Part shown: positions 1 to 48,238 of the stretch, in pieces
Position numbering within the stretch: the stretch's first letter is position 1
Layout: the number at the start of each line of letters is the position of its first letter
DNA from: Gaiellales bacterium
Lineage (GTDB): Bacteria; Actinomycetota; Thermoleophilia; Gaiellales; JAICJC01
Direction of reading: 5' to 3'
DNA: 48,238 nucleotides
Assembly (NCBI GenBank): GCA_036273515.1
Contig: DASUHM010000011.1
Coordinates: forward strand, 1-48,238
The notes under the pieces: generated by a model
What the model was told of the DNA's origin: nothing
What the model saw: only the letters and a program-made list of their open reading frames with translations
Databases searched by the model: none
Position numbers and translations under genes: made by a program

Positions 1-12
1 CCCCGCCGTTTC

Positions 13-46
13 TTGACTCCGTCCGACCCCTCTGCAACACTGTGAT
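13..46 (+). promoter_or_regulatory. Likely lexA promoter
   Basis: TTGACT at 13-18 matches a -35 element. About 17 nt downstream AACACT (36-41) could be a weak -10; TGTGAT (41-46) is a less well spaced alternative. The SOS box lies immediately downstream, where bound LexA would block RNA polymerase. The -35 is clear and the -10 is weak. Confidence 0.45.
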
Positions 47-47
47 C

Positions 48-61
48 CGAACACACGTTCG
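48..61. promoter_or_regulatory. LexA-binding SOS box, autoregulatory
   Basis: CGAACACACGTTCG matches the Gram-positive/actinobacterial SOS consensus CGAACRNRYGTTYG at every defined position. It ends 17 nt before the lexA ATG. LexA bound here should repress its own gene and the coupled zinc-ribbon gene until DNA damage triggers self-cleavage. Confidence 0.93.
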
Positions 62-78
62 ACCCCAGGAGGGCGGCG

Positions 79-714
79 ATGGATCTGTCCCAGCGGCAGA
101 AAGAGATTCTCGACTTCGTGAACACCCACGTGGATGCCAACGGGTATCCGCCTACGGTGCGCGAGATCGGCCAGGCGGTCGGCCTGACCTCGCCGTCCAC
201 CGTGCACGCGCATCTGGCGAAGCTGGAGAGCCTCGGGCTCATCCGGCGCGATGCCACCAAGCCGCGCGCGCTCGAGGTGATCGAGGGCGGGCGCTCGCGC
301 CGCGCACCGGTCGTCGAGGCGGTTCCCGCGGCGCCGGTCGGCGCGACCGTGCTGCCGTTGGTCGGCCAGGTGGCCGCCGGCTCCCCGGTCGTCGCCGAGG
401 ATCAGGTCGAGGAGTACCTGCCCCTGCCGGACCAGTTCTGCCGTGACGCCGACTTCGTCCTCGCCGTGCGCGGCGACAGCATGATCAACGCGGGGATCCT
501 GGACGGCGACTACGTCGTCGTCCGCCGCCAGTCCGACGCCCGCAACGGCGAGATCGTCGTCGCCCTGGTCGGCGACGAGGACGCGACGGTGAAGCGCTTC
601 TACCGCGAGAACGGCCGCGTGCGGCTGCAGCCCGAGAACGATGCGCTCGAGCCGACGTACCCCGAGCAGGTCGCGATCCTCGGGAGCGTCCAGGCGGTGT
701 TCAGGCGGCTATGA
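79..714 (+). CDS. lexA: LexA repressor, SOS regulator
   Basis: This is the transcriptional repressor of the SOS response (211 aa), which self-cleaves when stimulated by RecA filaments. Residues 1-65 form the winged-helix DNA-binding domain (YPPTVREIG, then the recognition helix SPSTVHAHLAKLE). Residues 90-211 form the S24 autoprotease domain. The scissile Ala100-Gly101 bond (QVAAG), nucleophile Ser134 (GDSM) and general base Lys172 (DATVKRF) are all present, so it should be a working LexA. The ATG is fixed by AGGAGGG at 67-73. A perfect SOS box lies upstream. The stop overlaps the ATG of the next gene, which implies co-expression. Confidence 0.97.
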   Translation: MDLSQRQKEILDFVNTHVDANGYPPTVREIGQAVGLTSPSTVHAHLAKLESLGLIRRDATKPRALEVIEGGRSRRAPVVEAVPAAPVGATVLPLVGQVAAGSPVVAEDQVEEYLPLPDQFCRDADFVLAVRGDSMINAGILDGDYVVVRRQSDARNGEIVVALVGDEDATVKRFYRENGRVRLQPENDALEPTYPEQVAILGSVQAVFRRL

Positions 715-953
715 CCATGGCGCTCACCCGTCCAGGCGATGGTGGCCAGATGCTCGAGGACGTCATCCTGGCGGCGCTCGCTGCCGGACGGGTGCGCCAG
801 GCCGGCCGTCGACCCGCCTGCCCGGTCTGCGGCGAGGCGATGTGGGCCTTCGACCGCGAAGGCGAGAGCGCCGAGCTCTGCTGCAGCGGCTGCGGGTCGC
901 GGCTCTCCGACGCCGGGGACGCGTCCGAGCGCACCCTGCGTCTGATCGCCTGA
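711..953 (+). CDS. Small zinc-ribbon protein, translationally coupled to lexA
   Basis: This encodes an 80-residue protein of unknown role. Its ATG overlaps the lexA stop as ATGA (711-714), so it is probably translated by re-initiation; a second ATG at 717 is possible. Residues 37-61 contain CPVCG and, about 20 residues later, CCSGCG: a four-cysteine zinc ribbon. The N-terminal 30 residues look helical. It should follow lexA in SOS induction. A nucleic-acid or protein-binding role is plausible from the zinc ribbon alone, but no specific function can be assigned. It could also be a conserved small companion of lexA in this lineage. Confidence 0.7.
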   Translation: MTMALTRPGDGGQMLEDVILAALAAGRVRQAGRRPACPVCGEAMWAFDREGESAELCCSGCGSRLSDAGDASERTLRLIA

Positions 954-1007
954 CCCACGCGTGTGCGCGCACGCGTGGGAACCACCTGGCTGCGCGCGCG
1001 ACGGCTG

Positions 1008-1014
1008 CAACAAT
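1008..1014 (+). promoter_or_regulatory. -10 element giving a near-leaderless transcript of the lipoprotein gene
   Basis: CAACAAT ends 6 nt before the GTG at 1021. The hexamer AACAAT keeps the two most conserved -10 bases (A2, T6). The spacing matches the other leaderless starts in the window. No Shine-Dalgarno sequence sits at a useful distance. Confidence 0.4.
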
Positions 1015-1020
1015 CGAGAG

Positions 1021-2112
1021 GTGCGCCTGACCCGCCGCCAGATGCTCGTCTCCGGGTCGATGCTGCTCGCGAGCGCCTGCACGAGGCCTGGGAGCAGCTC
1101 GGCCCCGCAGAGCTTCGGCACCCGTCTCTCGGGGCCGAACGTGCAGGTGCTCGACCGTCACGTGGTGCTGGCGCTCCCGAACGACGCGGTCGATCCGGCG
1201 ACCGTCTCGTCGTTCGTCACCGACTTCGGCGTGAGGGCCCGCGTCGTCCAGGGCCATCTGACCGACCTGACCGACGTGGGACAGGCCGACGTCGCGCTGG
1301 TCGACGACGAGACGCTCGCGAGCCTCGTCTCGCAGAAGCTCGTCGAGCCGATCGATCGCAGCCTGGTCGGGAACCGCAAGCTGCTGCTCTCGCCCTTCGA
1401 CAGCCCGCCGTACGACCACGGCAACCGCCACGGCGTCGCCAAGGACTACGTGTGTGTCGGGTTCGCCGTCTCGACCGCCGCCGTGCCGTCGCCGCCGTCG
1501 ACCTGGCGCGGGTTCTTCCGCCTCGCCGCGACCCTGCGCGGCCGCGTCGCCGTGCCGCCCGACCGCGACATGGTCATCGGGGCGGCGCTCATGGCGGCCG
1601 GCCACGACTGGAACTCGTCGTCGAGCTCCGATCTCGCCGACGCCGCCGACATCCTGCTCCCGCTGCGGAACTCGCTCATCATCGCCGGCACCGTCGGTCG
1701 GCACGATCTGCCCGCGCCGATCGCCGCCGCGCTCTGCCTCGGCGAGGGCTTCGTCTCGCCGCCCGCGGACGTGCGCTTCATCATCCCGGCCGAGGGCACG
1801 CTGGCCCGGGCCCGCTGCTACTGCATCCCCGTCTATGCGCCCGACCCTGTGTCGGCGCACGCCTGGCTGAACCACACTCTCGATCCGTCCATCGCCGCCG
1901 CGGAGACGCGCTTCACCCAACGCGCCACGCCGGTCGGCCCCGCCCTCTACCAGCTCCCGGCGTCGATGCTCGCGAACGAGGCGGTCTTTCCGCCGTCCCT
2001 GCCGCAGACCCCGCTCACCTTCGCCAACCTGAGCCCGCAGGCCGTCGCGCTGCGCAAGGAGCTTTGGGCGGAGGTTCTCGCCGGACGCCGTCGCCGGATC
2101 CCGGCGCGGTAG
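1021..2112 (+). CDS. Tat-exported lipoprotein, extracellular solute-binding (PotD-like) protein
   Basis: This 363-residue protein starts with a twin-arginine signal (LTRRQMLVSG), a hydrophobic stretch and a lipobox-like LASAC, so it is predicted to be a membrane-anchored exported lipoprotein. The rest resembles periplasmic solute-binding proteins of ABC uptake systems, PotD/spermidine type: a two-lobed fold with motifs such as VALVDDETLASLV, GVAKDYVCVGFAV and a C-terminal AHAWLNHTLDPS segment. No permease or ATPase lies beside it, so the ligand cannot be read from context. The GTG at 1021 was chosen because it places the Tat motif at the N-terminus; the frame is open from 961. Its TAG stop is also the first three bases of the rnpB -10. 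Confidence 0.72.
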   Translation: MRLTRRQMLVSGSMLLASACTRPGSSSAPQSFGTRLSGPNVQVLDRHVVLALPNDAVDPATVSSFVTDFGVRARVVQGHLTDLTDVGQADVALVDDETLASLVSQKLVEPIDRSLVGNRKLLLSPFDSPPYDHGNRHGVAKDYVCVGFAVSTAAVPSPPSTWRGFFRLAATLRGRVAVPPDRDMVIGAALMAAGHDWNSSSSSDLADAADILLPLRNSLIIAGTVGRHDLPAPIAAALCLGEGFVSPPADVRFIIPAEGTLARARCYCIPVYAPDPVSAHAWLNHTLDPSIAAAETRFTQRATPVGPALYQLPASMLANEAVFPPSLPQTPLTFANLSPQAVALRKELWAEVLAGRRRRIPAR

Positions 2113-2115
2113 GAT
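2110..2115 (+). promoter_or_regulatory. rnpB -10 element overlapping a stop codon
   Basis: TAGGAT lies 6-7 nt upstream of the first base of the RNase P RNA P1 helix (about 2122), as expected for a -10. Its TAG is the stop codon of the upstream lipoprotein gene. I see no convincing -35. Confidence 0.6.
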
Positions 2116-2121
2116 TCGCCG

Positions 2122-2466
2122 GCCGATCAGGCAGTCGCGGCGCCCTCGGGGCGTCGAGGAAAGTCGGGACACCGCAGGGCAAGGGTGCCGGGTAACGCCC
2201 GGACGGGGAAACCCGATGGAAAGCGCAACAGAGAGCAGACCGCCGACCGGCGCCTTCGGGCGTCGAGGCAAGGGTGAAACGGTGGTGCAAGAGACCACCA
2301 GCGCCCGCGGAGACGCGGACGGCTAGGCAAGCCCCACCCGGTGCAACGCCAAACGGAGCGATGACGCGGCCCGCCGAGCTCCAGGTAGGCGGCGCGAGCC
2401 GGCCGGCAACGGCCGGCCCAGATGGATGACTGCCCCAGACAGAATCCCGCTTACAGATCGGCTACC
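2122..2466 (+). ncRNA. rnpB: RNase P RNA, bacterial type A
   Basis: This is the catalytic RNA of RNase P, which removes 5' leaders from pre-tRNAs. Conserved landmarks occur in the right order: GAGGAAAGTCGGGACACC (about 2155-2172), AGAGAGCAGACCGCC (2230-2244), AGGCAAGGGTGAAACGG (2266-2282), GTGCAAGAGACCACCAGC (2284-2301), GGCTAGGCAAGCCCCACC (2321-2338), GATGGATGACTGCC and GACAGAATCCCGCTTACAGA near the 3' end. P1 forms between GCCGATC (2122-2128) and GATCGGC (2456-2462). Length and order fit a type A RNA. A strong hairpin follows directly. Confidence 0.97.
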
Positions 2467-2494
2467 GGAGAGCCCCGCGCAAGTGGGGCTCTCC
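2467..2494 (+). terminator. rnpB terminator hairpin without a T-tract
   Basis: GGAGAGCCCC (2467-2476) pairs perfectly over 10 bp with GGGGCTCTCC (2485-2494), with an 8-nt loop. No T-run follows; the next bases are CACGAAGAAAAGG. It begins right after the P1 helix of rnpB. Confidence 0.75.
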
Positions 2495-2512
2495 CACGAA
2501 GAAAAGGTTCCC

Positions 2513-3184
2513 ATGACGCTCTCCGTTCCTGAGTGGAACGCCCTGATGGTTGCGGCCACATCCGAATCCGCCCGGGCCATCGTGCCGTCGGCCAAGGCCG
2601 GTCACGCGATTGAAAAAGACCTCGAGAACGCGCTCGCGGCCTTCGTGGTCGTGCCCGGCCATCGGGTCGTGTTGCGGAAGAACATCCCGTACCTCTATCC
2701 GGGCTGGACGCCGCAGCCGGGCGCCCTCGACCTCGGCATCTACGACGGCGACCGCGTGGCTGTGGCCTGCGAGCTCAAGCTGCACGACATCGACTGGGGG
2801 CTCTACGACCTGCTCAAGGTGGTCTCGTTGTTCCGGGCTGACAAGCCGGCGACTGCGGCCTACCTGATCACCGGCGGCACCGAGAACGAATGGAGGAACT
2901 CCGGTCTCGGCGCCTACTTCGAGGCGGGTACGCGCAAGGTCGGGACGATTGAGCTGCTACGGGCGAACCCGAAGGCAATGGCGGAGCTCATGTATGTCTA
3001 CGAAGACGGTCACTTCGAGTCCTCGGGCCGGCCACAGACCGTCGCATCGGAGCTCGTGCTCGAAGGCTTCGGGCCGTACGGCTGCGAGATCGGAGGGGTG
3101 GGCGAGCTGAAGCTGATGTCAGTGCGTCCGGCGGGTGACGTCGTCGAGGTTCCGGCGGAGCTGCGGCCGACCCGCCCGGCCTGA
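2513..3184 (+). CDS. PD-(D/E)XK nuclease-like protein of unknown function
   Basis: This encodes a 223-residue protein that I cannot place in a named family. A possible PD-(D/E)XK core is visible: Glu34/Glu38 in an N-terminal helix, Asp73 in GALDLGIYD, then ELK (Glu87-x-Lys89) in VACELKLHD. A conserved-looking helix WGLYDLLKVVSLFR follows. That order (helix Glu - Asp - ExK - helix) is how restriction-endonuclease-like folds are built. The frame stays open back to 2426, but that part lies inside rnpB, so the ATG at 2513 was chosen; only a weak AAAAGG precedes it. There is no signal peptide or membrane segment, and no methylase partner nearby. The nuclease reading is inference from a short motif. 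Confidence 0.6.
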   Translation: MTLSVPEWNALMVAATSESARAIVPSAKAGHAIEKDLENALAAFVVVPGHRVVLRKNIPYLYPGWTPQPGALDLGIYDGDRVAVACELKLHDIDWGLYDLLKVVSLFRADKPATAAYLITGGTENEWRNSGLGAYFEAGTRKVGTIELLRANPKAMAELMYVYEDGHFESSGRPQTVASELVLEGFGPYGCEIGGVGELKLMSVRPAGDVVEVPAELRPTRPA

Positions 3185-3205
3185 CCGCTGCTCGTTCCAC
3201 CCATC

Positions 3206-3225
3206 CGGGGGGTCGCGCCTCCCCG
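3206..3225 (+). terminator. Weak terminator-like hairpin in the 173-nt gap before the chemoreceptor
   Basis: CGGGG (3206-3210) can pair with CCCCG (3221-3225), followed by TCTTG. The rest of the 3185-3357 gap holds GC-rich partial palindromes and an isolated TTGACT (3261-3266) without a matching -10. I found no recognisable riboswitch there. Confidence 0.3.
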
Positions 3226-3357
3226 TCTTGCGGTACCCGCCGGGGGCCGGTCCGGTGATCTTGACTACCGGCGATTCAACCCGGAACGGTGAGCGCCGAC
3301 TACTCGTCGCGGCTGCGCTCTTCCGCCGCGGCCTTCCCTCATCGAATGGAGCTCGTC

Positions 3358-5100
3358 GTGCGCCTCACGTGGATCCGGAACATGTCGCTGGGCCAGAAGC
3401 TGTACGGCAGCTTCGGCGTCGTCGTCGTGGTCTCGCTCGTCCTGGGTGGTGTGGCGCTCATGAGCATGAGCTCCATGAACGGGCGCGCATCGCACGTGGG
3501 TGGGACGGTGCTGCCGTCCGTCAGCGGGATCGACCAGGCGTCGATCGCCATCGAAACGCTCGTTCGCCATCAGCGCGAGCACCTCACCGTCTCGACCGCC
3601 GCGGACAAGACCGGCGTGGCCGGCGAGATCCAGAGCGACCAGAACGACTTCACGTCGGCGCTGGCCGCATTCGCCAAGCACGACACCAACCCGACGGACA
3701 TGCGCATCCTGGCTCGCATCCGCGCGCTCTACACCGAGTATCTCGCCCAGACCTCGAACTTCATCGCAGTCAGCGACGCGCGCCAGATCGCGCGCGGCGC
3801 CGGGGTGCTCGAGAAGGGCGACCCGACGTTCTCGTCGATCGAGAACCTGCTCGCGCGGCTGATCAAGACCGAGAACGCCGACGCCGCCCAGTCGATCGCC
3901 GCGTCCTCCTCGTCGTACTCGTCGGCGCGGACGCTCACCGTCGCCCTCCTGGCCGTGCTGCTCGTGACCGTCGCCACCGTCGGCTACCTGCTCACGCGCG
4001 GCATCAAGAGGGCCGTCCGCCCGGTGCTCGAACGGCTGACGATGCTGCAGAATGACGACGTCACCGACCTGCGCACCGGCCTCGCCAAGATCGCCGAGGG
4101 CGACCTGACCTTCGTCGCCACGCCGTCCACGCCCCGCATCGAGAACCCCGGCGGAGATGAGCTCGGCCAGATCGCCGAGGCGGTCAACGGCATCCGCGAC
4201 CGCACCGTCGACTCGGTGGAGGCCTACAACTCCAGCCGCGAGAGCCTGACCGGCGTCCTTCGCAGCATGCGGTCCGCCGCCGCGACCGTGTCGTCCGCGT
4301 CGGCCGAGATGGCCTCGACGTCGGAAGAGGCCGGCCGGGCGGTCGGCGAGATCGCGTCCGCGATCACCGAGGTCGCCGCCGGCGCCGAGCGCCAGCTGCA
4401 GATGGTCGAGGAGGCGCGCACGTCCAGCATGGAGACCGGTGGGGCCGCCGAGGAGGCGAGCGTCTCGGCCCGCGACGGCGTGGCCGCGTCCCGGCAGGCC
4501 AGCGATGCGATGGCGGCGATGCGCTCGTCGGCCGCGGACATCACGGCCGCGATCTCCGGCCTCTCCAGCAAGTCCGAGCAGATCGGCGGCATCGTCGACA
4601 CGATCACCGGCATCGCCGGCCAGACCAACCTGCTGGCGCTGAACGCCGCCATCGAGGCCGCCCGTGCCGGCGAGCAGGGCCGCGGCTTCGCCGTCGTCGC
4701 CGAGGAGGTGCGCAAGCTGGCCGAGGAGTCGCAGCAGGCCGCCGAGCAGATCGCCCACCTGATCGGCGAGATGCAGACCGAGACGCACCGCACCGTCACG
4801 ATCGTCGAGGAGGGTGCGAACCGCGCCGAGGAGTCGGTCACCATCGTCGAGTCGACGCGCGGCGCCTTCGACAACATCGGCTCCGCCATCGAGGACATCC
4901 GCACCCGGGTCGACCGGATCGTCGCGGTCACCGGCGAGGTGGCCAGCGTCGCGCAGCAGTCGTCCGCCTCGACCCAGCAGGTCTCGGCGTCGACGCAGCA
5001 GACGTCGGCATCCGCCCAGGAGATCGCCGCCTCCGCCCAGGAGTTGGCGCGCACGGCCGAAGAGCTCGACGCGCTCTTCAGCCGCTTCGTCCTCTCGTAG
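3358..5100 (+). CDS. Methyl-accepting chemotaxis protein (transmembrane chemoreceptor)
   Basis: This 580-residue receptor would signal to the CheA/CheW array. Order of parts: first membrane helix at about 17-37; an extracytoplasmic four-helix-bundle type sensor (about 38-190) with no obvious ligand signature; second membrane helix at about 193-213 ([18 protein letters not shown]); HAMP at about 214-275; then a long methyl-accepting coiled coil. The signalling hairpin tip is [20 protein letters not shown], with Gln422 at its start, followed by [18 protein letters not shown]. The GTG at 3358 has GGAG 6 nt upstream and suits the short basic N-terminus; ATG 3346 and GTG 3289 are in frame. No che genes are in the window, so it is an orphan receptor. 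Confidence 0.9.
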
Positions 5101-5121
5101 CGGTCCCGGTTCCGGCACGTC

Positions 5122-5147
5122 CAGGGGGCGGCTTCGGGCGCCCCCTG
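5122..5147 (+). terminator. Chemoreceptor terminator hairpin with UUCG loop
   Basis: CAGGGGGCG (5122-5130) pairs over 9 bp with CGCCCCCTG (5139-5147). The loop contains C-TTCG-G, a very stable tetraloop. No T-tract follows. The next base starts the -10 of the downstream gene, so terminator and promoter abut. Confidence 0.7.
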
Positions 5148-5153
5148 TAGGCT
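5148..5153 (+). promoter_or_regulatory. -10 element, leaderless start of the fusion gene
   Basis: TAGGCT lies 9 nt before the ATG at 5163, so transcription would begin within a few bases of the start codon. No Shine-Dalgarno sequence is present. The same hexamer recurs before the cupin and pruA genes. Confidence 0.6.
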
Positions 5154-5162
5154 GTCCGCGTC

Positions 5163-8102
5163 ATGGAGACCTCCAACGCCCCTCGCAGCGGCGGGGGTAC
5201 CGACATGGCGATGTTCGCAACGGCCGAGACGCAGCCGCCGGACGTGAGCGCGGAGCAGGCGGCGGACATCGCGGTGCGCGTCTTCGGCGTCACGGGCGCG
5301 ATCACCGAGCTCGGCAGCCAGCAGGACCGCAACTTCCGCATCGACGCCGACGACGGCCGCTACGTCCTGAAGATCGCGAACCCGGCCGTGCCCGAGGTCT
5401 GGCTCGAGAGCCAGAACGCGGCGATGGAGCACCTCGCCCGCGCCGGCCTGCCCGTCCCCCGGCCGCAGCAGTCGCGCGGCGCGGCCACCCTCGAGCATGC
5501 CCGCGTCGGCGACCGCGACCTCGCCGTCCGCCTGCTCACGTTCCTCGACGGCACGCCGCTCTCGAGCTTCGGCTACCTGGCCCCGGCCGTCCGCGCCCGC
5601 ATGGGCGGCCTGGCCGCTTCGGCGTGCCGCGCGTTCGCCGACTTCGACGCGCCGGGGCTGCATCGCCGGCTGGAGTGGGATCTCCGCCACGGCGCGGCCG
5701 TCGTCGCCTCGTTCGCACCGCACGTGGCCGACCCGGTCCGGCGCGAGCGGGTCGTCGCGGTCACGGCCGCCGCCTGCGAGCGGCTGGCGCGGGTGCAGGC
5801 CGACCTGCGGATCGCACCGATCCACGGCGACGTGACCGGCGACAACGTGGTCGGCGCGATCGGGCCCGACCGGCGGGCGTGGCCGTGCGGCCTGATCGAC
5901 TTCGGCGACATGAGCCGCAGCTGGGTCGCCGCGGAGCTCGCGGTCACGTGCGCCGCGCTGCTCCACCAGGTCGGGGGCGATCCGCTCGGCTGGCTTCCCG
6001 CCGTCTCCGCGTTCGACGCGATCGTGCCGCTCGACGGGGCCGACGTCGAGGCGCTGTGGCCGCTCGTCGTCCTGCGCGGCGCGACCCTCGTCGCCGCCGA
6101 CGAGAAGCAGCTCGCCCTCGATCCGCGCAACGGCTATGTCGCGACGAACCGCGACCTCGACTGGGCGATCTTCGAGGCGGCGGCCGCGGTGCCGTGGGCG
6201 CTGGCGGAGGCGGCGATCCGCGACGCCGTCGCGCTGCCCGACCCGGCTCCAGCGCCCGTGCCCAAGTTCACACCGGTAGTCGCGGGGCTCGAGGCGGAGC
6301 AGGTCGGGATCGCCGACCTGTCGGCGACCAGCGAGGCGCTCGACGAGGGGCGGTGGCTCGAGCCCGGCGTCGAGGACGCGGTCCTCGCCGCCGCCGGCCG
6401 GGTTGCGCTCGCCCGCTACGGCGAGCACCGGCTCTCGCGGTCCGGGATCCACGGCGCCGACGAGCCCGCCACCTGCGCCCTGCACGCCGAGGTCGCCGTC
6501 GCCGCCGGCCGCGCCGTGACCGCGCCGGCCGAGGGCGCCGTCGTCGAGGCCGGGTCTGGCCGACTCGTCATCGAGTGCGACGCCGCGACCGTCCTGCTCG
6601 ACGGTGTCGACCCGTCGGTGCGGGCGGGCGATCAGGTCGCCGGGGGCGATCCCGTCGGCGCCGTCGCCGCGTCGGGCCGGCTCCGCGTGCAGCTCTGCGT
6701 CGTCCCAGACGCCGACCCGCCCGCCTTCGCGACACCGTCGGCGGCCGCGGCGTGGCGGCGGGTCTGTCCCGACCCTTCGCCGCTCCTCGGGCTCGACTGC
6801 ACCGCGCCGGACGTCGACGCCGCCCGGGTGTTCGCCCGCCGCGACCATGTGTTCGCGCGCGTCCAGCCGCACTACTACGCCGAGCCGCCCCAGATCGAGC
6901 GGGGCTGGCGCCACCACCTGATCGACACGACCGGGCGGGTCTACCTCGACATGGTGAACAACGTGAGCGTGGTTGGGCACGCCCACCCCGGCGTGGCCCG
7001 GGCGATCTCCCGCCAGGCCCGGTTGCTCAACACCAACTCGCGCTTCAACTACTCGGCGGTGGCCGACTTCTGCGAGCGGCTCGCCGGCCTCGCGCCCGAC
7101 GGCCTCGACACGGTGCTGCTCGTGAACAGCGGCACCGAGGCCACCGACCTCGCGCTGCGGCTGGCCTGGGCGCACACCGGGCGCCAGATCGTCGTCGCGA
7201 TGCGCGAGGCCTACCACGGCTGGTCGATGGCCGCCGACGCCATTTCGACGTCGGTCGCCGACAACCCGCGCGCGCTCGAGACGCGGCCGCCGTGGATCCG
7301 GCTGGTCGACTCGCCCAACCCGTACTCCGGCACCCACCGCGGCCCGGACAGCGCTCCGGCGTACGTCCGCGACGCGCTCGCCGTCATCGCAGGCCTGGCG
7401 GAGCGGGGCGAACGGCCGGCGGCGTTCATCTCCGAGACCGTCCACGGGAACGCGGGCGGCATCCTCCTGCCGCCCGGGTACCTGGAGGCGGTGTACGGGG
7501 CGGTGCGCGCCGCGGGCGGCGTCTGCATCGCCGACGAGATCCAGGTCGGCTACGGCCGGCTCGGCCACCACTTCTGGGGGTTCCTCGAGCAGGGCGTCGC
7601 GCCCGACGTCGTCACCATCGCCAAGGCGCTCGGCAACGGGCATCCGATGGGCGCCGTCATCACCCGCCGCGAGATCGCCGAGTCGTTCGCCGCCGAGGGC
7701 AGCTTCTTCTCCTCGACCGGCGGCAATCCCGTCAGCTGCCGGGCCGGCCTCGCCGTCATCGACGCCATCGAGTCCGAGGGCCTGCAGGAGAACGCGCGCG
7801 TCGTCGGCGAGCACCTGCTCGCCCGCCTGCGCGAGCTGGCCGGGCGGCACGAGCTGATCGGCGCCGTCCACGGCATCGGCCTCTACGCGAGCGTCGAGCT
7901 CGTCCGCAGCCGGGAGACGCGCGAGCCGGCGACCGAGGTGTGCGAGGCGATCTGCGAGCGCATGCGCGAGCGCGGCATCGTCGTCCAGCCGACCGGCGAC
8001 CACCTGAACATGCTGAAGGTGAAGCCGCCGCTCTGCATCACGCGCGAGAGCGCCGACTTCTTCGTCGACCAGCTCGACCTCGTCCTGCGCACCGGCTGGT
8101 GA
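5163..8102 (+). CDS. Fusion: APH-family kinase, inactive M23-like domain, class-III PLP aminotransferase/phospho-lyase-like
   Basis: This 979-residue protein has three parts. Residues ~15-350 are an aminoglycoside-phosphotransferase-like kinase with catalytic loop HGDVTGDN (His221, Asp223, Asn228) and a following IDFGD. Residues ~410-540 resemble an M23/LytM beta-barrel (VTAPAEGAVVEAG), but HxxxD reads HAEVA and HxH is missing, so no zinc site. Residues ~555-979 are a class-III aminotransferase with NSGTEATD, DEIQVGYGRLG and the PLP lysine Lys821 (TIAKALGNG). The closest known relatives of the C-terminal part are ethanolamine-phosphate and 5-phosphohydroxylysine phospho-lyases, whose partner kinase is APH-like. 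A kinase-then-phospho-lyase on an amino alcohol or hydroxylated amino acid is therefore a good guess. An ordinary transaminase remains possible. Substrate unknown. Confidence 0.88.
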   Translation: METSNAPRSGGGTDMAMFATAETQPPDVSAEQAADIAVRVFGVTGAITELGSQQDRNFRIDADDGRYVLKIANPAVPEVWLESQNAAMEHLARAGLPVPRPQQSRGAATLEHARVGDRDLAVRLLTFLDGTPLSSFGYLAPAVRARMGGLAASACRAFADFDAPGLHRRLEWDLRHGAAVVASFAPHVADPVRRERVVAVTAAACERLARVQADLRIAPIHGDVTGDNVVGAIGPDRRAWPCGLIDFGDMSRSWVAAELAVTCAALLHQVGGDPLGWLPAVSAFDAIVPLDGADVEALWPLVVLRGATLVAADEKQLALDPRNGYVATNRDLDWAIFEAAAAVPWALAEAAIRDAVALPDPAPAPVPKFTPVVAGLEAEQVGIADLSATSEALDEGRWLEPGVEDAVLAAAGRVALARYGEHRLSRSGIHGADEPATCALHAEVAVAAGRAVTAPAEGAVVEAGSGRLVIECDAATVLLDGVDPSVRAGDQVAGGDPVGAVAASGRLRVQLCVVPDADPPAFATPSAAAAWRRVCPDPSPLLGLDCTAPDVDAARVFARRDHVFARVQPHYYAEPPQIERGWRHHLIDTTGRVYLDMVNNVSVVGHAHPGVARAISRQARLLNTNSRFNYSAVADFCERLAGLAPDGLDTVLLVNSGTEATDLALRLAWAHTGRQIVVAMREAYHGWSMAADAISTSVADNPRALETRPPWIRLVDSPNPYSGTHRGPDSAPAYVRDALAVIAGLAERGERPAAFISETVHGNAGGILLPPGYLEAVYGAVRAAGGVCIADEIQVGYGRLGHHFWGFLEQGVAPDVVTIAKALGNGHPMGAVITRREIAESFAAEGSFFSSTGGNPVSCRAGLAVIDAIESEGLQENARVVGEHLLARLRELAGRHELIGAVHGIGLYASVELVRSRETREPATEVCEAICERMRERGIVVQPTGDHLNMLKVKPPLCITRESADFFVDQLDLVLRTGW

Positions 8103-8111
8103 GGCGGGGCG

Positions 8112-8921
8112 CTACGCGCGCCGGCCGGATGCCACCAGGCTGATGCCGGGGATGTCGAGCCCGTCGGCCGTCGCGTATGGGGCGATCGCCTCTCCGCCCT
8201 TGGCGATGAGCGTCTGGCGGGCGAACTCGGGAAGGGCCGCGAGGCGCGTTGCCGTCGGCCCCGCCAGCGCGGCGCTGCGCTCCCACCACTCGGAGACGGT
8301 GGCCGCGCGGTAGGGCGTCGGCACCTCGTCGACGACGACGTCGGCGAGCCCGGCGCCGGCCAGGATCCCCTCCAACCGGCCGGCGTCGTCGAGCGAGAAC
8401 GGGCCGGGAATGCCCGGAGGCGGCACCGGCGCGCCGCTCGCCGCCGTGAGCGTGTCGAAGATGACGCCGAGCCACGGGTTGCGCGCCCGCGGCCCCCACA
8501 CGCTGAGCGCGAACCGGCCGCCCGGCCGCAGCACGCGCAGGATCTCCCGCGCCGCCGCGGCCGGGTCGGGCACGAGCATCAGCCCCTCGCGGCAGAGGAC
8601 GACGTCGAACGACGCTTCGGCGACGGCGATCCGCTCGAGGTCGAGCACCTCCGCGCGGACGTTCGCCAGCTTGCGGGCTGCCGCCCGCCCGGCGGCGACG
8701 GCCGTCATCCGGGGCGAGACGTCCGAGACGACGACCTCGCCTTCGGCCCCGACCAGGCGGGCGGCGGCGAGGCCGACGCTGCCCGGCCCGGCAGCGAGCT
8801 CGAGCACCCGCTCGCCCCGCACCGGGTCGGTCCGGTCGAGCAGCGCCGTCGTTACCTCGAGGCCGCGCGCGTCGACGAAGTCGGCGTTCGCGCCCCACGC
8901 AGGCGCGACGCCGTCCCACAT
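8112..8921 (-). CDS. Class I SAM-dependent methyltransferase (UbiE-like)
   Basis: This is a 269-residue cytosolic methyltransferase. The AdoMet-binding motif I is VLELAAGPGSVGLAAA; an acidic loop (VVVSDVSPRM), DVVLCREGLMLVPDP and the motif III-like ILRVLRPGGRFALSVWG follow, as in the Methyltransf_11/UbiE group. The C-terminal 80 residues probably shape the substrate pocket. The acceptor cannot be predicted. The ATG at 8921 was chosen because the frame further upstream reads backwards through the divergent tetR remnant. The gene converges on the fusion gene with a 9-nt gap. Confidence 0.85.
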   Translation of the reverse strand: MWDGVAPAWGANADFVDARGLEVTTALLDRTDPVRGERVLELAAGPGSVGLAAARLVGAEGEVVVSDVSPRMTAVAAGRAAARKLANVRAEVLDLERIAVAEASFDVVLCREGLMLVPDPAAAAREILRVLRPGGRFALSVWGPRARNPWLGVIFDTLTAASGAPVPPPGIPGPFSLDDAGRLEGILAGAGLADVVVDEVPTPYRAATVSEWWERSAALAGPTATRLAALPEFARQTLIAKGGEAIAPYATADGLDIPGISLVASGRRA

Positions 8922-8930
8922 CGCGAGCCT

Positions 8931-9537
8931 GTCAATCCCACCCGTCGCTACGAGTCGCCCAGGCGCCGCCAGCAGGCCGCCGCGACCCGTGCGCAGATCC
9001 TCGATGCGGCCGAGCGGCGCTTCGTCCGCGACGGCTATCCGGGCACGTCGATGGGTGCCATCGCCGCCGAGGCGGGCGTCGCGCTCAAGACCGTCTACGT
9101 CGCCTTCGAGACGAAGAGCGGCGTCCTGCGCACGCTCTGGCACCTGCGCTTGCGCGGCGACGAGGCCGACCTGCCTGTGGCCGCGCGCGACTGGTACCGC
9201 GAGGTACTCGAGGAGCCCGACCCAGAGCGGGTGCTGCGCCTGAACGCGCGCAACTCGCGGCGGGTGAAGGAGCGGGCGGCGACGCTCCTGCGCGTCATCC
9301 GTGATGCCGCTCCTGCCGATCCCGACATCGCCGAGCTGTGGGAGCGCATCCAGGCTGAGTTCCACCGGAACCAGCGGGCGGTCGTCAGGCGGGTGCACGC
9401 GCTGGGCGCGCTCCGGCCCGGTCAACCACCCCGACGTGTGGCACCTGCTGGTCGGGGCGCGGGGGTGGTCGGCAAGCCGCTACGAGCGCTGGTTCGCCGA
9501 CGCCGCCTGCTCGGAGCTGCTCGCGCCGAGGTCGTGA
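8931..9537 (+). pseudogene. Decayed TetR-family regulator
   Basis: Translation from about 8940 gives a clear TetR N-terminus (TRAQILDAAERRFVRDGYPG, then an HTH ending LKTVYVAFETKSGVL) and continues to VHALGALRPG near 9420. Two defects are visible. There is no in-frame ATG, GTG or TTG upstream of the helix-turn-helix; the first ATG is 9051, inside it. The reading frame shifts by one at about 9415-9425, where the C-terminal block (NHPDVWHLLVGARGWSASRY) continues in another frame to the TGA at 9535-9537. About a dozen residues that relatives usually have at this joint appear to be missing. The 3' end overlaps the convergent DMT gene by 58 bp. An assembly error is the alternative explanation. Confidence 0.7.
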
Positions 9538-10382
9538 ACCTCCTCCACGACGGAGGCGAAGCCGCGAGCGCGCCCGAGCACGACGGCGCCGCCGGCGACC
9601 GCGGCGATGGCGGCTGCCAGGCCGAGCCGGCGTCCGGCCGACGCCGGCCAGGTCTCGCCGAAGAGGGCCGGCGCGAGCGCCACCGGAATGAGCGTCTGTG
9701 TCGCCAGCACGAGCGGCGCGACCGTCGCCGGGCCGGCGGTCCGCAGCGCGCTCAGCTCGTCGATGCCCCCGGTGGCGGACGCGAGCGCCGTGGCCACGAG
9801 GAACGCGGCGGCCGTGACGGGAGCGCCGGTGCCGGCGTCGGTGAGGAGCTTGGTCGTGATCGCCGAGAGCGCGAACGCGGCGCCGGCCGCCATCGGCAGC
9901 AGCCGCGCGACCCAGACCGACCGCCGGCGCACGAGCGGCGCGGCTCCGGCAATCGCCAGCACAACGATGACCGCCGCCAGCGGCCGTGCGTCGGCGTGCC
10001 CCGCACTTCGAGCCGGGGAGAGCGCCGCGACGCCGCCGATGCCGGCGGCGAGCACGCACGCGGCCGCCGTCTCGCGCCGGCCGAGCCGCTCGTCCGTCAT
10101 CGCCCAGGCCAGCACGACCACCGCGACGACGGTGAACGCGAGCGCCGGCTGCACCACGGTCACGGGCGCGAGCAGGAGCGCCGCCACCTGGAGGCTCCAG
10201 CCGACCAGCGTCACGAACGCGCCGACGAGCCAGCGCGGCGAGCGCGCCAGCCGCACCAGCAGCCGCACCCGCAGGGCGTCGGCGGCCGGCGCCGCGGCCG
10301 CGATCTCGGCCTGCAGCACGGTCCCGAGCCCGAACATCGTCGCCGCGGCGACCGCGAGAGCCGTGCCGGCCAGGGTGTCCAC
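9480..10382 (-). CDS. DMT-superfamily (EamA/NIPA-like) membrane transporter
   Basis: This encodes a 300-residue integral membrane protein with about nine or ten hydrophobic helices, arranged as two repeats of a drug/metabolite transporter. Recognisable segments are FGLGTVLQAEIAA near the N-terminus, LVGWSLQVAALLLAPVTVVQ and the second-half LVLATQTLIPVALAPALFGE. Substrate unknown; relatives carry metabolites, quaternary amines or cations. The GTG at 10382 was chosen because TAGCGT lies 7 nt upstream (leaderless); an in-frame GTG at 10391 is also possible. It is divergent from the MBL hydrolase. Its 3' end runs 58 bp into the tetR remnant. Confidence 0.8.
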   Translation of the reverse strand: MDTLAGTALAVAAATMFGLGTVLQAEIAAAAPAADALRVRLLVRLARSPRWLVGAFVTLVGWSLQVAALLLAPVTVVQPALAFTVVAVVVLAWAMTDERLGRRETAAACVLAAGIGGVAALSPARSAGHADARPLAAVIVVLAIAGAAPLVRRRSVWVARLLPMAAGAAFALSAITTKLLTDAGTGAPVTAAAFLVATALASATGGIDELSALRTAGPATVAPLVLATQTLIPVALAPALFGETWPASAGRRLGLAAAIAAVAGGAVVLGRARGFASVVEEVHDLGASSSEQAASANQRS

Positions 10383-10389
10383 GGCCCGC

Positions 10390-10395
10390 ACGCTA
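10390..10395 (-). promoter_or_regulatory. -10 element, leaderless start of the DMT transporter
   Basis: On the minus strand TAGCGT lies 7 nt before the GTG at 10382. GGGGAG just upstream of it could alternatively serve the GTG at 10391. Confidence 0.5.
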
Positions 10396-10421
10396 CTCCC
10401 CGGCCTCCACCCGGGCTCGTG

Positions 10422-10427
10422 TACCCT
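10422..10427 (+). promoter_or_regulatory. -10 element, leaderless start of the MBL hydrolase
   Basis: TACCCT lies 9 nt before the GTG at 10437; no Shine-Dalgarno sequence is present. It sits back to back with the DMT promoter, 27 nt away. Confidence 0.55.
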
Positions 10428-10436
10428 CGGGCGGCC

Positions 10437-11315
10437 GTGGACACGTCCAACCTGCGCACCTTCGAGCTGACCGACACGCTGCTCGGCTTCTACGACGGGC
10501 GCATGTCCGGCCCCGAGCTCGGCCCGGACGCGACCTGGGTCGAGGACGGCGCGCTCTCCCTCGGCACCTGCAGCTTCGCCGTCGTCGACGGCGCCGACGC
10601 GCTGGTCTACGACACCCACGTCTCCGTGCCGCACGCCCGCGCGATCCGGGACGAGGTCGAGCGCCGCGGGGCGAGCCGGATCACCGTCGTCCTCAGCCAC
10701 TGGCACCTCGACCACATCGCCGGCACCGAGGCGTTTGCGGACTGCGAGGTGATCGCAAACGCCCTCACCGCCGAGCTCATGACCGAGCACCGGGCCGAGA
10801 TCGAGGAAGGGCGCAAGTCCGGCCCGCCGGCGATCTCGCCGCTCATCCTGCCGACGCGGGCGTTCTCGGGCGCGCTGCATCTCGATGTCGGCAGCGTCGG
10901 CGTCGACCTGCTCGAGTTCGACATCCACAGCCGCGACGCGACCGTCCTCCACATCCCGGCCGAGAGCATCCTGCTCGCCGGCGACACGCTCGAGGACACG
11001 GTCACCTACGTGTCCGAGCCGGACGGGCTCACCCGCCACCTGGAGGAGCTCGAGCGCCTGCGCGCGCTCGGCGCGGCCCGGATCTATCCGAACCACGGCA
11101 GCGTCGAGCGGATCACCGCAGGCGGCTACGACGAGGGACTGATCCTGGCGACCGAGCGTTACGTCGAGGATCTGCTGCGTCACGCCCGCGACCCGCGGCC
11201 GGAGGACGCCGACCTGCGCGCGTTCGTGGCCGGCTCCCTCGACGCGGGCTGGATCGACTACTTCGCGCCGTACCAGCGCGTCCACGAGAGCAACCTCGAC
11301 AGCGTGACGAGCTAG
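10437..11315 (+). CDS. Metallo-beta-lactamase-fold hydrolase
   Basis: This is a 292-residue soluble hydrolase. The binuclear metal site HxHxDH is intact (LSHWHLDH: His88, His90, Asp92, His93). Later ligands are also visible: His in DATVLHIPAE, Asp in LLAGDTLED, His in IYPNHGSVE. The N-terminal beta region and the C-terminal helices fit the general MBL family. No motif points to a beta-lactamase, glyoxalase or RNase Z in particular, and the substrate is unknown. GTG 10437 is the only start compatible with the nearby -10. Its TAG stop shares CTAG (11312-11315) with the convergent MocR gene. Confidence 0.88.
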   Translation: MDTSNLRTFELTDTLLGFYDGRMSGPELGPDATWVEDGALSLGTCSFAVVDGADALVYDTHVSVPHARAIRDEVERRGASRITVVLSHWHLDHIAGTEAFADCEVIANALTAELMTEHRAEIEEGRKSGPPAISPLILPTRAFSGALHLDVGSVGVDLLEFDIHSRDATVLHIPAESILLAGDTLEDTVTYVSEPDGLTRHLEELERLRALGAARIYPNHGSVERITAGGYDEGLILATERYVEDLLRHARDPRPEDADLRAFVAGSLDAGWIDYFAPYQRVHESNLDSVTS

Positions 11316-12712
11316 GCCCGGGCGGCCGCCACGGCCTCGCGCAGGGCCGTGACCCCGGCCCGGATCGTCGGCTCCGGCTGGGTCGCATACCCGAGCAGGA
11401 GCAGCGGCCGGTGGCCCGGCGCGACGCGATACCGGGCCACGGTGCCGAGCGCGATCCGGCGCGCCCCGGCCTCCGCCAGGATGCGCTCCTCGTCGTCGCT
11501 CCCGGGCAGGCGGACGGTGGCGTGCAGGCCGGCGGCGATGCCCTCGACGGTCGCCTCGGGCAGCTCGGCGGCGAGCGCCTCGACGAGCGCGTCGCGGCGT
11601 CTGCGGTAGCGGGCGCGCATCCGCCGCAGGTGGCGGTCGAGCTCGCCGCGGGCGAGGAAGCCGGCGAACGCGTGCTGGTCGACGCGGGAGCTGCCCATGT
11701 CGGCGAGGTGCTTCTCGTAGGTCACGGGCTCGAGGATCGCCGGCGGCAGCACGAGCCATCCCAGCCGCAGCGCCGGGGCGAGCGTCTTCGATACCGACCC
11801 CGCGTAGATCACCCGCTCGGGCGCGAGCCCCTGGAGCGCGCCGACCGCGGCCCGGTCGTAGCGGTACTCGGCGTCGTAGTCGTCCTCGATCGCGAGCGCG
11901 TTCGCCTCACGCAGCCAGGCCAGCAGGGCCGTGCGCCGCTCCGCGCTCAGCACGACCCCGGTCGGGAATTGGTGGGCCGGCGTCACGATCACCGCGTCCG
12001 CCCCGGATCGGGCCAGCTCCTCGACCCGGATGCCCTCGGCGTCCACCGGGATCGCGGCGATGTCGAGCCCGGCCCGCTGCGCAGTCAGCCGCCGCTCGTC
12101 GTCGCTCGGGTCCTCGAAGGCGATCCGCCGCGCCCCGGCGGCCGCCAGCGAGCGGCAGATCAGGTCGTGGGCCTGCGAGTAGCCGCACGTGACGAGCACG
12201 CGCTCGGGCGCCGAGACGACGCCGCGGACGCGGCCGAGGTAATCCGAGAGGCCTGCACGCAGGACCTCGACGCCGCGGGGGTCGCCGTAGCCGAGCTCGG
12301 CGTCGGTCATGGTCGCGAGCGCGCCTCGCAGCGCCCGCAGCCAGCCGGCCCGGGGGAAGGACGACACGTCAGGATGGCTGGGGCGGAAGTCGTAGCGGGG
12401 CGGGGAAGGGGCGGGCGCTGTCGCCGGCTCGGCCTGCTCGCCCGCGGGGGCGGCCGCGACCTGCGGCCGGGCGCCCCGGCGCAGCGTCAGGTAGCCCTCG
12501 GCCGCGAGCTGGGCGTACGCGTCGACGACGACGCGGCGGGAGATGCCGAGCTGGCGGGCGAGATCGCGCGTCGACGGCACCTGCGCGGCGGTGTGCAGCG
12601 CCCCTGCGCGGATGGCGCGGCGGAGCTGGTCCTCGATCTGCGCGCCCAGCGTCGCCGGGCCGTGGCGGTCGACGGAGACGAGGAGCTCGATCGGCTGACT
12701 GGTATCGTCCAT
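11312..12712 (-). CDS. MocR/PdxR-family regulator (GntR HTH fused to class-I aminotransferase domain)
   Basis: This 466-residue regulator has a GntR winged helix at about 20-80 (LRRAIRAGAL, PSTRDLARQLGISRR) and a fold-type I aminotransferase-like domain at about 108-466. The PLP-binding lysine is Lys309 (AGSVSKTLAPAL) and the cofactor Asp lies in AIEDDYDAEY. Such proteins sense PLP or amino-acid adducts and activate or repress neighbours. Known targets include pdxST, GABA/taurine genes and transporters. No pdx gene is present; the only divergent partner is an MFS exporter. The -10 of this gene (CACTTT, 12725-12720) overlaps an AAAGTGG box, which suggests autorepression. Confidence 0.92.
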   Translation of the reverse strand: MDDTSQPIELLVSVDRHGPATLGAQIEDQLRRAIRAGALHTAAQVPSTRDLARQLGISRRVVVDAYAQLAAEGYLTLRRGARPQVAAAPAGEQAEPATAPAPSPPRYDFRPSHPDVSSFPRAGWLRALRGALATMTDAELGYGDPRGVEVLRAGLSDYLGRVRGVVSAPERVLVTCGYSQAHDLICRSLAAAGARRIAFEDPSDDERRLTAQRAGLDIAAIPVDAEGIRVEELARSGADAVIVTPAHQFPTGVVLSAERRTALLAWLREANALAIEDDYDAEYRYDRAAVGALQGLAPERVIYAGSVSKTLAPALRLGWLVLPPAILEPVTYEKHLADMGSSRVDQHAFAGFLARGELDRHLRRMRARYRRRRDALVEALAAELPEATVEGIAAGLHATVRLPGSDDEERILAEAGARRIALGTVARYRVAPGHRPLLLLGYATQPEPTIRAGVTALREAVAAARA

Positions 12713-12719
12713 GGCTCAA

Positions 12720-12744
12720 AAAGTGGATCTGGTGTGTGTACCAG
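12720..12744. promoter_or_regulatory. Candidate MocR/PdxR operator in the divergent promoter region
   Basis: AAAGTGGATCTG (12720-12731) closely resembles the corynebacterial PdxR box AAAGTGGW(T)CTA. It overlaps the inverted repeat CTGGT-N6-ACCAG (12729-12744). Read on the minus strand, the AAAGTG part is the CACTTT -10 of the regulator, 7 nt from its ATG. The MFS -10 lies 8 nt beyond the other end. Confidence 0.55.
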
Positions 12745-12752
12745 TCGCAGTC

Positions 12753-12758
12753 TACCTT
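12753..12758 (+). promoter_or_regulatory. -10 element, leaderless start of the MFS exporter
   Basis: TACCTT lies 7 nt before the ATG at 12766, with no Shine-Dalgarno sequence. The candidate MocR operator would occupy its -35 region. Confidence 0.6.
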
Positions 12759-12765
12759 GTGACGC

Positions 12766-14163
12766 ATGCACTCGATCACCTCCACACCCGGGGCGCTTCG
12801 CCTGTTTGCCGTCTCCGTCCTCGCCCGGCTGCCGCTCCCGACCTTCAGCATCGGCCTGCTGGTGCACACCCGCCATCTCACCGGCTCGTTCGCGGCCGCC
12901 GGGCTGGTCGCCGGCATCTACGGCGCGGCGCTCGGCATCGGCGGCCCGTTCCTCGGCCGGCTGGTCGACCGCTGCGGCCAGACCCTGGTGCTGATCGGCA
13001 GCGCCGTGGCGTCGGCGGCGCTCCTGGGCGTCATCGCGCTCATGCCGGCCGGCGCGCCTGTCCCGGCGCTCGTCGCCCTGGCATTCGGCATCGGCCTGGC
13101 GTCGCCGCCGCTCGGCGCCTGCCTGCGCACCGCGCTGCCGCGGATCCTGCCCGACCAGGAGGCCGTGCGTGCCTCCTACACCCTCGACGCAACCGCCGCC
13201 GAGCTGACCTGGATCCTGGGCCCGCCGCTCGTGCTCGCCCTCGGCGCCATCAGCTCGACCGGCATCGCCCTGGCCGTCTCGGGCGCCGTCCTCCTGGTCG
13301 CGACCACCGCATTCGCGGCCGAGCCTGCCTCACGCGGCCGGCGCCCGTCCGGCGACGGCAATCCCGGCCGCGGCGGCTGCCTGCGCTCCCCGGCGATGCG
13401 CACCCTCGTGCTCGTGTTGATCGCCGTCGGCGTCCTCTTCGGCGCCGTCGAGGTGGGCGTCGCGGCCGCCACGGCGAGGCTCGGTAGCACCGCGTCTGCC
13501 GGCCCGCTGCTCGGCCTGTGGGGCGCCGGATCGCTGATCGGCGGCATGGCTGCCGTCCGCCTCGGGGCGCGCCTGCGCGGCGCGTCCGGCCTCGCCCTCG
13601 TGCTCGCCGCGCTGGCCTGTGGTCACCTGCTGCTCGTCGCGGCCGCCGGCAGCGTGCTCGCGATGGCGGCCGTGCTCGTGCTCGGTGGCACGGCGATCGC
13701 GCCGACCTACGCGGTCGTCTACGCCATGGTCGACGATGCGGCGCCGGCCGGCACCGAGACCGAGGCGTTCGCCTGGCTCGGCACCGCCGTCGCGATCGGG
13801 GCGGCCGCCGGCTCGGCGGTCGCCGGGGCGGCCTCCGAGCACGCCGGGCCGCAGGCGGCGTTCGTCCTCGCGGCGGCCGCCGGAGCCGCTTCCGTGGCGC
13901 TGGTCCTCGCTCGTGGGCGCCTCCTGCCGCCCGCACTATCTCACCCTGTGGTCGAGGGTGATGGTTCTCGGAGCACCGATACCGGCTGGGGCGGCTCGAT
14001 GGCCACCCGCGGCAGTCGCCGATCCAGCCAGGCCGGGAAGACCCACGTGGCGCCGCCCAGGATCTGGAGGACGGCGGGCAGCAGGATCATGCGGATGACG
14101 ATCGCGTCCAGAAATACCGCGCTCGCCAGACTCACGCCGAACAGCTCCAGCCCGCGGTTGTGA
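12766..14163 (+). CDS. MFS transporter, probably an exporter regulated by the adjacent MocR protein
   Basis: This encodes 465 residues, of which about 1-390 form a typical twelve-helix major facilitator. The loop between helices 2 and 3 reads GGPFLGRLVDRCGQ, matching the MFS A-motif (G-x-L-x-D-R). The second half has AVVYAMVDDAAPAGTETEAF. Substrate unknown; divergence from a MocR regulator suggests an amino acid, amine or vitamin-related compound. The last ~75 residues are Arg/Ser-rich, not membrane-like, and are read antisense to the MMPL gene (13941-14163). The natural end is probably near 13940 and may have been lost through stop-codon change or frameshift. Confidence 0.8.
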   Translation: MHSITSTPGALRLFAVSVLARLPLPTFSIGLLVHTRHLTGSFAAAGLVAGIYGAALGIGGPFLGRLVDRCGQTLVLIGSAVASAALLGVIALMPAGAPVPALVALAFGIGLASPPLGACLRTALPRILPDQEAVRASYTLDATAAELTWILGPPLVLALGAISSTGIALAVSGAVLLVATTAFAAEPASRGRRPSGDGNPGRGGCLRSPAMRTLVLVLIAVGVLFGAVEVGVAAATARLGSTASAGPLLGLWGAGSLIGGMAAVRLGARLRGASGLALVLAALACGHLLLVAAAGSVLAMAAVLVLGGTAIAPTYAVVYAMVDDAAPAGTETEAFAWLGTAVAIGAAAGSAVAGAASEHAGPQAAFVLAAAAGAASVALVLARGRLLPPALSHPVVEGDGSRSTDTGWGGSMATRGSRRSSQAGKTHVAPPRIWRTAGSRIMRMTIASRNTALARLTPNSSSPRL

Positions 14164-16109
14164 CCACCCACGAAGGAGAGGAAGACGACGATCATGACCG
14201 CGGCGGCGGCCGTCACGACCCGTCCGGTCCGTACCAACCCGACGCGGATCGACGCCGTCGTGTCGCCCGTCCGCTTCCACTCCTCGTGGATCCTGCTGAC
14301 GAGGAACACCTGATAGTCCATCGAGAGCCCGAACACGATCGCGAACACGACCACCGGCACGTACGCGTCGATGGGGCCGGGTCGGATACCCAGCGGGCCG
14401 CCCAGCCAGCCGTGCTGGAAGATCGCCGTGGCGATGCCCATCGATGCGCCGATCGAGAGCAGGTTCATGGCCGCCGCCTGCACGGGGATCACGAGCGAGC
14501 GGAAGACGACCATGAGGAGCAGCGCCGAGAGTGCGACGACGACCCCGACGAACAGCGCCAGCTTGGAGTGGAGGACGTGCGAGAAGTCGATCGCGGTCGC
14601 GGTCCACCCGCCCACGTACACCCGCATCCCCGACGCGGCCGCCACGGGCGGGATCACGGCCGCACGCAGGTGCCGCACCAGGGCCGCCGTGGCAGCGTCC
14701 TGCGGCCCCGACGACGGGTCCACCGAGACGATCGCGGCCGTCCGGGCGGCGTTCAGTCGCGGAGTGCCGACCGCGGCCACACCGGGCGTGTCGCGAAGGG
14801 CCAGCGTCAGGCGCCGGATGCCGGAGGTGGCGCCGGGGCGGGGCAGCTCCGCGGCGACCTCGAGCGGTCCGTTTGCGCCCCGCCCGAATCCGGCCGCGAG
14901 CAGGTCGTAGGCCCTCCTGGTCGTGGTCGAGCGCTGATCGTTTCCGGCGTCGCTCAGCCCCAGCCGCAGCGAGATCACCGGGGCCGCGAGCGACAGCATC
15001 AGGACTGTCGCCGCGACGGCCGTCGGCCAGGGGTGGCGTTGGATCGCTCCGATCCACCGCGTCCACAGGCCCGTTTCCCCGGCTGTCGTCCGCCCCCGCC
15101 GCCCGCGTCCGAGCCGCTCGCCCAGCAGGCTGAGCAGTGCCGGCAGGAGCGTCGCCGACGCGGCCAGCATCAGGACGACCGTCACCGACCCGGCGACCCC
15201 GATGCTGTCCAGGAAGCCAACCCCGAGCGCGAACATGCCGAGAAGCGCGATCACGACGGTCATTCCCGCGAAGAGGACGGCGCGGCCGGCGGTGTCCATC
15301 GCAGACTCGAGCGCCGTCGCGACGTCGCCGCCGTTCTCGCGGTACGCCTGCCGGTAACGGGTCACGATGAAGAGCGCGTAGTCGATCCCGACGCCGAGCC
15401 CGATCATCGCCGCGACCTGGGGAACGAAGAACGCCATGTCGACCGCGTGACTCGTGAAGGCGACCAGGCCGAGGCCCGTACCGAGCCCGAAGAGCGCCGT
15501 CACGATCGGCAGACCCATCGCCAGCAACGACCCGAAGCTGAGGAGTAAGACGACGACTGCGGCGGCGAGGCCGATCGCGGTCGCCGCGCCCAGCGAGGGC
15601 CTCTGGGTCTGCTCGATCGCCTGGCCGCCGAGCTCGACCTCGAGCCCGGGCGACTGGATCGATCGCGCCGTGCGGACGACCGCATCGATCGCGGCGGTGG
15701 GGAGGTCGCCGGCCTGTTCGTCGAACGTGACGGTCGCGTACCCGATGCTCCCGCCGGGAGCGATCGAATCAGGAGGCGCGCCTCGCCCGAACGGGGCCGC
15801 GACGTCGGCCACGTGCGGCAACGCCGCGATTCGGGACAGCGACCGCCTGATCGACGAGCGGGTGGCCGGCGCGGTCAGCGACCCGGTCCGGGTGCGGTAG
15901 ACGATCTGGTCCTGATCACCCGCAACCGCGGGGAAGCGCGTGTCCAGGAGCTTCACCGCCCGGGACGAGTCCGTCCCGGGCAGCGACAGGTTGTTCTGGA
16001 ACCTGCTCCCGACCGCCATCGAGGCGGCCGAGACCAGGGCGAGCGCGACAGCCCATGCGGCGAGCACGAGCCCGCGGTGCCGAGCGCTGAAATGCGCGAG
16101 GCGACGCAT
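13941..16109 (-). CDS. MMPL/RND-family transporter
   Basis: This 722-residue protein has one N-terminal membrane helix, a large extracytoplasmic domain (about 35-175), five helices, a second large outer domain (about 390-510) and five or six more helices: the MMPL (mycobacterial membrane protein large) layout. Typical segments are GVGIDYALFIVTRYRQ in the first helix cluster and FGLSMDYQVFLVSRIHEEW in the second, which hold the conserved GxxxDY proton-relay motifs. The family exports lipids or drugs using the proton gradient. It is third in an operon with an ABC permease (1-nt gap) and ABC ATPase, so all three probably move or resist related hydrophobic compounds. Confidence 0.93.
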   Translation of the reverse strand: MRRLAHFSARHRGLVLAAWAVALALVSAASMAVGSRFQNNLSLPGTDSSRAVKLLDTRFPAVAGDQDQIVYRTRTGSLTAPATRSSIRRSLSRIAALPHVADVAAPFGRGAPPDSIAPGGSIGYATVTFDEQAGDLPTAAIDAVVRTARSIQSPGLEVELGGQAIEQTQRPSLGAATAIGLAAAVVVLLLSFGSLLAMGLPIVTALFGLGTGLGLVAFTSHAVDMAFFVPQVAAMIGLGVGIDYALFIVTRYRQAYRENGGDVATALESAMDTAGRAVLFAGMTVVIALLGMFALGVGFLDSIGVAGSVTVVLMLAASATLLPALLSLLGERLGRGRRGRTTAGETGLWTRWIGAIQRHPWPTAVAATVLMLSLAAPVISLRLGLSDAGNDQRSTTTRRAYDLLAAGFGRGANGPLEVAAELPRPGATSGIRRLTLALRDTPGVAAVGTPRLNAARTAAIVSVDPSSGPQDAATAALVRHLRAAVIPPVAAASGMRVYVGGWTATAIDFSHVLHSKLALFVGVVVALSALLLMVVFRSLVIPVQAAAMNLLSIGASMGIATAIFQHGWLGGPLGIRPGPIDAYVPVVVFAIVFGLSMDYQVFLVSRIHEEWKRTGDTTASIRVGLVRTGRVVTAAAAVMIVVFLSFVGGHNRGLELFGVSLASAVFLDAIVIRMILLPAVLQILGGATWVFPAWLDRRLPRVAIEPPQPVSVLREPSPSTTG

Positions 16110-16110
16110 C

Positions 16111-16950
16111 TCAACGCACCGCCGAACGCGTGAAGACGCGGATCGACACGGCCGTCAGGACGGCGGCGAAGAGCGCGACGACTCCCAGGCTGAGCGCGGC
16201 CATCATGCCGGTCGAGCTCATGCCCCAGATGTTCTCGAGGCCGCTGCGGTCGCCGAGCAGGCCGTAGCGCACCAGCGCAAGGCCGTGTGTCAGAGGCAGC
16301 AGCTTCGAAAAGTACGTCAGGCCCTGAGGCATCGCGACGATGGGAAAGAGCGACCCGGCCAGGAACCACGGCACGATCGCGATGGCCGGGACACGCGAGA
16401 TGTACTCCTCCTGCCGGGGCACGCGGGCCGCGAGCGTCTCGGCGATCCCGTACATGCCGATGGCGAAGAGCGTCGCCGCTGCCGCAAACCACAGCGTCCC
16501 CGACGCCGAGGCGTTGAAGTCGATCCCGCGCGCCAGGGCGGCAACGATCAGCACGCCGACCTGGAGCGCCGTCACGCCGAGGGCGACGACGAGGTTCGCG
16601 AGGACGAGCAGGGTCCGGGGGATGGGGGCTGCCAGCAGCTCCGGCTGGGCGCCGGTCTCGCGGTCGCCGATCACGCCGAGCCCGGCGAACATGGTGTTCA
16701 GCGGGATCAGCAGGCCGAGCGTGCCGGTGGCGACGTACGCCTCGTAGGCTGCGGACGTGTGCAGCGCGTTTCGCAGCGCCGGCGCGATCACGAGCGCGAA
16801 CAGCACCGGGGTCAAGAGGGGCACGACGAGCTCGCGCGGCGTCCGGGCCGTGAGCGTGAACCGGCGCCGCACCAGCGTGGCGAGCGCCTGGAGGTTGATG
16901 AAGGCCGGCGCCTTGCGCGCGACCGGCACGGGAGTGGCGAGGGTGGACAT
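16111..16950 (-). CDS. ABC-2 type exporter permease (DrrB-like)
   Basis: This is a 279-residue membrane subunit with six predicted helices. The region GLGVIGDRETGAQPELLAAP is the conserved cytoplasmic coupling segment of ABC-2 permeases of the daunorubicin-exporter (DrrB) type, and PWFLAGSLFPI with PLTHGLALVRYGL are family-typical. It pairs with the ATPase encoded upstream to form a full exporter. The gap to the ATPase stop is 22 nt and holds AAGGAG about 11 nt from the ATG. The MMPL gene starts 2 nt downstream, so the three are one transcript. Confidence 0.92.
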   Translation of the reverse strand: MSTLATPVPVARKAPAFINLQALATLVRRRFTLTARTPRELVVPLLTPVLFALVIAPALRNALHTSAAYEAYVATGTLGLLIPLNTMFAGLGVIGDRETGAQPELLAAPIPRTLLVLANLVVALGVTALQVGVLIVAALARGIDFNASASGTLWFAAAATLFAIGMYGIAETLAARVPRQEEYISRVPAIAIVPWFLAGSLFPIVAMPQGLTYFSKLLPLTHGLALVRYGLLGDRSGLENIWGMSSTGMMAALSLGVVALFAAVLTAVSIRVFTRSAVR

Positions 16951-16972
16951 GTGCGTCAGGTCTCCTTCGAGG

Positions 16973-17935
16973 TCAGGCGGCCGCGGAGATGCGGTCGCCG
17001 GTGAGGCGCAGGTAGACGTCGTCGAGGGTCGGCGGGCGGCTGCCGATCGAGGTCACGGGCAGCCCGATGCGGTCGATCGCGGCGATCGCGTCGCCGGCGG
17101 TGCGATCGCGGAGGGGGACGGTTAGCGTCGAACCGACCACGAATGCGCTGTCGTCGGCGATGCCCTGTGCCTGCAGGACGGCGAGGCCGGCCTGCGCGTC
17201 ACCGGCGACGCGGAGCTCGACGATCTCGCGGCCGAGGCCGGCCAGCAGCGCGGCGGGCGTGTCCAGGGCGACGATCTCGCCGAGGCGCATCACCGCGACC
17301 CGGTCGCACAGCCGCTCGGCCTCGTCCAGATAGTGGGTCGTCAGGACGATGGTCATCTCCGACCGCGCCCGCAGTGTCCCGATCACGTCGAGGAGCTCGT
17401 GCCGGATGCGAGGATCGAGGCCGACAGTGGGCTCGTCCAGGAAGAGCACGCGCGGGCTGGAGACGAGCGCGCGCGCGATCTCGAGGCGGCGCCGCTGCCC
17501 GCCGCTGTAGGTGGCGACCGGCCGGTCGACGATGTCGTCGAGGCCGAACGTCTCGACGCCCTCGGCGATGCGGTCGCGGGCGGTCGATCGATCGACTCGC
17601 CACAGCCGGGCGTGCAGCTCGAGGTTGCGCCGGCCGGTGAGCGGCCGGTCGATCACGGCGTCCTGGAAGACGACGCTCGAGATGCGGCGGGCCGCGAGCG
17701 GCTGCCGGGCGACGTCGTAGCCCGCCAGGCGGGCCGTGCCGCTGCTCGGGAGGATGGTGGTCGTGAGCATCCCGATCGTGGTCGACTTCCCGGCGCCGTT
17801 CGGCCCGAGCAGGCCGAACACCTCGCCGGGGGCCACCTGGAAGTCGACCTCCTTGACCGCCTCGACCTTGCCCGGATAGGTCTTGCCCAGCCGGCGCACG
17901 TCGATGATCGGGCGGTCGCGTGAGTCATTGCGCAT
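16973..17935 (-). CDS. ABC exporter ATP-binding protein (DrrA-like)
   Basis: This 320-residue nucleotide-binding subunit has Walker A GPNGAGKST, signature TYSGGQRRRLEIA, Walker B VLFLDEPTVGLDP and the H-loop LTTHYLDEAE, all intact. The C-terminal ~90 residues, including PTLDDVYLRLTG, are the extra domain of the DrrA/CcmA antibiotic-export group. ATG 17935 is chosen because AAGGAG lies 6 nt upstream; an in-frame GTG at 17959 lacks a ribosome site. It is first in the ABC-permease-MMPL operon and divergent from a tetR gene, with TetR-type half-sites between them, so induction by an exported compound is likely. Confidence 0.94.
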   Translation of the reverse strand: MRNDSRDRPIIDVRRLGKTYPGKVEAVKEVDFQVAPGEVFGLLGPNGAGKSTTIGMLTTTILPSSGTARLAGYDVARQPLAARRISSVVFQDAVIDRPLTGRRNLELHARLWRVDRSTARDRIAEGVETFGLDDIVDRPVATYSGGQRRRLEIARALVSSPRVLFLDEPTVGLDPRIRHELLDVIGTLRARSEMTIVLTTHYLDEAERLCDRVAVMRLGEIVALDTPAALLAGLGREIVELRVAGDAQAGLAVLQAQGIADDSAFVVGSTLTVPLRDRTAGDAIAAIDRIGLPVTSIGSRPPTLDDVYLRLTGDRISAAA

Positions 17936-18006
17936 GTGGCGCTCCTTGGTGTCGTTCACGGTGCACCCGGCCAGTCAACCGGTGCCCGGGCGGCAGCGCA
18001 TCGGCC

Positions 18007-18049
18007 GTTTGACCCATATTTCAAACACCTACTTCAAACAGGCGTTTGA
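18007..18049. promoter_or_regulatory. TetR operator region with four GTTTGA/TCAAAC half-sites
   Basis: Half-sites are GTTTGA (18007-18012), TCAAAC (18021-18026), TCAAAC (18034-18039) and GTTTGA (18044-18049). The last two form a perfect palindrome TCAAAC-AGGC-GTTTGA; the first two form GTTTGA-N8-TCAAAC. The whole lies between the divergent tetR gene and the ABC/MMPL operon in an AT-rich island, the usual place for a TetR operator that controls both. Confidence 0.75.
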
Positions 18050-18069
18050 TTTTCTGCGCGCGAGCGGCG

Positions 18070-18753
18070 ATGATGATCTGGATGTCCCGGGACGCCACCC
18101 GCCGCCGCATCCTCGACACCGCCGAGCGCCAGTTCGCGCTGCACGGCTTCGCGGGTACGTCGTTGCGCGGGATCACACGCGAAGCGGGCGTCAACGTCGC
18201 GGCGATCCACTACCACTACGGCTCGAAGGAGCAGCTCCTACGGGCGACGATGGAGCGCATCGTCGCGCCGGTCAACGCCGAGCGCCTGCGGCTGCTGGAC
18301 GAGGCGATCGCCGCGGCCGACGGGGCGCCCAGCGTCGAGGCGATCCTGAGCGCGTTTCTCTGCCCCGATCTGATTCTGATCCGCGATCTCGGTGAACGCG
18401 GCCTGATCCTCGCGCGCTTCTCCGGACGCTCCGCGACCGAGCCCGACGAGGTCGTCGGGCGCGTCCTGCGCGACGTGTTCGGCGATCTCGGCGCCCGGTT
18501 CGTCGACGCCCTGGCGCTGGCCGTGCCGGAAGCCCCGCCGGCCGAGCTCTGGTGGCGGCTCCGGTGCGTCGTCGCGATCATCACCTACCTGCTCGCAAAC
18601 ACCGGCACGACCCTGAGCCTGCTCGACCCCGATGACGTCGAGGGCACCGCCGAGCGCCTCGTCGCGTTCCTGGCTCCGGCGATCCGCTCGCCGCTGCCGT
18701 CCGCCGGCGCGATCACGGACGTCGCACGCGCGATGGCGGGAGCGGTCGTCTGA
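18070..18753 (+). CDS. TetR-family transcriptional regulator
   Basis: This encodes a 227-residue repressor. The helix-turn-helix is TRRRILDTAERQFALHGFAG followed by TSLRGITREAGVNVAAIHYH and YGSKEQLLRA. The C-terminal domain, with ERGLILARFSGR and a WWRLRCVVAIITYLL helix, resembles the CerR/YbiH-like branch, which senses hydrophobic drugs. It most likely represses the divergent ABC/MMPL exporter and itself through the TCAAAC half-sites. Starts at 18070, 18073 and 18082 are all in frame and none has a strong Shine-Dalgarno; MSRDATRRR at 18082 may be the true N-terminus. Its stop overlaps the next ATG as TGATG. Confidence 0.9.
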   Translation: MMIWMSRDATRRRILDTAERQFALHGFAGTSLRGITREAGVNVAAIHYHYGSKEQLLRATMERIVAPVNAERLRLLDEAIAAADGAPSVEAILSAFLCPDLILIRDLGERGLILARFSGRSATEPDEVVGRVLRDVFGDLGARFVDALALAVPEAPPAELWWRLRCVVAIITYLLANTGTTLSLLDPDDVEGTAERLVAFLAPAIRSPLPSAGAITDVARAMAGAVV

Positions 18754-20348
18754 TGGCGGCCGTTCGTGCCACGCCGGGCAGGCGGGCGGACGCGGTCCAC
18801 GAGGTCCGCCTTGCCGAGCTCGTGGCGGCGCTCTCGCTCGCGAGCGACCTGGGCGTCGGGCAGCCGATGGAGCACGTGCTGCGGGGCTGCCTGCTTGCAG
18901 TGGGCTTCGCCCGCGAGCTCGGGCTGCCCGAGGCGGAGCTCCGCGACGTCTACGACGTGGCGCTGCTTCGCCGCATCGGCTGCATGGCGGACTCGCGGGA
19001 GGCGTCGCGTCTCTTCGGCGACGAGCTGGCGGCCCGATCGGGCATCCTGTCGCACGGCTTCACGCGCAGGCCCCAGATCATGGCCTACGCCGTCGGCCGG
19101 ATCGGCGCCGGGCGCCCGCCGCTCGAGCGTGCCCGCACCCTGGCTGCGACGGCCGTGCGCCTGCCGGGCGTGTGGTCGGAGGCGGCCCGAGCGCACCTCG
19201 AGGTCGCCCAACGGCTGGCCGCCGGGCTCGGATTCGGCGACTCCGTCGTCACGGCACTCGGGCAGACGTACGCCCATTGGGACGGCGGCGGCCAGCCGCG
19301 CGGGCTTGGCGGCGAAGAGATCGTGCCGATCGCGCGCATCGTCGCGATCGCGGGCGACGCCGAGATCTTCCACCGCCTGGACGGCCTCGACGCGATGGCC
19401 GGCGTGATCCGGCGGCGGGCCGGGCGCTGGTACGACCCCGCGCTCACCCGCCGGTTCCTCGCGGCGGCGCCTGCGCTGACCGCCGGGCTCGACGGTGTCA
19501 CGTCGTGGGACGCGGTGCTCGCCGCCGAGCCCTCCCCCGACCGCCGCCTGTCCGACGGCGACATGGACGCCGCGCTGACCGCCCTCGCCGACTTCGTCGA
19601 CCTGAAGTCGCCGTACTTCTCCCGCCACTCGCGGGGCGTCGCCGAGCGCGCCGAGGCGGCGGCCAGGCAGCTCGGCCTCCCCGAGGCCGACATCCGGCTC
19701 GTGCGCCGGGCCGGCCTCGTCCACGATCTCGGCAGGGCAGGAGTCCCGAACAGCATCTGGGAGAAGGCCGGACCGCTCACCGAGTGGGAGTGGGAGCGGG
19801 TGCGCCTGCACACGTACTACCTCGAGCGAATGCTGGCGCGGGTGCCCAGCCTGGAGGCCGCGGTGCGCGTCGCCGGCCTGCACCACGAGCGGCTCGACGG
19901 GTCCGGGTATCACCGTGCCGCGGCGGCCGGCGACCTCTCTCTGGCGGCTCGCGTGCTCCAGGCCGCCGACGTGTGCCAGGCGCTCGGCGAGGCCCGTCCG
20001 CACCGTCCGGCGCGGACGCCGGGCGAGGCGGCGGACGAGCTTCGCCGCGAGGTACGGGCCGGGCGCCTGGACGGCGCGGCCGTGGAGGCGATGCTCTCCG
20101 CCGGCGCGCGCCGACCACGCCGGCGGCAATGGCCGGCCGGGCTGACGACGCGCGAAGTCGAAGTGCTGCGGCTCCTGGCCCGCGGCGACACGAACAAGGA
20201 CATCGCCAGGACGCTGTACGTCTCGCACCGCACGGTCGGTCATCACCTCCAGCACATCTATCGCAAGCTGGGGGTGACGACCCGGGCCGGGGCGACGCTG
20301 TTCGGGATGCAGCACGACCTGCTCGCGGCAGACACCGATCCGGGCTGA
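18753..20348 (+). CDS. Tandem HD/HD-GYP-like domains with LuxR-type DNA-binding domain
   Basis: This 531-residue protein combines a phosphohydrolase-like part with a transcription factor. Residues ~15-225 look like a worn first HD-GYP copy: metal residues are mostly lost, but the family tail HWDGGGQPRGLGGEEI is kept. Residues ~275-410 are a second copy with His292, His324-Asp325 (VHDLG), His353, His377-His378 (LHHERLDGSGY) and Asp406, so a metal site is possible; the GYP tripeptide reads GYH. Residues ~463-525 are a LuxR HTH (LTTREVEVLRLLARGDTNKD). It may sense or hydrolyse a nucleotide such as c-di-GMP and regulate transcription; that is inference. It is translationally coupled to tetR. Confidence 0.85.
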   Translation: MAAVRATPGRRADAVHEVRLAELVAALSLASDLGVGQPMEHVLRGCLLAVGFARELGLPEAELRDVYDVALLRRIGCMADSREASRLFGDELAARSGILSHGFTRRPQIMAYAVGRIGAGRPPLERARTLAATAVRLPGVWSEAARAHLEVAQRLAAGLGFGDSVVTALGQTYAHWDGGGQPRGLGGEEIVPIARIVAIAGDAEIFHRLDGLDAMAGVIRRRAGRWYDPALTRRFLAAAPALTAGLDGVTSWDAVLAAEPSPDRRLSDGDMDAALTALADFVDLKSPYFSRHSRGVAERAEAAARQLGLPEADIRLVRRAGLVHDLGRAGVPNSIWEKAGPLTEWEWERVRLHTYYLERMLARVPSLEAAVRVAGLHHERLDGSGYHRAAAAGDLSLAARVLQAADVCQALGEARPHRPARTPGEAADELRREVRAGRLDGAAVEAMLSAGARRPRRRQWPAGLTTREVEVLRLLARGDTNKDIARTLYVSHRTVGHHLQHIYRKLGVTTRAGATLFGMQHDLLAADTDPG

Positions 20349-20363
20349 TCGGGCCTGGATATA

Positions 20364-20382
20364 GGGCATTCGGCCGATGCCC
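20364..20382 (+). terminator. Possible terminator after the HD/LuxR gene
   Basis: GGGCAT (20364-20369) pairs with ATGCCC (20377-20382) around a 7-nt loop, 15 nt after the stop. There is no T-tract. The neighbouring gene has its own -10, so a stop to transcription here makes sense. Confidence 0.45.
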
Positions 20383-20399
20383 GCCGGCGGGGACGGTCG

Positions 20400-20405
20400 T
20401 ACCGT
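20400..20405 (+). promoter_or_regulatory. -10 element, leaderless start of the 61-aa membrane protein
   Basis: TACCGT lies 6 nt before the ATG at 20412; no Shine-Dalgarno sequence. Confidence 0.5.
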
Positions 20406-20411
20406 GGCGCC

Positions 20412-20597
20412 ATGGTCGCAATCCTCACCCGTCTCGCCGTAGGATTCGCGCGCTGGTTGCTCGTGCTCGTCACCCTTGCGGTCGCGCTCGTCGCCGGCGG
20501 GGCTCTGGTCGTTCCGCTCGCGATCCTCGCCCCGCCGCTGGCGCTCATCCTCGCAGGGCTGCTGGTGCTCTACGTGCTCGGCGCAACTTCCGGCTAG
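20412..20597 (+). CDS. Small membrane protein, 61 aa
   Basis: Almost the whole protein is hydrophobic: two predicted membrane helices (about 8-32 and 34-56) joined at a proline (VPLAILAPP), with a short arginine-containing N-terminus (TRLAVGFARW). No family recognised. Support for it being real comes from its own leaderless-type -10, the strongly membrane-like composition, and a stop codon that shares CTAG with the convergent oxidoreductase, a pattern repeated in the window. Confidence 0.6.
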   Translation: MVAILTRLAVGFARWLLVLVTLAVALVAGGALVVPLAILAPPLALILAGLLVLYVLGATSG

Positions 20598-21493
20598 AGT
20601 CGCTCGGCTGCCTCGAGCGCGATCAGCGCGTCGTTCGCGGTGGCCGCGTCGCCGGCGGCGCCGGTCTCGATCCGCTCCGCGAAGGCCCGGGCCTGGGCGC
20701 GCAGCGCGACCCGGAACGCCTCGTCGCCGCCCTCGCCCCAGAGCACCCGCTCGAGGGTGTGGCCGGCGGTGCCGAAGACCTCGACCCACACGCAGTCGCC
20801 GTAGGGAAAGCTCTGGCCGAGCGAGACGAATGCTGCGGTCCCGCCCGACAGCGACCCGAGCAGCTGGAGCCCCTCCGGCCCGGCGCCGGCCGGTGGCTGC
20901 GCCGAGGCGGCGAACGGGCCCAGCTCTTGCCCGGTCAGCCAGCGCAGCTGGTCGAGCTCGTGCACGCCCATGTCGACCGCGACGCCGCCGCTCGATGCCC
21001 GGAACTCGGGTGTGGGCGGCTCGCCGTCCCACTGGTAGCAGGAGACGAGCGTGAGCTCGCCCAGCTCGCCTCCCAGGACGCGCTCGCGCAGGGCGCGCAG
21101 CCCGGGCGCGAACCGGCGCCAGTAGCCGATCTGGAGCGTGCAGCCCGCGGCGTCTGCGGCCGCGGCCGCCGCCCGGGCCTCGGCGGCGGTCGTGCCGCAC
21201 GGCTTCTCGCACAGGATCGGCAGGCGGCGCAGGGCGCACGCCTCGACCAGGGACAGGTGCAGCGGCGACGGCGCGGCGATCAGCACCGCCTCGACCCCGC
21301 CGCCGGCGAACGCCGCGTCCAGGTCAGCGAAGGCCGCCGCCCCGGGCGCTGCCCGAAGCGCGGCCTCCCGCGCCGAATCCGCGGGGTCGACGATCGCGTT
21401 CACCCGCACCGACGGCTCGTCGCGCAGCGCCTCGGCATGCGTGATCCCCATCCTGCCCGCGCCGACGATCGCGAGGCCTACCGGTGTCGTCAC
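20594..21493 (-). CDS. Gfo/Idh/MocA-family NAD(P)-dependent oxidoreductase
   Basis: This is a 299-residue cytosolic dehydrogenase. The N-terminal Rossmann fold begins GLAIVGAGRMG (GxGxxG). The family catalytic lysine motif is ILCEKPCG, and the C-terminal alpha/beta domain contains GVAVDMGVHELDQLRWLTG. Members oxidise or reduce sugars, inositols or their amino derivatives; nothing here identifies the substrate. The length is slightly below the usual 330-370. The GTG at 21493 fits directly before TTPVGLAIVG; only a weak AAAGG lies upstream. It converges on the 61-aa gene with a 4-bp stop overlap. Confidence 0.88.
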   Translation of the reverse strand: MTTPVGLAIVGAGRMGITHAEALRDEPSVRVNAIVDPADSAREAALRAAPGAAAFADLDAAFAGGGVEAVLIAAPSPLHLSLVEACALRRLPILCEKPCGTTAAEARAAAAAADAAGCTLQIGYWRRFAPGLRALRERVLGGELGELTLVSCYQWDGEPPTPEFRASSGGVAVDMGVHELDQLRWLTGQELGPFAASAQPPAGAGPEGLQLLGSLSGGTAAFVSLGQSFPYGDCVWVEVFGTAGHTLERVLWGEGGDEAFRVALRAQARAFAERIETGAAGDAATANDALIALEAAERL

Positions 21494-21587
21494 GTGTGCG
21501 TTTCGGCCTTTCGGTCGTGATTTACGGGAACGTTCCAGGAGACCCTACCTGCGGCATGACCCCGCGTGGCGGCCGCGGCCGATCATC

Positions 21588-21593
21588 TACCTT
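21588..21593 (+). promoter_or_regulatory. -10 element supporting GTG 21603
   Basis: TACCTT lies 9 nt before the GTG at 21603. No other in-frame ATG/GTG/TTG lies between the divergent oxidoreductase gene and this point. Confidence 0.45.
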
Positions 21594-21602
21594 CCCGCGA
21601 CG

Positions 21603-22388
21603 GTGTTCCTGTTTCCCTGGTACACGGCGCTGTGCCTCGCCCAGGGCGCGCTCGTGGCGATCCCGGCGGTCGGCCGCGACGCGAGCCGGCGCCACGCCGT
21701 TCTCGGCCTGGCCGGGCCGGCGGCGGCGATGGTCATCGGCGTCGGCACCGTGCGGGTCGCCGGCGGCTCCGGCGCCGATCTGCTGGCCTGGTTGGGGACG
21801 TTCGCGACCCCGATCCTGGCCGGCGTGCTGGGGTGGGCCGCCCGCTGGCGATGGCCGTACCTGACGGCCGTCGCCGCGGCGGTGCTGTACGTGATCGCGT
21901 GGCAGGCCGGCGGCCATCTGGCCGAGGCGGCCGGGGCGGCGCTGATCGGCGGGGCCTGCCTCGCCATCGCCGCGATCGTCGGTCCGATCACGCCGGCCCG
22001 CTACCTCGCCGTCGGCCTGGTCATCCTGATTGCCGTCGACGTCTACCTGGTATGGGGGAACCGCCAGGTCGAGCGCACCACATCGGCGCTCCAGCAGGCG
22101 ACGCTGCCGCAGGTGGGCGTGTCGTCGCACCAGAGCAAGCCGCTGCCCGCCCTCCAGCAGGTCGACCTGGGCAACTCGAGCATGGGCTGGCTCGACTTCC
22201 TCGCGCCCGCGCTGCTCGGTGCCGTCGTCGGCCGCCGCACTCGCCCCCGCGTGCGGGCCGCGATCGCGGTCGCCGTGGCGGCGCTCGCCTGGGGCTTCGT
22301 GCTCGAGCTGACCTCGCCCATCCCCGCGACGGTGCCGATGCTTGCGGGCCTGGCGGTGACCTGGCCGGCGTGGTGGCGCGGGACCTAG
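21603..22388 (+). CDS. Polytopic membrane protein of unknown function
   Basis: This 261-residue protein has about seven predicted membrane helices, starting within the first residues (VFLFPWYTALCLAQGALVAI). Helices 1-5 lie within about 1-160. A polar external loop of about 45 residues follows (GNRQVERTTSALQQATLPQV and on), then two more helices to the end. No family or catalytic motif recognised. GTG 21603 was chosen because of a TACCTT 9 nt upstream and because the frame lacks other starts after the oxidoreductase gene. It ends in a CTAG shared with the convergent small membrane gene. Confidence 0.65.
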   Translation: MFLFPWYTALCLAQGALVAIPAVGRDASRRHAVLGLAGPAAAMVIGVGTVRVAGGSGADLLAWLGTFATPILAGVLGWAARWRWPYLTAVAAAVLYVIAWQAGGHLAEAAGAALIGGACLAIAAIVGPITPARYLAVGLVILIAVDVYLVWGNRQVERTTSALQQATLPQVGVSSHQSKPLPALQQVDLGNSSMGWLDFLAPALLGAVVGRRTRPRVRAAIAVAVAALAWGFVLELTSPIPATVPMLAGLAVTWPAWWRGT

Positions 22389-22618
22389 TGGTGACGGCGG
22401 GTGCGCGGCGGCGCGCTCAGGTAGTGCTCGAGGTCGCGCAGCCCGGCCCGGACGTAGCGGCGCTCGGCCAGCCGCCGGCGCCAGCAGGCGCAGTGGCCCG
22501 GGAGCACGCCGACCGCGACGCAGACGAGGCAGGCGATGACGGCCAGCGCACCCGCCGCGAACAACGCGGTCTCGAAGGCCCGGCCGTATGCGAAGAGCGA
22601 GTGCATCGACTGGGCCAC
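22385..22618 (-). CDS. Small membrane protein with conserved arginine-rich C-terminal motif
   Basis: This 77-residue protein starts at GTG 22618, fixed by GAGGGG 6 nt upstream. One membrane helix (about 14-38, LFAAGALAVIACLVCVAVGV) is followed by a basic tail and VRAGLRDLEHYLSAP. The 31449-31724 protein has the same plan and tail motif (VRRGIREIEAFLAGP), so the two look like paralogues of an undescribed small family. It starts 10 nt after the MBL hydrolase gene and is surely co-transcribed. Several cysteines (CLVC, GHCACW) lie in and after the helix. Function unknown. Confidence 0.68.
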   Translation of the reverse strand: MAQSMHSLFAYGRAFETALFAAGALAVIACLVCVAVGVLPGHCACWRRRLAERRYVRAGLRDLEHYLSAPPRTRRHH

Positions 22619-22628
22619 CGTCCGCCCC

Positions 22629-23303
22629 TCAATCCCCGGGGTCCGGTGGGGCCATGTGGAGGACGCCGGTCGCCCGCTCGCCGTCCTGCTCGAGCCGGTG
22701 CTCGGGGCCGGTCTCGGCCACGGTGTCGTGCAGCGCCAGGAACTCGTCGGCGGTCTCGAGGAAGTCGATCGCCGGGGTGCGGTAGTGCATCGGCACCACC
22801 CAGCGCGGGTCGAGCGTCCGGGTGATCTCGGCGGCCTGGTCGGCGCCGATCGTGGGGCCGCCGCCGACGGGCAGGAAGAGCAGGTCGACCGGGCCGATCG
22901 CGTCGCGCTGCTCGGGCCGGAGCGCCGTCTGGCCGAAGTCGCCGAAGTGGCAGACGCGGACGCCGTCGAGGGTGAAGACGAAGATCGTGTTCGGGCCCCG
23001 GCTCGTGCCCGCCTCCTCGTCGTGCTCGGAGGCGATGGCCACCACCTCGCCGACCGGCGTCTCGAAGCGGCCGGCCGTCGAGCGGACGACGTGCGGGTCG
23101 CCCGCAATCGCCTCGACGCCGGTGTGATCGCGGTGCTCGTGGGTGACGAGCAGCAGGTGCGCCTCGTGCTCGGGCACGGGCGGATACGCGAACCGGAGGC
23201 GGCCGCCGAGGAGCGGGCCCATGTCGCCGAAGGGGTCGATGGCGACCGTGTGCTCCGCGCCGGTGAGCGTGTAGGCGGACTGCCCGTGCCAACGGATCTT
23301 CAT
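22629..23303 (-). CDS. Metallo-beta-lactamase-fold hydrolase, UlaG/UPF0173-like
   Basis: This 224-residue protein has the short form of the MBL fold: MKIRWHGQSAY at the N-terminus, metal motif THEHRDH (His55, His57, Asp59, His60), a later CHFGDFGQTA with His and Asp ligands, and VVPMHYRTPAIDF with the last His. That series is typical of UlaG-like/UPF0173 hydrolases, general phosphodiesterase or lactone-type enzymes whose substrate is usually unknown. The ATG at 23303 has GGGGAAG 4 nt upstream. The small membrane gene follows in the same operon. It is divergent from merR. Confidence 0.88.
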   Translation of the reverse strand: MKIRWHGQSAYTLTGAEHTVAIDPFGDMGPLLGGRLRFAYPPVPEHEAHLLLVTHEHRDHTGVEAIAGDPHVVRSTAGRFETPVGEVVAIASEHDEEAGTSRGPNTIFVFTLDGVRVCHFGDFGQTALRPEQRDAIGPVDLLFLPVGGGPTIGADQAAEITRTLDPRWVVPMHYRTPAIDFLETADEFLALHDTVAETGPEHRLEQDGERATGVLHMAPPDPGD

Positions 23304-23397
23304 CGCGCTTCCCCGGCGTCGCGGTTTCTCACGTTCGCTGGAGATTATCACGTCGATGGAGGCTCTGGAAGCGGATAAATCCTCATCTCGCCTGTGC

Positions 23398-23403
23398 TAT
23401 CTT
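23398..23403 (+). promoter_or_regulatory. -10 element of the merR-exporter operon
   Basis: TATCTT lies 8 nt before GTG 23412. A perfect CGTTAACG palindrome (23405-23412) sits between it and the start and could be part of an operator; GTTAAC is rare in DNA this GC-rich. Confidence 0.5.
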
Positions 23404-23411
23404 CCGTTAAC

Positions 23412-23894
23412 GTGAATATGACTCCGAACGAGAAGACCGCCGCCGAGGAGGGCACCGAGGCACCCTTCCGCATCGGGGAGCTCGCCCGCCGGGTCGGCGC
23501 CACGCCGCGCACCGTGCGCTACTACGAAGAGCTCGGCCTGCTGCCTGACCGCGGCCGCTCCGAGGGCGCCCACCGCCTGTACGACGAGGAGGACGAGGCC
23601 CGGCTCGCCGACCTGATCCGCGTGCGCGACCTGCTCGGCCTGACCCTGGCCGAGCTGCGCGACTGGATGGATGCCGAGGCCGCCCGCGCCGTCCTGCGCG
23701 AGCGCTGGCACGGCCCGGACGCGCTCGCGTCCGAAGACCGCGCCCAGATCCTGGGCGAGTCGCTGCGCCACGTCGAGACGCAGGTCTCGCTGGTGCGCGC
23801 CCGCCGGGCGGCGCTCGAGCAGCTCGAGGACGAGCTCCTCGAGAAGCGGCGCCGGATCCGGATGCTGCGCGACGAGTTCGAGGAGCAGGTGTGA
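23412..23894 (+). CDS. MerR-family transcriptional regulator
   Basis: This 160-residue regulator has the MerR winged helix in FRIGELARRVGATPRTVRYY, followed by EELGLLPDRGRSEGAHRLYD, and a C-terminal dimerisation coiled coil of about 60 residues. There is no cysteine for metal sensing, so it belongs with the drug- or small-molecule-sensing members. It is coupled by a GTGA overlap (23891-23894) to a DHA2 exporter, its obvious target. GTG 23412 or ATG 23418 could be the start; the former fits a leaderless transcript. Confidence 0.92.
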   Translation: MNMTPNEKTAAEEGTEAPFRIGELARRVGATPRTVRYYEELGLLPDRGRSEGAHRLYDEEDEARLADLIRVRDLLGLTLAELRDWMDAEAARAVLRERWHGPDALASEDRAQILGESLRHVETQVSLVRARRAALEQLEDELLEKRRRIRMLRDEFEEQV

Positions 23895-25627
23895 ACCCGC
23901 AGACGCCCCCGTCCCCGCACTACAAGTGGATCGCCCTGTCGAACACGACGCTCGGCATCCTGATGGCGACGATCAACTCCTCGATCGTCCTGATCGCGCT
24001 GCCGGACATCTTCCGCGGCATCCACCTGAACCCGCTCGGCGCCGGCAACTCCAGCTACCTCCTGTGGATGATCATGGGCTTCCTGGTCGCGACGGCGGTG
24101 CTCGTCGTCAGCTTCGGCCGGGTCGGCGACATCTACGGCCGCGTGCGCATGTTCACGCTCGGCTTCGGGATCTTCACGTTCTTCTCGGTGCTGCTGTCCA
24201 TCACGTGGATGCACGGCGGCGCCGGCGCGATGTGGATGATCATCATGCGGATCGGCCAGGGCGTCGGCGGCGCGTTCCTGTTCGCCAACTCGTCGGCGAT
24301 CCTGACCGACGCCTTCCCGCACAACCAGCGCGGCCTGGCCCTGGGCGTGAACACGGTCGCCGGCATCGCCGGGTCGTTCATCGGCCTCGTGCTCGGCGGC
24401 GTGCTCGGCCCGGTCTCGTGGCGGCTCGTCTTCCTGGTGTCGGTGCCGGTCGGCCTGTTCGGGACGCTGTGGTCGTGGCGCAAGCTGGTCGACCTGGGCG
24501 TCCGCCAGCCGGCCCGGATCGACTGGTGGGGCAACCTCACCTTTGCCGCCGGCCTGGTCGCGATCCTGGTCGGGATCACCTACGGCATCCAGCCGTACGG
24601 CGGCCACACGATGGGGTGGACGTCGCCCAAGGTGCTCGTGTGCATGGGCGGCGGGCTGGTCCTGCTCGCGATCTTCGCGGCGATCGAGACGCGGATCGAC
24701 GATCCGATGTTCCGGCTCGGCCTGTTCCGCATCCGCGCATTCACGGCCGGGAACATCGCCACGCTGCTCGCCTCGCTGGGCCGGGGCGGGCTCATGTTCA
24801 TGCTGATCATGTGGCTGCAGGGCATCTGGCTGCCGCTGCACGGCTACAGCTTCTCGTCGACGCCGCTCTGGGCGGGTATCTACATGCTGCCGCTGACGGT
24901 CGGCTTCCTGGTCGCCGGGCCCGCGTCCGGCTACCTCTCCGATCACTTCGGCGCCCGCCCGTTCGCGACCGGCGGGATGCTCGTCGCGGCGCTCAGCTTC
25001 TTCCTGCTCGAGTTGCTGCCGGTGAACTTCGACTACCTCTGGTTCGGCGGCCTCTTGCTCCTCGTCGGCCTGGGCATGGGCCTCTTCGCATCGCCCAACC
25101 AGGCCGGGATCATGAACAGTCTGCCGGCGAACCGCCGCGGCGCCGGCGCCGGGATGGCGACCACGTTCCAGAACTCGGCGCTCGTCCTCTCGATCGGGAT
25201 CTTCTTCTCGCTCATGATCCTCGGCCTGGCGAACACGCTGCCGGCGACGCTCGACCACGGCCTGGTCGCCCAGGGCGTGCCGAAGGCGGACGCCGCCCGA
25301 GTGTCGCACCTGCCGCCGGTCGGCCTGCTGTTCGCCTCGTTCCTCGGCTACAACCCGATGCAGCAGCTGCTCGGGCCGGTGTTGCCGCACCTCTCGCACG
25401 CGCACGCGACGTACCTGACCGGGCGCACCTACTTCCCCCAGCTCATGTCCAAGCCGTTCTCGGACGGCCTGCACGAGGCGTTCGACTTCGCGATCGCGGC
25501 CTGCCTGATCGCCGCGGCGGCGTCGTGGCTGCGCGGCGGCAAGTACGTGCACGGCGTCGAGGAGGAGAAGTCCGTGCCGGCGGTCGCGTCGGTCGAGGGC
25601 GAGATGATGCTCGCCGACGGCGACTAG
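23891..25627 (+). CDS. DHA2-family (14-helix) MFS multidrug exporter
   Basis: This is a 578-residue proton-driven exporter with fourteen predicted membrane helices. Family motifs are visible: SSIVLIALPDIF in helix 1 (the DHA2 motif D1 region), GRVGDIYGRVRMF for MFS motif A, RIGQGVGGAFLFANSSAIL for motif B and LGGVLGPVSWRLVFLVSVP for motif C. A long loop after helix 13 contains TGRTYFPQLMSKPFSDG. Together with the coupled MerR regulator it forms a probable drug- or metabolite-efflux operon. Its GTG start overlaps the merR stop. Confidence 0.93.
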   Translation: MNPQTPPSPHYKWIALSNTTLGILMATINSSIVLIALPDIFRGIHLNPLGAGNSSYLLWMIMGFLVATAVLVVSFGRVGDIYGRVRMFTLGFGIFTFFSVLLSITWMHGGAGAMWMIIMRIGQGVGGAFLFANSSAILTDAFPHNQRGLALGVNTVAGIAGSFIGLVLGGVLGPVSWRLVFLVSVPVGLFGTLWSWRKLVDLGVRQPARIDWWGNLTFAAGLVAILVGITYGIQPYGGHTMGWTSPKVLVCMGGGLVLLAIFAAIETRIDDPMFRLGLFRIRAFTAGNIATLLASLGRGGLMFMLIMWLQGIWLPLHGYSFSSTPLWAGIYMLPLTVGFLVAGPASGYLSDHFGARPFATGGMLVAALSFFLLELLPVNFDYLWFGGLLLLVGLGMGLFASPNQAGIMNSLPANRRGAGAGMATTFQNSALVLSIGIFFSLMILGLANTLPATLDHGLVAQGVPKADAARVSHLPPVGLLFASFLGYNPMQQLLGPVLPHLSHAHATYLTGRTYFPQLMSKPFSDGLHEAFDFAIAACLIAAAASWLRGGKYVHGVEEEKSVPAVASVEGEMMLADGD

Positions 25628-25648
25628 AACTGCGCGAAGGAGCGTCCG

Positions 25649-25654
25649 TATCAT
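25649..25654 (+). promoter_or_regulatory. -10 element, leaderless start of nrnA
   Basis: TATCAT lies 6 nt before GTG 25661. GAAGGAG (25637-25643) is too far upstream for ribosome binding at that start. Confidence 0.5.
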
Positions 25655-25660
25655 GGGGGT

Positions 25661-26698
25661 GTGGAAGACGACACGCCCTTGCGGTTGTCCGATCCGGAGT
25701 TCGCGCGCGCGGTCGCGGCGCTGCGCGCGGCGGATCGCGTCTGCGTGGCCACCCACGAGAACCCCGACGGCGACGCGATCGGCTCGCTCGTCGCCGCCGC
25801 GGCCGGCCTGCGCTCCCTCGACAAGACCGTGCGGACGTACCTCGAGCCGGGCTCGACGATCCCGAGCGAGCTGCGGCTGCTCGACGTGACCGGCCTCGAG
25901 CGGCGGCTCGATCCCGAGTCGCTGGCCGGCTGGACGCTGCTCACGCTCGACTGCGCGACCGTGCGCCGGCTGGGATACGGCCACCGGACGGTGATCGCCG
26001 CCGCCGACACGGTCGTCTCGATCGACCACCACTACGACAACACCCGCTTCGCCGACGTGAACCTGATCGACGGCGGCGCGTCCTCGACCGCCGAGATCCT
26101 GCTCGACGTGCTCGAGGCCCTCGGCGTCGCGCTTACCGCCGAGATCGCCCAGGCGCTCTACGTCGCCCTCGTCACCGACACCGGCCGCTTCCAGCAGCGG
26201 ACGACCGGCCCGAGCGCGCTGCGCATGGCCGCCCGGCTGGTCGACGCCGGGGTCGACATCCAGCGCGTCTACGAGCGCGTCTTCGAGACGATGCCGCTGC
26301 GCAAGCTGCGCCTGCTCGGCGTCGTCATCGACAACCTCATGCTCTACGAGAGCGGGCGGATCGCGATCTCGCACGTCGAGCGCGGCGACTTCGCGCGGCT
26401 TGGTGCCACCGAGTCGGACACCGAGGGCCTCGTCGACCACCTCCGCGCCGTGAGCGGCGTCGAGGTGGCGGCGCTCATCCGCGAGCCGCCGCTCGCCGCC
26501 GACGGCCACGCGCCGCCCAACCGCGTCTCGCTCCGCTCGAGGGGCGGGCTCGACGTCTCCGCCATCGCCCGCAAGACCGGCGGCGGCGGCCACAAGCAGG
26601 CGGCGGGCTTCTCGCACGGCGGCGCCATCCCCGCGATCCACGCGTTCATCGCCGCCGAGGCGGTGGCGCAGCTCGGCCTGGTCGGCTCCGCGGCCTAG
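25661..26698 (+). CDS. DHH-family phosphoesterase, NrnA-like (nanoRNase / pAp or cyclic dinucleotide hydrolase)
   Basis: This 345-residue protein has a DHH domain with metal motif THENPDGDAIGS (His32, Asp36, Asp38), a second Asp in LLTLDCA, the namesake SIDHHYDN and a downstream Asp in VTDTGRFQQ. The C-terminal DHHA1 domain ends in the substrate motif KTGGGGHKQAAG. This is the layout of NrnA/pAp phosphatases that degrade short RNAs, 3'-phosphoadenosine 5'-phosphate or linear di-nucleotides. In actinobacteria nrnA often follows rbfA/nusA, but here it stands alone. It ends 6 nt before the convergent LCAT-like gene. Confidence 0.92.
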   Translation: MEDDTPLRLSDPEFARAVAALRAADRVCVATHENPDGDAIGSLVAAAAGLRSLDKTVRTYLEPGSTIPSELRLLDVTGLERRLDPESLAGWTLLTLDCATVRRLGYGHRTVIAAADTVVSIDHHYDNTRFADVNLIDGGASSTAEILLDVLEALGVALTAEIAQALYVALVTDTGRFQQRTTGPSALRMAARLVDAGVDIQRVYERVFETMPLRKLRLLGVVIDNLMLYESGRIAISHVERGDFARLGATESDTEGLVDHLRAVSGVEVAALIREPPLAADGHAPPNRVSLRSRGGLDVSAIARKTGGGGHKQAAGFSHGGAIPAIHAFIAAEAVAQLGLVGSAA

Positions 26699-26704
26699 CC
26701 GGAG

Positions 26705-27967
26705 CTAGCCGCAGTCGCTGCGCGGCCGACTCGCGTCGGCGAGCAGCGCGTCGATCACCGAGGGGTTGCTCGGCAGCGAGAAGTGGTCGACGCCGGGGTG
26801 GTTCGTGAGCCGGTAGCGGAAGCAGGACATGTGCCGCCACACCAGCGTGGCCAGGTTCGTTGTCTGCTCCTGGTTCACGTCGCCGTTGCGCAGGAAGAAC
26901 GTGGCGGTGTTCGGGTCGAGCACCTGGCCGACGTGCAGGTTCGGGAGCACGGCGCCGACCACGGTGGGGATGCCCGAGCCCTTCTGGGCGTGCACGTCGA
27001 CGTCCGGGAAGTGGGCCGGGTCGGAGAACTTCACGAAGCCGATGTAGTGGCGGGCGACCGGGATCAGCCAGCGCAGGTGGGCGTCGCGCAGCAGCCGCGG
27101 CCAGTCGGCCGGCGTGTAGCTGCGCCCCGTCGCGGCGTCCTTCACGACCACCTCGCTGCGGCCGAAGATCTTCGGGTCGGCCGCGCTCATCCACGACGAC
27201 GGCGCCGTCAGGTACATGTCGGCGCTGGTGCGCGCCTGGGCCGGCGTCGTCGGGTACGTGAAGTCCTCGATGTTGAGGCCGGTGAAGAGGATCGAGTAGA
27301 GCGATCCCTGGCCGGGCAGGTTGCCGGCGATCGGGCTGAACCCGTGGATATAGCGGTGCCGCCAGGCGTGCGAGGTGTGCGTCAGCAGGTACTGCGCGTA
27401 GAGCGGGCCGTTGGAGTGGCCGATCAGCTGCACCGGCCGGTCGCCGTTCTCGCGCGAGGTTTGCTCGATGAGGCGCTTCGTCCGCCGCAGGAACCCGCCC
27501 ATGTCGGGGGTGAGCCGGGCGTCGTAGCCGGCCACGCGGATGCTGCGGCCGGCGACGTAGCCGGCATTCTCGAGCGCCTGGTAGAGCGGCCCGTAGAAGG
27601 GCGCGCTGGCCGGCCTGCCGTAGTCGATGATGCGCACCGAGACGCCGCGCTGGTTCGAGAAGCGCAGACGTATGGGCTTGTGCGAGTGGCGGGCGTAGCG
27701 CAGCGTCAGGAGCTCGTCGCGGCACTCCTGGCTGAACGTCGTCCCCTGGTGCGGGTCCAGGAACCAGTCCTGGAACGAGCCGGACCGCGGGCAGCCCGGG
27801 AACGCGGTCTGGTTGCGCACCGTGACCTCGAGCTTCGTGAAGTGGAACGCCGGGAAGAGCACGACCGGCGTGAGGCCGCGATGGCTCGACGCGGCAGACC
27901 CGCCTGCGGCCGGCGACAGCACCAGCGCCGCGGCCCCGACTGCGAGGAGTCCGAGCGTTCTCCGCAC
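26705..27967 (-). CDS. Secreted alpha/beta-hydrolase, LCAT (lecithin:cholesterol acyltransferase)-like
   Basis: This 420-residue protein begins with a signal peptide (LGLLAVGAAALVLSPAAG). The fold resembles the LCAT/PDAT group: an early PVVLFPAFHFTKLEVTV segment, an oxyanion/lid region with paired cysteines, the nucleophile elbow LIGHSNGPLYAQYLL (Ser185), and a terminal histidine in NHPGVDHFSLPSNPSV. LCAT enzymes move acyl chains from phospholipids or act as phospholipases. They are best known from eukaryotes and uncommon in bacteria, so substrate is uncertain; an ordinary secreted esterase is the alternative. GTG 27967 is supported by TAGCAT 7 nt upstream. Confidence 0.78.
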   Translation of the reverse strand: MRRTLGLLAVGAAALVLSPAAGGSAASSHRGLTPVVLFPAFHFTKLEVTVRNQTAFPGCPRSGSFQDWFLDPHQGTTFSQECRDELLTLRYARHSHKPIRLRFSNQRGVSVRIIDYGRPASAPFYGPLYQALENAGYVAGRSIRVAGYDARLTPDMGGFLRRTKRLIEQTSRENGDRPVQLIGHSNGPLYAQYLLTHTSHAWRHRYIHGFSPIAGNLPGQGSLYSILFTGLNIEDFTYPTTPAQARTSADMYLTAPSSWMSAADPKIFGRSEVVVKDAATGRSYTPADWPRLLRDAHLRWLIPVARHYIGFVKFSDPAHFPDVDVHAQKGSGIPTVVGAVLPNLHVGQVLDPNTATFFLRNGDVNQEQTTNLATLVWRHMSCFRYRLTNHPGVDHFSLPSNPSVIDALLADASRPRSDCG

Positions 27968-27974
27968 GCCCGCG

Positions 27975-27980
27975 ATGCTA
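27975..27980 (-). promoter_or_regulatory. -10 element, leaderless start of the LCAT-like gene
   Basis: On the minus strand TAGCAT lies 7 nt before GTG 27967, with no Shine-Dalgarno sequence. Confidence 0.55.
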
Positions 27981-27999
27981 TCAGGCCGACAGGTTCCCG

Positions 28000-29196
28000 T
28001 CAGCGCCGCCAGAGCGGCACGAACGCGGCCAGCGCGACGACCTGGACGACGACCACGAACGTCTCGGCCGATCCGACCGAGTGCGAGTAGAGCGCCGCGA
28101 TCACCGCGGCGCCCGCGAGCCACGCCAGGCCGTAGATCGCCGTGAACGTGCCGTATCCGGCGCCGCGCCGGGCCGCCGGGACGAGGTCGGCGACCGCGGC
28201 CCGCATCGTCGACTCGTGGATGCCCATGGCGACGCCCCAGACGACGGCGCCGATCCAGACGAGGACGGGAGTGGTCGAGAACGAGAGGAACGGAACGACC
28301 GCGCCGAGCGCGGGCAGGACGACCATCCCGCGCAGCCCGACGCGGTCGTAGACGAGCCCGGCGGCGAGCGCCCCGAGCGCCGCCGCGCCCATCGCCGCCG
28401 CGTAGGCGACCGGGATCAACGGCGCCGAGAGCACGTGCTGCACCTGGAGGTGGTAGGCGAGCACGGCGAAGGTGGCAAAGCCGGTCATCGTCAGCGCCGT
28501 GAACGTGGAGTAGAGCCAGAACCGGGCCGGGAAGTGCCCGCCGACGCTCATCGTCTTGCTCGGCGCGGGGGCGCCGTGCTCGTACGCCGAAGGGTGCGGC
28601 ACCGCCCGGCGCAGCCGCAGGACGGCGACCATCGCCAGCACGCCCGGGACGGCCAGCACCGCGAACCCGAGCCGGTAGCCGCTGATCGCGACCATCAGCG
28701 CCACGAGCAGCGGCCCGACCAGCGCGCCGGACTGGTCCATCGCCTCGTGGATCGCGAACGCGCGGCCGCGCCCCATCTCGACGCTCGCCTGGGCCAGCAT
28801 CGTGTCGCGCGCAGGTGAGCGCACCGCCTTGCCGAAGCGCTCGCTGACGACGAGGAACGAGGCCGGCGCCACCGCCTGGGCCACGGCCAGGAACGGCACC
28901 GAGACCATCGTGATCCCGTAGCCGACGATCGCAAGCGCCCAGTGGCGGCCGGTGCGGTCGGACGCCGGCCCCGTCCACAGCCGCAGCACGAGCGCCACCG
29001 CCTCGCCGGCGCCGGTGACGATGCCGACCAGCGTCGCGCTCGCTCCGAGCGTGGCCAGGTACGGCCCGACGATGCTGCGGCCGCCCTCGTAGACGAAGTC
29101 CCCGAGCATGCTGACGACGCCGAACGCGAGCACGAAGCGGTACGGCGTGAGCCGGTTCGGCTTCGCCACATGCCCGCCGCCTGCCGCCGCGCTCAC
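28000..29196 (-). CDS. MFS transporter
   Basis: This 398-residue protein has twelve predicted helices. The N-terminus (FGVVSMLGDFVYEGGRSIVG) and the loop-2/3 motif LWTGPASDRTGRHW, with SERFGKAVRSPARDTMLAQA, place it with the MFS subgroup annotated in many actinobacteria as general or drug/metabolite exporters. Substrate unknown. The GTG at 29196 overlaps the stop of the phosphoesterase gene as GTGA; GTG 29169 is an alternative. It is the second gene of a two-gene operon, so transport and extracellular phosphoester cleavage may be linked. Confidence 0.87.
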   Translation of the reverse strand: MSAAAGGGHVAKPNRLTPYRFVLAFGVVSMLGDFVYEGGRSIVGPYLATLGASATLVGIVTGAGEAVALVLRLWTGPASDRTGRHWALAIVGYGITMVSVPFLAVAQAVAPASFLVVSERFGKAVRSPARDTMLAQASVEMGRGRAFAIHEAMDQSGALVGPLLVALMVAISGYRLGFAVLAVPGVLAMVAVLRLRRAVPHPSAYEHGAPAPSKTMSVGGHFPARFWLYSTFTALTMTGFATFAVLAYHLQVQHVLSAPLIPVAYAAAMGAAALGALAAGLVYDRVGLRGMVVLPALGAVVPFLSFSTTPVLVWIGAVVWGVAMGIHESTMRAAVADLVPAARRGAGYGTFTAIYGLAWLAGAAVIAALYSHSVGSAETFVVVVQVVALAAFVPLWRR

Positions 29197-30089
29197 AGGT
29201 GGAAGGGTGCCCCCATTCCGGTGGCCGTGCAGGCCCCGTTCAGGCAGGGCACGCCCAGCATGCTCTCCCACACGCGCAGCGCGCTGAAGTCGTTCAGCGC
29301 CACGGACGAGTGGACGTGGGGCGTGGAGGGGCTGATCACGATGAACGGCAGCGGCGTCGACACGGTGTCGGAGTTCGCGCCCGTGTCGAACCAGATGAAG
29401 ACGGCCGTGTGCCCCTGCGTGTAAGGCTTGTGCGTGAGGATCCCTGAGGAACCCTCGAGGACGGCGTGCAGCCAGGTGCTCGCCTGGGCCGGCGTGCCGA
29501 CCTCCATGTCGCGCTGCTCGTCCGGCGCGATCCACGTGAATCGGCGGTCGAGGTGCCCGAGCAGGTTCGGCAGCGGCAGCACGTTGGCGACACAGCTCGC
29601 GTGGGTGGTGCGGGTGTAGTAGAGCGGCGGCAGGTGGCGGGTGACGTAGTCGCCCGAGTTCGTCTTCGCGCACGGCGCCGGCATGGACTGGCCGTAGGCG
29701 CGCCAGCCGGCGGACCCGAGCTGGGAGAAGATGTTCTGCGCCCCGCTCTGGCACGACGGGCCCGGCAGGCAGTCACCGGTGATCGAGACCTGGCCGCTCG
29801 TGCTCGCGATGTAGGTCGGCAGGCTGTGGGGGAAGTGGGCCGCGGTGAACTTCGTGGCGACGCCGCACTCGCCCGCGAGCTTGGTGAACTCGCTCGCCGG
29901 CGCGCCGGCGCCGAGGACGTTCGTGTAGGAGTGGTTCTCGAACGCGATCACGACGATGTGATTCCACGTCGGGATCGTCTTTGTCTTGCCGCACGGCGAT
30001 GTCGCTGCGCTCGCCACCGGGGTCACAATGGCCGTCGCCGCGACGACGGCGAGCGCCAGGGCGAGCGCGATCGGGAGGCGGCGAAGCAC
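29193..30089 (-). CDS. Secreted phosphoesterase (acid phosphatase/phospholipase C-like)
   Basis: This 298-residue protein has an N-terminal signal peptide (IALALALAVVAATAIV, cleavage near ASA). The mature part matches the PF04185-type phosphoesterases: metal/nucleophile segment NHIVVIAFENHSYTNVLG, then SLPTYIASTSGQ, AVFIWFDTGANSDTV and PFIVISPSTPHV, which carry the later metal ligands. AcpA-type acid phosphatases and phospholipases C are in this family. Paired cysteines (ECG, CLPGPSC, CAKT, CLNGAC) fit an exported protein. GTG 30089 follows a CATACT by 9 nt. An MFS gene is coupled downstream. It likely scavenges phosphate or an organic phosphoester moiety. Confidence 0.85.
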   Translation of the reverse strand: MLRRLPIALALALAVVAATAIVTPVASAATSPCGKTKTIPTWNHIVVIAFENHSYTNVLGAGAPASEFTKLAGECGVATKFTAAHFPHSLPTYIASTSGQVSITGDCLPGPSCQSGAQNIFSQLGSAGWRAYGQSMPAPCAKTNSGDYVTRHLPPLYYTRTTHASCVANVLPLPNLLGHLDRRFTWIAPDEQRDMEVGTPAQASTWLHAVLEGSSGILTHKPYTQGHTAVFIWFDTGANSDTVSTPLPFIVISPSTPHVHSSVALNDFSALRVWESMLGVPCLNGACTATGMGAPFHL

Positions 30090-30098
30090 GGCCGCCGC

Positions 30099-30104
30099 AG
30101 TATG
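30099..30104 (-). promoter_or_regulatory. Possible -10 of the phosphoesterase operon
   Basis: On the minus strand CATACT lies 9 nt before GTG 30089. It keeps A2 and T6 of the consensus. Confidence 0.4.
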
Positions 30105-30137
30105 CCCGGAAAACGTTGCGTTGCGCGCCGCCGCGCC

Positions 30138-30143
30138 GTAGAG
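30138..30143 (+). promoter_or_regulatory. Possible -10 of the secreted-protein gene, leadered transcript
   Basis: TAGAGT lies about 38 nt before GTG 30181; GGGAGGGG stands directly before that GTG, so this gene uses a conventional leader, unlike many neighbours. Confidence 0.4.
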
Positions 30144-30180
30144 TCTGGAGCGTTTCTTGAGTCCGACGGGAGGGGTTCTC

Positions 30181-31347
30181 GTGGCACGTTCGACCTGGTA
30201 TCTGTGCGCCCTTGCGGCGCTCGTGGCGGTGGTGATGCTCGCCCTGCCCTCGGCGGCGGGAGCCGCCGTCGGCAAGGGCAGGGCGTGCATCGCCAAGCAC
30301 CCGAACTACGTCGAGGACGTGTTCGAGGTGAACTACGCGCCCGGGTGCACCGGCCACGACGAGCCGGAGCTCGACCCGCTCTCGTCGCGGCCGCACTCGG
30401 CGACGAACCTGACCTGGAAGGCCGTCCTGCCCGTCGACGGCATGTTCCCCGTCTCGGCCACGGGCTTCGGCTTCTGGTTCGGCGGCACGGTCACCGACCC
30501 GAACCCGAAGGCCCTGTTCAACCAGGGCTTCCTCGAGGTGCAGTTCTATCCCGACACGCATGTGACCAAGTGCTTCGCCGACGGGAACTTCACCTACACG
30601 CACGCGAAGAACGAATACACCGTGTGCAGCCCGGTCTGGTCGATCGTCGGCAACAGCGAGCCGGCCGCGTTCAACACGATGCTGAAGGTGCACGGCAAGC
30701 CCGGGCCGATGGTGATGCACGGCGGCGACACGATCCGCCTGCACTACTTCGGGACGCTCAACGGGAACGGCGCCCACATCACGGTCACCGATGTGACGAC
30801 CCACCAGCAGGGCTCCTTCGTTCTGCGCGACGCGCGCACCGGAGCGATGAATCCCGCCTTCGACAAGCAGGTGATCGGCAACTCGCTCGGCTGGGGCATC
30901 GTCCATGACGCGCCCAACTCGTTCGTCTGGGAGATCGGCCACCGCTCGATCTTCAGCAAGGTCGCGGGCGCGTTCTGCGCGCCCGGCCACTCCGGCTGCG
31001 AGTCGTACAACTGGCCGGCCTGGGCCGAGACGACCCCGATCAGGATCGAGTCGGTCAGGTTCGGCCGGCACGCCACCGCGAAGCACTGGGCCGTCGTGAG
31101 CGACTACGGCGGAAAGGCCCAGATCCTCGACCCGAGCGAGACCGGCTCCACGTGCACCCACTACGGCGGCCCGTGGTGCATCTACCCGTGGTTCACCCAG
31201 AACCACGACGGCTCGTTCACCTACGGCGTGAACTACCCGGGGCTGACCGCGGACAGCTTCGGCAACGCCAACCAGTTCCAGCGCAAGACCCGCTGCGGCG
31301 GCCCGTTCGGCAAGAACAGCACGTACTGCATGACGGTCATCCGCTAG
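30181..31347 (+). CDS. Secreted protein of unknown function
   Basis: This 388-residue protein is fixed at GTG 30181 by a strong GGGAGGGG. A signal peptide (LCALAALVAVVMLALPSAAG) ends near AGA-AVG. The mature part is beta-rich and aromatic, with segments GFGFWFGGTVTDPNP, FLEVQFYPD, DTIRLHYFG, ITVTDVTTHQQGSFVL and NSFVWEIGH. These are reminiscent of a jelly-roll lectin or glutamic-peptidase-like sandwich. Eight or more cysteines could form disulfides. No clear family or catalytic motif, so no enzyme name is given. It is followed by a strong hairpin terminator and is probably monocistronic. Confidence 0.8.
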   Translation: MARSTWYLCALAALVAVVMLALPSAAGAAVGKGRACIAKHPNYVEDVFEVNYAPGCTGHDEPELDPLSSRPHSATNLTWKAVLPVDGMFPVSATGFGFWFGGTVTDPNPKALFNQGFLEVQFYPDTHVTKCFADGNFTYTHAKNEYTVCSPVWSIVGNSEPAAFNTMLKVHGKPGPMVMHGGDTIRLHYFGTLNGNGAHITVTDVTTHQQGSFVLRDARTGAMNPAFDKQVIGNSLGWGIVHDAPNSFVWEIGHRSIFSKVAGAFCAPGHSGCESYNWPAWAETTPIRIESVRFGRHATAKHWAVVSDYGGKAQILDPSETGSTCTHYGGPWCIYPWFTQNHDGSFTYGVNYPGLTADSFGNANQFQRKTRCGGPFGKNSTYCMTVIR

Positions 31348-31370
31348 CACCGCCAACGCCTCGAAAACAT

Positions 31371-31398
31371 GGGCCCCGGACCATTGCGTCCGGGGCCC
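31371..31398 (+). terminator. Terminator hairpin after the secreted-protein gene
   Basis: GGGCCCCGGAC (31371-31381) pairs over 11 bp with GTCCGGGGCCC (31388-31398), loop CATTGC. Five bases upstream lies an AAAA run; no T-tract follows on this strand. Confidence 0.75.
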
Positions 31399-31448
31399 CG
31401 GAGGCATAGACTCGACCCCGAAGAGGCAGCACTGATGGAGACGGCACC

Positions 31449-31724
31449 GTGTCATTGACCGCGTCCATGGAGCCGCTGATCGTCGCGTTGGTCGCGGTCG
31501 CAGCTCTCGTCGTCCTCATGTTCGTGCTCGTCCACCTGGGCCTGCGAACCTGGCGCTCCGTGGCGCCCGACGCCCGCGAGCGGATGCGCCGCCGGCGCGA
31601 CGTACGCCGCGGCATCCGCGAGATCGAGGCGTTCCTGGCCGGGCCCGGGCTCGAGCCCTGGAACGACGAGCACCACACCGGGCCGGCCGAGGGCCGCCCC
31701 GGCCAGGACGCGGATCAGCTTTAA
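31449..31724 (+). CDS. Small membrane protein with conserved arginine-rich C-terminal motif
   Basis: This 91-residue protein has one membrane helix (about 10-30, LIVALVAVAALVVLMFVLV), then a basic cytoplasmic segment (DARERMRRRRDVRRG) and the motif VRRGIREIEAFLAGP, shared with the 22385-22618 protein. The acidic, polar C-terminus (about 70-91) is probably disordered. GTG 31449 has GGAG 8 nt upstream. A hairpin follows 4 nt after the stop. Function unknown; the shared plan suggests a small membrane-protein family with a cytoplasmic binding helix. Confidence 0.7.
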   Translation: MSLTASMEPLIVALVAVAALVVLMFVLVHLGLRTWRSVAPDARERMRRRRDVRRGIREIEAFLAGPGLEPWNDEHHTGPAEGRPGQDADQL

Positions 31725-31728
31725 CGTA

Positions 31729-31747
31729 GGGGAACCCAGGGTTCCCC
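31729..31747. terminator. Bidirectional terminator hairpin
   Basis: GGGGAACC (31729-31736) pairs over 8 bp with GGTTCCCC (31740-31747). The hairpin serves the plus-strand small membrane gene and any minus-strand gene ending at 31754. No T-tract. Confidence 0.65.
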
Positions 31748-31753
31748 CACGGG

Positions 31754-31915
31754 CTAGCCCCGGCCTCCGGCCTCGACGAGCTCCGGCTCGCGATCGGCCG
31801 CAGCCGCGTCCGCCACCTCGATCATCGCCGCCAGCAGCCGCCCGGCCGGGTCGTCGACCGGGACGCGCGCGGAGGCGGCGGAGGGCGGTGGATCGGGCTC
31901 GGGCAGGGGCGTCAT
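31754..31915 (-). CDS. Possible 53-aa hypothetical protein
   Basis: From ATG 31915 the minus strand encodes 53 residues: a Pro-rich start (TPLPEPDPPPSA), then a probable helix DDPAGRLLAAMIEVADAAAA. Codon-position GC looks gene-like and a terminator lies just beyond the stop, but there is only a distant GGAG. CCGTTAACG lies just before the start. It may be real or fortuitous. Confidence 0.38.
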   Translation of the reverse strand: MTPLPEPDPPPSAASARVPVDDPAGRLLAAMIEVADAAAADREPELVEAGGRG

Positions 31916-32006
31916 ATCCGTTAACGCTCCGGCGCCAGGCCCGGAGGACGGAAACCGCGGGGACTGGCGCCGGAGACTGGGGGTGTTGGGCTGGGAGAGG
32001 CTGCCT

Positions 32007-32136
32007 CTTTCCACAGGGCCCCGTCAAGCATGCGCGGCCGATGTGAACCGTCCGAGGTCGCATCGTGCGGGAAACTCGTGCAACGCTCCACAGACCGTGC
32101 ACACGGCCGCCGCAATTGCCCACAGACGTGTCCACA
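32007..32136. promoter_or_regulatory. Cluster of four DnaA-box-like CCACA motifs in a non-coding gap
   Basis: The 31916-32154 gap has no gene. It contains CTTTCCACA (32007-32015), CGCTCCACA (32084-32092), TTGCCCACA (32116-32124) and GTGTCCACA (32128-32136), all on the plus strand and each followed by G. Two of them match the actinobacterial DnaA box TTGTCCACA at 8 of 9 positions. No dnaA or dnaN is near, so if real it is a DnaA-binding or other protein-binding site rather than oriC. Confidence 0.35.
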
Positions 32137-32154
32137 GGCCGGCCGCGAAGGCGG

Positions 32155-33336
32155 TCAGCGGGCGAGCTCGGCGAGCGCCCCGGCGAGCACCTGGGCGGCG
32201 GCGACGCAGTCGTCGTCGGAGGCCGACTCGGCCGGCGTGTGGCTGGCGCCGGTGGGGTTGCGGACGAAGATCATCGCCGCCGGAACGTCGGGCGCCAGGA
32301 TGCCGGCGTCGTGGCCGGCGTACGAGGGCAGGTCGCCCGCGCTGACGCCCGCCGTCTCCGCCGACGCGTAGAGGGCCGCCCGCAGGCCGTCATCGAACCG
32401 GGCGCCGGTGTTGCGTGACTCCTGGGTGAGGGTCGCGTCGGGGAAGCGGCCGCGCAGGTCGGCGACGAGGTCGTCGACGGTCTCGAGCAGGAGCGCGCGG
32501 GTGTCGAGCGTGCACGCCACCCGGCCCGGGATCGAGTTCGTGGAGCCGGGGGAAATCTCGACCCGGCCGACGGTGCCGACGGCGTTCGGGCGACTCCGGG
32601 CCGCCTCGTCGACGGCGAGCACGAAGCGGGCGGCCTCGACGAGCGCGTCCCGGCGGCCGGCCATCGGGGTCGTCCCGGCATGGTTCGACTCGCCCTCGAA
32701 GACGGCGCGGAAGCGCGACCGGGGCGCCAGCACGTCGGCGATGCCGACCGCCTGGCCGCGGTCGATCAGCGCCTTGCCCTGCTCGACGTGCACCTCCAGG
32801 AAGCAGGCGATCTTGCGCAGCTCGTCGCGGCTTTCGAGCAGCGACTCGCGCGTCACGCCGTGGATCGCCGGCGCGTCGCCCATGGCGGCGAGCACGGCGT
32901 CGATGTCGAGCCGGCCGGTGACCGCGAGGCTGCCGAAGCAGGAGTTGCGGAAGCGGGCGCCCTCCTCGTCGACGAACGAGATCACCGCCAGCGGCCGGGA
33001 GCGTGGCTCGCCCGACTCGAGGCTCGCCGCGACGGCCTCGAGCGCGCAGACGACGCCGAGCGCGCCGTCGTAGGCGCCGCCGTCCGGCTGGGTGTCGACA
33101 TGCGAGCCCGCGCACACGTACGGGCCGTCGCCGGCGCCGGGCGTGACGGCCCACATGTTGCCGGAGCCGTCCTTGCGCACCTCGAGGCCGATGCCCTCCG
33201 CCTCCCGCCGGAACCACTCCTGCGCCTCGACCTCGAGCGCCGTCCACGCCACCCGGTTCCACCCCGTGTCCGTGCGGCCGATGTCGGCCAGCTCGGCGAA
33301 CCACCGTAGGAACCGTTCTCGGGAGACCGCCGGCAT
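32155..33336 (-). CDS. M20-family amidohydrolase (AllC/HyuC type), probably N-formyl- or N-carbamoyl-amino-acid hydrolase
   Basis: This 393-residue zinc amidase has His79 in CAGSHVDTQPDGGAYDGALGV (bridging Asp90), the acid pair in VDEEGARFRN (Glu124, Glu125), a mid-protein HVEQGKALIDRG and the last ligand His in GASHTPAESAS. This pattern is the hydantoinase/carbamoylase (AmaB, allantoate amidohydrolase) branch of M20. Its start lies only 22 nt from the start of hutF on the other strand. In Streptomyces a gene annotated as allantoate amidohydrolase sits beside hutF in the histidine-degradation cluster. By analogy this enzyme may remove the formyl group from N-formyl-glutamate, the HutF product. 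That role is inference. Confidence 0.88.
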   Translation of the reverse strand: MPAVSRERFLRWFAELADIGRTDTGWNRVAWTALEVEAQEWFRREAEGIGLEVRKDGSGNMWAVTPGAGDGPYVCAGSHVDTQPDGGAYDGALGVVCALEAVAASLESGEPRSRPLAVISFVDEEGARFRNSCFGSLAVTGRLDIDAVLAAMGDAPAIHGVTRESLLESRDELRKIACFLEVHVEQGKALIDRGQAVGIADVLAPRSRFRAVFEGESNHAGTTPMAGRRDALVEAARFVLAVDEAARSRPNAVGTVGRVEISPGSTNSIPGRVACTLDTRALLLETVDDLVADLRGRFPDATLTQESRNTGARFDDGLRAALYASAETAGVSAGDLPSYAGHDAGILAPDVPAAMIFVRNPTGASHTPAESASDDDCVAAAQVLAGALAELAR

Positions 33337-33343
33337 CGGGTCT

Positions 33344-33350
33344 GGAAGGA
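33344..33350 (+). promoter_or_regulatory. Shine-Dalgarno sequence of hutF in the 22-nt divergent gap
   Basis: GGAAGGA ends 8 nt before ATG 33359. On the opposite strand TATCCT (33353-33348) stands about 11 nt before the M20 start and could be its -10, so ribosome site and promoter overlap. Confidence 0.45.
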
Positions 33351-33358
33351 TACGAGAG

Positions 33359-34489
33359 ATGTCCGCCGCGACGATGCGCCTCCCCGGGTTCGTGAACGCG
33401 CACAGCCACGCCTTCCAGCGCGGCATGCGCGGCGTGGTCGAGCGCGTCGAGGAGGCCCATCCCCACGACGACTTCTGGACGTGGCGCGAGGAGATGTACG
33501 CCGCCGCCGGCCGGATCGACCCCGACTCGGCCCACGCCGTCGCCCTGCTCGCCTACCGCGAGATGGTCGCGGCCGGGTTCGTCGCGGTCGGCGAGTTCCA
33601 CTACGTGCACCACCGCCCCGACGGCTCCCCGTACGCGCCGGCGAACGCGATGTCGCTCGCGACCGCGGCCGCCGCCGATGAGGCCGGCATCGACCAGGTG
33701 CTCCTGATGACGGCCTATGAGCGGGCCGGGGCGGGCCTCCCGCCGACGCCCGGCCAGCGCCGCTTCTGCGACCCGGACGCGGCCGCCTACCTGGCGCGGG
33801 TCGACGCGCTCGCCGCCGAGCGCCCCGCCGGCCGGGTCGGTCTCGCGCCCCACAGCGTTCGGGCCGTTTCGCGCGACTGGCTCGTCGAGATCGGCCGCTA
33901 CGCCGAGTCGACCGGGATGGTCGTCCACGTGCACGCATGCGAGCAGCGGCGCGAGATCGAGGAGTGTCTGGCCGAGCACGGCCGCCGCCCGATCGAGGTT
34001 CTTGCAGACGCGGGCTGCCTGGGCCCGCGCACCACGATCGTGCACGGCACCCACGCGTCCGACGCGGAGCTCGACCTGCTGGCCGAGGCCGGCGCGTCCG
34101 TCTGCCTGTGCCCGACCACCGAGGCGAACCTCGGCGACGGCTACCTGCCGGCGCTGCGCCTGTTCGAGCGCGGCATCCGCGTCTGCATCGGCACCGACTC
34201 CAACACGATCATCGACCCGGTCGCCGAGGTGCGCGAGGTCGAGGCGGTCGCCCGCCGCACCGCCGAGCGCCGGAACGTGCTCGTGGCGGCCGGCGACGAC
34301 GGCCCGACCGGCTACCTGCTCACCGTCGGCAGCCGCTACGGCGCAGAGGCGCTGGGCCTCGACTCGGTGGCCGACGTCGAGCTCGACCTGTCCCACCCGT
34401 CCCTCGCCGGGGTCGCGGAGCGCGATGCGGCGGCGGCGCTGATCTTCGGCGGATCCGCCGCCGCGCTGAAACCCCCGGAGGACCGCTGA
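33359..34489 (+). CDS. hutF: Formimidoylglutamate deiminase
   Basis: This 376-residue amidohydrolase-superfamily enzyme converts N-formimidoyl-L-glutamate to N-formyl-L-glutamate and ammonia in histidine catabolism. The family signature VNAHSHAFQRGMRG is present (His15, His17). Other metal and catalytic residues lie in VVHVHACEQRREIEE, TTIVHGTHAS and VCIGTDSNTIIDP. The length is a little under the usual ~450 because the N-terminal beta-domain is short: the protein starts only a few residues before LPGFVNAHSH. That may hint at a divergent substrate. ATG 33359 has GGAAGGA 8 nt upstream. The stop is coupled (TGATG) to an acyl-CoA dehydrogenase gene. Confidence 0.87.
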   Translation: MSAATMRLPGFVNAHSHAFQRGMRGVVERVEEAHPHDDFWTWREEMYAAAGRIDPDSAHAVALLAYREMVAAGFVAVGEFHYVHHRPDGSPYAPANAMSLATAAAADEAGIDQVLLMTAYERAGAGLPPTPGQRRFCDPDAAAYLARVDALAAERPAGRVGLAPHSVRAVSRDWLVEIGRYAESTGMVVHVHACEQRREIEECLAEHGRRPIEVLADAGCLGPRTTIVHGTHASDAELDLLAEAGASVCLCPTTEANLGDGYLPALRLFERGIRVCIGTDSNTIIDPVAEVREVEAVARRTAERRNVLVAAGDDGPTGYLLTVGSRYGAEALGLDSVADVELDLSHPSLAGVAERDAAAALIFGGSAAALKPPEDR

Positions 34490-35661
34490 TGGACTTCGCG
34501 CTCTCGCCCGAGCTGATCGATCTCCGCACCCGGGTGCGGGCGCTCGTCGACGACCACCTGATCCACTATGAGACGGAGGCCGAGGAGCACCACGGCCGGC
34601 TTTCCGCAGAGTCGCACGCGCGCATCAAGCAGGCAGTGCTCGACTCGGGGCTCGCCGCCAACAACATCCCGAAGGAGTTCGGCGGCGGGGGGTTCAACCT
34701 GACCGAGCAGATCGTCACCCACGAGCAGCTCGGCCGGCTGACGAACTGCCTGTGGGTGCTCGTGTGGAGTCCGTCGAACGTGCTCGTCCACGGCACGCCC
34801 GAGCAGATCGAGCGCTATCTCCTGCCCGACGTGCGCGGCGACCACCGCCACGCCTACGCGATCACCGAGGAGGCGGCCGGCTCCGACCCGCGCGCCATCG
34901 CCTCCGAGGCCGTCTGGAACGGCAGCCACTACGAGCTCTCCGGCACCAAGTGGTTCGTCACCGACGGCGACGTCGCGAGCTACTTCATCGTGCTCGCGTG
35001 GGCGGTCGACGGCCACGACCGCCGCCCCGCGCTCTTCCTCGTCGACAAGGACGCGCCCGGCGTCGAGATGACCGACGATCCCGACTTCTCGCACAACTTT
35101 CCCTACCGGCATCCCGAGTTCACGTTCACGAAGACGCCGGTGCCGCGCGAGAGCATCCTCGGCGACCTCGGCCGCGGCTTCGAGCTGACCGGCGAGTGGT
35201 TCGTCGAGGAGCGCGTCCACATCGCCGCCCGCTGCATCGGCGCCTGCGATCGCCTGATCGAGCTCGGCACCGCCTGGGCGCTCGAGCGGGAGCAGTTCGG
35301 CTCGCGCATCTTCGACCACCAGGCCGTCAGCTTCGCCCTGGCCGACTGCGCCGCCGAGGTGACCGCCGCCCGCCTGCTCACCTACTACGTCGGCTGGCTG
35401 GCCGACTCGGGTGCCGATCGCAAGCTCGTCCACCACAAGGCGTCGATGGCGAAGCTGGTCGCGTCCGAGACCGCCGGGCGGGTGGCCGACCGGGTCGTGC
35501 AGATCTTCGGCGGCCGCGGCTACATGCGCTCGAACCCGGCCGAGCGGCTGTGGCGCGAGCTGCGCGTCGACCGCATCTGGGAGGGGACGAGCGAGATCCA
35601 GCGGCTCATCGTCAGCCGCGGGCTCGAGCGGCGCGGCCCGGCGACCCTGCTGTCGCTCTAG
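34489..35661 (+). CDS. Acyl-CoA dehydrogenase
   Basis: This is a 390-residue FAD enzyme that introduces a 2,3 double bond into an acyl-CoA. N-terminal helical domain 1-115; FAD/substrate segments AYAITEEAAGSDPRAI and YELSGTKWFVTDGD; C-terminal domain with HKASMAKLVASETAGRVADR, QIFGGRGYM and RIWEGTSEIQRLIV. Glu365 in the last motif occupies the catalytic-base position of medium-chain dehydrogenases. Substrate chain length is unknown. Its ATG overlaps the hutF stop, which suggests a shared transcript, although no direct biochemical link to histidine breakdown is evident. Its TAG stop is part of the next promoter. Confidence 0.94.
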   Translation: MDFALSPELIDLRTRVRALVDDHLIHYETEAEEHHGRLSAESHARIKQAVLDSGLAANNIPKEFGGGGFNLTEQIVTHEQLGRLTNCLWVLVWSPSNVLVHGTPEQIERYLLPDVRGDHRHAYAITEEAAGSDPRAIASEAVWNGSHYELSGTKWFVTDGDVASYFIVLAWAVDGHDRRPALFLVDKDAPGVEMTDDPDFSHNFPYRHPEFTFTKTPVPRESILGDLGRGFELTGEWFVEERVHIAARCIGACDRLIELGTAWALEREQFGSRIFDHQAVSFALADCAAEVTAARLLTYYVGWLADSGADRKLVHHKASMAKLVASETAGRVADRVVQIFGGRGYMRSNPAERLWRELRVDRIWEGTSEIQRLIVSRGLERRGPATLLSL

Positions 35662-35664
35662 GCT
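35659..35664 (+). promoter_or_regulatory. -10 element overlapping a stop codon, leaderless start of the cupin gene
   Basis: TAGGCT lies 6 nt before ATG 35671. Its first three bases are the stop codon of the acyl-CoA dehydrogenase. GGAG directly abuts the ATG and is too close to act as a Shine-Dalgarno. Confidence 0.5.
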
Positions 35665-35670
35665 ACGGAG

Positions 35671-36150
35671 ATGGCCGACTCCGAGCCGCTCGACGCCGGC
35701 ACGGCCGCCTGGCACCGGCGCCTGCACCACACGCCGCACGACGGCCTGACCGAGGACACCGCCCAGACGCCTGGCATGCGCCGCTACGAGGCGATCTCGG
35801 GCAAGCGCAACGGCTCGCGCAAGATCTGGATGGGCAAGAACCACGTCGCGCCGAACATGCGCTCGGCCGACCACCACCACGGCGAGGCCGAGACCGGCAT
35901 CTACGTCGTCTCCGGCCACCCGGTGTTCGTGTTCCTGGAGGACGGCCAGGAGCGCCACATCGAGACCGGCCCGGGCGACTACGTCTACGTGCCGCCGTGG
36001 GTGCCGCACCGCGAGGAGAACCCCTCGCTCGACGAGGAGGCGGTCGTCGTCCTCGCCCGCAGCACGCAGGAGGGGATCGTGGTCAACCTGCCCAGCCTGC
36101 GCGCGGCCGTCCCGGAGCTCGACCGGATCATCGCGGGGGAGGAGATCTAA
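35671..36150 (+). CDS. Cupin-domain protein
   Basis: This is a 159-residue single-domain cupin. Cupin motif 1 is ADHHHGEAETGIYVVSG, with two histidines and a glutamate placed as metal ligands; motif 2 is PGDYVYVPPWVPHREENP, with the final histidine. This makes a small metal-binding beta-barrel of enzyme or sensor type; dioxygenase, isomerase or binding functions are all possible. The N-terminal 60 residues include KIWMGKNHVAPNM. It has its own leaderless-type promoter and shares a CTAA stop overlap (36147-36150) with the convergent membrane gene. Confidence 0.85.
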   Translation: MADSEPLDAGTAAWHRRLHHTPHDGLTEDTAQTPGMRRYEAISGKRNGSRKIWMGKNHVAPNMRSADHHHGEAETGIYVVSGHPVFVFLEDGQERHIETGPGDYVYVPPWVPHREENPSLDEEAVVVLARSTQEGIVVNLPSLRAAVPELDRIIAGEEI

Positions 36151-36806
36151 GCGGCGAGGCGCAGCGGCTCGGTCGACTGCGCGGGGAAGAGCTGGATGAC
36201 CGGCGCCGGGCCGAGGTGCGCATGGATGTTCGCGATCGCGTGCTCGAGCTCGGGGCCGTGGCCGCCCACGCGGAAGAGCGGGCTCGAGGAGCCGTCGGTG
36301 ATCAGCCGGCGCAGGAGCACCATGCCGGCGGCGTGGACGTCGGCGTCGACGGCCCGGACGCGCGCGCACAGGCCGCGGATGTGCGGCTCGAGGTCGCGGA
36401 CGGTCTGGCGGTCGAGCGGCACCGCGGTCAGCTGGTTGCACAGCGAGATCTCGAGGAAGCGCTCGAGCGTGCCGGCCAGCATCCGCCGCCGGTCGGCGGA
36501 CACGAGCCGTTCGGCGTAGCGGTTCACCGCGTCGCCGCCGACGTGGCGGTAGCCGGCGAGGACGATCTCGTCGAACAGCTCCTCCTTGCGCCAGATGCAG
36601 ACGCGAGAGGCGACGATGGCGCCGGCGGAGCCGATCACCGAGATCACCGAGGCGGTGGCGGCGAGGCCGGGGGTGATGCTGCGAACGGCGAAGATGCCGA
36701 CGAACGCGACGACGGCGAAGCACAGCAGGGAGGCCGCCACGGTATAGGCGGTCTTCAGGCGCTCATCGATGACGGAGAGCGCGGTGTTGAGCTCGGAAGG
36801 GGCCAT
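36147..36806 (-). CDS. Membrane protein with two N-terminal helices and a cytoplasmic helical domain
   Basis: This 219-residue protein has two membrane helices at about 22-43 and 48-68 (VAASLLCFAVVAFVGIFAV and the next), then about 150 residues without hydrophobic stretches. That part is rich in Arg, Glu and Leu (EELFDEIVLAGYRH, RRRMLAGTLERFLEI). I do not recognise the family. A short loop between the helices points to both termini being cytoplasmic. The 5' end faces a 240-nt gap. Function unknown. Confidence 0.7.
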   Translation of the reverse strand: MAPSELNTALSVIDERLKTAYTVAASLLCFAVVAFVGIFAVRSITPGLAATASVISVIGSAGAIVASRVCIWRKEELFDEIVLAGYRHVGGDAVNRYAERLVSADRRRMLAGTLERFLEISLCNQLTAVPLDRQTVRDLEPHIRGLCARVRAVDADVHAAGMVLLRRLITDGSSSPLFRVGGHGPELEHAIANIHAHLGPAPVIQLFPAQSTEPLRLAA

Positions 36807-36896
36807 CGCTACCCGTATTCATCGTTCGCGACGGCGGGCACTTGAGCCGAACGTTCGCCACGATGCCGGCCGGCTGGAAATGGCTCCCAGAAAAGC

Positions 36897-36928
36897 GACG
36901 AGGCCGCCTGGGCAGAGACGGCCTCGTC
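36897..36928 (-). terminator. Rho-independent terminator on the minus strand
   Basis: GACGAGGCCG (36928-36919 on the minus strand) pairs perfectly over 10 bp with CGGCCTCGTC, followed on that strand by GCTTTTCTGG. This is the only hairpin in the window with a T-run. It would end a minus-strand transcript from the small gene at 37046-37276, or a separate small RNA. Confidence 0.7.
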
Positions 36929-36937
36929 TGTTGGGCT

Positions 36938-37045
36938 GTCCGGTGGGCCGCCGGACAACGTGTCCCACACCGACGGGTCAGCCGGTTGCGCAATCGCGAT
37001 GCGACGCGCTCGGGGACACTCCTTGAAATCCCTCCGGTGTCGAGT
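36938..37045 (-). other. Non-coding gap; possible 3' UTR or small RNA
   Basis: Between the small membrane gene (stop at 37046) and the minus-strand terminator there is no convincing reading frame. A second hairpin (GTCCGG/CCGGAC, about 36938-36958) stands just upstream of the terminator. AT-rich DNA at 37030-37060 contains TAAACT (minus strand), a possible -10. It could be a structured 3' UTR or an independent small RNA of roughly 130 nt. Confidence 0.3.
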
Positions 37046-37276
37046 TTACTGCAATTTTCTGCCGGATGACAGTGCCCGCAGGCAGACCCATGTCGCGGCA
37101 ACGAAGCCGGCGATGATCGGAAGCTGCGCGAGCTGGCCGATCGTGACCGGAAGCTCCGCGCTCTCCGACGCCGAATGCCCCGCGGCGACGGCGTGCGCGC
37201 CGTTGCCGCCGCCCACGACGAAGATGGTTGCGAACGCGGCCAACACCACGACGCCCATCATCACACCCTTGGCCAC
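37046..37276 (-). CDS. Small membrane protein, 76 aa
   Basis: GTG 37276 is supported by GGGAGGG 9 nt upstream. Two membrane helices are predicted: about 5-22 (VMMGVVVLAAFATIFVV) and about 48-66 (LAQLPIIAGFVAATWVCL). A glycine/serine-rich external loop (GGGNGAHAVAAGHSASESAE) joins them, and the C-terminus is basic. No family recognised. An in-frame ATG at 37348 exists but lacks a ribosome site and would add a charged N-terminus. Confidence 0.6.
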   Translation of the reverse strand: MAKGVMMGVVVLAAFATIFVVGGGNGAHAVAAGHSASESAELPVTIGQLAQLPIIAGFVAATWVCLRALSSGRKLQ

Positions 37277-37358
37277 CCTCAATTTCCCTCCCTGCCGTTC
37301 GACCTCATGAGCATACGGGGGCCGCGCTGGTGGTGCAACCGGCTTCATACGCCGTTCA

Positions 37359-37817
37359 TCATTCCCGGGAAGCCGCCCAGGCACGCACGCCTGCGAGCTG
37401 CCAGGGCAGCGGCCGGCACGTCGGCCAGCACGCCGATGCCGCCTCGAGCGCCTCGTCGATGGTCGTCCCGGAACGGCTCGCGAGGATGGCGACGGCGACC
37501 GCCGCGGAGCGCTCCCGGCCGCCGCGGCAGTGGATGTATGCGGTCTCCTGGCCGGCCGCCTCGACGGCGCGGTCGAGCACGTCCGGCGGGATCGTCGCGC
37601 CGTCGGGCACCGGCAGCCGGTGCTCGGTCATGTCGGCCCGCCGGAACGCCGCCTCGACTGCGGCCCGCTCGCCGTCCCAGTACTCATGGTCCTCGCACAG
37701 GTTGATGACGGTGCGGACGCCCTCGGCATGGAGCGCCTCGACGTGGGCGGTGGCATGCGGCATCCGCCCGGCCAGAAGGCCGGATCCGAGCGACGAATAG
37801 CGCAGCGGCGCGGTCAC
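37359..37817 (-). CDS. Dual-specificity-type protein phosphatase
   Basis: This 152-residue cysteine phosphatase has the active-site loop HCRGGRERSA, matching HCxxGxxR(S/T). The upstream segment GVRTVINLCEDHEYWDG and the general-acid region VPDGATIPPD are as in small DSP/tyrosine phosphatases. The likely target is phosphotyrosine, phosphoserine/threonine or a phospholipid; this cannot be decided from sequence. GTG 37817 follows TACCCT by 6 nt (leaderless). Confidence 0.86.
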   Translation of the reverse strand: MTAPLRYSSLGSGLLAGRMPHATAHVEALHAEGVRTVINLCEDHEYWDGERAAVEAAFRRADMTEHRLPVPDGATIPPDVLDRAVEAAGQETAYIHCRGGRERSAAVAVAILASRSGTTIDEALEAASACWPTCRPLPWQLAGVRAWAASRE

Positions 37818-37823
37818 CGCGCC

Positions 37824-37829
37824 AGGGTA
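37824..37829 (-). promoter_or_regulatory. -10 element, leaderless start of the phosphatase gene
   Basis: On the minus strand TACCCT lies 6 nt before GTG 37817, with no Shine-Dalgarno sequence. Confidence 0.5.
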
Positions 37830-37841
37830 GCTACGCCTGTC

Positions 37842-37982
37842 TCACGGTCGCCGCAGGTCGTCCGCGAGGCGCGCGGCGGCCGCCGTGGCGGCGTCCACGC
37901 GCTCCCGGACGCGCTGCTCGAGCTCGCGCGCCAGCTTGCGCTCGCGCCGACGCTCCCTGATATGTCGGATGAACGTGCCCAT
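37842..37982 (-). CDS. Possible 46-aa basic helical protein
   Basis: From ATG 37982 the minus strand encodes 46 residues dominated by Arg, Glu and Ala (RHIRERRRERKLARELEQRV and on). It looks like one long amphipathic, charged helix. AAGGAGG lies only one base before the ATG, closer than a normal ribosome site. The stop is 13 nt before the phosphatase -10. It might bind nucleic acid or a protein partner; equally it may not be expressed. Confidence 0.4.
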   Translation of the reverse strand: MGTFIRHIRERRRERKLARELEQRVRERVDAATAAAARLADDLRRP

Positions 37983-38052
37983 TCCTCCTTCGAGCAGGAT
38001 GCCTCACGGACCGGACGATGTCCAGTATTTCCGGCGGTTTCGTCGTTCGCGT

Positions 38053-38081
38053 AACGGTTCTCCGAACGGTTCACCTACACT
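38053..38081 (+). promoter_or_regulatory. Promoter of the IMPase gene with direct repeat
   Basis: CTACACT (-10 TACACT, 38076-38081) lies 8 nt before GTG 38090. AACGGTTC occurs twice just upstream (38053-38060 and 38065-38072), in the -35 region, and may bind a regulator. Confidence 0.5.
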
Positions 38082-38089
38082 CCCGCGCC

Positions 38090-38881
38090 GTGTCCACCGA
38101 CGGCCTGCTCGAGCTCGCGCTGGGCGCCGCGCGCGACGCCGGCGAGCTCCTGCTCGAGCGGTTCGGCGGGCCGGCCAGCGGCGTCGAGTCCAAGAGCAGC
38201 ACGACCGACATGGTCTCGGACGCCGATCGAGCCGCCGAGCGGTTGCTGCTCGAGCGCATCAGGAGCGCGCGGCCGGAAGACGGCGTGCTCGGCGAGGAGG
38301 GCGCGGACGTCGACGGCACGTCCGGCCTCACCTGGGTCGTCGACCCGCTCGACGGCACGACCAATTACCTCTTCGACTATCCGGTCTGGTCGGTCTCGGT
38401 CGCCTGCCAGGACGCCGACGGCGGAGTGGTCGGCGTCGTCCACGACCCGACCCGCGGCGAGACCTTCGCCGCCGCGCGTGGCGCCGGCGCGACGCTGAAC
38501 GGGCGTCCCGTGCGCACCCGCGCGCCGCGCGGGCTCGACCGGGCGCTCGTCGGCACGGGCTTCGGCTACGACCCCGGTGAGCGCGAATTCCAGGGCCGGG
38601 TGCTCGCCTACATGCTCCCGCGGGTACGCGACGCCCGCCGCGGCGGGTCGGCGGCGCTCGACCTGGCCTGGGTCGCGTGCGGGCGGCTGGACGGCTTCTA
38701 CGAGTGGGGCATCAAGGAGTGGGACCGGGCCGCCGGGATGCTGCTCGTCGCCGAGGCGGGTGGGGAGGTCGCGGTCTTCGACCCCGGCGGCGGCCTCCCG
38801 GAGTGCGTGGTGGCGGCGGCGGCCGACCAGCACGAGCCGCTGCGCGAGCTCGTGGTCGCCGCGATCGCGCACGCCGGCTAG
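38090..38881 (+). CDS. Inositol monophosphatase-family phosphatase
   Basis: This 263-residue magnesium-dependent, lithium-sensitive-type phosphatase has metal ligands in LGEEG (Glu69/Glu70) and WVVDPLDGTTNY (Asp85, Asp88). The C-terminal signature EWGIKEWDRAAGMLLVAEAG supplies the third Asp. Substrates in the family include inositol-1-phosphate, histidinol phosphate, fructose bisphosphate and pAp. The KEWDRAAG form is common in actinobacterial IMPase and histidinol-phosphatase paralogues and does not distinguish them. GTG 38090 is fixed by the nearby -10; an upstream ATG at 38018 would put the promoter inside the gene. The stop shares CTAG with the convergent lipoprotein gene. Confidence 0.9.
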   Translation: MSTDGLLELALGAARDAGELLLERFGGPASGVESKSSTTDMVSDADRAAERLLLERIRSARPEDGVLGEEGADVDGTSGLTWVVDPLDGTTNYLFDYPVWSVSVACQDADGGVVGVVHDPTRGETFAAARGAGATLNGRPVRTRAPRGLDRALVGTGFGYDPGEREFQGRVLAYMLPRVRDARRGGSAALDLAWVACGRLDGFYEWGIKEWDRAAGMLLVAEAGGEVAVFDPGGGLPECVVAAAADQHEPLRELVVAAIAHAG

Positions 38882-39291
38882 CGCTGGCCGGCGGTCAGCA
38901 CGGAGATGTCGCGGCCGGCACGCGGCACCCAGAAGGCGAGCGGAAGGTAGACCGCCTGGCCATCAAGCTTCCCGACCACCGCGCCGATCGGCCCGACCGG
39001 GACGATGCACCCGCAGGCGGCAGACCTCGCCGGGAGCGGCCCGCGCAGGGCGCGATCGAAGTCCCGCAGCGCCGCGCACGCCGCAGCGGGGTCGGGGTAG
39101 TCGCCGGCCGGGGGATCGCACGCCAGTTGGCGGTGCACCCGCACGCCGTCGGCGCGGTAAGAGACGGTGACGCGGGTCGTCGGTGTGGGGCCGGCCGGCG
39201 CCGGTGCGCTGCTTCCGAGGCAGCCCGAGGCGAGCGCGGCCAGGCCGGCGAGGGCCACCGCCGCCGGAATGCGCGTCGGAAGTGGCGTCAC
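38878..39291 (-). CDS. Lipoprotein with SSI-like (subtilisin-inhibitor) domain
   Basis: This 137-residue exported lipoprotein has its lipobox in LAALASGC (Cys24). The mature part has the spacing of Streptomyces subtilisin inhibitor: a beta strand TRVTVSYRADG, then QLACDPPAGDYPDPAAACAAL. A second cysteine pair follows in SAACGCIVPVGP, where the inhibitory loop would lie, then GAVVGKLDGQAVYLPL. The final SSI cysteine is not evident. It could inhibit a serine protease at the cell surface or simply reuse the fold. Its GTG overlaps the stop of its paralogue as GTGA. Confidence 0.72.
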   Translation of the reverse strand: MTPLPTRIPAAVALAGLAALASGCLGSSAPAPAGPTPTTRVTVSYRADGVRVHRQLACDPPAGDYPDPAAACAALRDFDRALRGPLPARSAACGCIVPVGPIGAVVGKLDGQAVYLPLAFWVPRAGRDISVLTAGQR

Positions 39292-39779
39292 GGCGCAGTG
39301 AGCAGCTGCACGTCGGCCGTGGCGTGCCGGCCGAGCCCACAGGCGGCGCACGGCGTCAGATCCAGGCGCACCGGACGGCCGGCGAGCACGCCGGAGGCTC
39401 GGCCCGGGATGCCGAACATCGCGGGACACATGCAGACGTTGGCCGGCCGGTCGTGCACCAGGCGGGCGTACTGCAGGAGCGCGGCGCAGGCGTCGGCCGG
39501 GCGGGCGTAGCCGCCCGCGGCCGGGTCGCACGACAGCCGTCTCGTGACCTGCAGCACCCAGGAGCCGAGCGCGCGGGCCGGGCGGCAGCGTGCGAACGCG
39601 GGGCAGCGAGCGTCGACCTGCGAGCGGCGATGCACCGGCCGGCCGACGGAGTAGACGACGGTCACGTGGGTCGCCGGCCCGTGCGTCTGCGAGGCCGAGC
39701 CGGCGGCCCCCGCGCCGCAGCCGGCCGCCGCCAGGGCCGCCGCCGCCGCGCCGATCGCGATCAGCGTTCCGATCCGCAC
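39288..39779 (-). CDS. Lipoprotein with SSI-like domain, paralogue of the next gene
   Basis: This 163-residue lipoprotein has its lipobox in ALAAAGC (Cys21). SSI-like features: ATHVTVVYSVG strand, LSCDPAAGGYARPADACAAL, a loop VCMCPAMFGIPG where the inhibitor reactive bond would be, then LAGRPVRLDLTPCAACG. It carries an extra internal segment (about 48-75) with two more cysteines. With its neighbour it forms a tandem duplicate that has diverged strongly, as expected if each blocks a different protease. The start GTG 39779 has no clear ribosome site. Confidence 0.74.
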   Translation of the reverse strand: MRIGTLIAIGAAAAALAAAGCGAGAAGSASQTHGPATHVTVVYSVGRPVHRRSQVDARCPAFARCRPARALGSWVLQVTRRLSCDPAAGGYARPADACAALLQYARLVHDRPANVCMCPAMFGIPGRASGVLAGRPVRLDLTPCAACGLGRHATADVQLLTAP

Positions 39780-39846
39780 GGTGATGAGACGCCGGTCGAG
39801 GCGCGTCGGTTCCCGGTTCGGAAGCGACGCCGACCGTGCTATCCGC

Positions 39847-39916
39847 TACACTCATCGCAAGCCGCTGGTGTCGCCCTGCGTGGGCGCCCGTTTCAGCCGG
39901 CGGCTGCAGGGACTAG
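39847..39916 (+). promoter_or_regulatory. Promoter and structured 5' leader of the helicase gene
   Basis: TACACT (39847-39852), in the same CTACACTC context as two other genes here, gives a leader of about 57 nt. AGCCGC (39860-39865) can pair with GCGGCT (39900-39905) just before the AGGG Shine-Dalgarno (39907-39910) of ATG 39917, so the leader could fold close to the ribosome site. Folding is inferred by eye. Confidence 0.45.
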
Positions 39917-42900
39917 ATGACTGTTCGCTTCGAGGCTGACTCCGAAGCGGCCGCACACCGTGTCGAGGCGTGGTGTGGGGAGCCGCTCCTCCACGAGGGC
40001 GAGGATATCGCCGTCGCGCTTGCGAGCGGCACCGTCCGCCGCCAGGCGCTCGAGGCTGCCCTCGCCGAGATGGAGCGCGGCCTGCCGGAGCCGAGCTTCG
40101 AGTGGCGCCGCGACTACTCGCTCGTGCTCGGCCTCGAGCGGGTGCTGGCCGATCCGCAGCCGCGGCTCGCGTCCGGCACGACCCTCCGCCGCCACCAGGT
40201 GGACGCCCTCGCCGGCCAGCTCGCCGCGCTGATCAGCGACCTGGAGCGCTCGGCGGCGCTCGACGAGGAGGAGGACGACGAGGCCGACGACGAGCCCGAG
40301 AACGGGGACGACCCGGTCGACGAGCTCCTCTCCGACGCCGTCGAGGAGGACGACGAGGACGAGGACGAGGAGGAGTACGAGGAAGAGGAGTACGAGGACG
40401 ACGACGAGGTCGACGAGGACGAGGCCGCGGAGCCCGAGGCCGGGCCGGCCGCGCCCGACCCGAGCCTCGCCCACGACCCCGCGATGGCGGTCGCGCCCGA
40501 CGACGAGGCGCTGAACGGCGAGGAGCAGGCGCCGGATCCGGGCGCCCGCCGTCGCTACCGGTTCAAGCACCCCACCGCGTCGGGCAAGACGATCGCCGCC
40601 GCCGGCTTCGTCGAGGCGGCCCGAACGACCGGCGTCCTCATCCTCACCCACCGCCGCCTGCTCGTGAACCAGTTCACGAACGACCTCTCCAAGGAGGGCT
40701 ACGGCGGCCGCATGCACGAGCCCGTCCTGGTCGGCCACACCACGCCGCGGACGATGCCTCTCACGATCAACACGTACGCGTGGTTCATCAAGCATGCCGA
40801 CCAGATCAAGCCGGACGTCTACGGCGTGGTCGTGTGCGACGAGGCCCACACGGCGCTCGGCGAGAAGACGTCGGCCGCCATCCGGGCCTTCGACGAGCCC
40901 ATCTACATCGGGATGACGGCCACCGACCAGCTGCTGCAGAAGCACGTCGGCGACGTCTTCCCCGCCGAGGTGGCCGACTTCCCGCTGGCCGAGGCGGTGC
41001 GCCGCGGCGTCGTCGCCCCGCTGCGCTGCATCCGCGTCCGTCCGATCGCCTCGCTGCGCCAGGTCGAGATCGTCGGCGGCGACTTCGACCAGGGCCAGCT
41101 GGCCGCCGCCCTCGACATCGACCCGCTCAACCTGGCCGCCGCCGACCTCTACCAGAGCCGCTTCGGCGACACGCCCGGCATCGTGTACGCCGCCGGCGTC
41201 GAGCACGCCGAACGGGTGGCCGCGGCGATGCGCGCCATCAACCTGAAGGCCCGCGCCGTCTCCGGCCGGACGCCGCCCCGCGAGCTGGCCGAGACCCTGG
41301 CCGCCTACGAGCGCGGCGAGATCAACGTCCTCGTGAACGCCCAGATCCTGGCCGAGGGCTGGAACGCGCCGCGCGCGACGGTCTGCATGCACCTCGCGCC
41401 CACCGCCAGCCGGCGCGTCTACCAGCAGCGCGTGGGCCGGATCATGCGCCTGCACCGGCGCAAGGAGGCGGGCATCGTCGTCGACTTCGCCGAGGTCGGC
41501 GCGCCGCACTCCGAGCGCGTGGTCACGCTCCACTCGCTGCTCGACGTCGACGCCTACCGCCCCGCCGGTCTCGTCACCCCACCGCCGCCGCGGCGCCGCC
41601 GCGGCCGCCGCAAGCCGGCGAAGCCGATCGTGAAGGAAGCGCCGTGGATCGTGCCCGTCTCGGACAACCCCGAGCGGCGCGTCGCCGTGATCGCGAACCA
41701 GTGGAAGCTCGTCGACGCCTCCAAGCTGCCGCTCGACGAGCAGCGGGCGTGGGCCGTCGTCGCCGCCCGCCAGCTGACGCCGGCCGACGTGCACAACCTC
41801 ACCGACCGGATCGTGAACCTGGCGCCCGAGGCCCGCGAGCTCTTCTTCTACACGTGCTCGGCCGAGAACCGGCACCGCAAGATGCGCCTTTCCGGCCTGG
41901 GCGACCTGGCCACGTCGGGACCGAGCCAGACCACCTTCGCCATGGCCTGCCGCCTCGTCGAGGCCGCCCCGACGTGGCAGCAGGACCGCGGCCAGGGCGC
42001 CCGCGTGCTGCTGCTGGCGATGGGCGACGGCAAGATCGAGGCGCCCGCCGACCGGATCGTGTCGTGGACGTGGCGGCTGGCGAAGGCCGCCCGTGACCAC
42101 GAGTACCGCTACGCCGGCGCGCATATCGAGGATGGCCGCGGCCTGCTCGGCGCCGTCGCGAACGCGAAGACCGACGCCGAGCACTCGCAGGCGTGCCTGC
42201 GCGTCGCCCAGGTGGCCAAGGCGGCGCCGCTCGAGGCCGGAGCCGCGCTGCTCGCCGTCGCGTCGCCGCGGCGAGGCACCGCCGGGGAGCGCATCGTCGA
42301 GGTGGCACGCCGGTCGCTGTCCGAGGAGCCGCTGCGGCTGGCCGCGGCGCTCGGCTCGAACATCCCGGCGCCGATGCAGCGGGCCAAGGCGGCCAAGAAG
42401 AGCAAGCGCAAGGCGGCCGGCGAGCGCGGCGAGACGGTGTCGTTCAACGGCGTCGTGGTCGGGTCGACGCCGCCGGCGGTGCCGCTCAAGCGGGTCGAGG
42501 GCGTGCCCGAGGTGGAGGTGGCGCCGCAGGTGGCGGTGCGGCTGCGCGACGACGCCGACACGGTCATCCGCGAGCGGCTCGGCGCCGAGGCGCTGCGGTG
42601 GCGATTGGCCGACGACGAGAAGGTCTACGAGACCGCCGTCGAGGTGCGTGCGGCGGCGGGCGAGACCGCCCCGCTCCAGGTCACGGTCTCGAAGCTCCTG
42701 AACGAGCCGGTCACCGACCGGGTGGCGTCGATCTCGGTCGACGGTGCCGGACTGGTCATCCCGCTCGAGCTGCCCGAGGCCCAGGTGCTCGCCGACGACG
42801 CCGCCCGGCGGGTGCTGGCGCAGCTCAAGGCCGCCGGCGTGCGCGGCCGCGTCCGGGTGGAGTTCGAGGTGACCGGCGGCGAGGGCACCGTCACGCGCGA

Positions 42901-43114
42901 CTCGCGGCCCGGAGCCGTGCGCAAGATCGCCCGCGGCGAGCCCGTGGGCGCCTCGCCCGAGCGGCGCGACCGGCGCCGGCGGGCGCGGGGCCGCCGCGGC
43001 CGCCGTGCGGGGGCCGAGGAGCAGGCCAGACGGGCGGCCTCAGACGACACGAACGGGGCCGGGCCGGACGCCGCCGAGGGCGGCGACGTGCAGGATCGCG
43101 TGTCGGCCCTGTGA
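39917..43114 (+). CDS. Large SF2 DEAH-box helicase with acidic insert
   Basis: This 1065-residue protein has a Q-motif-like LRRHQVDAL (Gln94), Walker A HPTASGKT (Lys224), motif II VVCDEAH (308-311), motif III GMTAT (334-336), motif V NAQILAEGWN (about 477-485) and motif VI QQRVGRIMR (505-513). All catalytic residues are present. Between the Q-motif and Walker A lies an acidic stretch: 42 of about 59 residues at 116-174 are Asp or Glu. After the core come about 450 residues without a recognised domain: a helical part (about 560-800), a beta-rich part (about 840-990) and a very basic tail (RRDRRRRARGRRGRR). DNA or RNA could be the substrate; the basic tail and the downstream cold-shock and IF-1 genes favour RNA. 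Confidence 0.85.
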   Translation: MTVRFEADSEAAAHRVEAWCGEPLLHEGEDIAVALASGTVRRQALEAALAEMERGLPEPSFEWRRDYSLVLGLERVLADPQPRLASGTTLRRHQVDALAGQLAALISDLERSAALDEEEDDEADDEPENGDDPVDELLSDAVEEDDEDEDEEEYEEEEYEDDDEVDEDEAAEPEAGPAAPDPSLAHDPAMAVAPDDEALNGEEQAPDPGARRRYRFKHPTASGKTIAAAGFVEAARTTGVLILTHRRLLVNQFTNDLSKEGYGGRMHEPVLVGHTTPRTMPLTINTYAWFIKHADQIKPDVYGVVVCDEAHTALGEKTSAAIRAFDEPIYIGMTATDQLLQKHVGDVFPAEVADFPLAEAVRRGVVAPLRCIRVRPIASLRQVEIVGGDFDQGQLAAALDIDPLNLAAADLYQSRFGDTPGIVYAAGVEHAERVAAAMRAINLKARAVSGRTPPRELAETLAAYERGEINVLVNAQILAEGWNAPRATVCMHLAPTASRRVYQQRVGRIMRLHRRKEAGIVVDFAEVGAPHSERVVTLHSLLDVDAYRPAGLVTPPPPRRRRGRRKPAKPIVKEAPWIVPVSDNPERRVAVIANQWKLVDASKLPLDEQRAWAVVAARQLTPADVHNLTDRIVNLAPEARELFFYTCSAENRHRKMRLSGLGDLATSGPSQTTFAMACRLVEAAPTWQQDRGQGARVLLLAMGDGKIEAPADRIVSWTWRLAKAARDHEYRYAGAHIEDGRGLLGAVANAKTDAEHSQACLRVAQVAKAAPLEAGAALLAVASPRRGTAGERIVEVARRSLSEEPLRLAAALGSNIPAPMQRAKAAKKSKRKAAGERGETVSFNGVVVGSTPPAVPLKRVEGVPEVEVAPQVAVRLRDDADTVIRERLGAEALRWRLADDEKVYETAVEVRAAAGETAPLQVTVSKLLNEPVTDRVASISVDGAGLVIPLELPEAQVLADDAARRVLAQLKAAGVRGRVRVEFEVTGGEGTVTRDSRPGAVRKIARGEPVGASPERRDRRRRARGRRGRRAGAEEQARRAASDDTNGAGPDAAEGGDVQDRVSAL

Positions 43115-43136
43115 CAGCCCGGTAAACCGTTTCTGC

Positions 43137-43154
43137 GCGGCTGGAATTGGCCGC
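43137..43154 (+). terminator. Possible terminator after the helicase gene
   Basis: GCGGC (43137-43141) pairs with GCCGC (43150-43154), followed by AATTGTT. It is weak, and overlaps the -35 region of the next promoter, so some read-through into cspA is likely. Confidence 0.4.
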
Positions 43155-43165
43155 AATTGTTCGTC

Positions 43166-43268
43166 TACACTCTCCGGCGTGAGCCCCGCGGTGGGGCTCG
43201 TGGACGTGCGTGTGGGACCGTGAGTGCGTGACCTGCGTCGTTCCAAACTCGTCGACCAGGAGAGCTTC
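43166..43268 (+). promoter_or_regulatory. Promoter and ~90-nt leader of the cold-shock gene
   Basis: TACACT (43166-43171) would start transcription near 43178, giving a leader of about 90 nt before ATG 43269. Long leaders that refold on cooling are typical of cspA-type genes. GAGCCCCGCGGTGGGGCTC (43181-43199) within it forms a GAGCCCC/GGGGCTC hairpin. Confidence 0.55.
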
Positions 43269-43475
43269 ATGGCCACTGGCACAGTCAAATGGTTCTCGGC
43301 CTCGAAGGGGTTCGGCTTCATCGCCCCGGAGGACGGGGGCGCCGACCTCTTCATCCACTTCTCCAACATCTCCGGTGCCGGCTACCGGAACCTGGAGGAG
43401 GGTCAGAAGGTCGAGTTCGAGGCTCAGCAGGGCAAGAAGGGGATGGAAGCCACCAACGTGACGGTGATCGGCTAG
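43269..43475 (+). CDS. Cold-shock protein, CspA family
   Basis: This 68-residue OB-fold protein binds single-stranded RNA/DNA and melts RNA structure. RNP1 (KGFGFI) and RNP2 (LFIHFS) are intact, and [15 protein letters not shown] is the classic N-terminus. ATG 43269 has AGGAGAG 4 nt upstream; the frame stays open upstream but lacks cold-shock homology there. A long leader precedes it and infA begins 4 nt after its stop, so the two should be co-expressed, placing an RNA chaperone with a translation factor and a helicase. Confidence 0.96.
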
Positions 43476-43479
43476 CCGC

Positions 43480-43698
43480 TTGGTGAAGGAAGAGACCATC
43501 GAGGTCGAGGGCGAGGTCACCGAGGCCTTGCCCAACACGATGTTCCGCGTCAAGCTGGACAACGGCCACGAGGTGCTCGGCCATATCTCCGGGAAGATGC
43601 GGCGCTACTACATCCGCATCCTCCCGGGCGACAGGGTCAAGGTGGAGCTGTCTCCCTACGACCTGTCGCGCGGGCGGATCACATACCGCTTCAAGTAG
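43480..43698 (+). CDS. infA: Translation initiation factor IF-1
   Basis: This 72-residue S1-type OB-fold protein binds the A site of the 30S subunit during initiation. The family core is present: [60 protein letters not shown]. Alignment with other IF-1 proteins (M-x-K-E) favours the TTG at 43480; GTG 43483 is next and lacks the extra residue. No Shine-Dalgarno is seen, so translation probably depends on coupling to cspA. infA usually lies between map and rpmJ/rpsM in the ribosomal-protein operon; here it follows cspA, so it may be a second copy. A strong terminator follows. Confidence 0.95.
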
Positions 43699-43706
43699 GC
43701 CCTTGA

Positions 43707-43742
43707 GCGGGGCCAGGTCCCCTTCGCGGGGCCTGGCCCCGC
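43707..43742 (+). terminator. Strong terminator after infA
   Basis: GCGGGGCCAGG (43707-43717) pairs over 11 bp with CCTGGCCCCGC (43732-43742). An inner CCCC/GGGG adds four pairs. No T-tract on the plus strand. It also lies just beyond the stop of the convergent siroheme gene (43758) and can act both ways. Confidence 0.8.
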
Positions 43743-43757
43743 GTTCTGCGTGCCTGC

Positions 43758-44501
43758 CTAGACCGGCGCCGACTCGGCCTCGGCCTGGCGCTCGGCGATC
43801 AGCCGGTCGACGCCGGCGCGGTCGCCGGCGCGCAGGAGCGCGACCGGGTCGGGGTCGCCGTTCACGATCGCCTCGAAGAAGTCGCGGCGGGCGGCGAAGG
43901 TCGGAAGCGTCGACTTGGCCCAGCCGCGCACGTCGTTCAGGATCACGGCGAGGTCGGCGTAATCGGCGCCGAAGAGCTCGGCGATCTCGCGCTTCATCCG
44001 CTTTGCCAGGGCCGGGCTGGCGCCGGCGGTCGAGATGGCGATCGCGATCGGGCCGGTGCGCACGATCGCAGGCAGGATGAAGCTGCAGAGCGGCGGCACG
44101 TCGACGACGTTGCAGAGCATCGCGCGCCGCTCGGCCTCGTCGAAGACGGCGATGTTCGTGTCGGTGTCGGACGTCGCCGCGATGGCCAGGAAGTGGCCCT
44201 CGAGGTCGCCCGGGCGGAACTCGCGCTCGGTCAGGTCGACGTCGCCCGAGCCGGCCAGCTCGCGGACGGCGGGCGAGACGTCGCGCGCGATCACGTGCAC
44301 GTTCGCCCCGGAGGCGAGCAGCCCCTCGATCTTCTCGAGGCCGACGTCGCCGGCCCCGACGACGAGGCAGCGACGCCCCGTCAGCTTGAGGCAGGCGATG
44401 TAGAACGTCGTCCCCAGCATGTCGGCGACGCAGCGCTGGTCGCAGCGCTCGAGCCGGTGCTGGCAGACGCACGGCGCGCCGGTGAAAGCCTGGGCGGGCA
44501 T
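43758..44501 (-). CDS. Precorrin-2 dehydrogenase / sirohydrochlorin ferrochelatase (CysG N-terminal/Met8-like)
   Basis: This 247-residue protein converts precorrin-2 to sirohydrochlorin, and possibly inserts iron, for siroheme of sulfite/nitrite reductases. The NAD-binding fold carries VVGAGDVGLEKIEGLL (GAGDVG 49-54). The dimerisation/active region contains NVVDVPPLCSFILPAIV and IAISTAGASPALAKRMK, as in CysG and Met8. Preceding the normal start (FYIACLKL) is an N-terminal extension with CVCQHRLERCDQRC (Cys11, 13, 20, 24), unusual for the family and possibly a metal site. ATG 44501 is supported by TACCAT 7 nt upstream; an internal ATG at 44417 would remove the extension. Confidence 0.9.
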   Translation of the reverse strand: MPAQAFTGAPCVCQHRLERCDQRCVADMLGTTFYIACLKLTGRRCLVVGAGDVGLEKIEGLLASGANVHVIARDVSPAVRELAGSGDVDLTEREFRPGDLEGHFLAIAATSDTDTNIAVFDEAERRAMLCNVVDVPPLCSFILPAIVRTGPIAIAISTAGASPALAKRMKREIAELFGADYADLAVILNDVRGWAKSTLPTFAARRDFFEAIVNGDPDPVALLRAGDRAGVDRLIAERQAEAESAPV

Positions 44502-44508
44502 CCATCGG

Positions 44509-44514
44509 ATGGTA
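44509..44514 (-). promoter_or_regulatory. -10 element, leaderless start of the siroheme gene
   Basis: On the minus strand TACCAT lies 7 nt before ATG 44501. Its presence argues that the cysteine-containing N-terminus is translated. Confidence 0.5.
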
Positions 44515-44545
44515 CCGGCGGCCGGCCCGCCGCCCGGCCACCCGG

Positions 44546-44551
44546 TAAGAT
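44546..44551 (+). promoter_or_regulatory. -10 element, leaderless start of the CBS gene
   Basis: TAAGAT, close to the TATAAT consensus, lies 6 nt before GTG 44558; no Shine-Dalgarno sequence. Confidence 0.6.
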
Positions 44552-44557
44552 CGGCGG

Positions 44558-44959
44558 GTGCCGTACAAGCGATCCGAGGAGGAGTTCGTCTCCGCCGTCA
44601 TGAGCGCCAACCTGCTCACGGCCGCGGCCGGCGACGCGCTCACCGACGCCGCCCACCGGATGGCGGAGCGCCGCGTCGGCGCGATCCTCGTCACCGAGGG
44701 CACGCTCCTCACGGGGATCATGACCGAGCGCGACGTCCTGCGCGCGGTCGGCTCTGGCGACATCGGCGGCACCGTCGGCGACTGGATGACTCGGCATCCA
44801 GACACCGCTCTGCCGTCCGCCACGATCGGCGAGGCGGCGGCGATGATGCTGCACGGCGGCTACCGCCACGTGCCGATCGTCGACGGCGATCACGCGGTCG
44901 GCATCGTCTCGATCCGCGACCTGATCCGCCTGCCGAGCGAGACCCCGAGCGGCGTCTAG
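44558..44959 (+). CDS. Stand-alone CBS-domain pair (Bateman module)
   Basis: This 133-residue protein consists of two CBS repeats: about 13-70 (SAVMSANLLTAAAGDALTDA ... GIMTERDVLRAV) and about 75-130 (DWMTRHPDTALPSATIGEAA ... GIVSIRDLIRLP). Each ends in the (S/T)xRD motif that binds adenosine nucleotides such as AMP, ATP or S-adenosylmethionine. Such proteins regulate partner enzymes or channels by sensing adenylate charge. No partner is obvious; the convergent ABC exporter and divergent siroheme gene are only neighbours. Shares a CTAG stop overlap with the ABC permease. Confidence 0.9.
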   Translation: MPYKRSEEEFVSAVMSANLLTAAAGDALTDAAHRMAERRVGAILVTEGTLLTGIMTERDVLRAVGSGDIGGTVGDWMTRHPDTALPSATIGEAAAMMLHGGYRHVPIVDGDHAVGIVSIRDLIRLPSETPSGV

Positions 44960-45690
44960 TCCACGTCGCGGCGGGCGGCCATGACCGCGCCGGCGATGCA
45001 GATCACGACCGTCCAGAACACGAGCGTGGCGCCGCCCACGCCCGGGTCGAGCAGGTGCGCGTCGGTCAGCCCCATCAGGCCGTTCTGGGCCTGATCGGGC
45101 GTCCACCGGCCCACGGACGGCACCAGGTGGAAGAGCAGGTTCTGGATGACGAAGCCCCACGCCAGGAGGCCGATGATGGCGCCGACCTGGTTTCGCACGA
45201 TCATCCCGAGTCCGACCCCGATCCCGCCCCAGAGCGCCGTCCCGATCAGCGTCCCGATGGTGATCAGGGTGTAGTCATGATGGCTGAGCGCGACCGAGAT
45301 GCTGCGCTGGTTCAGGATCACCCCGCCGATCCCGACCGAGAGGATCTCGCCGATGAACGCGAACACGAACCCTGCTGTCAGGGCCGCGACCACCTTGGCG
45401 ACGAGCACCAGCGAGCGCTTCGGCGTGAACAGGTAGGTCGGCCGGATCGTCCCGAAGCGGTACTCGCCGGTCACGAGCATGATGCCCGCGAGCGCCGCGA
45501 AGAGGCCGGCGAAGCTGCCGATCGAAAAGAGGTTTCGCTGCTGCTCGCGCCCGCTCATCTCGCCGACCGACGTCAGGAGCGCGGTCAGGATGACGAAGAG
45601 CAGGATGATCGCGATCATCCCCAGCACGAGGCCGAGCGTCGTGCGGGTCGAGCGCACCTTGATGATCTCGGCGCGGATCTGCGGGATCAT
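44956..45690 (-). CDS. ABC-2 type transporter permease
   Basis: This is a 244-residue membrane subunit with six predicted helices. The N-terminal segment IPQIRAEIIKVRSTRTTLGL and FGTIRPTYLFTPKRSLVLVAK are typical of the ABC-2 permeases that act with a CcmA-like ATPase (bacitracin/lantibiotic-resistance and similar exporters). Its ATG overlaps the ATPase stop as ATGA (45687-45690), which ensures 1:1 production. Substrate unknown. Confidence 0.9.
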   Translation of the reverse strand: MIPQIRAEIIKVRSTRTTLGLVLGMIAIILLFVILTALLTSVGEMSGREQQRNLFSIGSFAGLFAALAGIMLVTGEYRFGTIRPTYLFTPKRSLVLVAKVVAALTAGFVFAFIGEILSVGIGGVILNQRSISVALSHHDYTLITIGTLIGTALWGGIGVGLGMIVRNQVGAIIGLLAWGFVIQNLLFHLVPSVGRWTPDQAQNGLMGLTDAHLLDPGVGGATLVFWTVVICIAGAVMAARRDVD

Positions 45691-46580
45691 TCCGGCTTCT
45701 CCGACGTCAGCTCGAGGAAGACCTCCTCGAGCGAGGACTGCTCCACGCGCAGCTCGTGCAGCACGATGCCGGACGCAGCCGCGATCTCGCCGACGCGCTC
45801 GCTGGTCGTCCCCTGGGCGTAGAGCGCGCCGGATGCCTCGGTCGAGGCGATGCCGTCGCGCTCGAGCGCCTCGCGCAGCTTGCCGGCCTCCGGGCTGCGG
45901 ACGCGCACCGCACCGCCAATCCCGGCCGTCAGCTCGTCCAGGCGCGACTCGCGCACGAGCTGGCCCCGGCTGATGATCAGCACGTGGTCGACGGTCTGGG
46001 CGACCTCGGCCAGGACGTGGCTCGACACGAGCACGGTGTGGCCGCTGCCCGCGAACGAGCGCAGGAAGTCGCGCAGCCAGCGCACGCCCTCGGGGTCGAG
46101 GCCGTTCGCAGGCTCGTCGAGGACGAGCAGCTCGGGATCGCCAAGCAGCGCTCCGGCCAGGCCGAGCCGCTGGCGCATGCCGAGCGAGTAGCCCTTGACG
46201 CGGCGGTTGGCGGCGCCGTCGAGCTCGACCGTCCGAAGCACCTCGTCGACCCGCGAGTCGGGGATGCCGGCCGCCGCCGAGAGCGTGCGCAGGTGATTGC
46301 GGCCCGACCGGCCCGGATGGAAGTCGGTCGCCTCGAGCACGGCCCCGATGCGCAGCGCCGGCTGGTCGATCTCGGCATAGGGCCGCTCGAAGATGAGCGC
46401 CTTGCCCTGGGTCGGGCGGGCCAGGCCGAGCAGCATCCGCAGGGTCGTCGTCTTGCCGGCCCCGTTCGGCCCGAGAAAGCCGGTGATCGTGCCCGCCTGG
46501 AGCACGAACGAGAGGTCGTCGACCGCGGTGAGGTTCCCGAATCGCTTCGTCAGCGACTCGGCTCGGACGACCGGTGGCAT
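45687..46580 (-). CDS. ABC transporter ATP-binding protein (CcmA/BcrA-like)
   Basis: This 297-residue ATPase subunit has Walker A GFLGPNGAGKTTTL, signature GYSLGMRQRLGLAGAL, Walker B LLVLDEPANGLDPEG and switch histidine LVSSHVLAEVAQ. The last ~80 residues (ASTEASGALYAQGTTSERVG ... SSLEEVFLELT) form the usual regulatory tail of BcrA-type exporters. Together with the coupled permease it makes an exporter, perhaps of a peptide or lipid. ATG 46580 is preceded by TAGCGT at 6 nt (leaderless). Confidence 0.93.
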   Translation of the reverse strand: MPPVVRAESLTKRFGNLTAVDDLSFVLQAGTITGFLGPNGAGKTTTLRMLLGLARPTQGKALIFERPYAEIDQPALRIGAVLEATDFHPGRSGRNHLRTLSAAAGIPDSRVDEVLRTVELDGAANRRVKGYSLGMRQRLGLAGALLGDPELLVLDEPANGLDPEGVRWLRDFLRSFAGSGHTVLVSSHVLAEVAQTVDHVLIISRGQLVRESRLDELTAGIGGAVRVRSPEAGKLREALERDGIASTEASGALYAQGTTSERVGEIAAASGIVLHELRVEQSSLEEVFLELTSEKPE

Positions 46581-46586
46581 GCGCTT

Positions 46587-46592
46587 ACGCTA
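46587..46592 (-). promoter_or_regulatory. -10 element, leaderless start of the ABC operon
   Basis: On the minus strand TAGCGT lies 6 nt before ATG 46580. The divergent pruA -10 is only 26 nt away. Confidence 0.55.
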
Positions 46593-46618
46593 GCCCGCCG
46601 ATCGGCGCGCGGGCGCGA

Positions 46619-46624
46619 TAGGCT
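46619..46624 (+). promoter_or_regulatory. -10 element, leaderless start of pruA
   Basis: TAGGCT lies 6 nt before ATG 46631; no Shine-Dalgarno sequence. Confidence 0.6.
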
Positions 46625-46630
46625 GGCGCC

Positions 46631-48238
46631 ATGAGCTCAGGCGTCTTCACACTCCCCCAGCCGTACAACGAGCCGGTGCGCGACTACGCGCCGGGCTCGC
46701 CCGAACGTGCGTCCCTGAAATCCCGGCTCGACGCGATGGCGAGCGAGCGCATCGAGATCCCGATGGTGATCGGCGGCAAGGAGGTCCGCACCGGCCGTAC
46801 GGGCACCGCGGTCATGCCGCATCGGAAGGACCATGTCCTGGCCGAGTACCACCAGGGCGGCGAGGCCGAGGTCACCCAGGCCATCGAGGCCGCGGCCGAG
46901 GCGCGTCGCGAATGGTCGCGAACGCCGTGGGAGGCGCGGGCGGCGGTGTTCCTGCGGGCGGCGGAGCTGCTCGCCGGCCCGTGGCGTGACACGCTGAACG
47001 CGGCCACCATGCTGGGCACGTCGAAGACGGCCTATCAGGCCGAGATCGACGCCGCCTGCGAGCTGACCGACTTCTGGCGCTGGAACCCGAGCCACATGCA
47101 CCGGCTGATGAGCGAGCAGCCGGTCTCCTCGCCGGGGATGTGGAACCGGGTCGAATACCGGGCGCTCGAGGGCTTCGTCTTCGCGGTCGCGCCGTTCAAC
47201 TTCACCGCGATCGCGGGCAACCTGCCGACCGCGCCGGCGATGATGGGGAACACCGTCGTCTTCAAGCCCGCGTCGACGGCGATCTACGCCTCCCACTTCC
47301 TGATGAAGATCTACGAGGAGGCGGGCCTGCCGCCGGGCGTCATCAACATGGTGATGGGCTCCGGGCGCGCCATCGGCGACCCGGCCCTCGCCCATCCCGA
47401 CCTGGCCGGCATCCACTTCACCGGCTCGACCGCCGTCTTCCAGTCGATGTGGAAGACCGTCGGCGACAACATCGCCAACTACCGCTCGTACCCGCGCATC
47501 GTCGGTGAGACCGGAGGCAAGGACTTCATCTTCGCCCACCCCTCGGCAGACGCCGCCGCGGTGGCCACGGCGATCGTGCGCGGCTCGTTCGAGTACCAGG
47601 GCCAGAAGTGCTCCGCCGCGTCGCGCGTCTACGCGCCGTCCAACCTGTGGCCGCAGCTGCGCGAGGCGCTGCAGGAGGAGGTCTCGACGATCCGGATGGG
47701 CGACGTGCGCGACTTCCGCAACTTCATGGGCGCGGTGATCGACGAGAGCTCGTTCACCACCCAGCGCGACGCCGTGAAGCTCGCCACCGACTCGGCCGAG
47801 GCCGAGGTTGTGGTCGGCGGCGACACCGACGACTCCGAGGGCTGGTTCGTCCGCCCGACCGTGATCGAGACGCGCGATCCCGGCTTCGACCTGATGGCGC
47901 GCGAGCTGTTCGGCCCGGTCGTCACCGCCTACGTCTACGACGAGAAGCGGGTCGACGACACGCTCGACCTGGTCGACCGGACGTCGCCGTACGCGCTCAC
48001 GGGGGCGATCTTCGCCACCGACCGCGGGGCGATCGAGCACGCGTCCGACGCGCTCCGCAACGCCGCGGGCAACTTCTACGTCAACGACAAGCCGACCGGC
48101 GCGGTCGTGGGCCGCCAGCCGTTCGGCGGAGCCCGGGCCAGCGGGACCAACGACAAAGCGGGCTCGATCCTCAACCTGACCCGGTGGGCGAACGCGCGCG
48201 CCATAAAGGAACTCTTCGCACCCCCCACTGATTACCGC
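46631..48238 (+). CDS. pruA: L-glutamate gamma-semialdehyde (1-pyrroline-5-carboxylate) dehydrogenase, 3' end cut by window
   Basis: This NAD-dependent enzyme oxidises glutamate gamma-semialdehyde to glutamate, the last step of proline breakdown. 536 codons are present without a stop; the family is about 540 residues, so only a few residues are missing. Visible features: PFNFTAIAGNLPTAPAMMGN at the NAD site, FTGSTAVFQSMW, general base Glu293 in IVGETGGKDF, nucleophile Cys327 in YQGQKCSAASRVY, and MARELFGPVV. The N-terminal NEPVRDYAPGSPER is typical of the long-form PruA of Gram-positives. No proline dehydrogenase is in the window; it may lie beyond the right edge. Confidence 0.95.
   Translation, partial: MSSGVFTLPQPYNEPVRDYAPGSPERASLKSRLDAMASERIEIPMVIGGKEVRTGRTGTAVMPHRKDHVLAEYHQGGEAEVTQAIEAAAEARREWSRTPWEARAAVFLRAAELLAGPWRDTLNAATMLGTSKTAYQAEIDAACELTDFWRWNPSHMHRLMSEQPVSSPGMWNRVEYRALEGFVFAVAPFNFTAIAGNLPTAPAMMGNTVVFKPASTAIYASHFLMKIYEEAGLPPGVINMVMGSGRAIGDPALAHPDLAGIHFTGSTAVFQSMWKTVGDNIANYRSYPRIVGETGGKDFIFAHPSADAAAVATAIVRGSFEYQGQKCSAASRVYAPSNLWPQLREALQEEVSTIRMGDVRDFRNFMGAVIDESSFTTQRDAVKLATDSAEAEVVVGGDTDDSEGWFVRPTVIETRDPGFDLMARELFGPVVTAYVYDEKRVDDTLDLVDRTSPYALTGAIFATDRGAIEHASDALRNAAGNFYVNDKPTGAVVGRQPFGGARASGTNDKAGSILNLTRWANARAIKELFAPPTDYR

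What the first reader, a model, noticed from the sequence alone, without database searches (positions are those of the whole stretch)
5148..46624. Widespread leaderless transcripts: TANNNT placed 6-9 nt before start codons
At least sixteen first genes have a -10-like TANNNT hexamer ending 6-9 nt before ATG/GTG and no Shine-Dalgarno. Plus strand, hexamer start then start codon: 5148/5163, 10422/10437, 12753/12766, 20400/20412, 21588/21603, 23398/23412, 25649/25661, 35659/35671, 38076/38090, 44546/44558, 46619/46631. Minus strand starts: 10382, 27967, 37817, 44501, 46580. A -10 at this distance puts the transcription start on or beside the start codon. Genes inside operons in the same window have good Shine-Dalgarno sequences or stop-start overlaps, so two translation modes coexist. 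Leaderless genes are known to be common in mycobacteria and streptomycetes; this would extend the habit to a deeper lineage and gives a simple rule for start-site annotation.
Basis: partly seen in the sequence, partly recalled or inferred. Interest (0 to 1): 0.72.

Follow-up and report, generated by a model that had tools for sequence, protein, structure and literature searches.

The report
Widespread leaderless genes in uncultured actinobacterium
In this uncultured bacterium about a quarter of the sampled genes carry a promoter box so close to the start codon that the message probably begins at the start codon itself; this is a known habit of its phylum, here unusually clear, with a twist in which the stop codon of one gene seems to form part of the promoter of the next.

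Summary
All 16 hexamers lie where stated, 6-9 nt before an ATG/GTG. In 791 kb of the same genome, TANNNT at that distance precedes 72 of 235 divergent gene starts, against 5.8 in upstream windows and 4.4 in shuffles. Around divergent genes, TANNNT-N6-9-RTG falls in the gene's frame 106 times and in the other frames 3 and 1 times. Counts jump from 2 at gap 5 to 42 and 47 at gaps 6 and 7. In a same-genus relative 6 of 6 boxes are kept. Leaderless initiation is by far the best reading, at roughly 24% of sampled starts. The kind is known: Zheng 2011 reports this signal in 86 of 89 actinobacterial genomes. Two corrections: internal genes are not exempt (21 of 263), and some boxes are built on the TAG stop codon of the preceding gene. 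In the order, 21 of 35 TAG stops 9-12 nt before the next start have T at +3, against 13 of 89 at gaps of 3-8 or 13-54 nt. That is the most novel element. No transcription-start data were available.

The parts
5148..5165 (+). TAGGCT, gap 9, ATG of APH/aminotransferase fusion gene
   Evidence: called start is 5205, in frame
10422..10439 (+). TACCCT, gap 9, GTG of metallo-beta-lactamase-fold gene
10380..10395 (-). TAGCGT, gap 7, GTG of EamA-like gene (Pfam match below its cut-off)
   Evidence: called start is 10391, in frame
12753..12768 (+). TACCTT, gap 7, ATG of MFS transporter gene
20400..20414 (+). TACCGT, gap 6, ATG of 61-aa hydrophobic ORF (doubtful gene)
21588..21605 (+). TACCTT, gap 9, GTG of uncharacterised gene (no Pfam match)
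23398..23414 (+). TATCTT, gap 8, GTG of MerR-family regulator gene
   Evidence: called start is 23418, in frame
25649..25663 (+). TATCAT, gap 6, GTG of DHH/DHHA1 gene (tandem, 33 nt gap)
27965..27980 (-). TAGCAT, gap 7, GTG of LCAT-like gene with signal-peptide-like N-terminus
   Evidence: called start is 27862, in frame
35659..35673 (+). TAGGCT, gap 6, ATG of cupin gene; the TAG is the stop codon of the preceding gene (34489-35661)
37815..37829 (-). TACCCT, gap 6, GTG of DSP-PTPase-like gene
   Evidence: hexamer kept in L023; called start is 37763, in frame
38076..38092 (+). TACACT, gap 8, GTG of inositol-monophosphatase-family gene
   Evidence: leaderless start in 7 of 9 homologue loci examined
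44499..44514 (-). TACCAT, gap 7, ATG of sirohaem-synthase-like gene
   Evidence: hexamer kept in L023 (gap 6 there)
44546..44560 (+). TAAGAT, gap 6, GTG of CBS-domain gene
   Evidence: leaderless start in 5 of 8 homologue loci examined
46578..46592 (-). TAGCGT, gap 6, ATG of ABC transporter ATPase gene
   Evidence: T, A, T kept in L023
46619..46633 (+). TAGGCT, gap 6, ATG of aldehyde dehydrogenase gene
   Evidence: hexamer kept in L023 (gap 7 there)

Best explanation
TANNNT is the -10 element of a housekeeping-sigma promoter that needs no recognisable -35. RNA polymerase starts about 6-9 nt downstream of it, on the A/G of the start codon or within about 3 nt of it, so the mRNA has no leader or almost none. 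The ribosome then begins at the 5'-terminal AUG/GUG without a Shine-Dalgarno contact. Other genes, mostly internal ones, use Shine-Dalgarno. Shown here: position, reading frame, conservation between species, intact anti-SD in relatives. Inferred: which sigma factor, the transcription start itself, and the leaderless mode of translation.
For: Position: over the 743 starts used in the own sample, TANNNT counts at gaps 3 to 10 are 2, 2, 2, 42, 47, 19, 22, 6, the lower edge a promoter must respect if the start codon is to be in the transcript. Enrichment: divergent 72 of 235 vs 5.8 control, shuffles mean 4.4; G003 28 of 80 vs 1.2; G009 26 of 67 vs 2.2. Frame: 106:3:1 own divergent, 33:0:2 G003, 29:1:0 G009; E. 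coli control 4:2:2 and 1 of 25 vs 2.4. Divergent more than internal: 72 of 235 vs 21 of 263, p=8e-11. SD tetramer at 3 of 72 divergent starts with the box vs 38 of 163 without, p=1.6e-4, partly a matter of room. Synteny with same-genus L023: 6 of 6 boxes kept, T, A, T identical at 18 of 18 positions (the middle NNN at 17 of 18), upstream positions at 143 of 195, p=0.008 for T, A, T against upstream. Homologues: 14 of 19 loci have an in-frame start with the box, while 31 other in-frame start candidates in the same 19 loci have none. M. tuberculosis TSS mapping shows the same motif and no -35 (passages of PMC3898074).
Against: No TSS, ribosome-profiling or proteomic data. Starts come from an ad hoc gene caller not checked against annotated starts. 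Gaps 8-9 allow a leader of 1-3 nt. The SD exclusion is partly geometric (the box fills much of the stretch scanned), and among internal starts it is not significant (4 of 21 vs 94 of 242, p=0.10). 5 of 19 homologue loci lack the arrangement. Three of six class genomes show no divergent start with the box: G022 0 of 5, G023 0 of 15, G035 0 of 9. The Rhodococcus plasmid, from a better known actinobacterium, shows only 3 of 34 (vs 0.4).
Confidence: 0.93

Rival explanations
1. The hexamer is a translation signal in a longer leader (an A/T-rich ribosome-binding element, or an S1 site) and not a promoter.
For: A fixed distance to the start codon is also what a translation signal would show; A/T-rich biases at about -20 to -10 in some phyla have been discussed as either Pribnow boxes or S1 sites (passages of PMC5397173).
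Against: A translation signal should serve internal genes as well, yet the box marks 72 of 235 divergent and only 21 of 263 internal starts. The form TANNNT is the mapped -10 form of M. tuberculosis. In L194 and L195 (CBS homologues) a TANNNT lies further upstream and an SD precedes the start.
Confidence: 0.05
2. Chance or composition: A/T-richer intergenic DNA gives TANNNT by accident.
For: Background at divergent starts is about 2% per start in a window of this width (5.8 of 235).
Against: Dinucleotide shuffles, upstream windows, other reading frames and E. coli do not reproduce it.
Confidence: 0.01
3. Promoters are real but many transcripts carry very short leaders of 1-5 nt, so 'leaderless' is only approximately true. 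This is a refinement of the best explanation and not exclusive with it.
For: Gaps 8 and 9 make up 35 of 109 non-internal cases in the own sample.
Against: Gaps 6 and 7 are the modes; spacing from -10 to TSS varies naturally by 1-2 nt (recalled).
Confidence: 0.3

Closest known systems
TA-led (leaderless) genes of Actinobacteria, Zheng et al. 2011 (PMC3160421; abstract and passages seen)
   Same: TANNNT core about 10 bp upstream of the start, mixed with SD-led genes; 86 of 89 actinobacterial genomes, average 19.2% (2.3-29.8) of genes.
   Different: This is an uncultured lineage; the 2011 text names no Rubrobacter, Conexibacter or Acidimicrobium. Estimate here about 24% of sampled starts. Boxes on stop codons did not appear in the passages I saw.
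Leaderless transcriptome of Mycobacterium tuberculosis, Cortes et al. 2013 (PMC3898074; passages seen)
   Same: TANNNT -10 and no conserved -35; TSS overlaps the start codon for 26% of genes with a primary TSS.
   Different: There measured, here inferred from sequence.
Stop codon overlapping the Shine-Dalgarno of the next gene (PMC2784483; passages seen)
   Same: Stop codon reused as part of a downstream initiation signal, with short spacers.
   Different: There the signal is a ribosome-binding site, mainly at 5-8 nt spacers; here a promoter box at 9-12 nt spacers.

Membership tests
Actinobacterial leaderless (TA-led) genes | TANNNT core at a fixed short distance from the start codon, above background | tested here: met
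Actinobacterial leaderless (TA-led) genes | Shine-Dalgarno absent at these starts | tested here: met
   SD tetramer at 0 of the 16 window starts and at 3 of 72 divergent starts with the box against 38 of 163 without; partly built in because the box occupies the stretch
Actinobacterial leaderless (TA-led) genes | Concentrated on first or single genes | tested here: met
   72 of 235 divergent vs 21 of 263 internal; internal genes not exempt
Actinobacterial leaderless (TA-led) genes | SD mode coexists (intact anti-SD) | tested here: met
   CCTCC tail in the 9 of 9 full-length 16S genes of the class looked at, two from the order; no 16S found in the own genome
Actinobacterial leaderless (TA-led) genes | Transcription start on or beside the start codon | not testable with these tools
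   needs TSS mapping
Mycobacterial -10-only promoter | No conserved -35 | tested here: met
   own set of 109: no position from -36 to -1 above 0.12 bit; the smaller G009 set (39) shows 0.13-0.16 bit at -33 to -31

The most novel reading that the evidence does not exclude
[quoted passage not shown] In the same spirit, divergent leaderless pairs share intergenic regions as short as 19 bp, with two overlapping -10 boxes.
Probability: 0.5. Interest if true: 0.55.

Novelty: new member of a known kind. Interest (0 to 1): 0.4.

Why it matters
Where the pattern occurs it picks the start codon well (around divergent genes 106 in-frame sites against 3 and 1 in the wrong frames), although it covers only 104 of 235 divergent genes. 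It shows strong dual-mode initiation in an uncultured actinobacterial order and points to a compact architecture in which stop codon and promoter are fused, so that gene pairs scored as operons by distance may be independently transcribed.

Tried and rejected
A -35 motif was sought and not found in the own set. A preferred start-to-start distance in divergent pairs was sought: both-leaderless pairs are closer together (median 50 bp, 21 pairs, against 144 bp, 80 pairs with none), with no single preferred value. A general shift of stop usage to TAG at 9-12 nt gaps was considered and set aside, because 3-8 nt gaps are TAG-rich too; only the T at +3 is specific. Lineage: the only named same-genus record seen is G002 = JAICJC01, titled 'Thermoleophilia bacterium'; I did not verify the class. 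The first homologue script read only one strand and showed false misses; one search replaces it. Not examined: the weaker loci L040-L049, L200, L204 and L205.

Papers: PMC3160421 abstract and passages; passages only of PMC9581028, PMC5397173, PMC10783764, PMC2784483, PMC3898074 and PMC6728331; all others search listings only. Searches (leaderless with Acidimicrobiia, Thermoleophilia, Rubrobacter) listed 1, 1 and 5 papers; none has a title or listed abstract start on leaderless genes in those groups (PMC10783764 is an anti-SD survey). Searches listed no paper whose title or listed abstract start concerns a -10 box on a stop codon; the passages seen of PMC6728331 do not either. Subscription papers are mostly not held.

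Full report
What was checked. The window is contig C11 of an uncultured genome of 4.07 Mb in 98 contigs, G+C about 70-75%. The class label is the depositor's and was not tested.

The strings. All 16 hexamers exist as described. I wrote a gene caller that uses codon use and start-codon type only, so that the hexamer cannot influence the start. It was not checked against annotated starts. Of the 16 sites, 14 are at or in frame with a called start, 27967 is in frame further upstream and opens with a signal-peptide-like sequence, and 20412 opens a 61-aa hydrophobic ORF that remains doubtful. Pfam gives a match (E up to 0.001) for 14 of the 16 genes, 13 of them over the curated cut-off; none for 20412 and 21603, and the match at 10382 is below its cut-off. 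The first version of the caller missed 12766, whose 3' end overlaps the convergent MMPL gene by more than that version allowed; the overlap rule was then relaxed for convergent pairs. One search used the older rule. 6 of the 16 starts follow a gene on the same strand, so 'first genes' is only partly right.

Is it more than chance? In 791 kb of the own genome 822 genes were called and 743 starts used; the 79 dropped were weak, open-ended, near a stretch end or without a neighbour. TANNNT at gap 6-9 precedes 72 of 235 divergent starts, 16 of 151 tandem starts with gaps of 60 or more, 21 of 94 with gaps of 20-59, and 21 of 263 internal starts (gap under 20 or overlap). Upstream windows of the same width give 5.8, 3.0, 2.0 and 0.6; shuffles average 4.4, 1.5, 0.9 and 1.7. 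Without the window: 64 of 214, 16 of 142, 20 of 90, 20 of 257. Two relatives agree: G003 28 of 80 and G009 26 of 67 divergent starts.

Frame test. All TANNNT-N6-9-(A/G)TG sites from -120 to +60 of the called start were sorted by frame relative to the gene. Own genome, divergent: 106, 3, 1; internal: 23, 0, 1. Counting genes with an in-frame site: 104 of 235, 30 of 151, 27 of 94 and 23 of 263, together 184 of 743; the other two frames together hold 13 sites, so about 6.5 are expected by chance. This puts leaderless starts near 24%, within the published actinobacterial range (2.3-29.8%).

Spacing and -35. Over all starts used the counts for gaps 3 to 10 are 2, 2, 2, 42, 47, 19, 22, 6. There is no aligned -35 signal in the own set; G009 shows a weak one. 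M. tuberculosis promoters mapped by RNA-seq have the same TANNNT and no conserved -35.

Shine-Dalgarno. An SD tetramer at -16..-4 is found at 3 of 72 divergent starts with the box and 38 of 163 without (p=1.6e-4), and at 4 of 21 against 94 of 242 internal starts (p=0.10). The box itself occupies much of that stretch, so this contrast is weaker evidence than the frame test.

Conservation. L023 covers about window 37.7-47.5 kb. Its 6 leaderless genes in common with the window all keep the box; T, A, T are identical at 18 of 18 positions, the middle NNN at 17 of 18, upstream positions at 143 of 195, discriminator positions at 30 of 39. T, A, T against upstream gives p=0.008. In two of the six the gap changed, between 6 and 7. 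Among homologue loci in the order, 7 of 9 for the 38090 gene, 5 of 8 for the 44558 gene and 2 of 2 for the 35671 gene have an in-frame start with the box; 31 other in-frame start candidates in the same 19 loci have none. In several the protein start has moved and the box has moved with it. In L194 and L195 the 44558 homologue has an SD before its start and a TANNNT further upstream, so the two modes differ between sister genera.

How far it reaches. Divergent starts with the box: six relatives within the order 35 of 105 (control 3.6); six class genomes 12 of 73 (control 1.4), three of them at zero; 14 phylum genomes 20 of 163 (control 5.8). Frames are 14:1:1 in the class and 33:5:6 in the phylum set. 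Controls: E. coli 1 of 25 divergent (control 2.4) and frames 4:2:2; Rhodococcus plasmid 3 of 34 (0.4) and 7:0:2; D. radiodurans plasmid 1 of 7 divergent and 3 of 10 tandem. Samples outside the order are small, so differences between lineages are only indicative.

Stop codon as promoter. The hexamer at 35659 begins with the TAG stop of the gene before it. In the first own sample 7 of 8 TAG stops lying 9-12 nt before the next start had T at +3. In stretches fetched afterwards: 10 of 20 against 5 of 38 at other gaps, one-sided p=0.004. In the seven order genomes sampled, first sample included: 21 of 35 against 13 of 89, one-sided p=1e-6; at +1, +2, +4, +5, +6 only 2, 1, 6, 2, 3 of 35; TAA 1 of 4; TGA 0 of 16. 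SD is present in 2 of the 21 and 5 of the other 14. Class and phylum samples do not show it (0 of 2 and 1 of 7), too few to conclude. The analogous reuse of stop codons inside SD sequences is in print. Conservation of such a junction was not tested; in the two relatives with a close cupin homologue (L202, L203) the box before the start is not a TAGNNT at that place.

Novelty. The core finding is known for the phylum: Zheng 2011 defines TA-led genes by this core and reports them in 86 of 89 Actinobacteria, and GeneMarkS-2 is cited as predicting leaderless transcription in 21.6% of bacterial species. I therefore file it as a new member of a known kind, with the stop-codon boxes as the part worth a follow-up.

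Noticed in passing
[quoted passage not shown]
   Followed up: partly
L017 11308-11326 (own genome): Divergent pair only 19 bp apart; both strands have TANNNT at gap 7 and the two boxes overlap, like a symmetric bidirectional -10. L020 2291-2317 (27 bp) is similar.
   Followed up: partly
window 10382/10437, 44501/44558, 46580/46631: Three divergent pairs 50-56 bp apart in which both genes are predicted leaderless.
   Followed up: yes
L194, L195 (CBS homologues in G003, G004): The homologue has an SD-led start with TANNNT further upstream: initiation mode differs between sister genera.
   Followed up: partly
window 5163-8102: 979-aa protein with an APH-type phosphotransferase domain and a class-III aminotransferase domain.
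   Followed up: no
window 13941-14163: Convergent MFS (12766-14163) and MMPL (13941-16067) genes overlap at their 3' ends by 223 bp, both with strong Pfam matches.
   Followed up: no
window 2119-2469: RNase P RNA class A, 239 bits.
   Followed up: no

Follow-up and report, generated by a model that had tools for sequence, protein, structure and literature searches.

Two hydrolases of unrelated fold, an M20-family amidase and a peptide deformylase (PDF)-family protein, replace each other in a HutF-tied gene position of actinobacterial hut clusters. This exchange of two folds in one slot is more informative than the stretch of DNA that was analyzed, 48,238 nucleotides of a contig from a Gaiellales bacterium (the window), in which an M20 gene and hutF lie head to head. 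We tentatively propose, giving the idea slightly less than even weight, that the M20 enzyme, recruited at least twice, and the PDF-family protein have each replaced HutG in the HutF-type pathways of actinobacteria, the window holding a divergent copy beside glutamate formimidoyltransferase (FTCD). Most actinobacterial genomes with the HutF-type clusters surveyed here carry no HutG of the PF05013 family, so that the last enzyme of this route needs candidates; should the M20 and PDF-like proteins fill the slot, the long-missing step would gain two.

Slot genes of HutF-type clusters across the phylum

We surveyed 246 genomes drawn from the phylum, among which HutF was detected in 63 (E value of 1e-60 or better), a PF05013 protein in 17, HutU in 101, and FTCD in 84. 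In a 77-row maximum-likelihood tree, the window M20 falls inside a 39-row clade (support 100/99) composed of 26 hutF-adjacent M20s of other actinobacteria, 6 from family f3, 5 from the window's family, a second copy from G042, and the member from G214, a genome for which neither HutF nor HutU gave a hit. The window protein is 40% to 48% identical to the hut-cluster M20s of this clade, for which the usual gene order is hutU-M20-hutF-hutI. A second, separate M20 clade (100/100), found in family f19 and usually arranged as hutH-M20-hutU-hutF-hutI, is, judged by sequence, an independent entrant into hut clusters. Altogether, an M20 gene lies in the cluster or beside hutF in 32 of the 63 HutF genomes (27 from the window's clade, including the contig-end fragment of G129, which was placed by similarity, and 5 from the f19 clade). 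Streptomyces breaks down histidine via formylglutamate, and the earlier note on this DNA stated that it keeps an "allantoate amidohydrolase" gene next to hutF; such an arrangement (hutU-M20-hutF-hutI) recurs in many actinobacterial genomes and in Nonomuraea gerenzanensis, but Streptomyces itself is not among the names in the data. In family f3, FTCD is found in 0 of 8 genomes, HutF adjoins hutU in 3 of the 4 genomes read (G208 has them on separate contigs), and an M20 of the window's clade is present elsewhere in the genome. The second copy of G042 lies away from hut genes, head to head with a carbamate-kinase-like frame (Table 1), hinting at a carbamoyl substrate for that copy.

The co-occurrence of the M20 clade with hutF, for which the earlier note had proposed a survey, is pronounced: 25 of the 26 genomes in which a clade member exceeds the NF006770 cut-off carry HutF, lying within 1.5 kb, compared with 38 of the 220 others (Fisher p = 5e-16, uncorrected for kinship). 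At 40 control hutU loci from genomes without a HutF hit, M20 was present once and a peptide deformylase never (0/40), the lone M20 being that of G184, where the contig stops 163 bases past hutU. Either slot gene occurs in 29 of 38 HutF genomes without FTCD as against 9 of 25 with FTCD (p = 0.0018). Since genomes were treated as independent, these P-values are optimistic; the families involved number 12 for M20 and 4 for the PDF-like gene. The name "allantoate amidohydrolase" that NCBI gives to the clade is probably incorrect, as had been suspected.

The PDF-family (TIGR00079) gene was found in the hut clusters of six genomes from four families (Table 1), between hutU and hutF in G091, G188, G097, and G162, between hutF and hutI in G145, and just past hutI in G218, a member of the window's class. 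The encoded proteins share an RYPYKP motif and a C-terminal TTW...F..H...F motif and retain the catalytic motifs GAGxAAxQ, EGCLS, and QHExDH. M20 and the PDF-like gene never share a cluster (0/38), and in the HutF tree the occupant of the slot switches while HutF stays, with 14 label changes in total; for PDF, at least 2 changes are forced by starred branches, and the HutF of G218 nests beside a large-genome clade carrying M20. Exchange between M20 and PDF is a more direct pointer to deformylation than the M20 context by itself. A hut-linked peptide deformylase as a replacement was not found in the open-access literature searched, which is no proof of novelty.

Neither slot gene is present in 25 of the 63 HutF genomes; the HutF of 12 of these is of a distant type with low scores, and several have clusters interrupted by contig ends. 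When these clusters were searched for further recurring genes, mostly antisense frames came up, with no clear candidate. In family f9, a metallo-beta-lactamase-fold-like hydrolase is found repeatedly near hut clusters with the low-scoring HutF type. PF05013 hits in nine M20-bearing genomes were considered as hidden HutGs and rejected: the PF05013 proteins of large actinobacterial genomes are encoded apart from the hut genes, and the four scored with TIGR02017 reached 39 to 62 bits against the HutG cut-off of 278.75 and are therefore not HutG equivalogs.

The head-to-head pair in the window

The reading of the earlier note, that HutF and an M20 amidase of the carbamoylase/allantoate branch start 22 nt apart on opposite strands and that HutF is shortened at its N-terminus, holds throughout. 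All five genomes of the window's family (G000 and G246 to G249) retain the head-to-head pair, with gaps of 20 to 22 nt between aligned ends, and purifying selection acts on both genes (pairwise dN of approximately 0.05 to 0.27 versus dS of approximately 0.3 to 0.7 among the five genomes), so that the pairing is not due to chance and both genes are maintained. An alternative M20 start codon at 33426 would run into HutF, and the ATG given in Table 1 is retained in all five relatives.

Table 1. Positions of the gene pair, the hut genes, and the other loci described in the text
Feature	Position	Strand	Remarks
M20 amidase (hydantoinase/carbamoylase branch, HutF-linked clade), 393 aa	32155-33336	-	ATG 33336, stop 32155; TIGR01879 over cut-off
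HutF, N-formimino-L-glutamate deiminase, 376 aa, without N-terminal segment	33359-34489	+	ATG 33359, stop 34489; NF006681
Spacer between both start codons, 22 nt	33337-33358	.	kept in all five family members
hut cluster of the window's genome	contig C43		FTCD, hutH, hutU, short-chain-dehydrogenase-like frame, hutI
Short-chain-dehydrogenase-like frame	L046:~10096-10779		G000 contig C43, between hutU and hutI
Second HutI-like gene	G000:C51:35168-36211 (L036)		at contig end
Second hut-like cluster	L154:5335-13994		G249 contig C143
PDF-like genes of hut clusters	L170:9007-9582, L171:9759-10334, L172:10144-10719
PDF-like genes of hut clusters	L173:4949-5518, L174:8815-9384, L054:7351-7908
Metallo-beta-lactamase-fold-like hydrolase	L213:4046-5194		also in six other f9 genomes
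Carbamate-kinase-like frame	L128:3625-4539		G042 contig C43

On the plus strand, the spacer contains GGAAGG, likely the ribosome site of HutF to judge by sequence, and on the minus strand TATCCT, possibly the -10 element of a near-leaderless M20 transcript. At 22 nt, it cannot accommodate two promoters of the usual kind; M20 may be transcribed without a leader, and hutF may be driven from a promoter within the M20 gene. None of the neighboring genes relates to histidine: downstream of HutF are those for an acyl-CoA dehydrogenase and a cupin protein, and the family search on the opposite side of the pair gave no recognized family. A contig search with the window protein retrieved two Thermoleophilia metagenome-assembled genomes of the same genus, followed by distant Bacillota and other M20s, with no informative named actinobacteria among the matches; the nearest named relatives are Thermoleophilia metagenome-assembled genomes.

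The M20 protein scores 277.5 against TIGR01879 (cut-off 204) and, having the M20 fold, is devoid of the FGase domain of HutG (PF05013). Its AlphaFold model (pLDDT 93.3) best matches the L-N-carbamoylase 3n5f in the PDB and also matches ureidoglycolate and allantoate amidohydrolases. H79, D90, E125, H183, and H366 (putative metal ligands), E124 (putative base), and N267 and R280 (putative carboxylate binders) are all present and universal or nearly so among the 77 M20s; we take their roles to be those of the corresponding beta-alanine synthase residues. R208 was dropped as a marker of glutamate specificity because it also occurs in 12 of 35 comparison M20s, 2 of them within the clade. That the protein is an ordinary allantoate amidohydrolase or carbamoylase standing by hutF through chance is highly improbable and already disfavored: some public models do call its relatives allantoate amidohydrolase, but it stays under every allantoate cut-off (348 versus 372 for NF006770 and 182 versus 598 for AllC, TIGR03176), the pair persists in all five genomes, and the linkage to HutF extends across the clade.

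HutF scores 429.6 bits against NF006681 (cut-off 362), the match covering profile positions 50 to 414 of 451, and 386 against TIGR02022 (cut-off 413), where the match starts at position 48 and the cut-off is missed because some 48 N-terminal residues are absent. No upstream frame encodes the missing segment, the DNA there being the M20 gene. The small beta domain is accordingly incomplete in its N-terminal part, and the five family members begin just ahead of an LPGF/VPGF motif. The active-site motifs of the barrel (HSH, EFHY, HSVRA, HVHxxEQ, HxTH, CPTTEA, and SD/TD) are present, and all those alignable with HutF of P. aeruginosa are retained. An AlphaFold model built with 16 relatives (mean pLDDT 89.7, pTM 0.90) has P. 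aeruginosa HutF 3mdu as its best PDB match (TMq 0.90, rmsd 2.2). Short HutF-like proteins are typical of both the window's family and family f2 (~330 aa), which group together in a quick HutF tree (support 89), and the N-terminal loss is therefore a lineage trait rather than an assembly error.

Histidine degradation in the window's genome

The pair sits outside the hut cluster, on a contig other than that of hutHUI. In the cluster, FTCD exceeds the TIGR02024 cut-off (228.1 versus 221.25) and is the gene immediately before hutH in each of the five family genomes; histidine can therefore be degraded without HutF, M20, or a deformylase. The earlier note saw no hutG next to the pair, and PF05013 has no match anywhere in the genome (97% complete); with FTCD present, the claim that the last step is missing here is nevertheless not tenable. 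The presence of FTCD is no proof of histidine flux, because the enzyme can also serve in the removal of 5-formyltetrahydrofolate (PMC3223725) and many class members have FTCD without hutU.

These observations bear on a somewhat unlikely alternative, namely that the pair no longer serves histidine degradation, FTCD taking formiminoglutamate while the short HutF and M20 use another N-formimino/N-formyl compound, such as N-formimino-aspartate. The position of FTCD beside hutH throughout the family and the separate contig of the pair are consistent with such a diversion, as are the missing HutF N-terminus and the grouping with short f2 HutF-like proteins (G111, G175, and G299) that have no M20 alongside; G111 and G175 likewise retain FTCD beside hutH. 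Against it stand the complete set of shared barrel motifs, the superposition of the model on P. aeruginosa HutF, and the membership of M20 in the hut-cluster clade.

Two further loci of the family were recorded (Table 1). The genome of G249 contains a second hut-like cluster with a GcvT/demethylase-like gene, a full-length HutF, HutI, a divergent HutH, and a HutU closest to S-methyl-thiourocanate hydratase but under the cut-off, possibly for the breakdown of methylated histidine. In the window's genome, a second HutI-like gene scores above the TIGR01224 cut-off; it may stem from contamination (3.9% for the genome).

Predicted reaction, published precedent, and known systems

On sequence grounds, the leading reading, with about even odds, is that the M20 protein is an N-formyl-L-glutamate deformylase dedicated to HutF. 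As the partner amidase, it would follow the conversion of N-formimino-L-glutamate to N-formyl-L-glutamate and ammonia by HutF and would cleave the product to formate and glutamate. On the model of beta-alanine synthase and L-carbamoylase, the predicted two-metal center (H79, D90, E125, H183, and H366) and the general base E124 would activate water for attack on the formyl carbonyl, R280 and N267, both in the lid domain, would hold the alpha-carboxylate, and R208 would be a candidate for binding the side-chain carboxylate. N-formyl amino acids can be substrates of the L-carbamoylases in this family; our literature search on this activity of carbamoylases returned nothing usable. In other actinobacteria, M20 would be the principal last step of the Hut pathway, and in the window's genome a second exit alongside FTCD.

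The idea is not new. COG0624 was predicted in 2011 as an "Alternative form of N-formylglutamate deformylase," listed under "Experimental - Histidine Degradation," and the Streptomyces avermitilis protein showed no detectable deformylase activity under assay conditions that are not given (PMC3223725, BMC Genomics 2011, Table 3, case 20). From the subsystem name, we infer that the protein assayed was the hutF-adjacent one. The proposal of the earlier note that the M20 clade is an alternative deformylase is thus favored by the linkage to HutF (25/26) and the near absence of M20 from HutF-less clusters (1/40), but the negative assay, FTCD by hutH in all five genomes, and the position of the pair outside the hut cluster count against it, as do G214 and the neighbor of the second G042 copy.

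The negative assay also fits a different and distinctly unlikely activity, an N-carbamoyl-L-glutamate amidohydrolase salvaging hydantoin-5-propionate-type side products of the Hut pathway, like ErtE in ergothioneine breakdown. The closest solved relatives cleave N-carbamoyl amino acids, a paralog has the carbamate-kinase-like neighbor, and ErtE (N-carbamyl-L-glutamate amidohydrolase, NF058540) is the third-best NCBIfam match of M20; yet the score of 286.5 bits is far from the cut-off of 520, no hydantoinase was noticed next to M20 in the window (a different M20 of the genome adjoins a dihydropyrimidinase), and the exchange with a PDF-family gene also speaks against it. If the deformylase reading is true, a set of "allantoate amidohydrolase" genes is misnamed, and the 2011 prediction, dropped after one negative assay, merits a retest with better-chosen proteins.

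Among known systems, the SEED case (COG0624, "N-formylglutamate deformylase, alternative form"; PMC3223725) shares superfamily and prediction with the window M20, whereas the latter is divergently paired and outside the hut cluster and the S. avermitilis protein was negative. HutG (PF05013/TIGR02017) has the same proposed reaction and pathway position but an unrelated fold. L-N-carbamoylase (3n5f), beta-alanine synthase (1r3n), and the allantoate and ureidoglycolate amidohydrolases (1z2l and 4pxb) have the fold and the full catalytic and carboxylate-binding set in common with M20, the context of which is HutF rather than hydantoin or purine breakdown. HutF of P. aeruginosa (3mdu and 4rdv) is 38% identical to the window HutF and shares its barrel and active-site motifs, whereas the window protein begins at approximately profile position 48, missing the N-terminal part of the small domain. 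Finally, the peptide deformylase family (TIGR00079), unrelated in fold to M20 and absent from the window, stands in for M20 in the hut clusters of six genomes.
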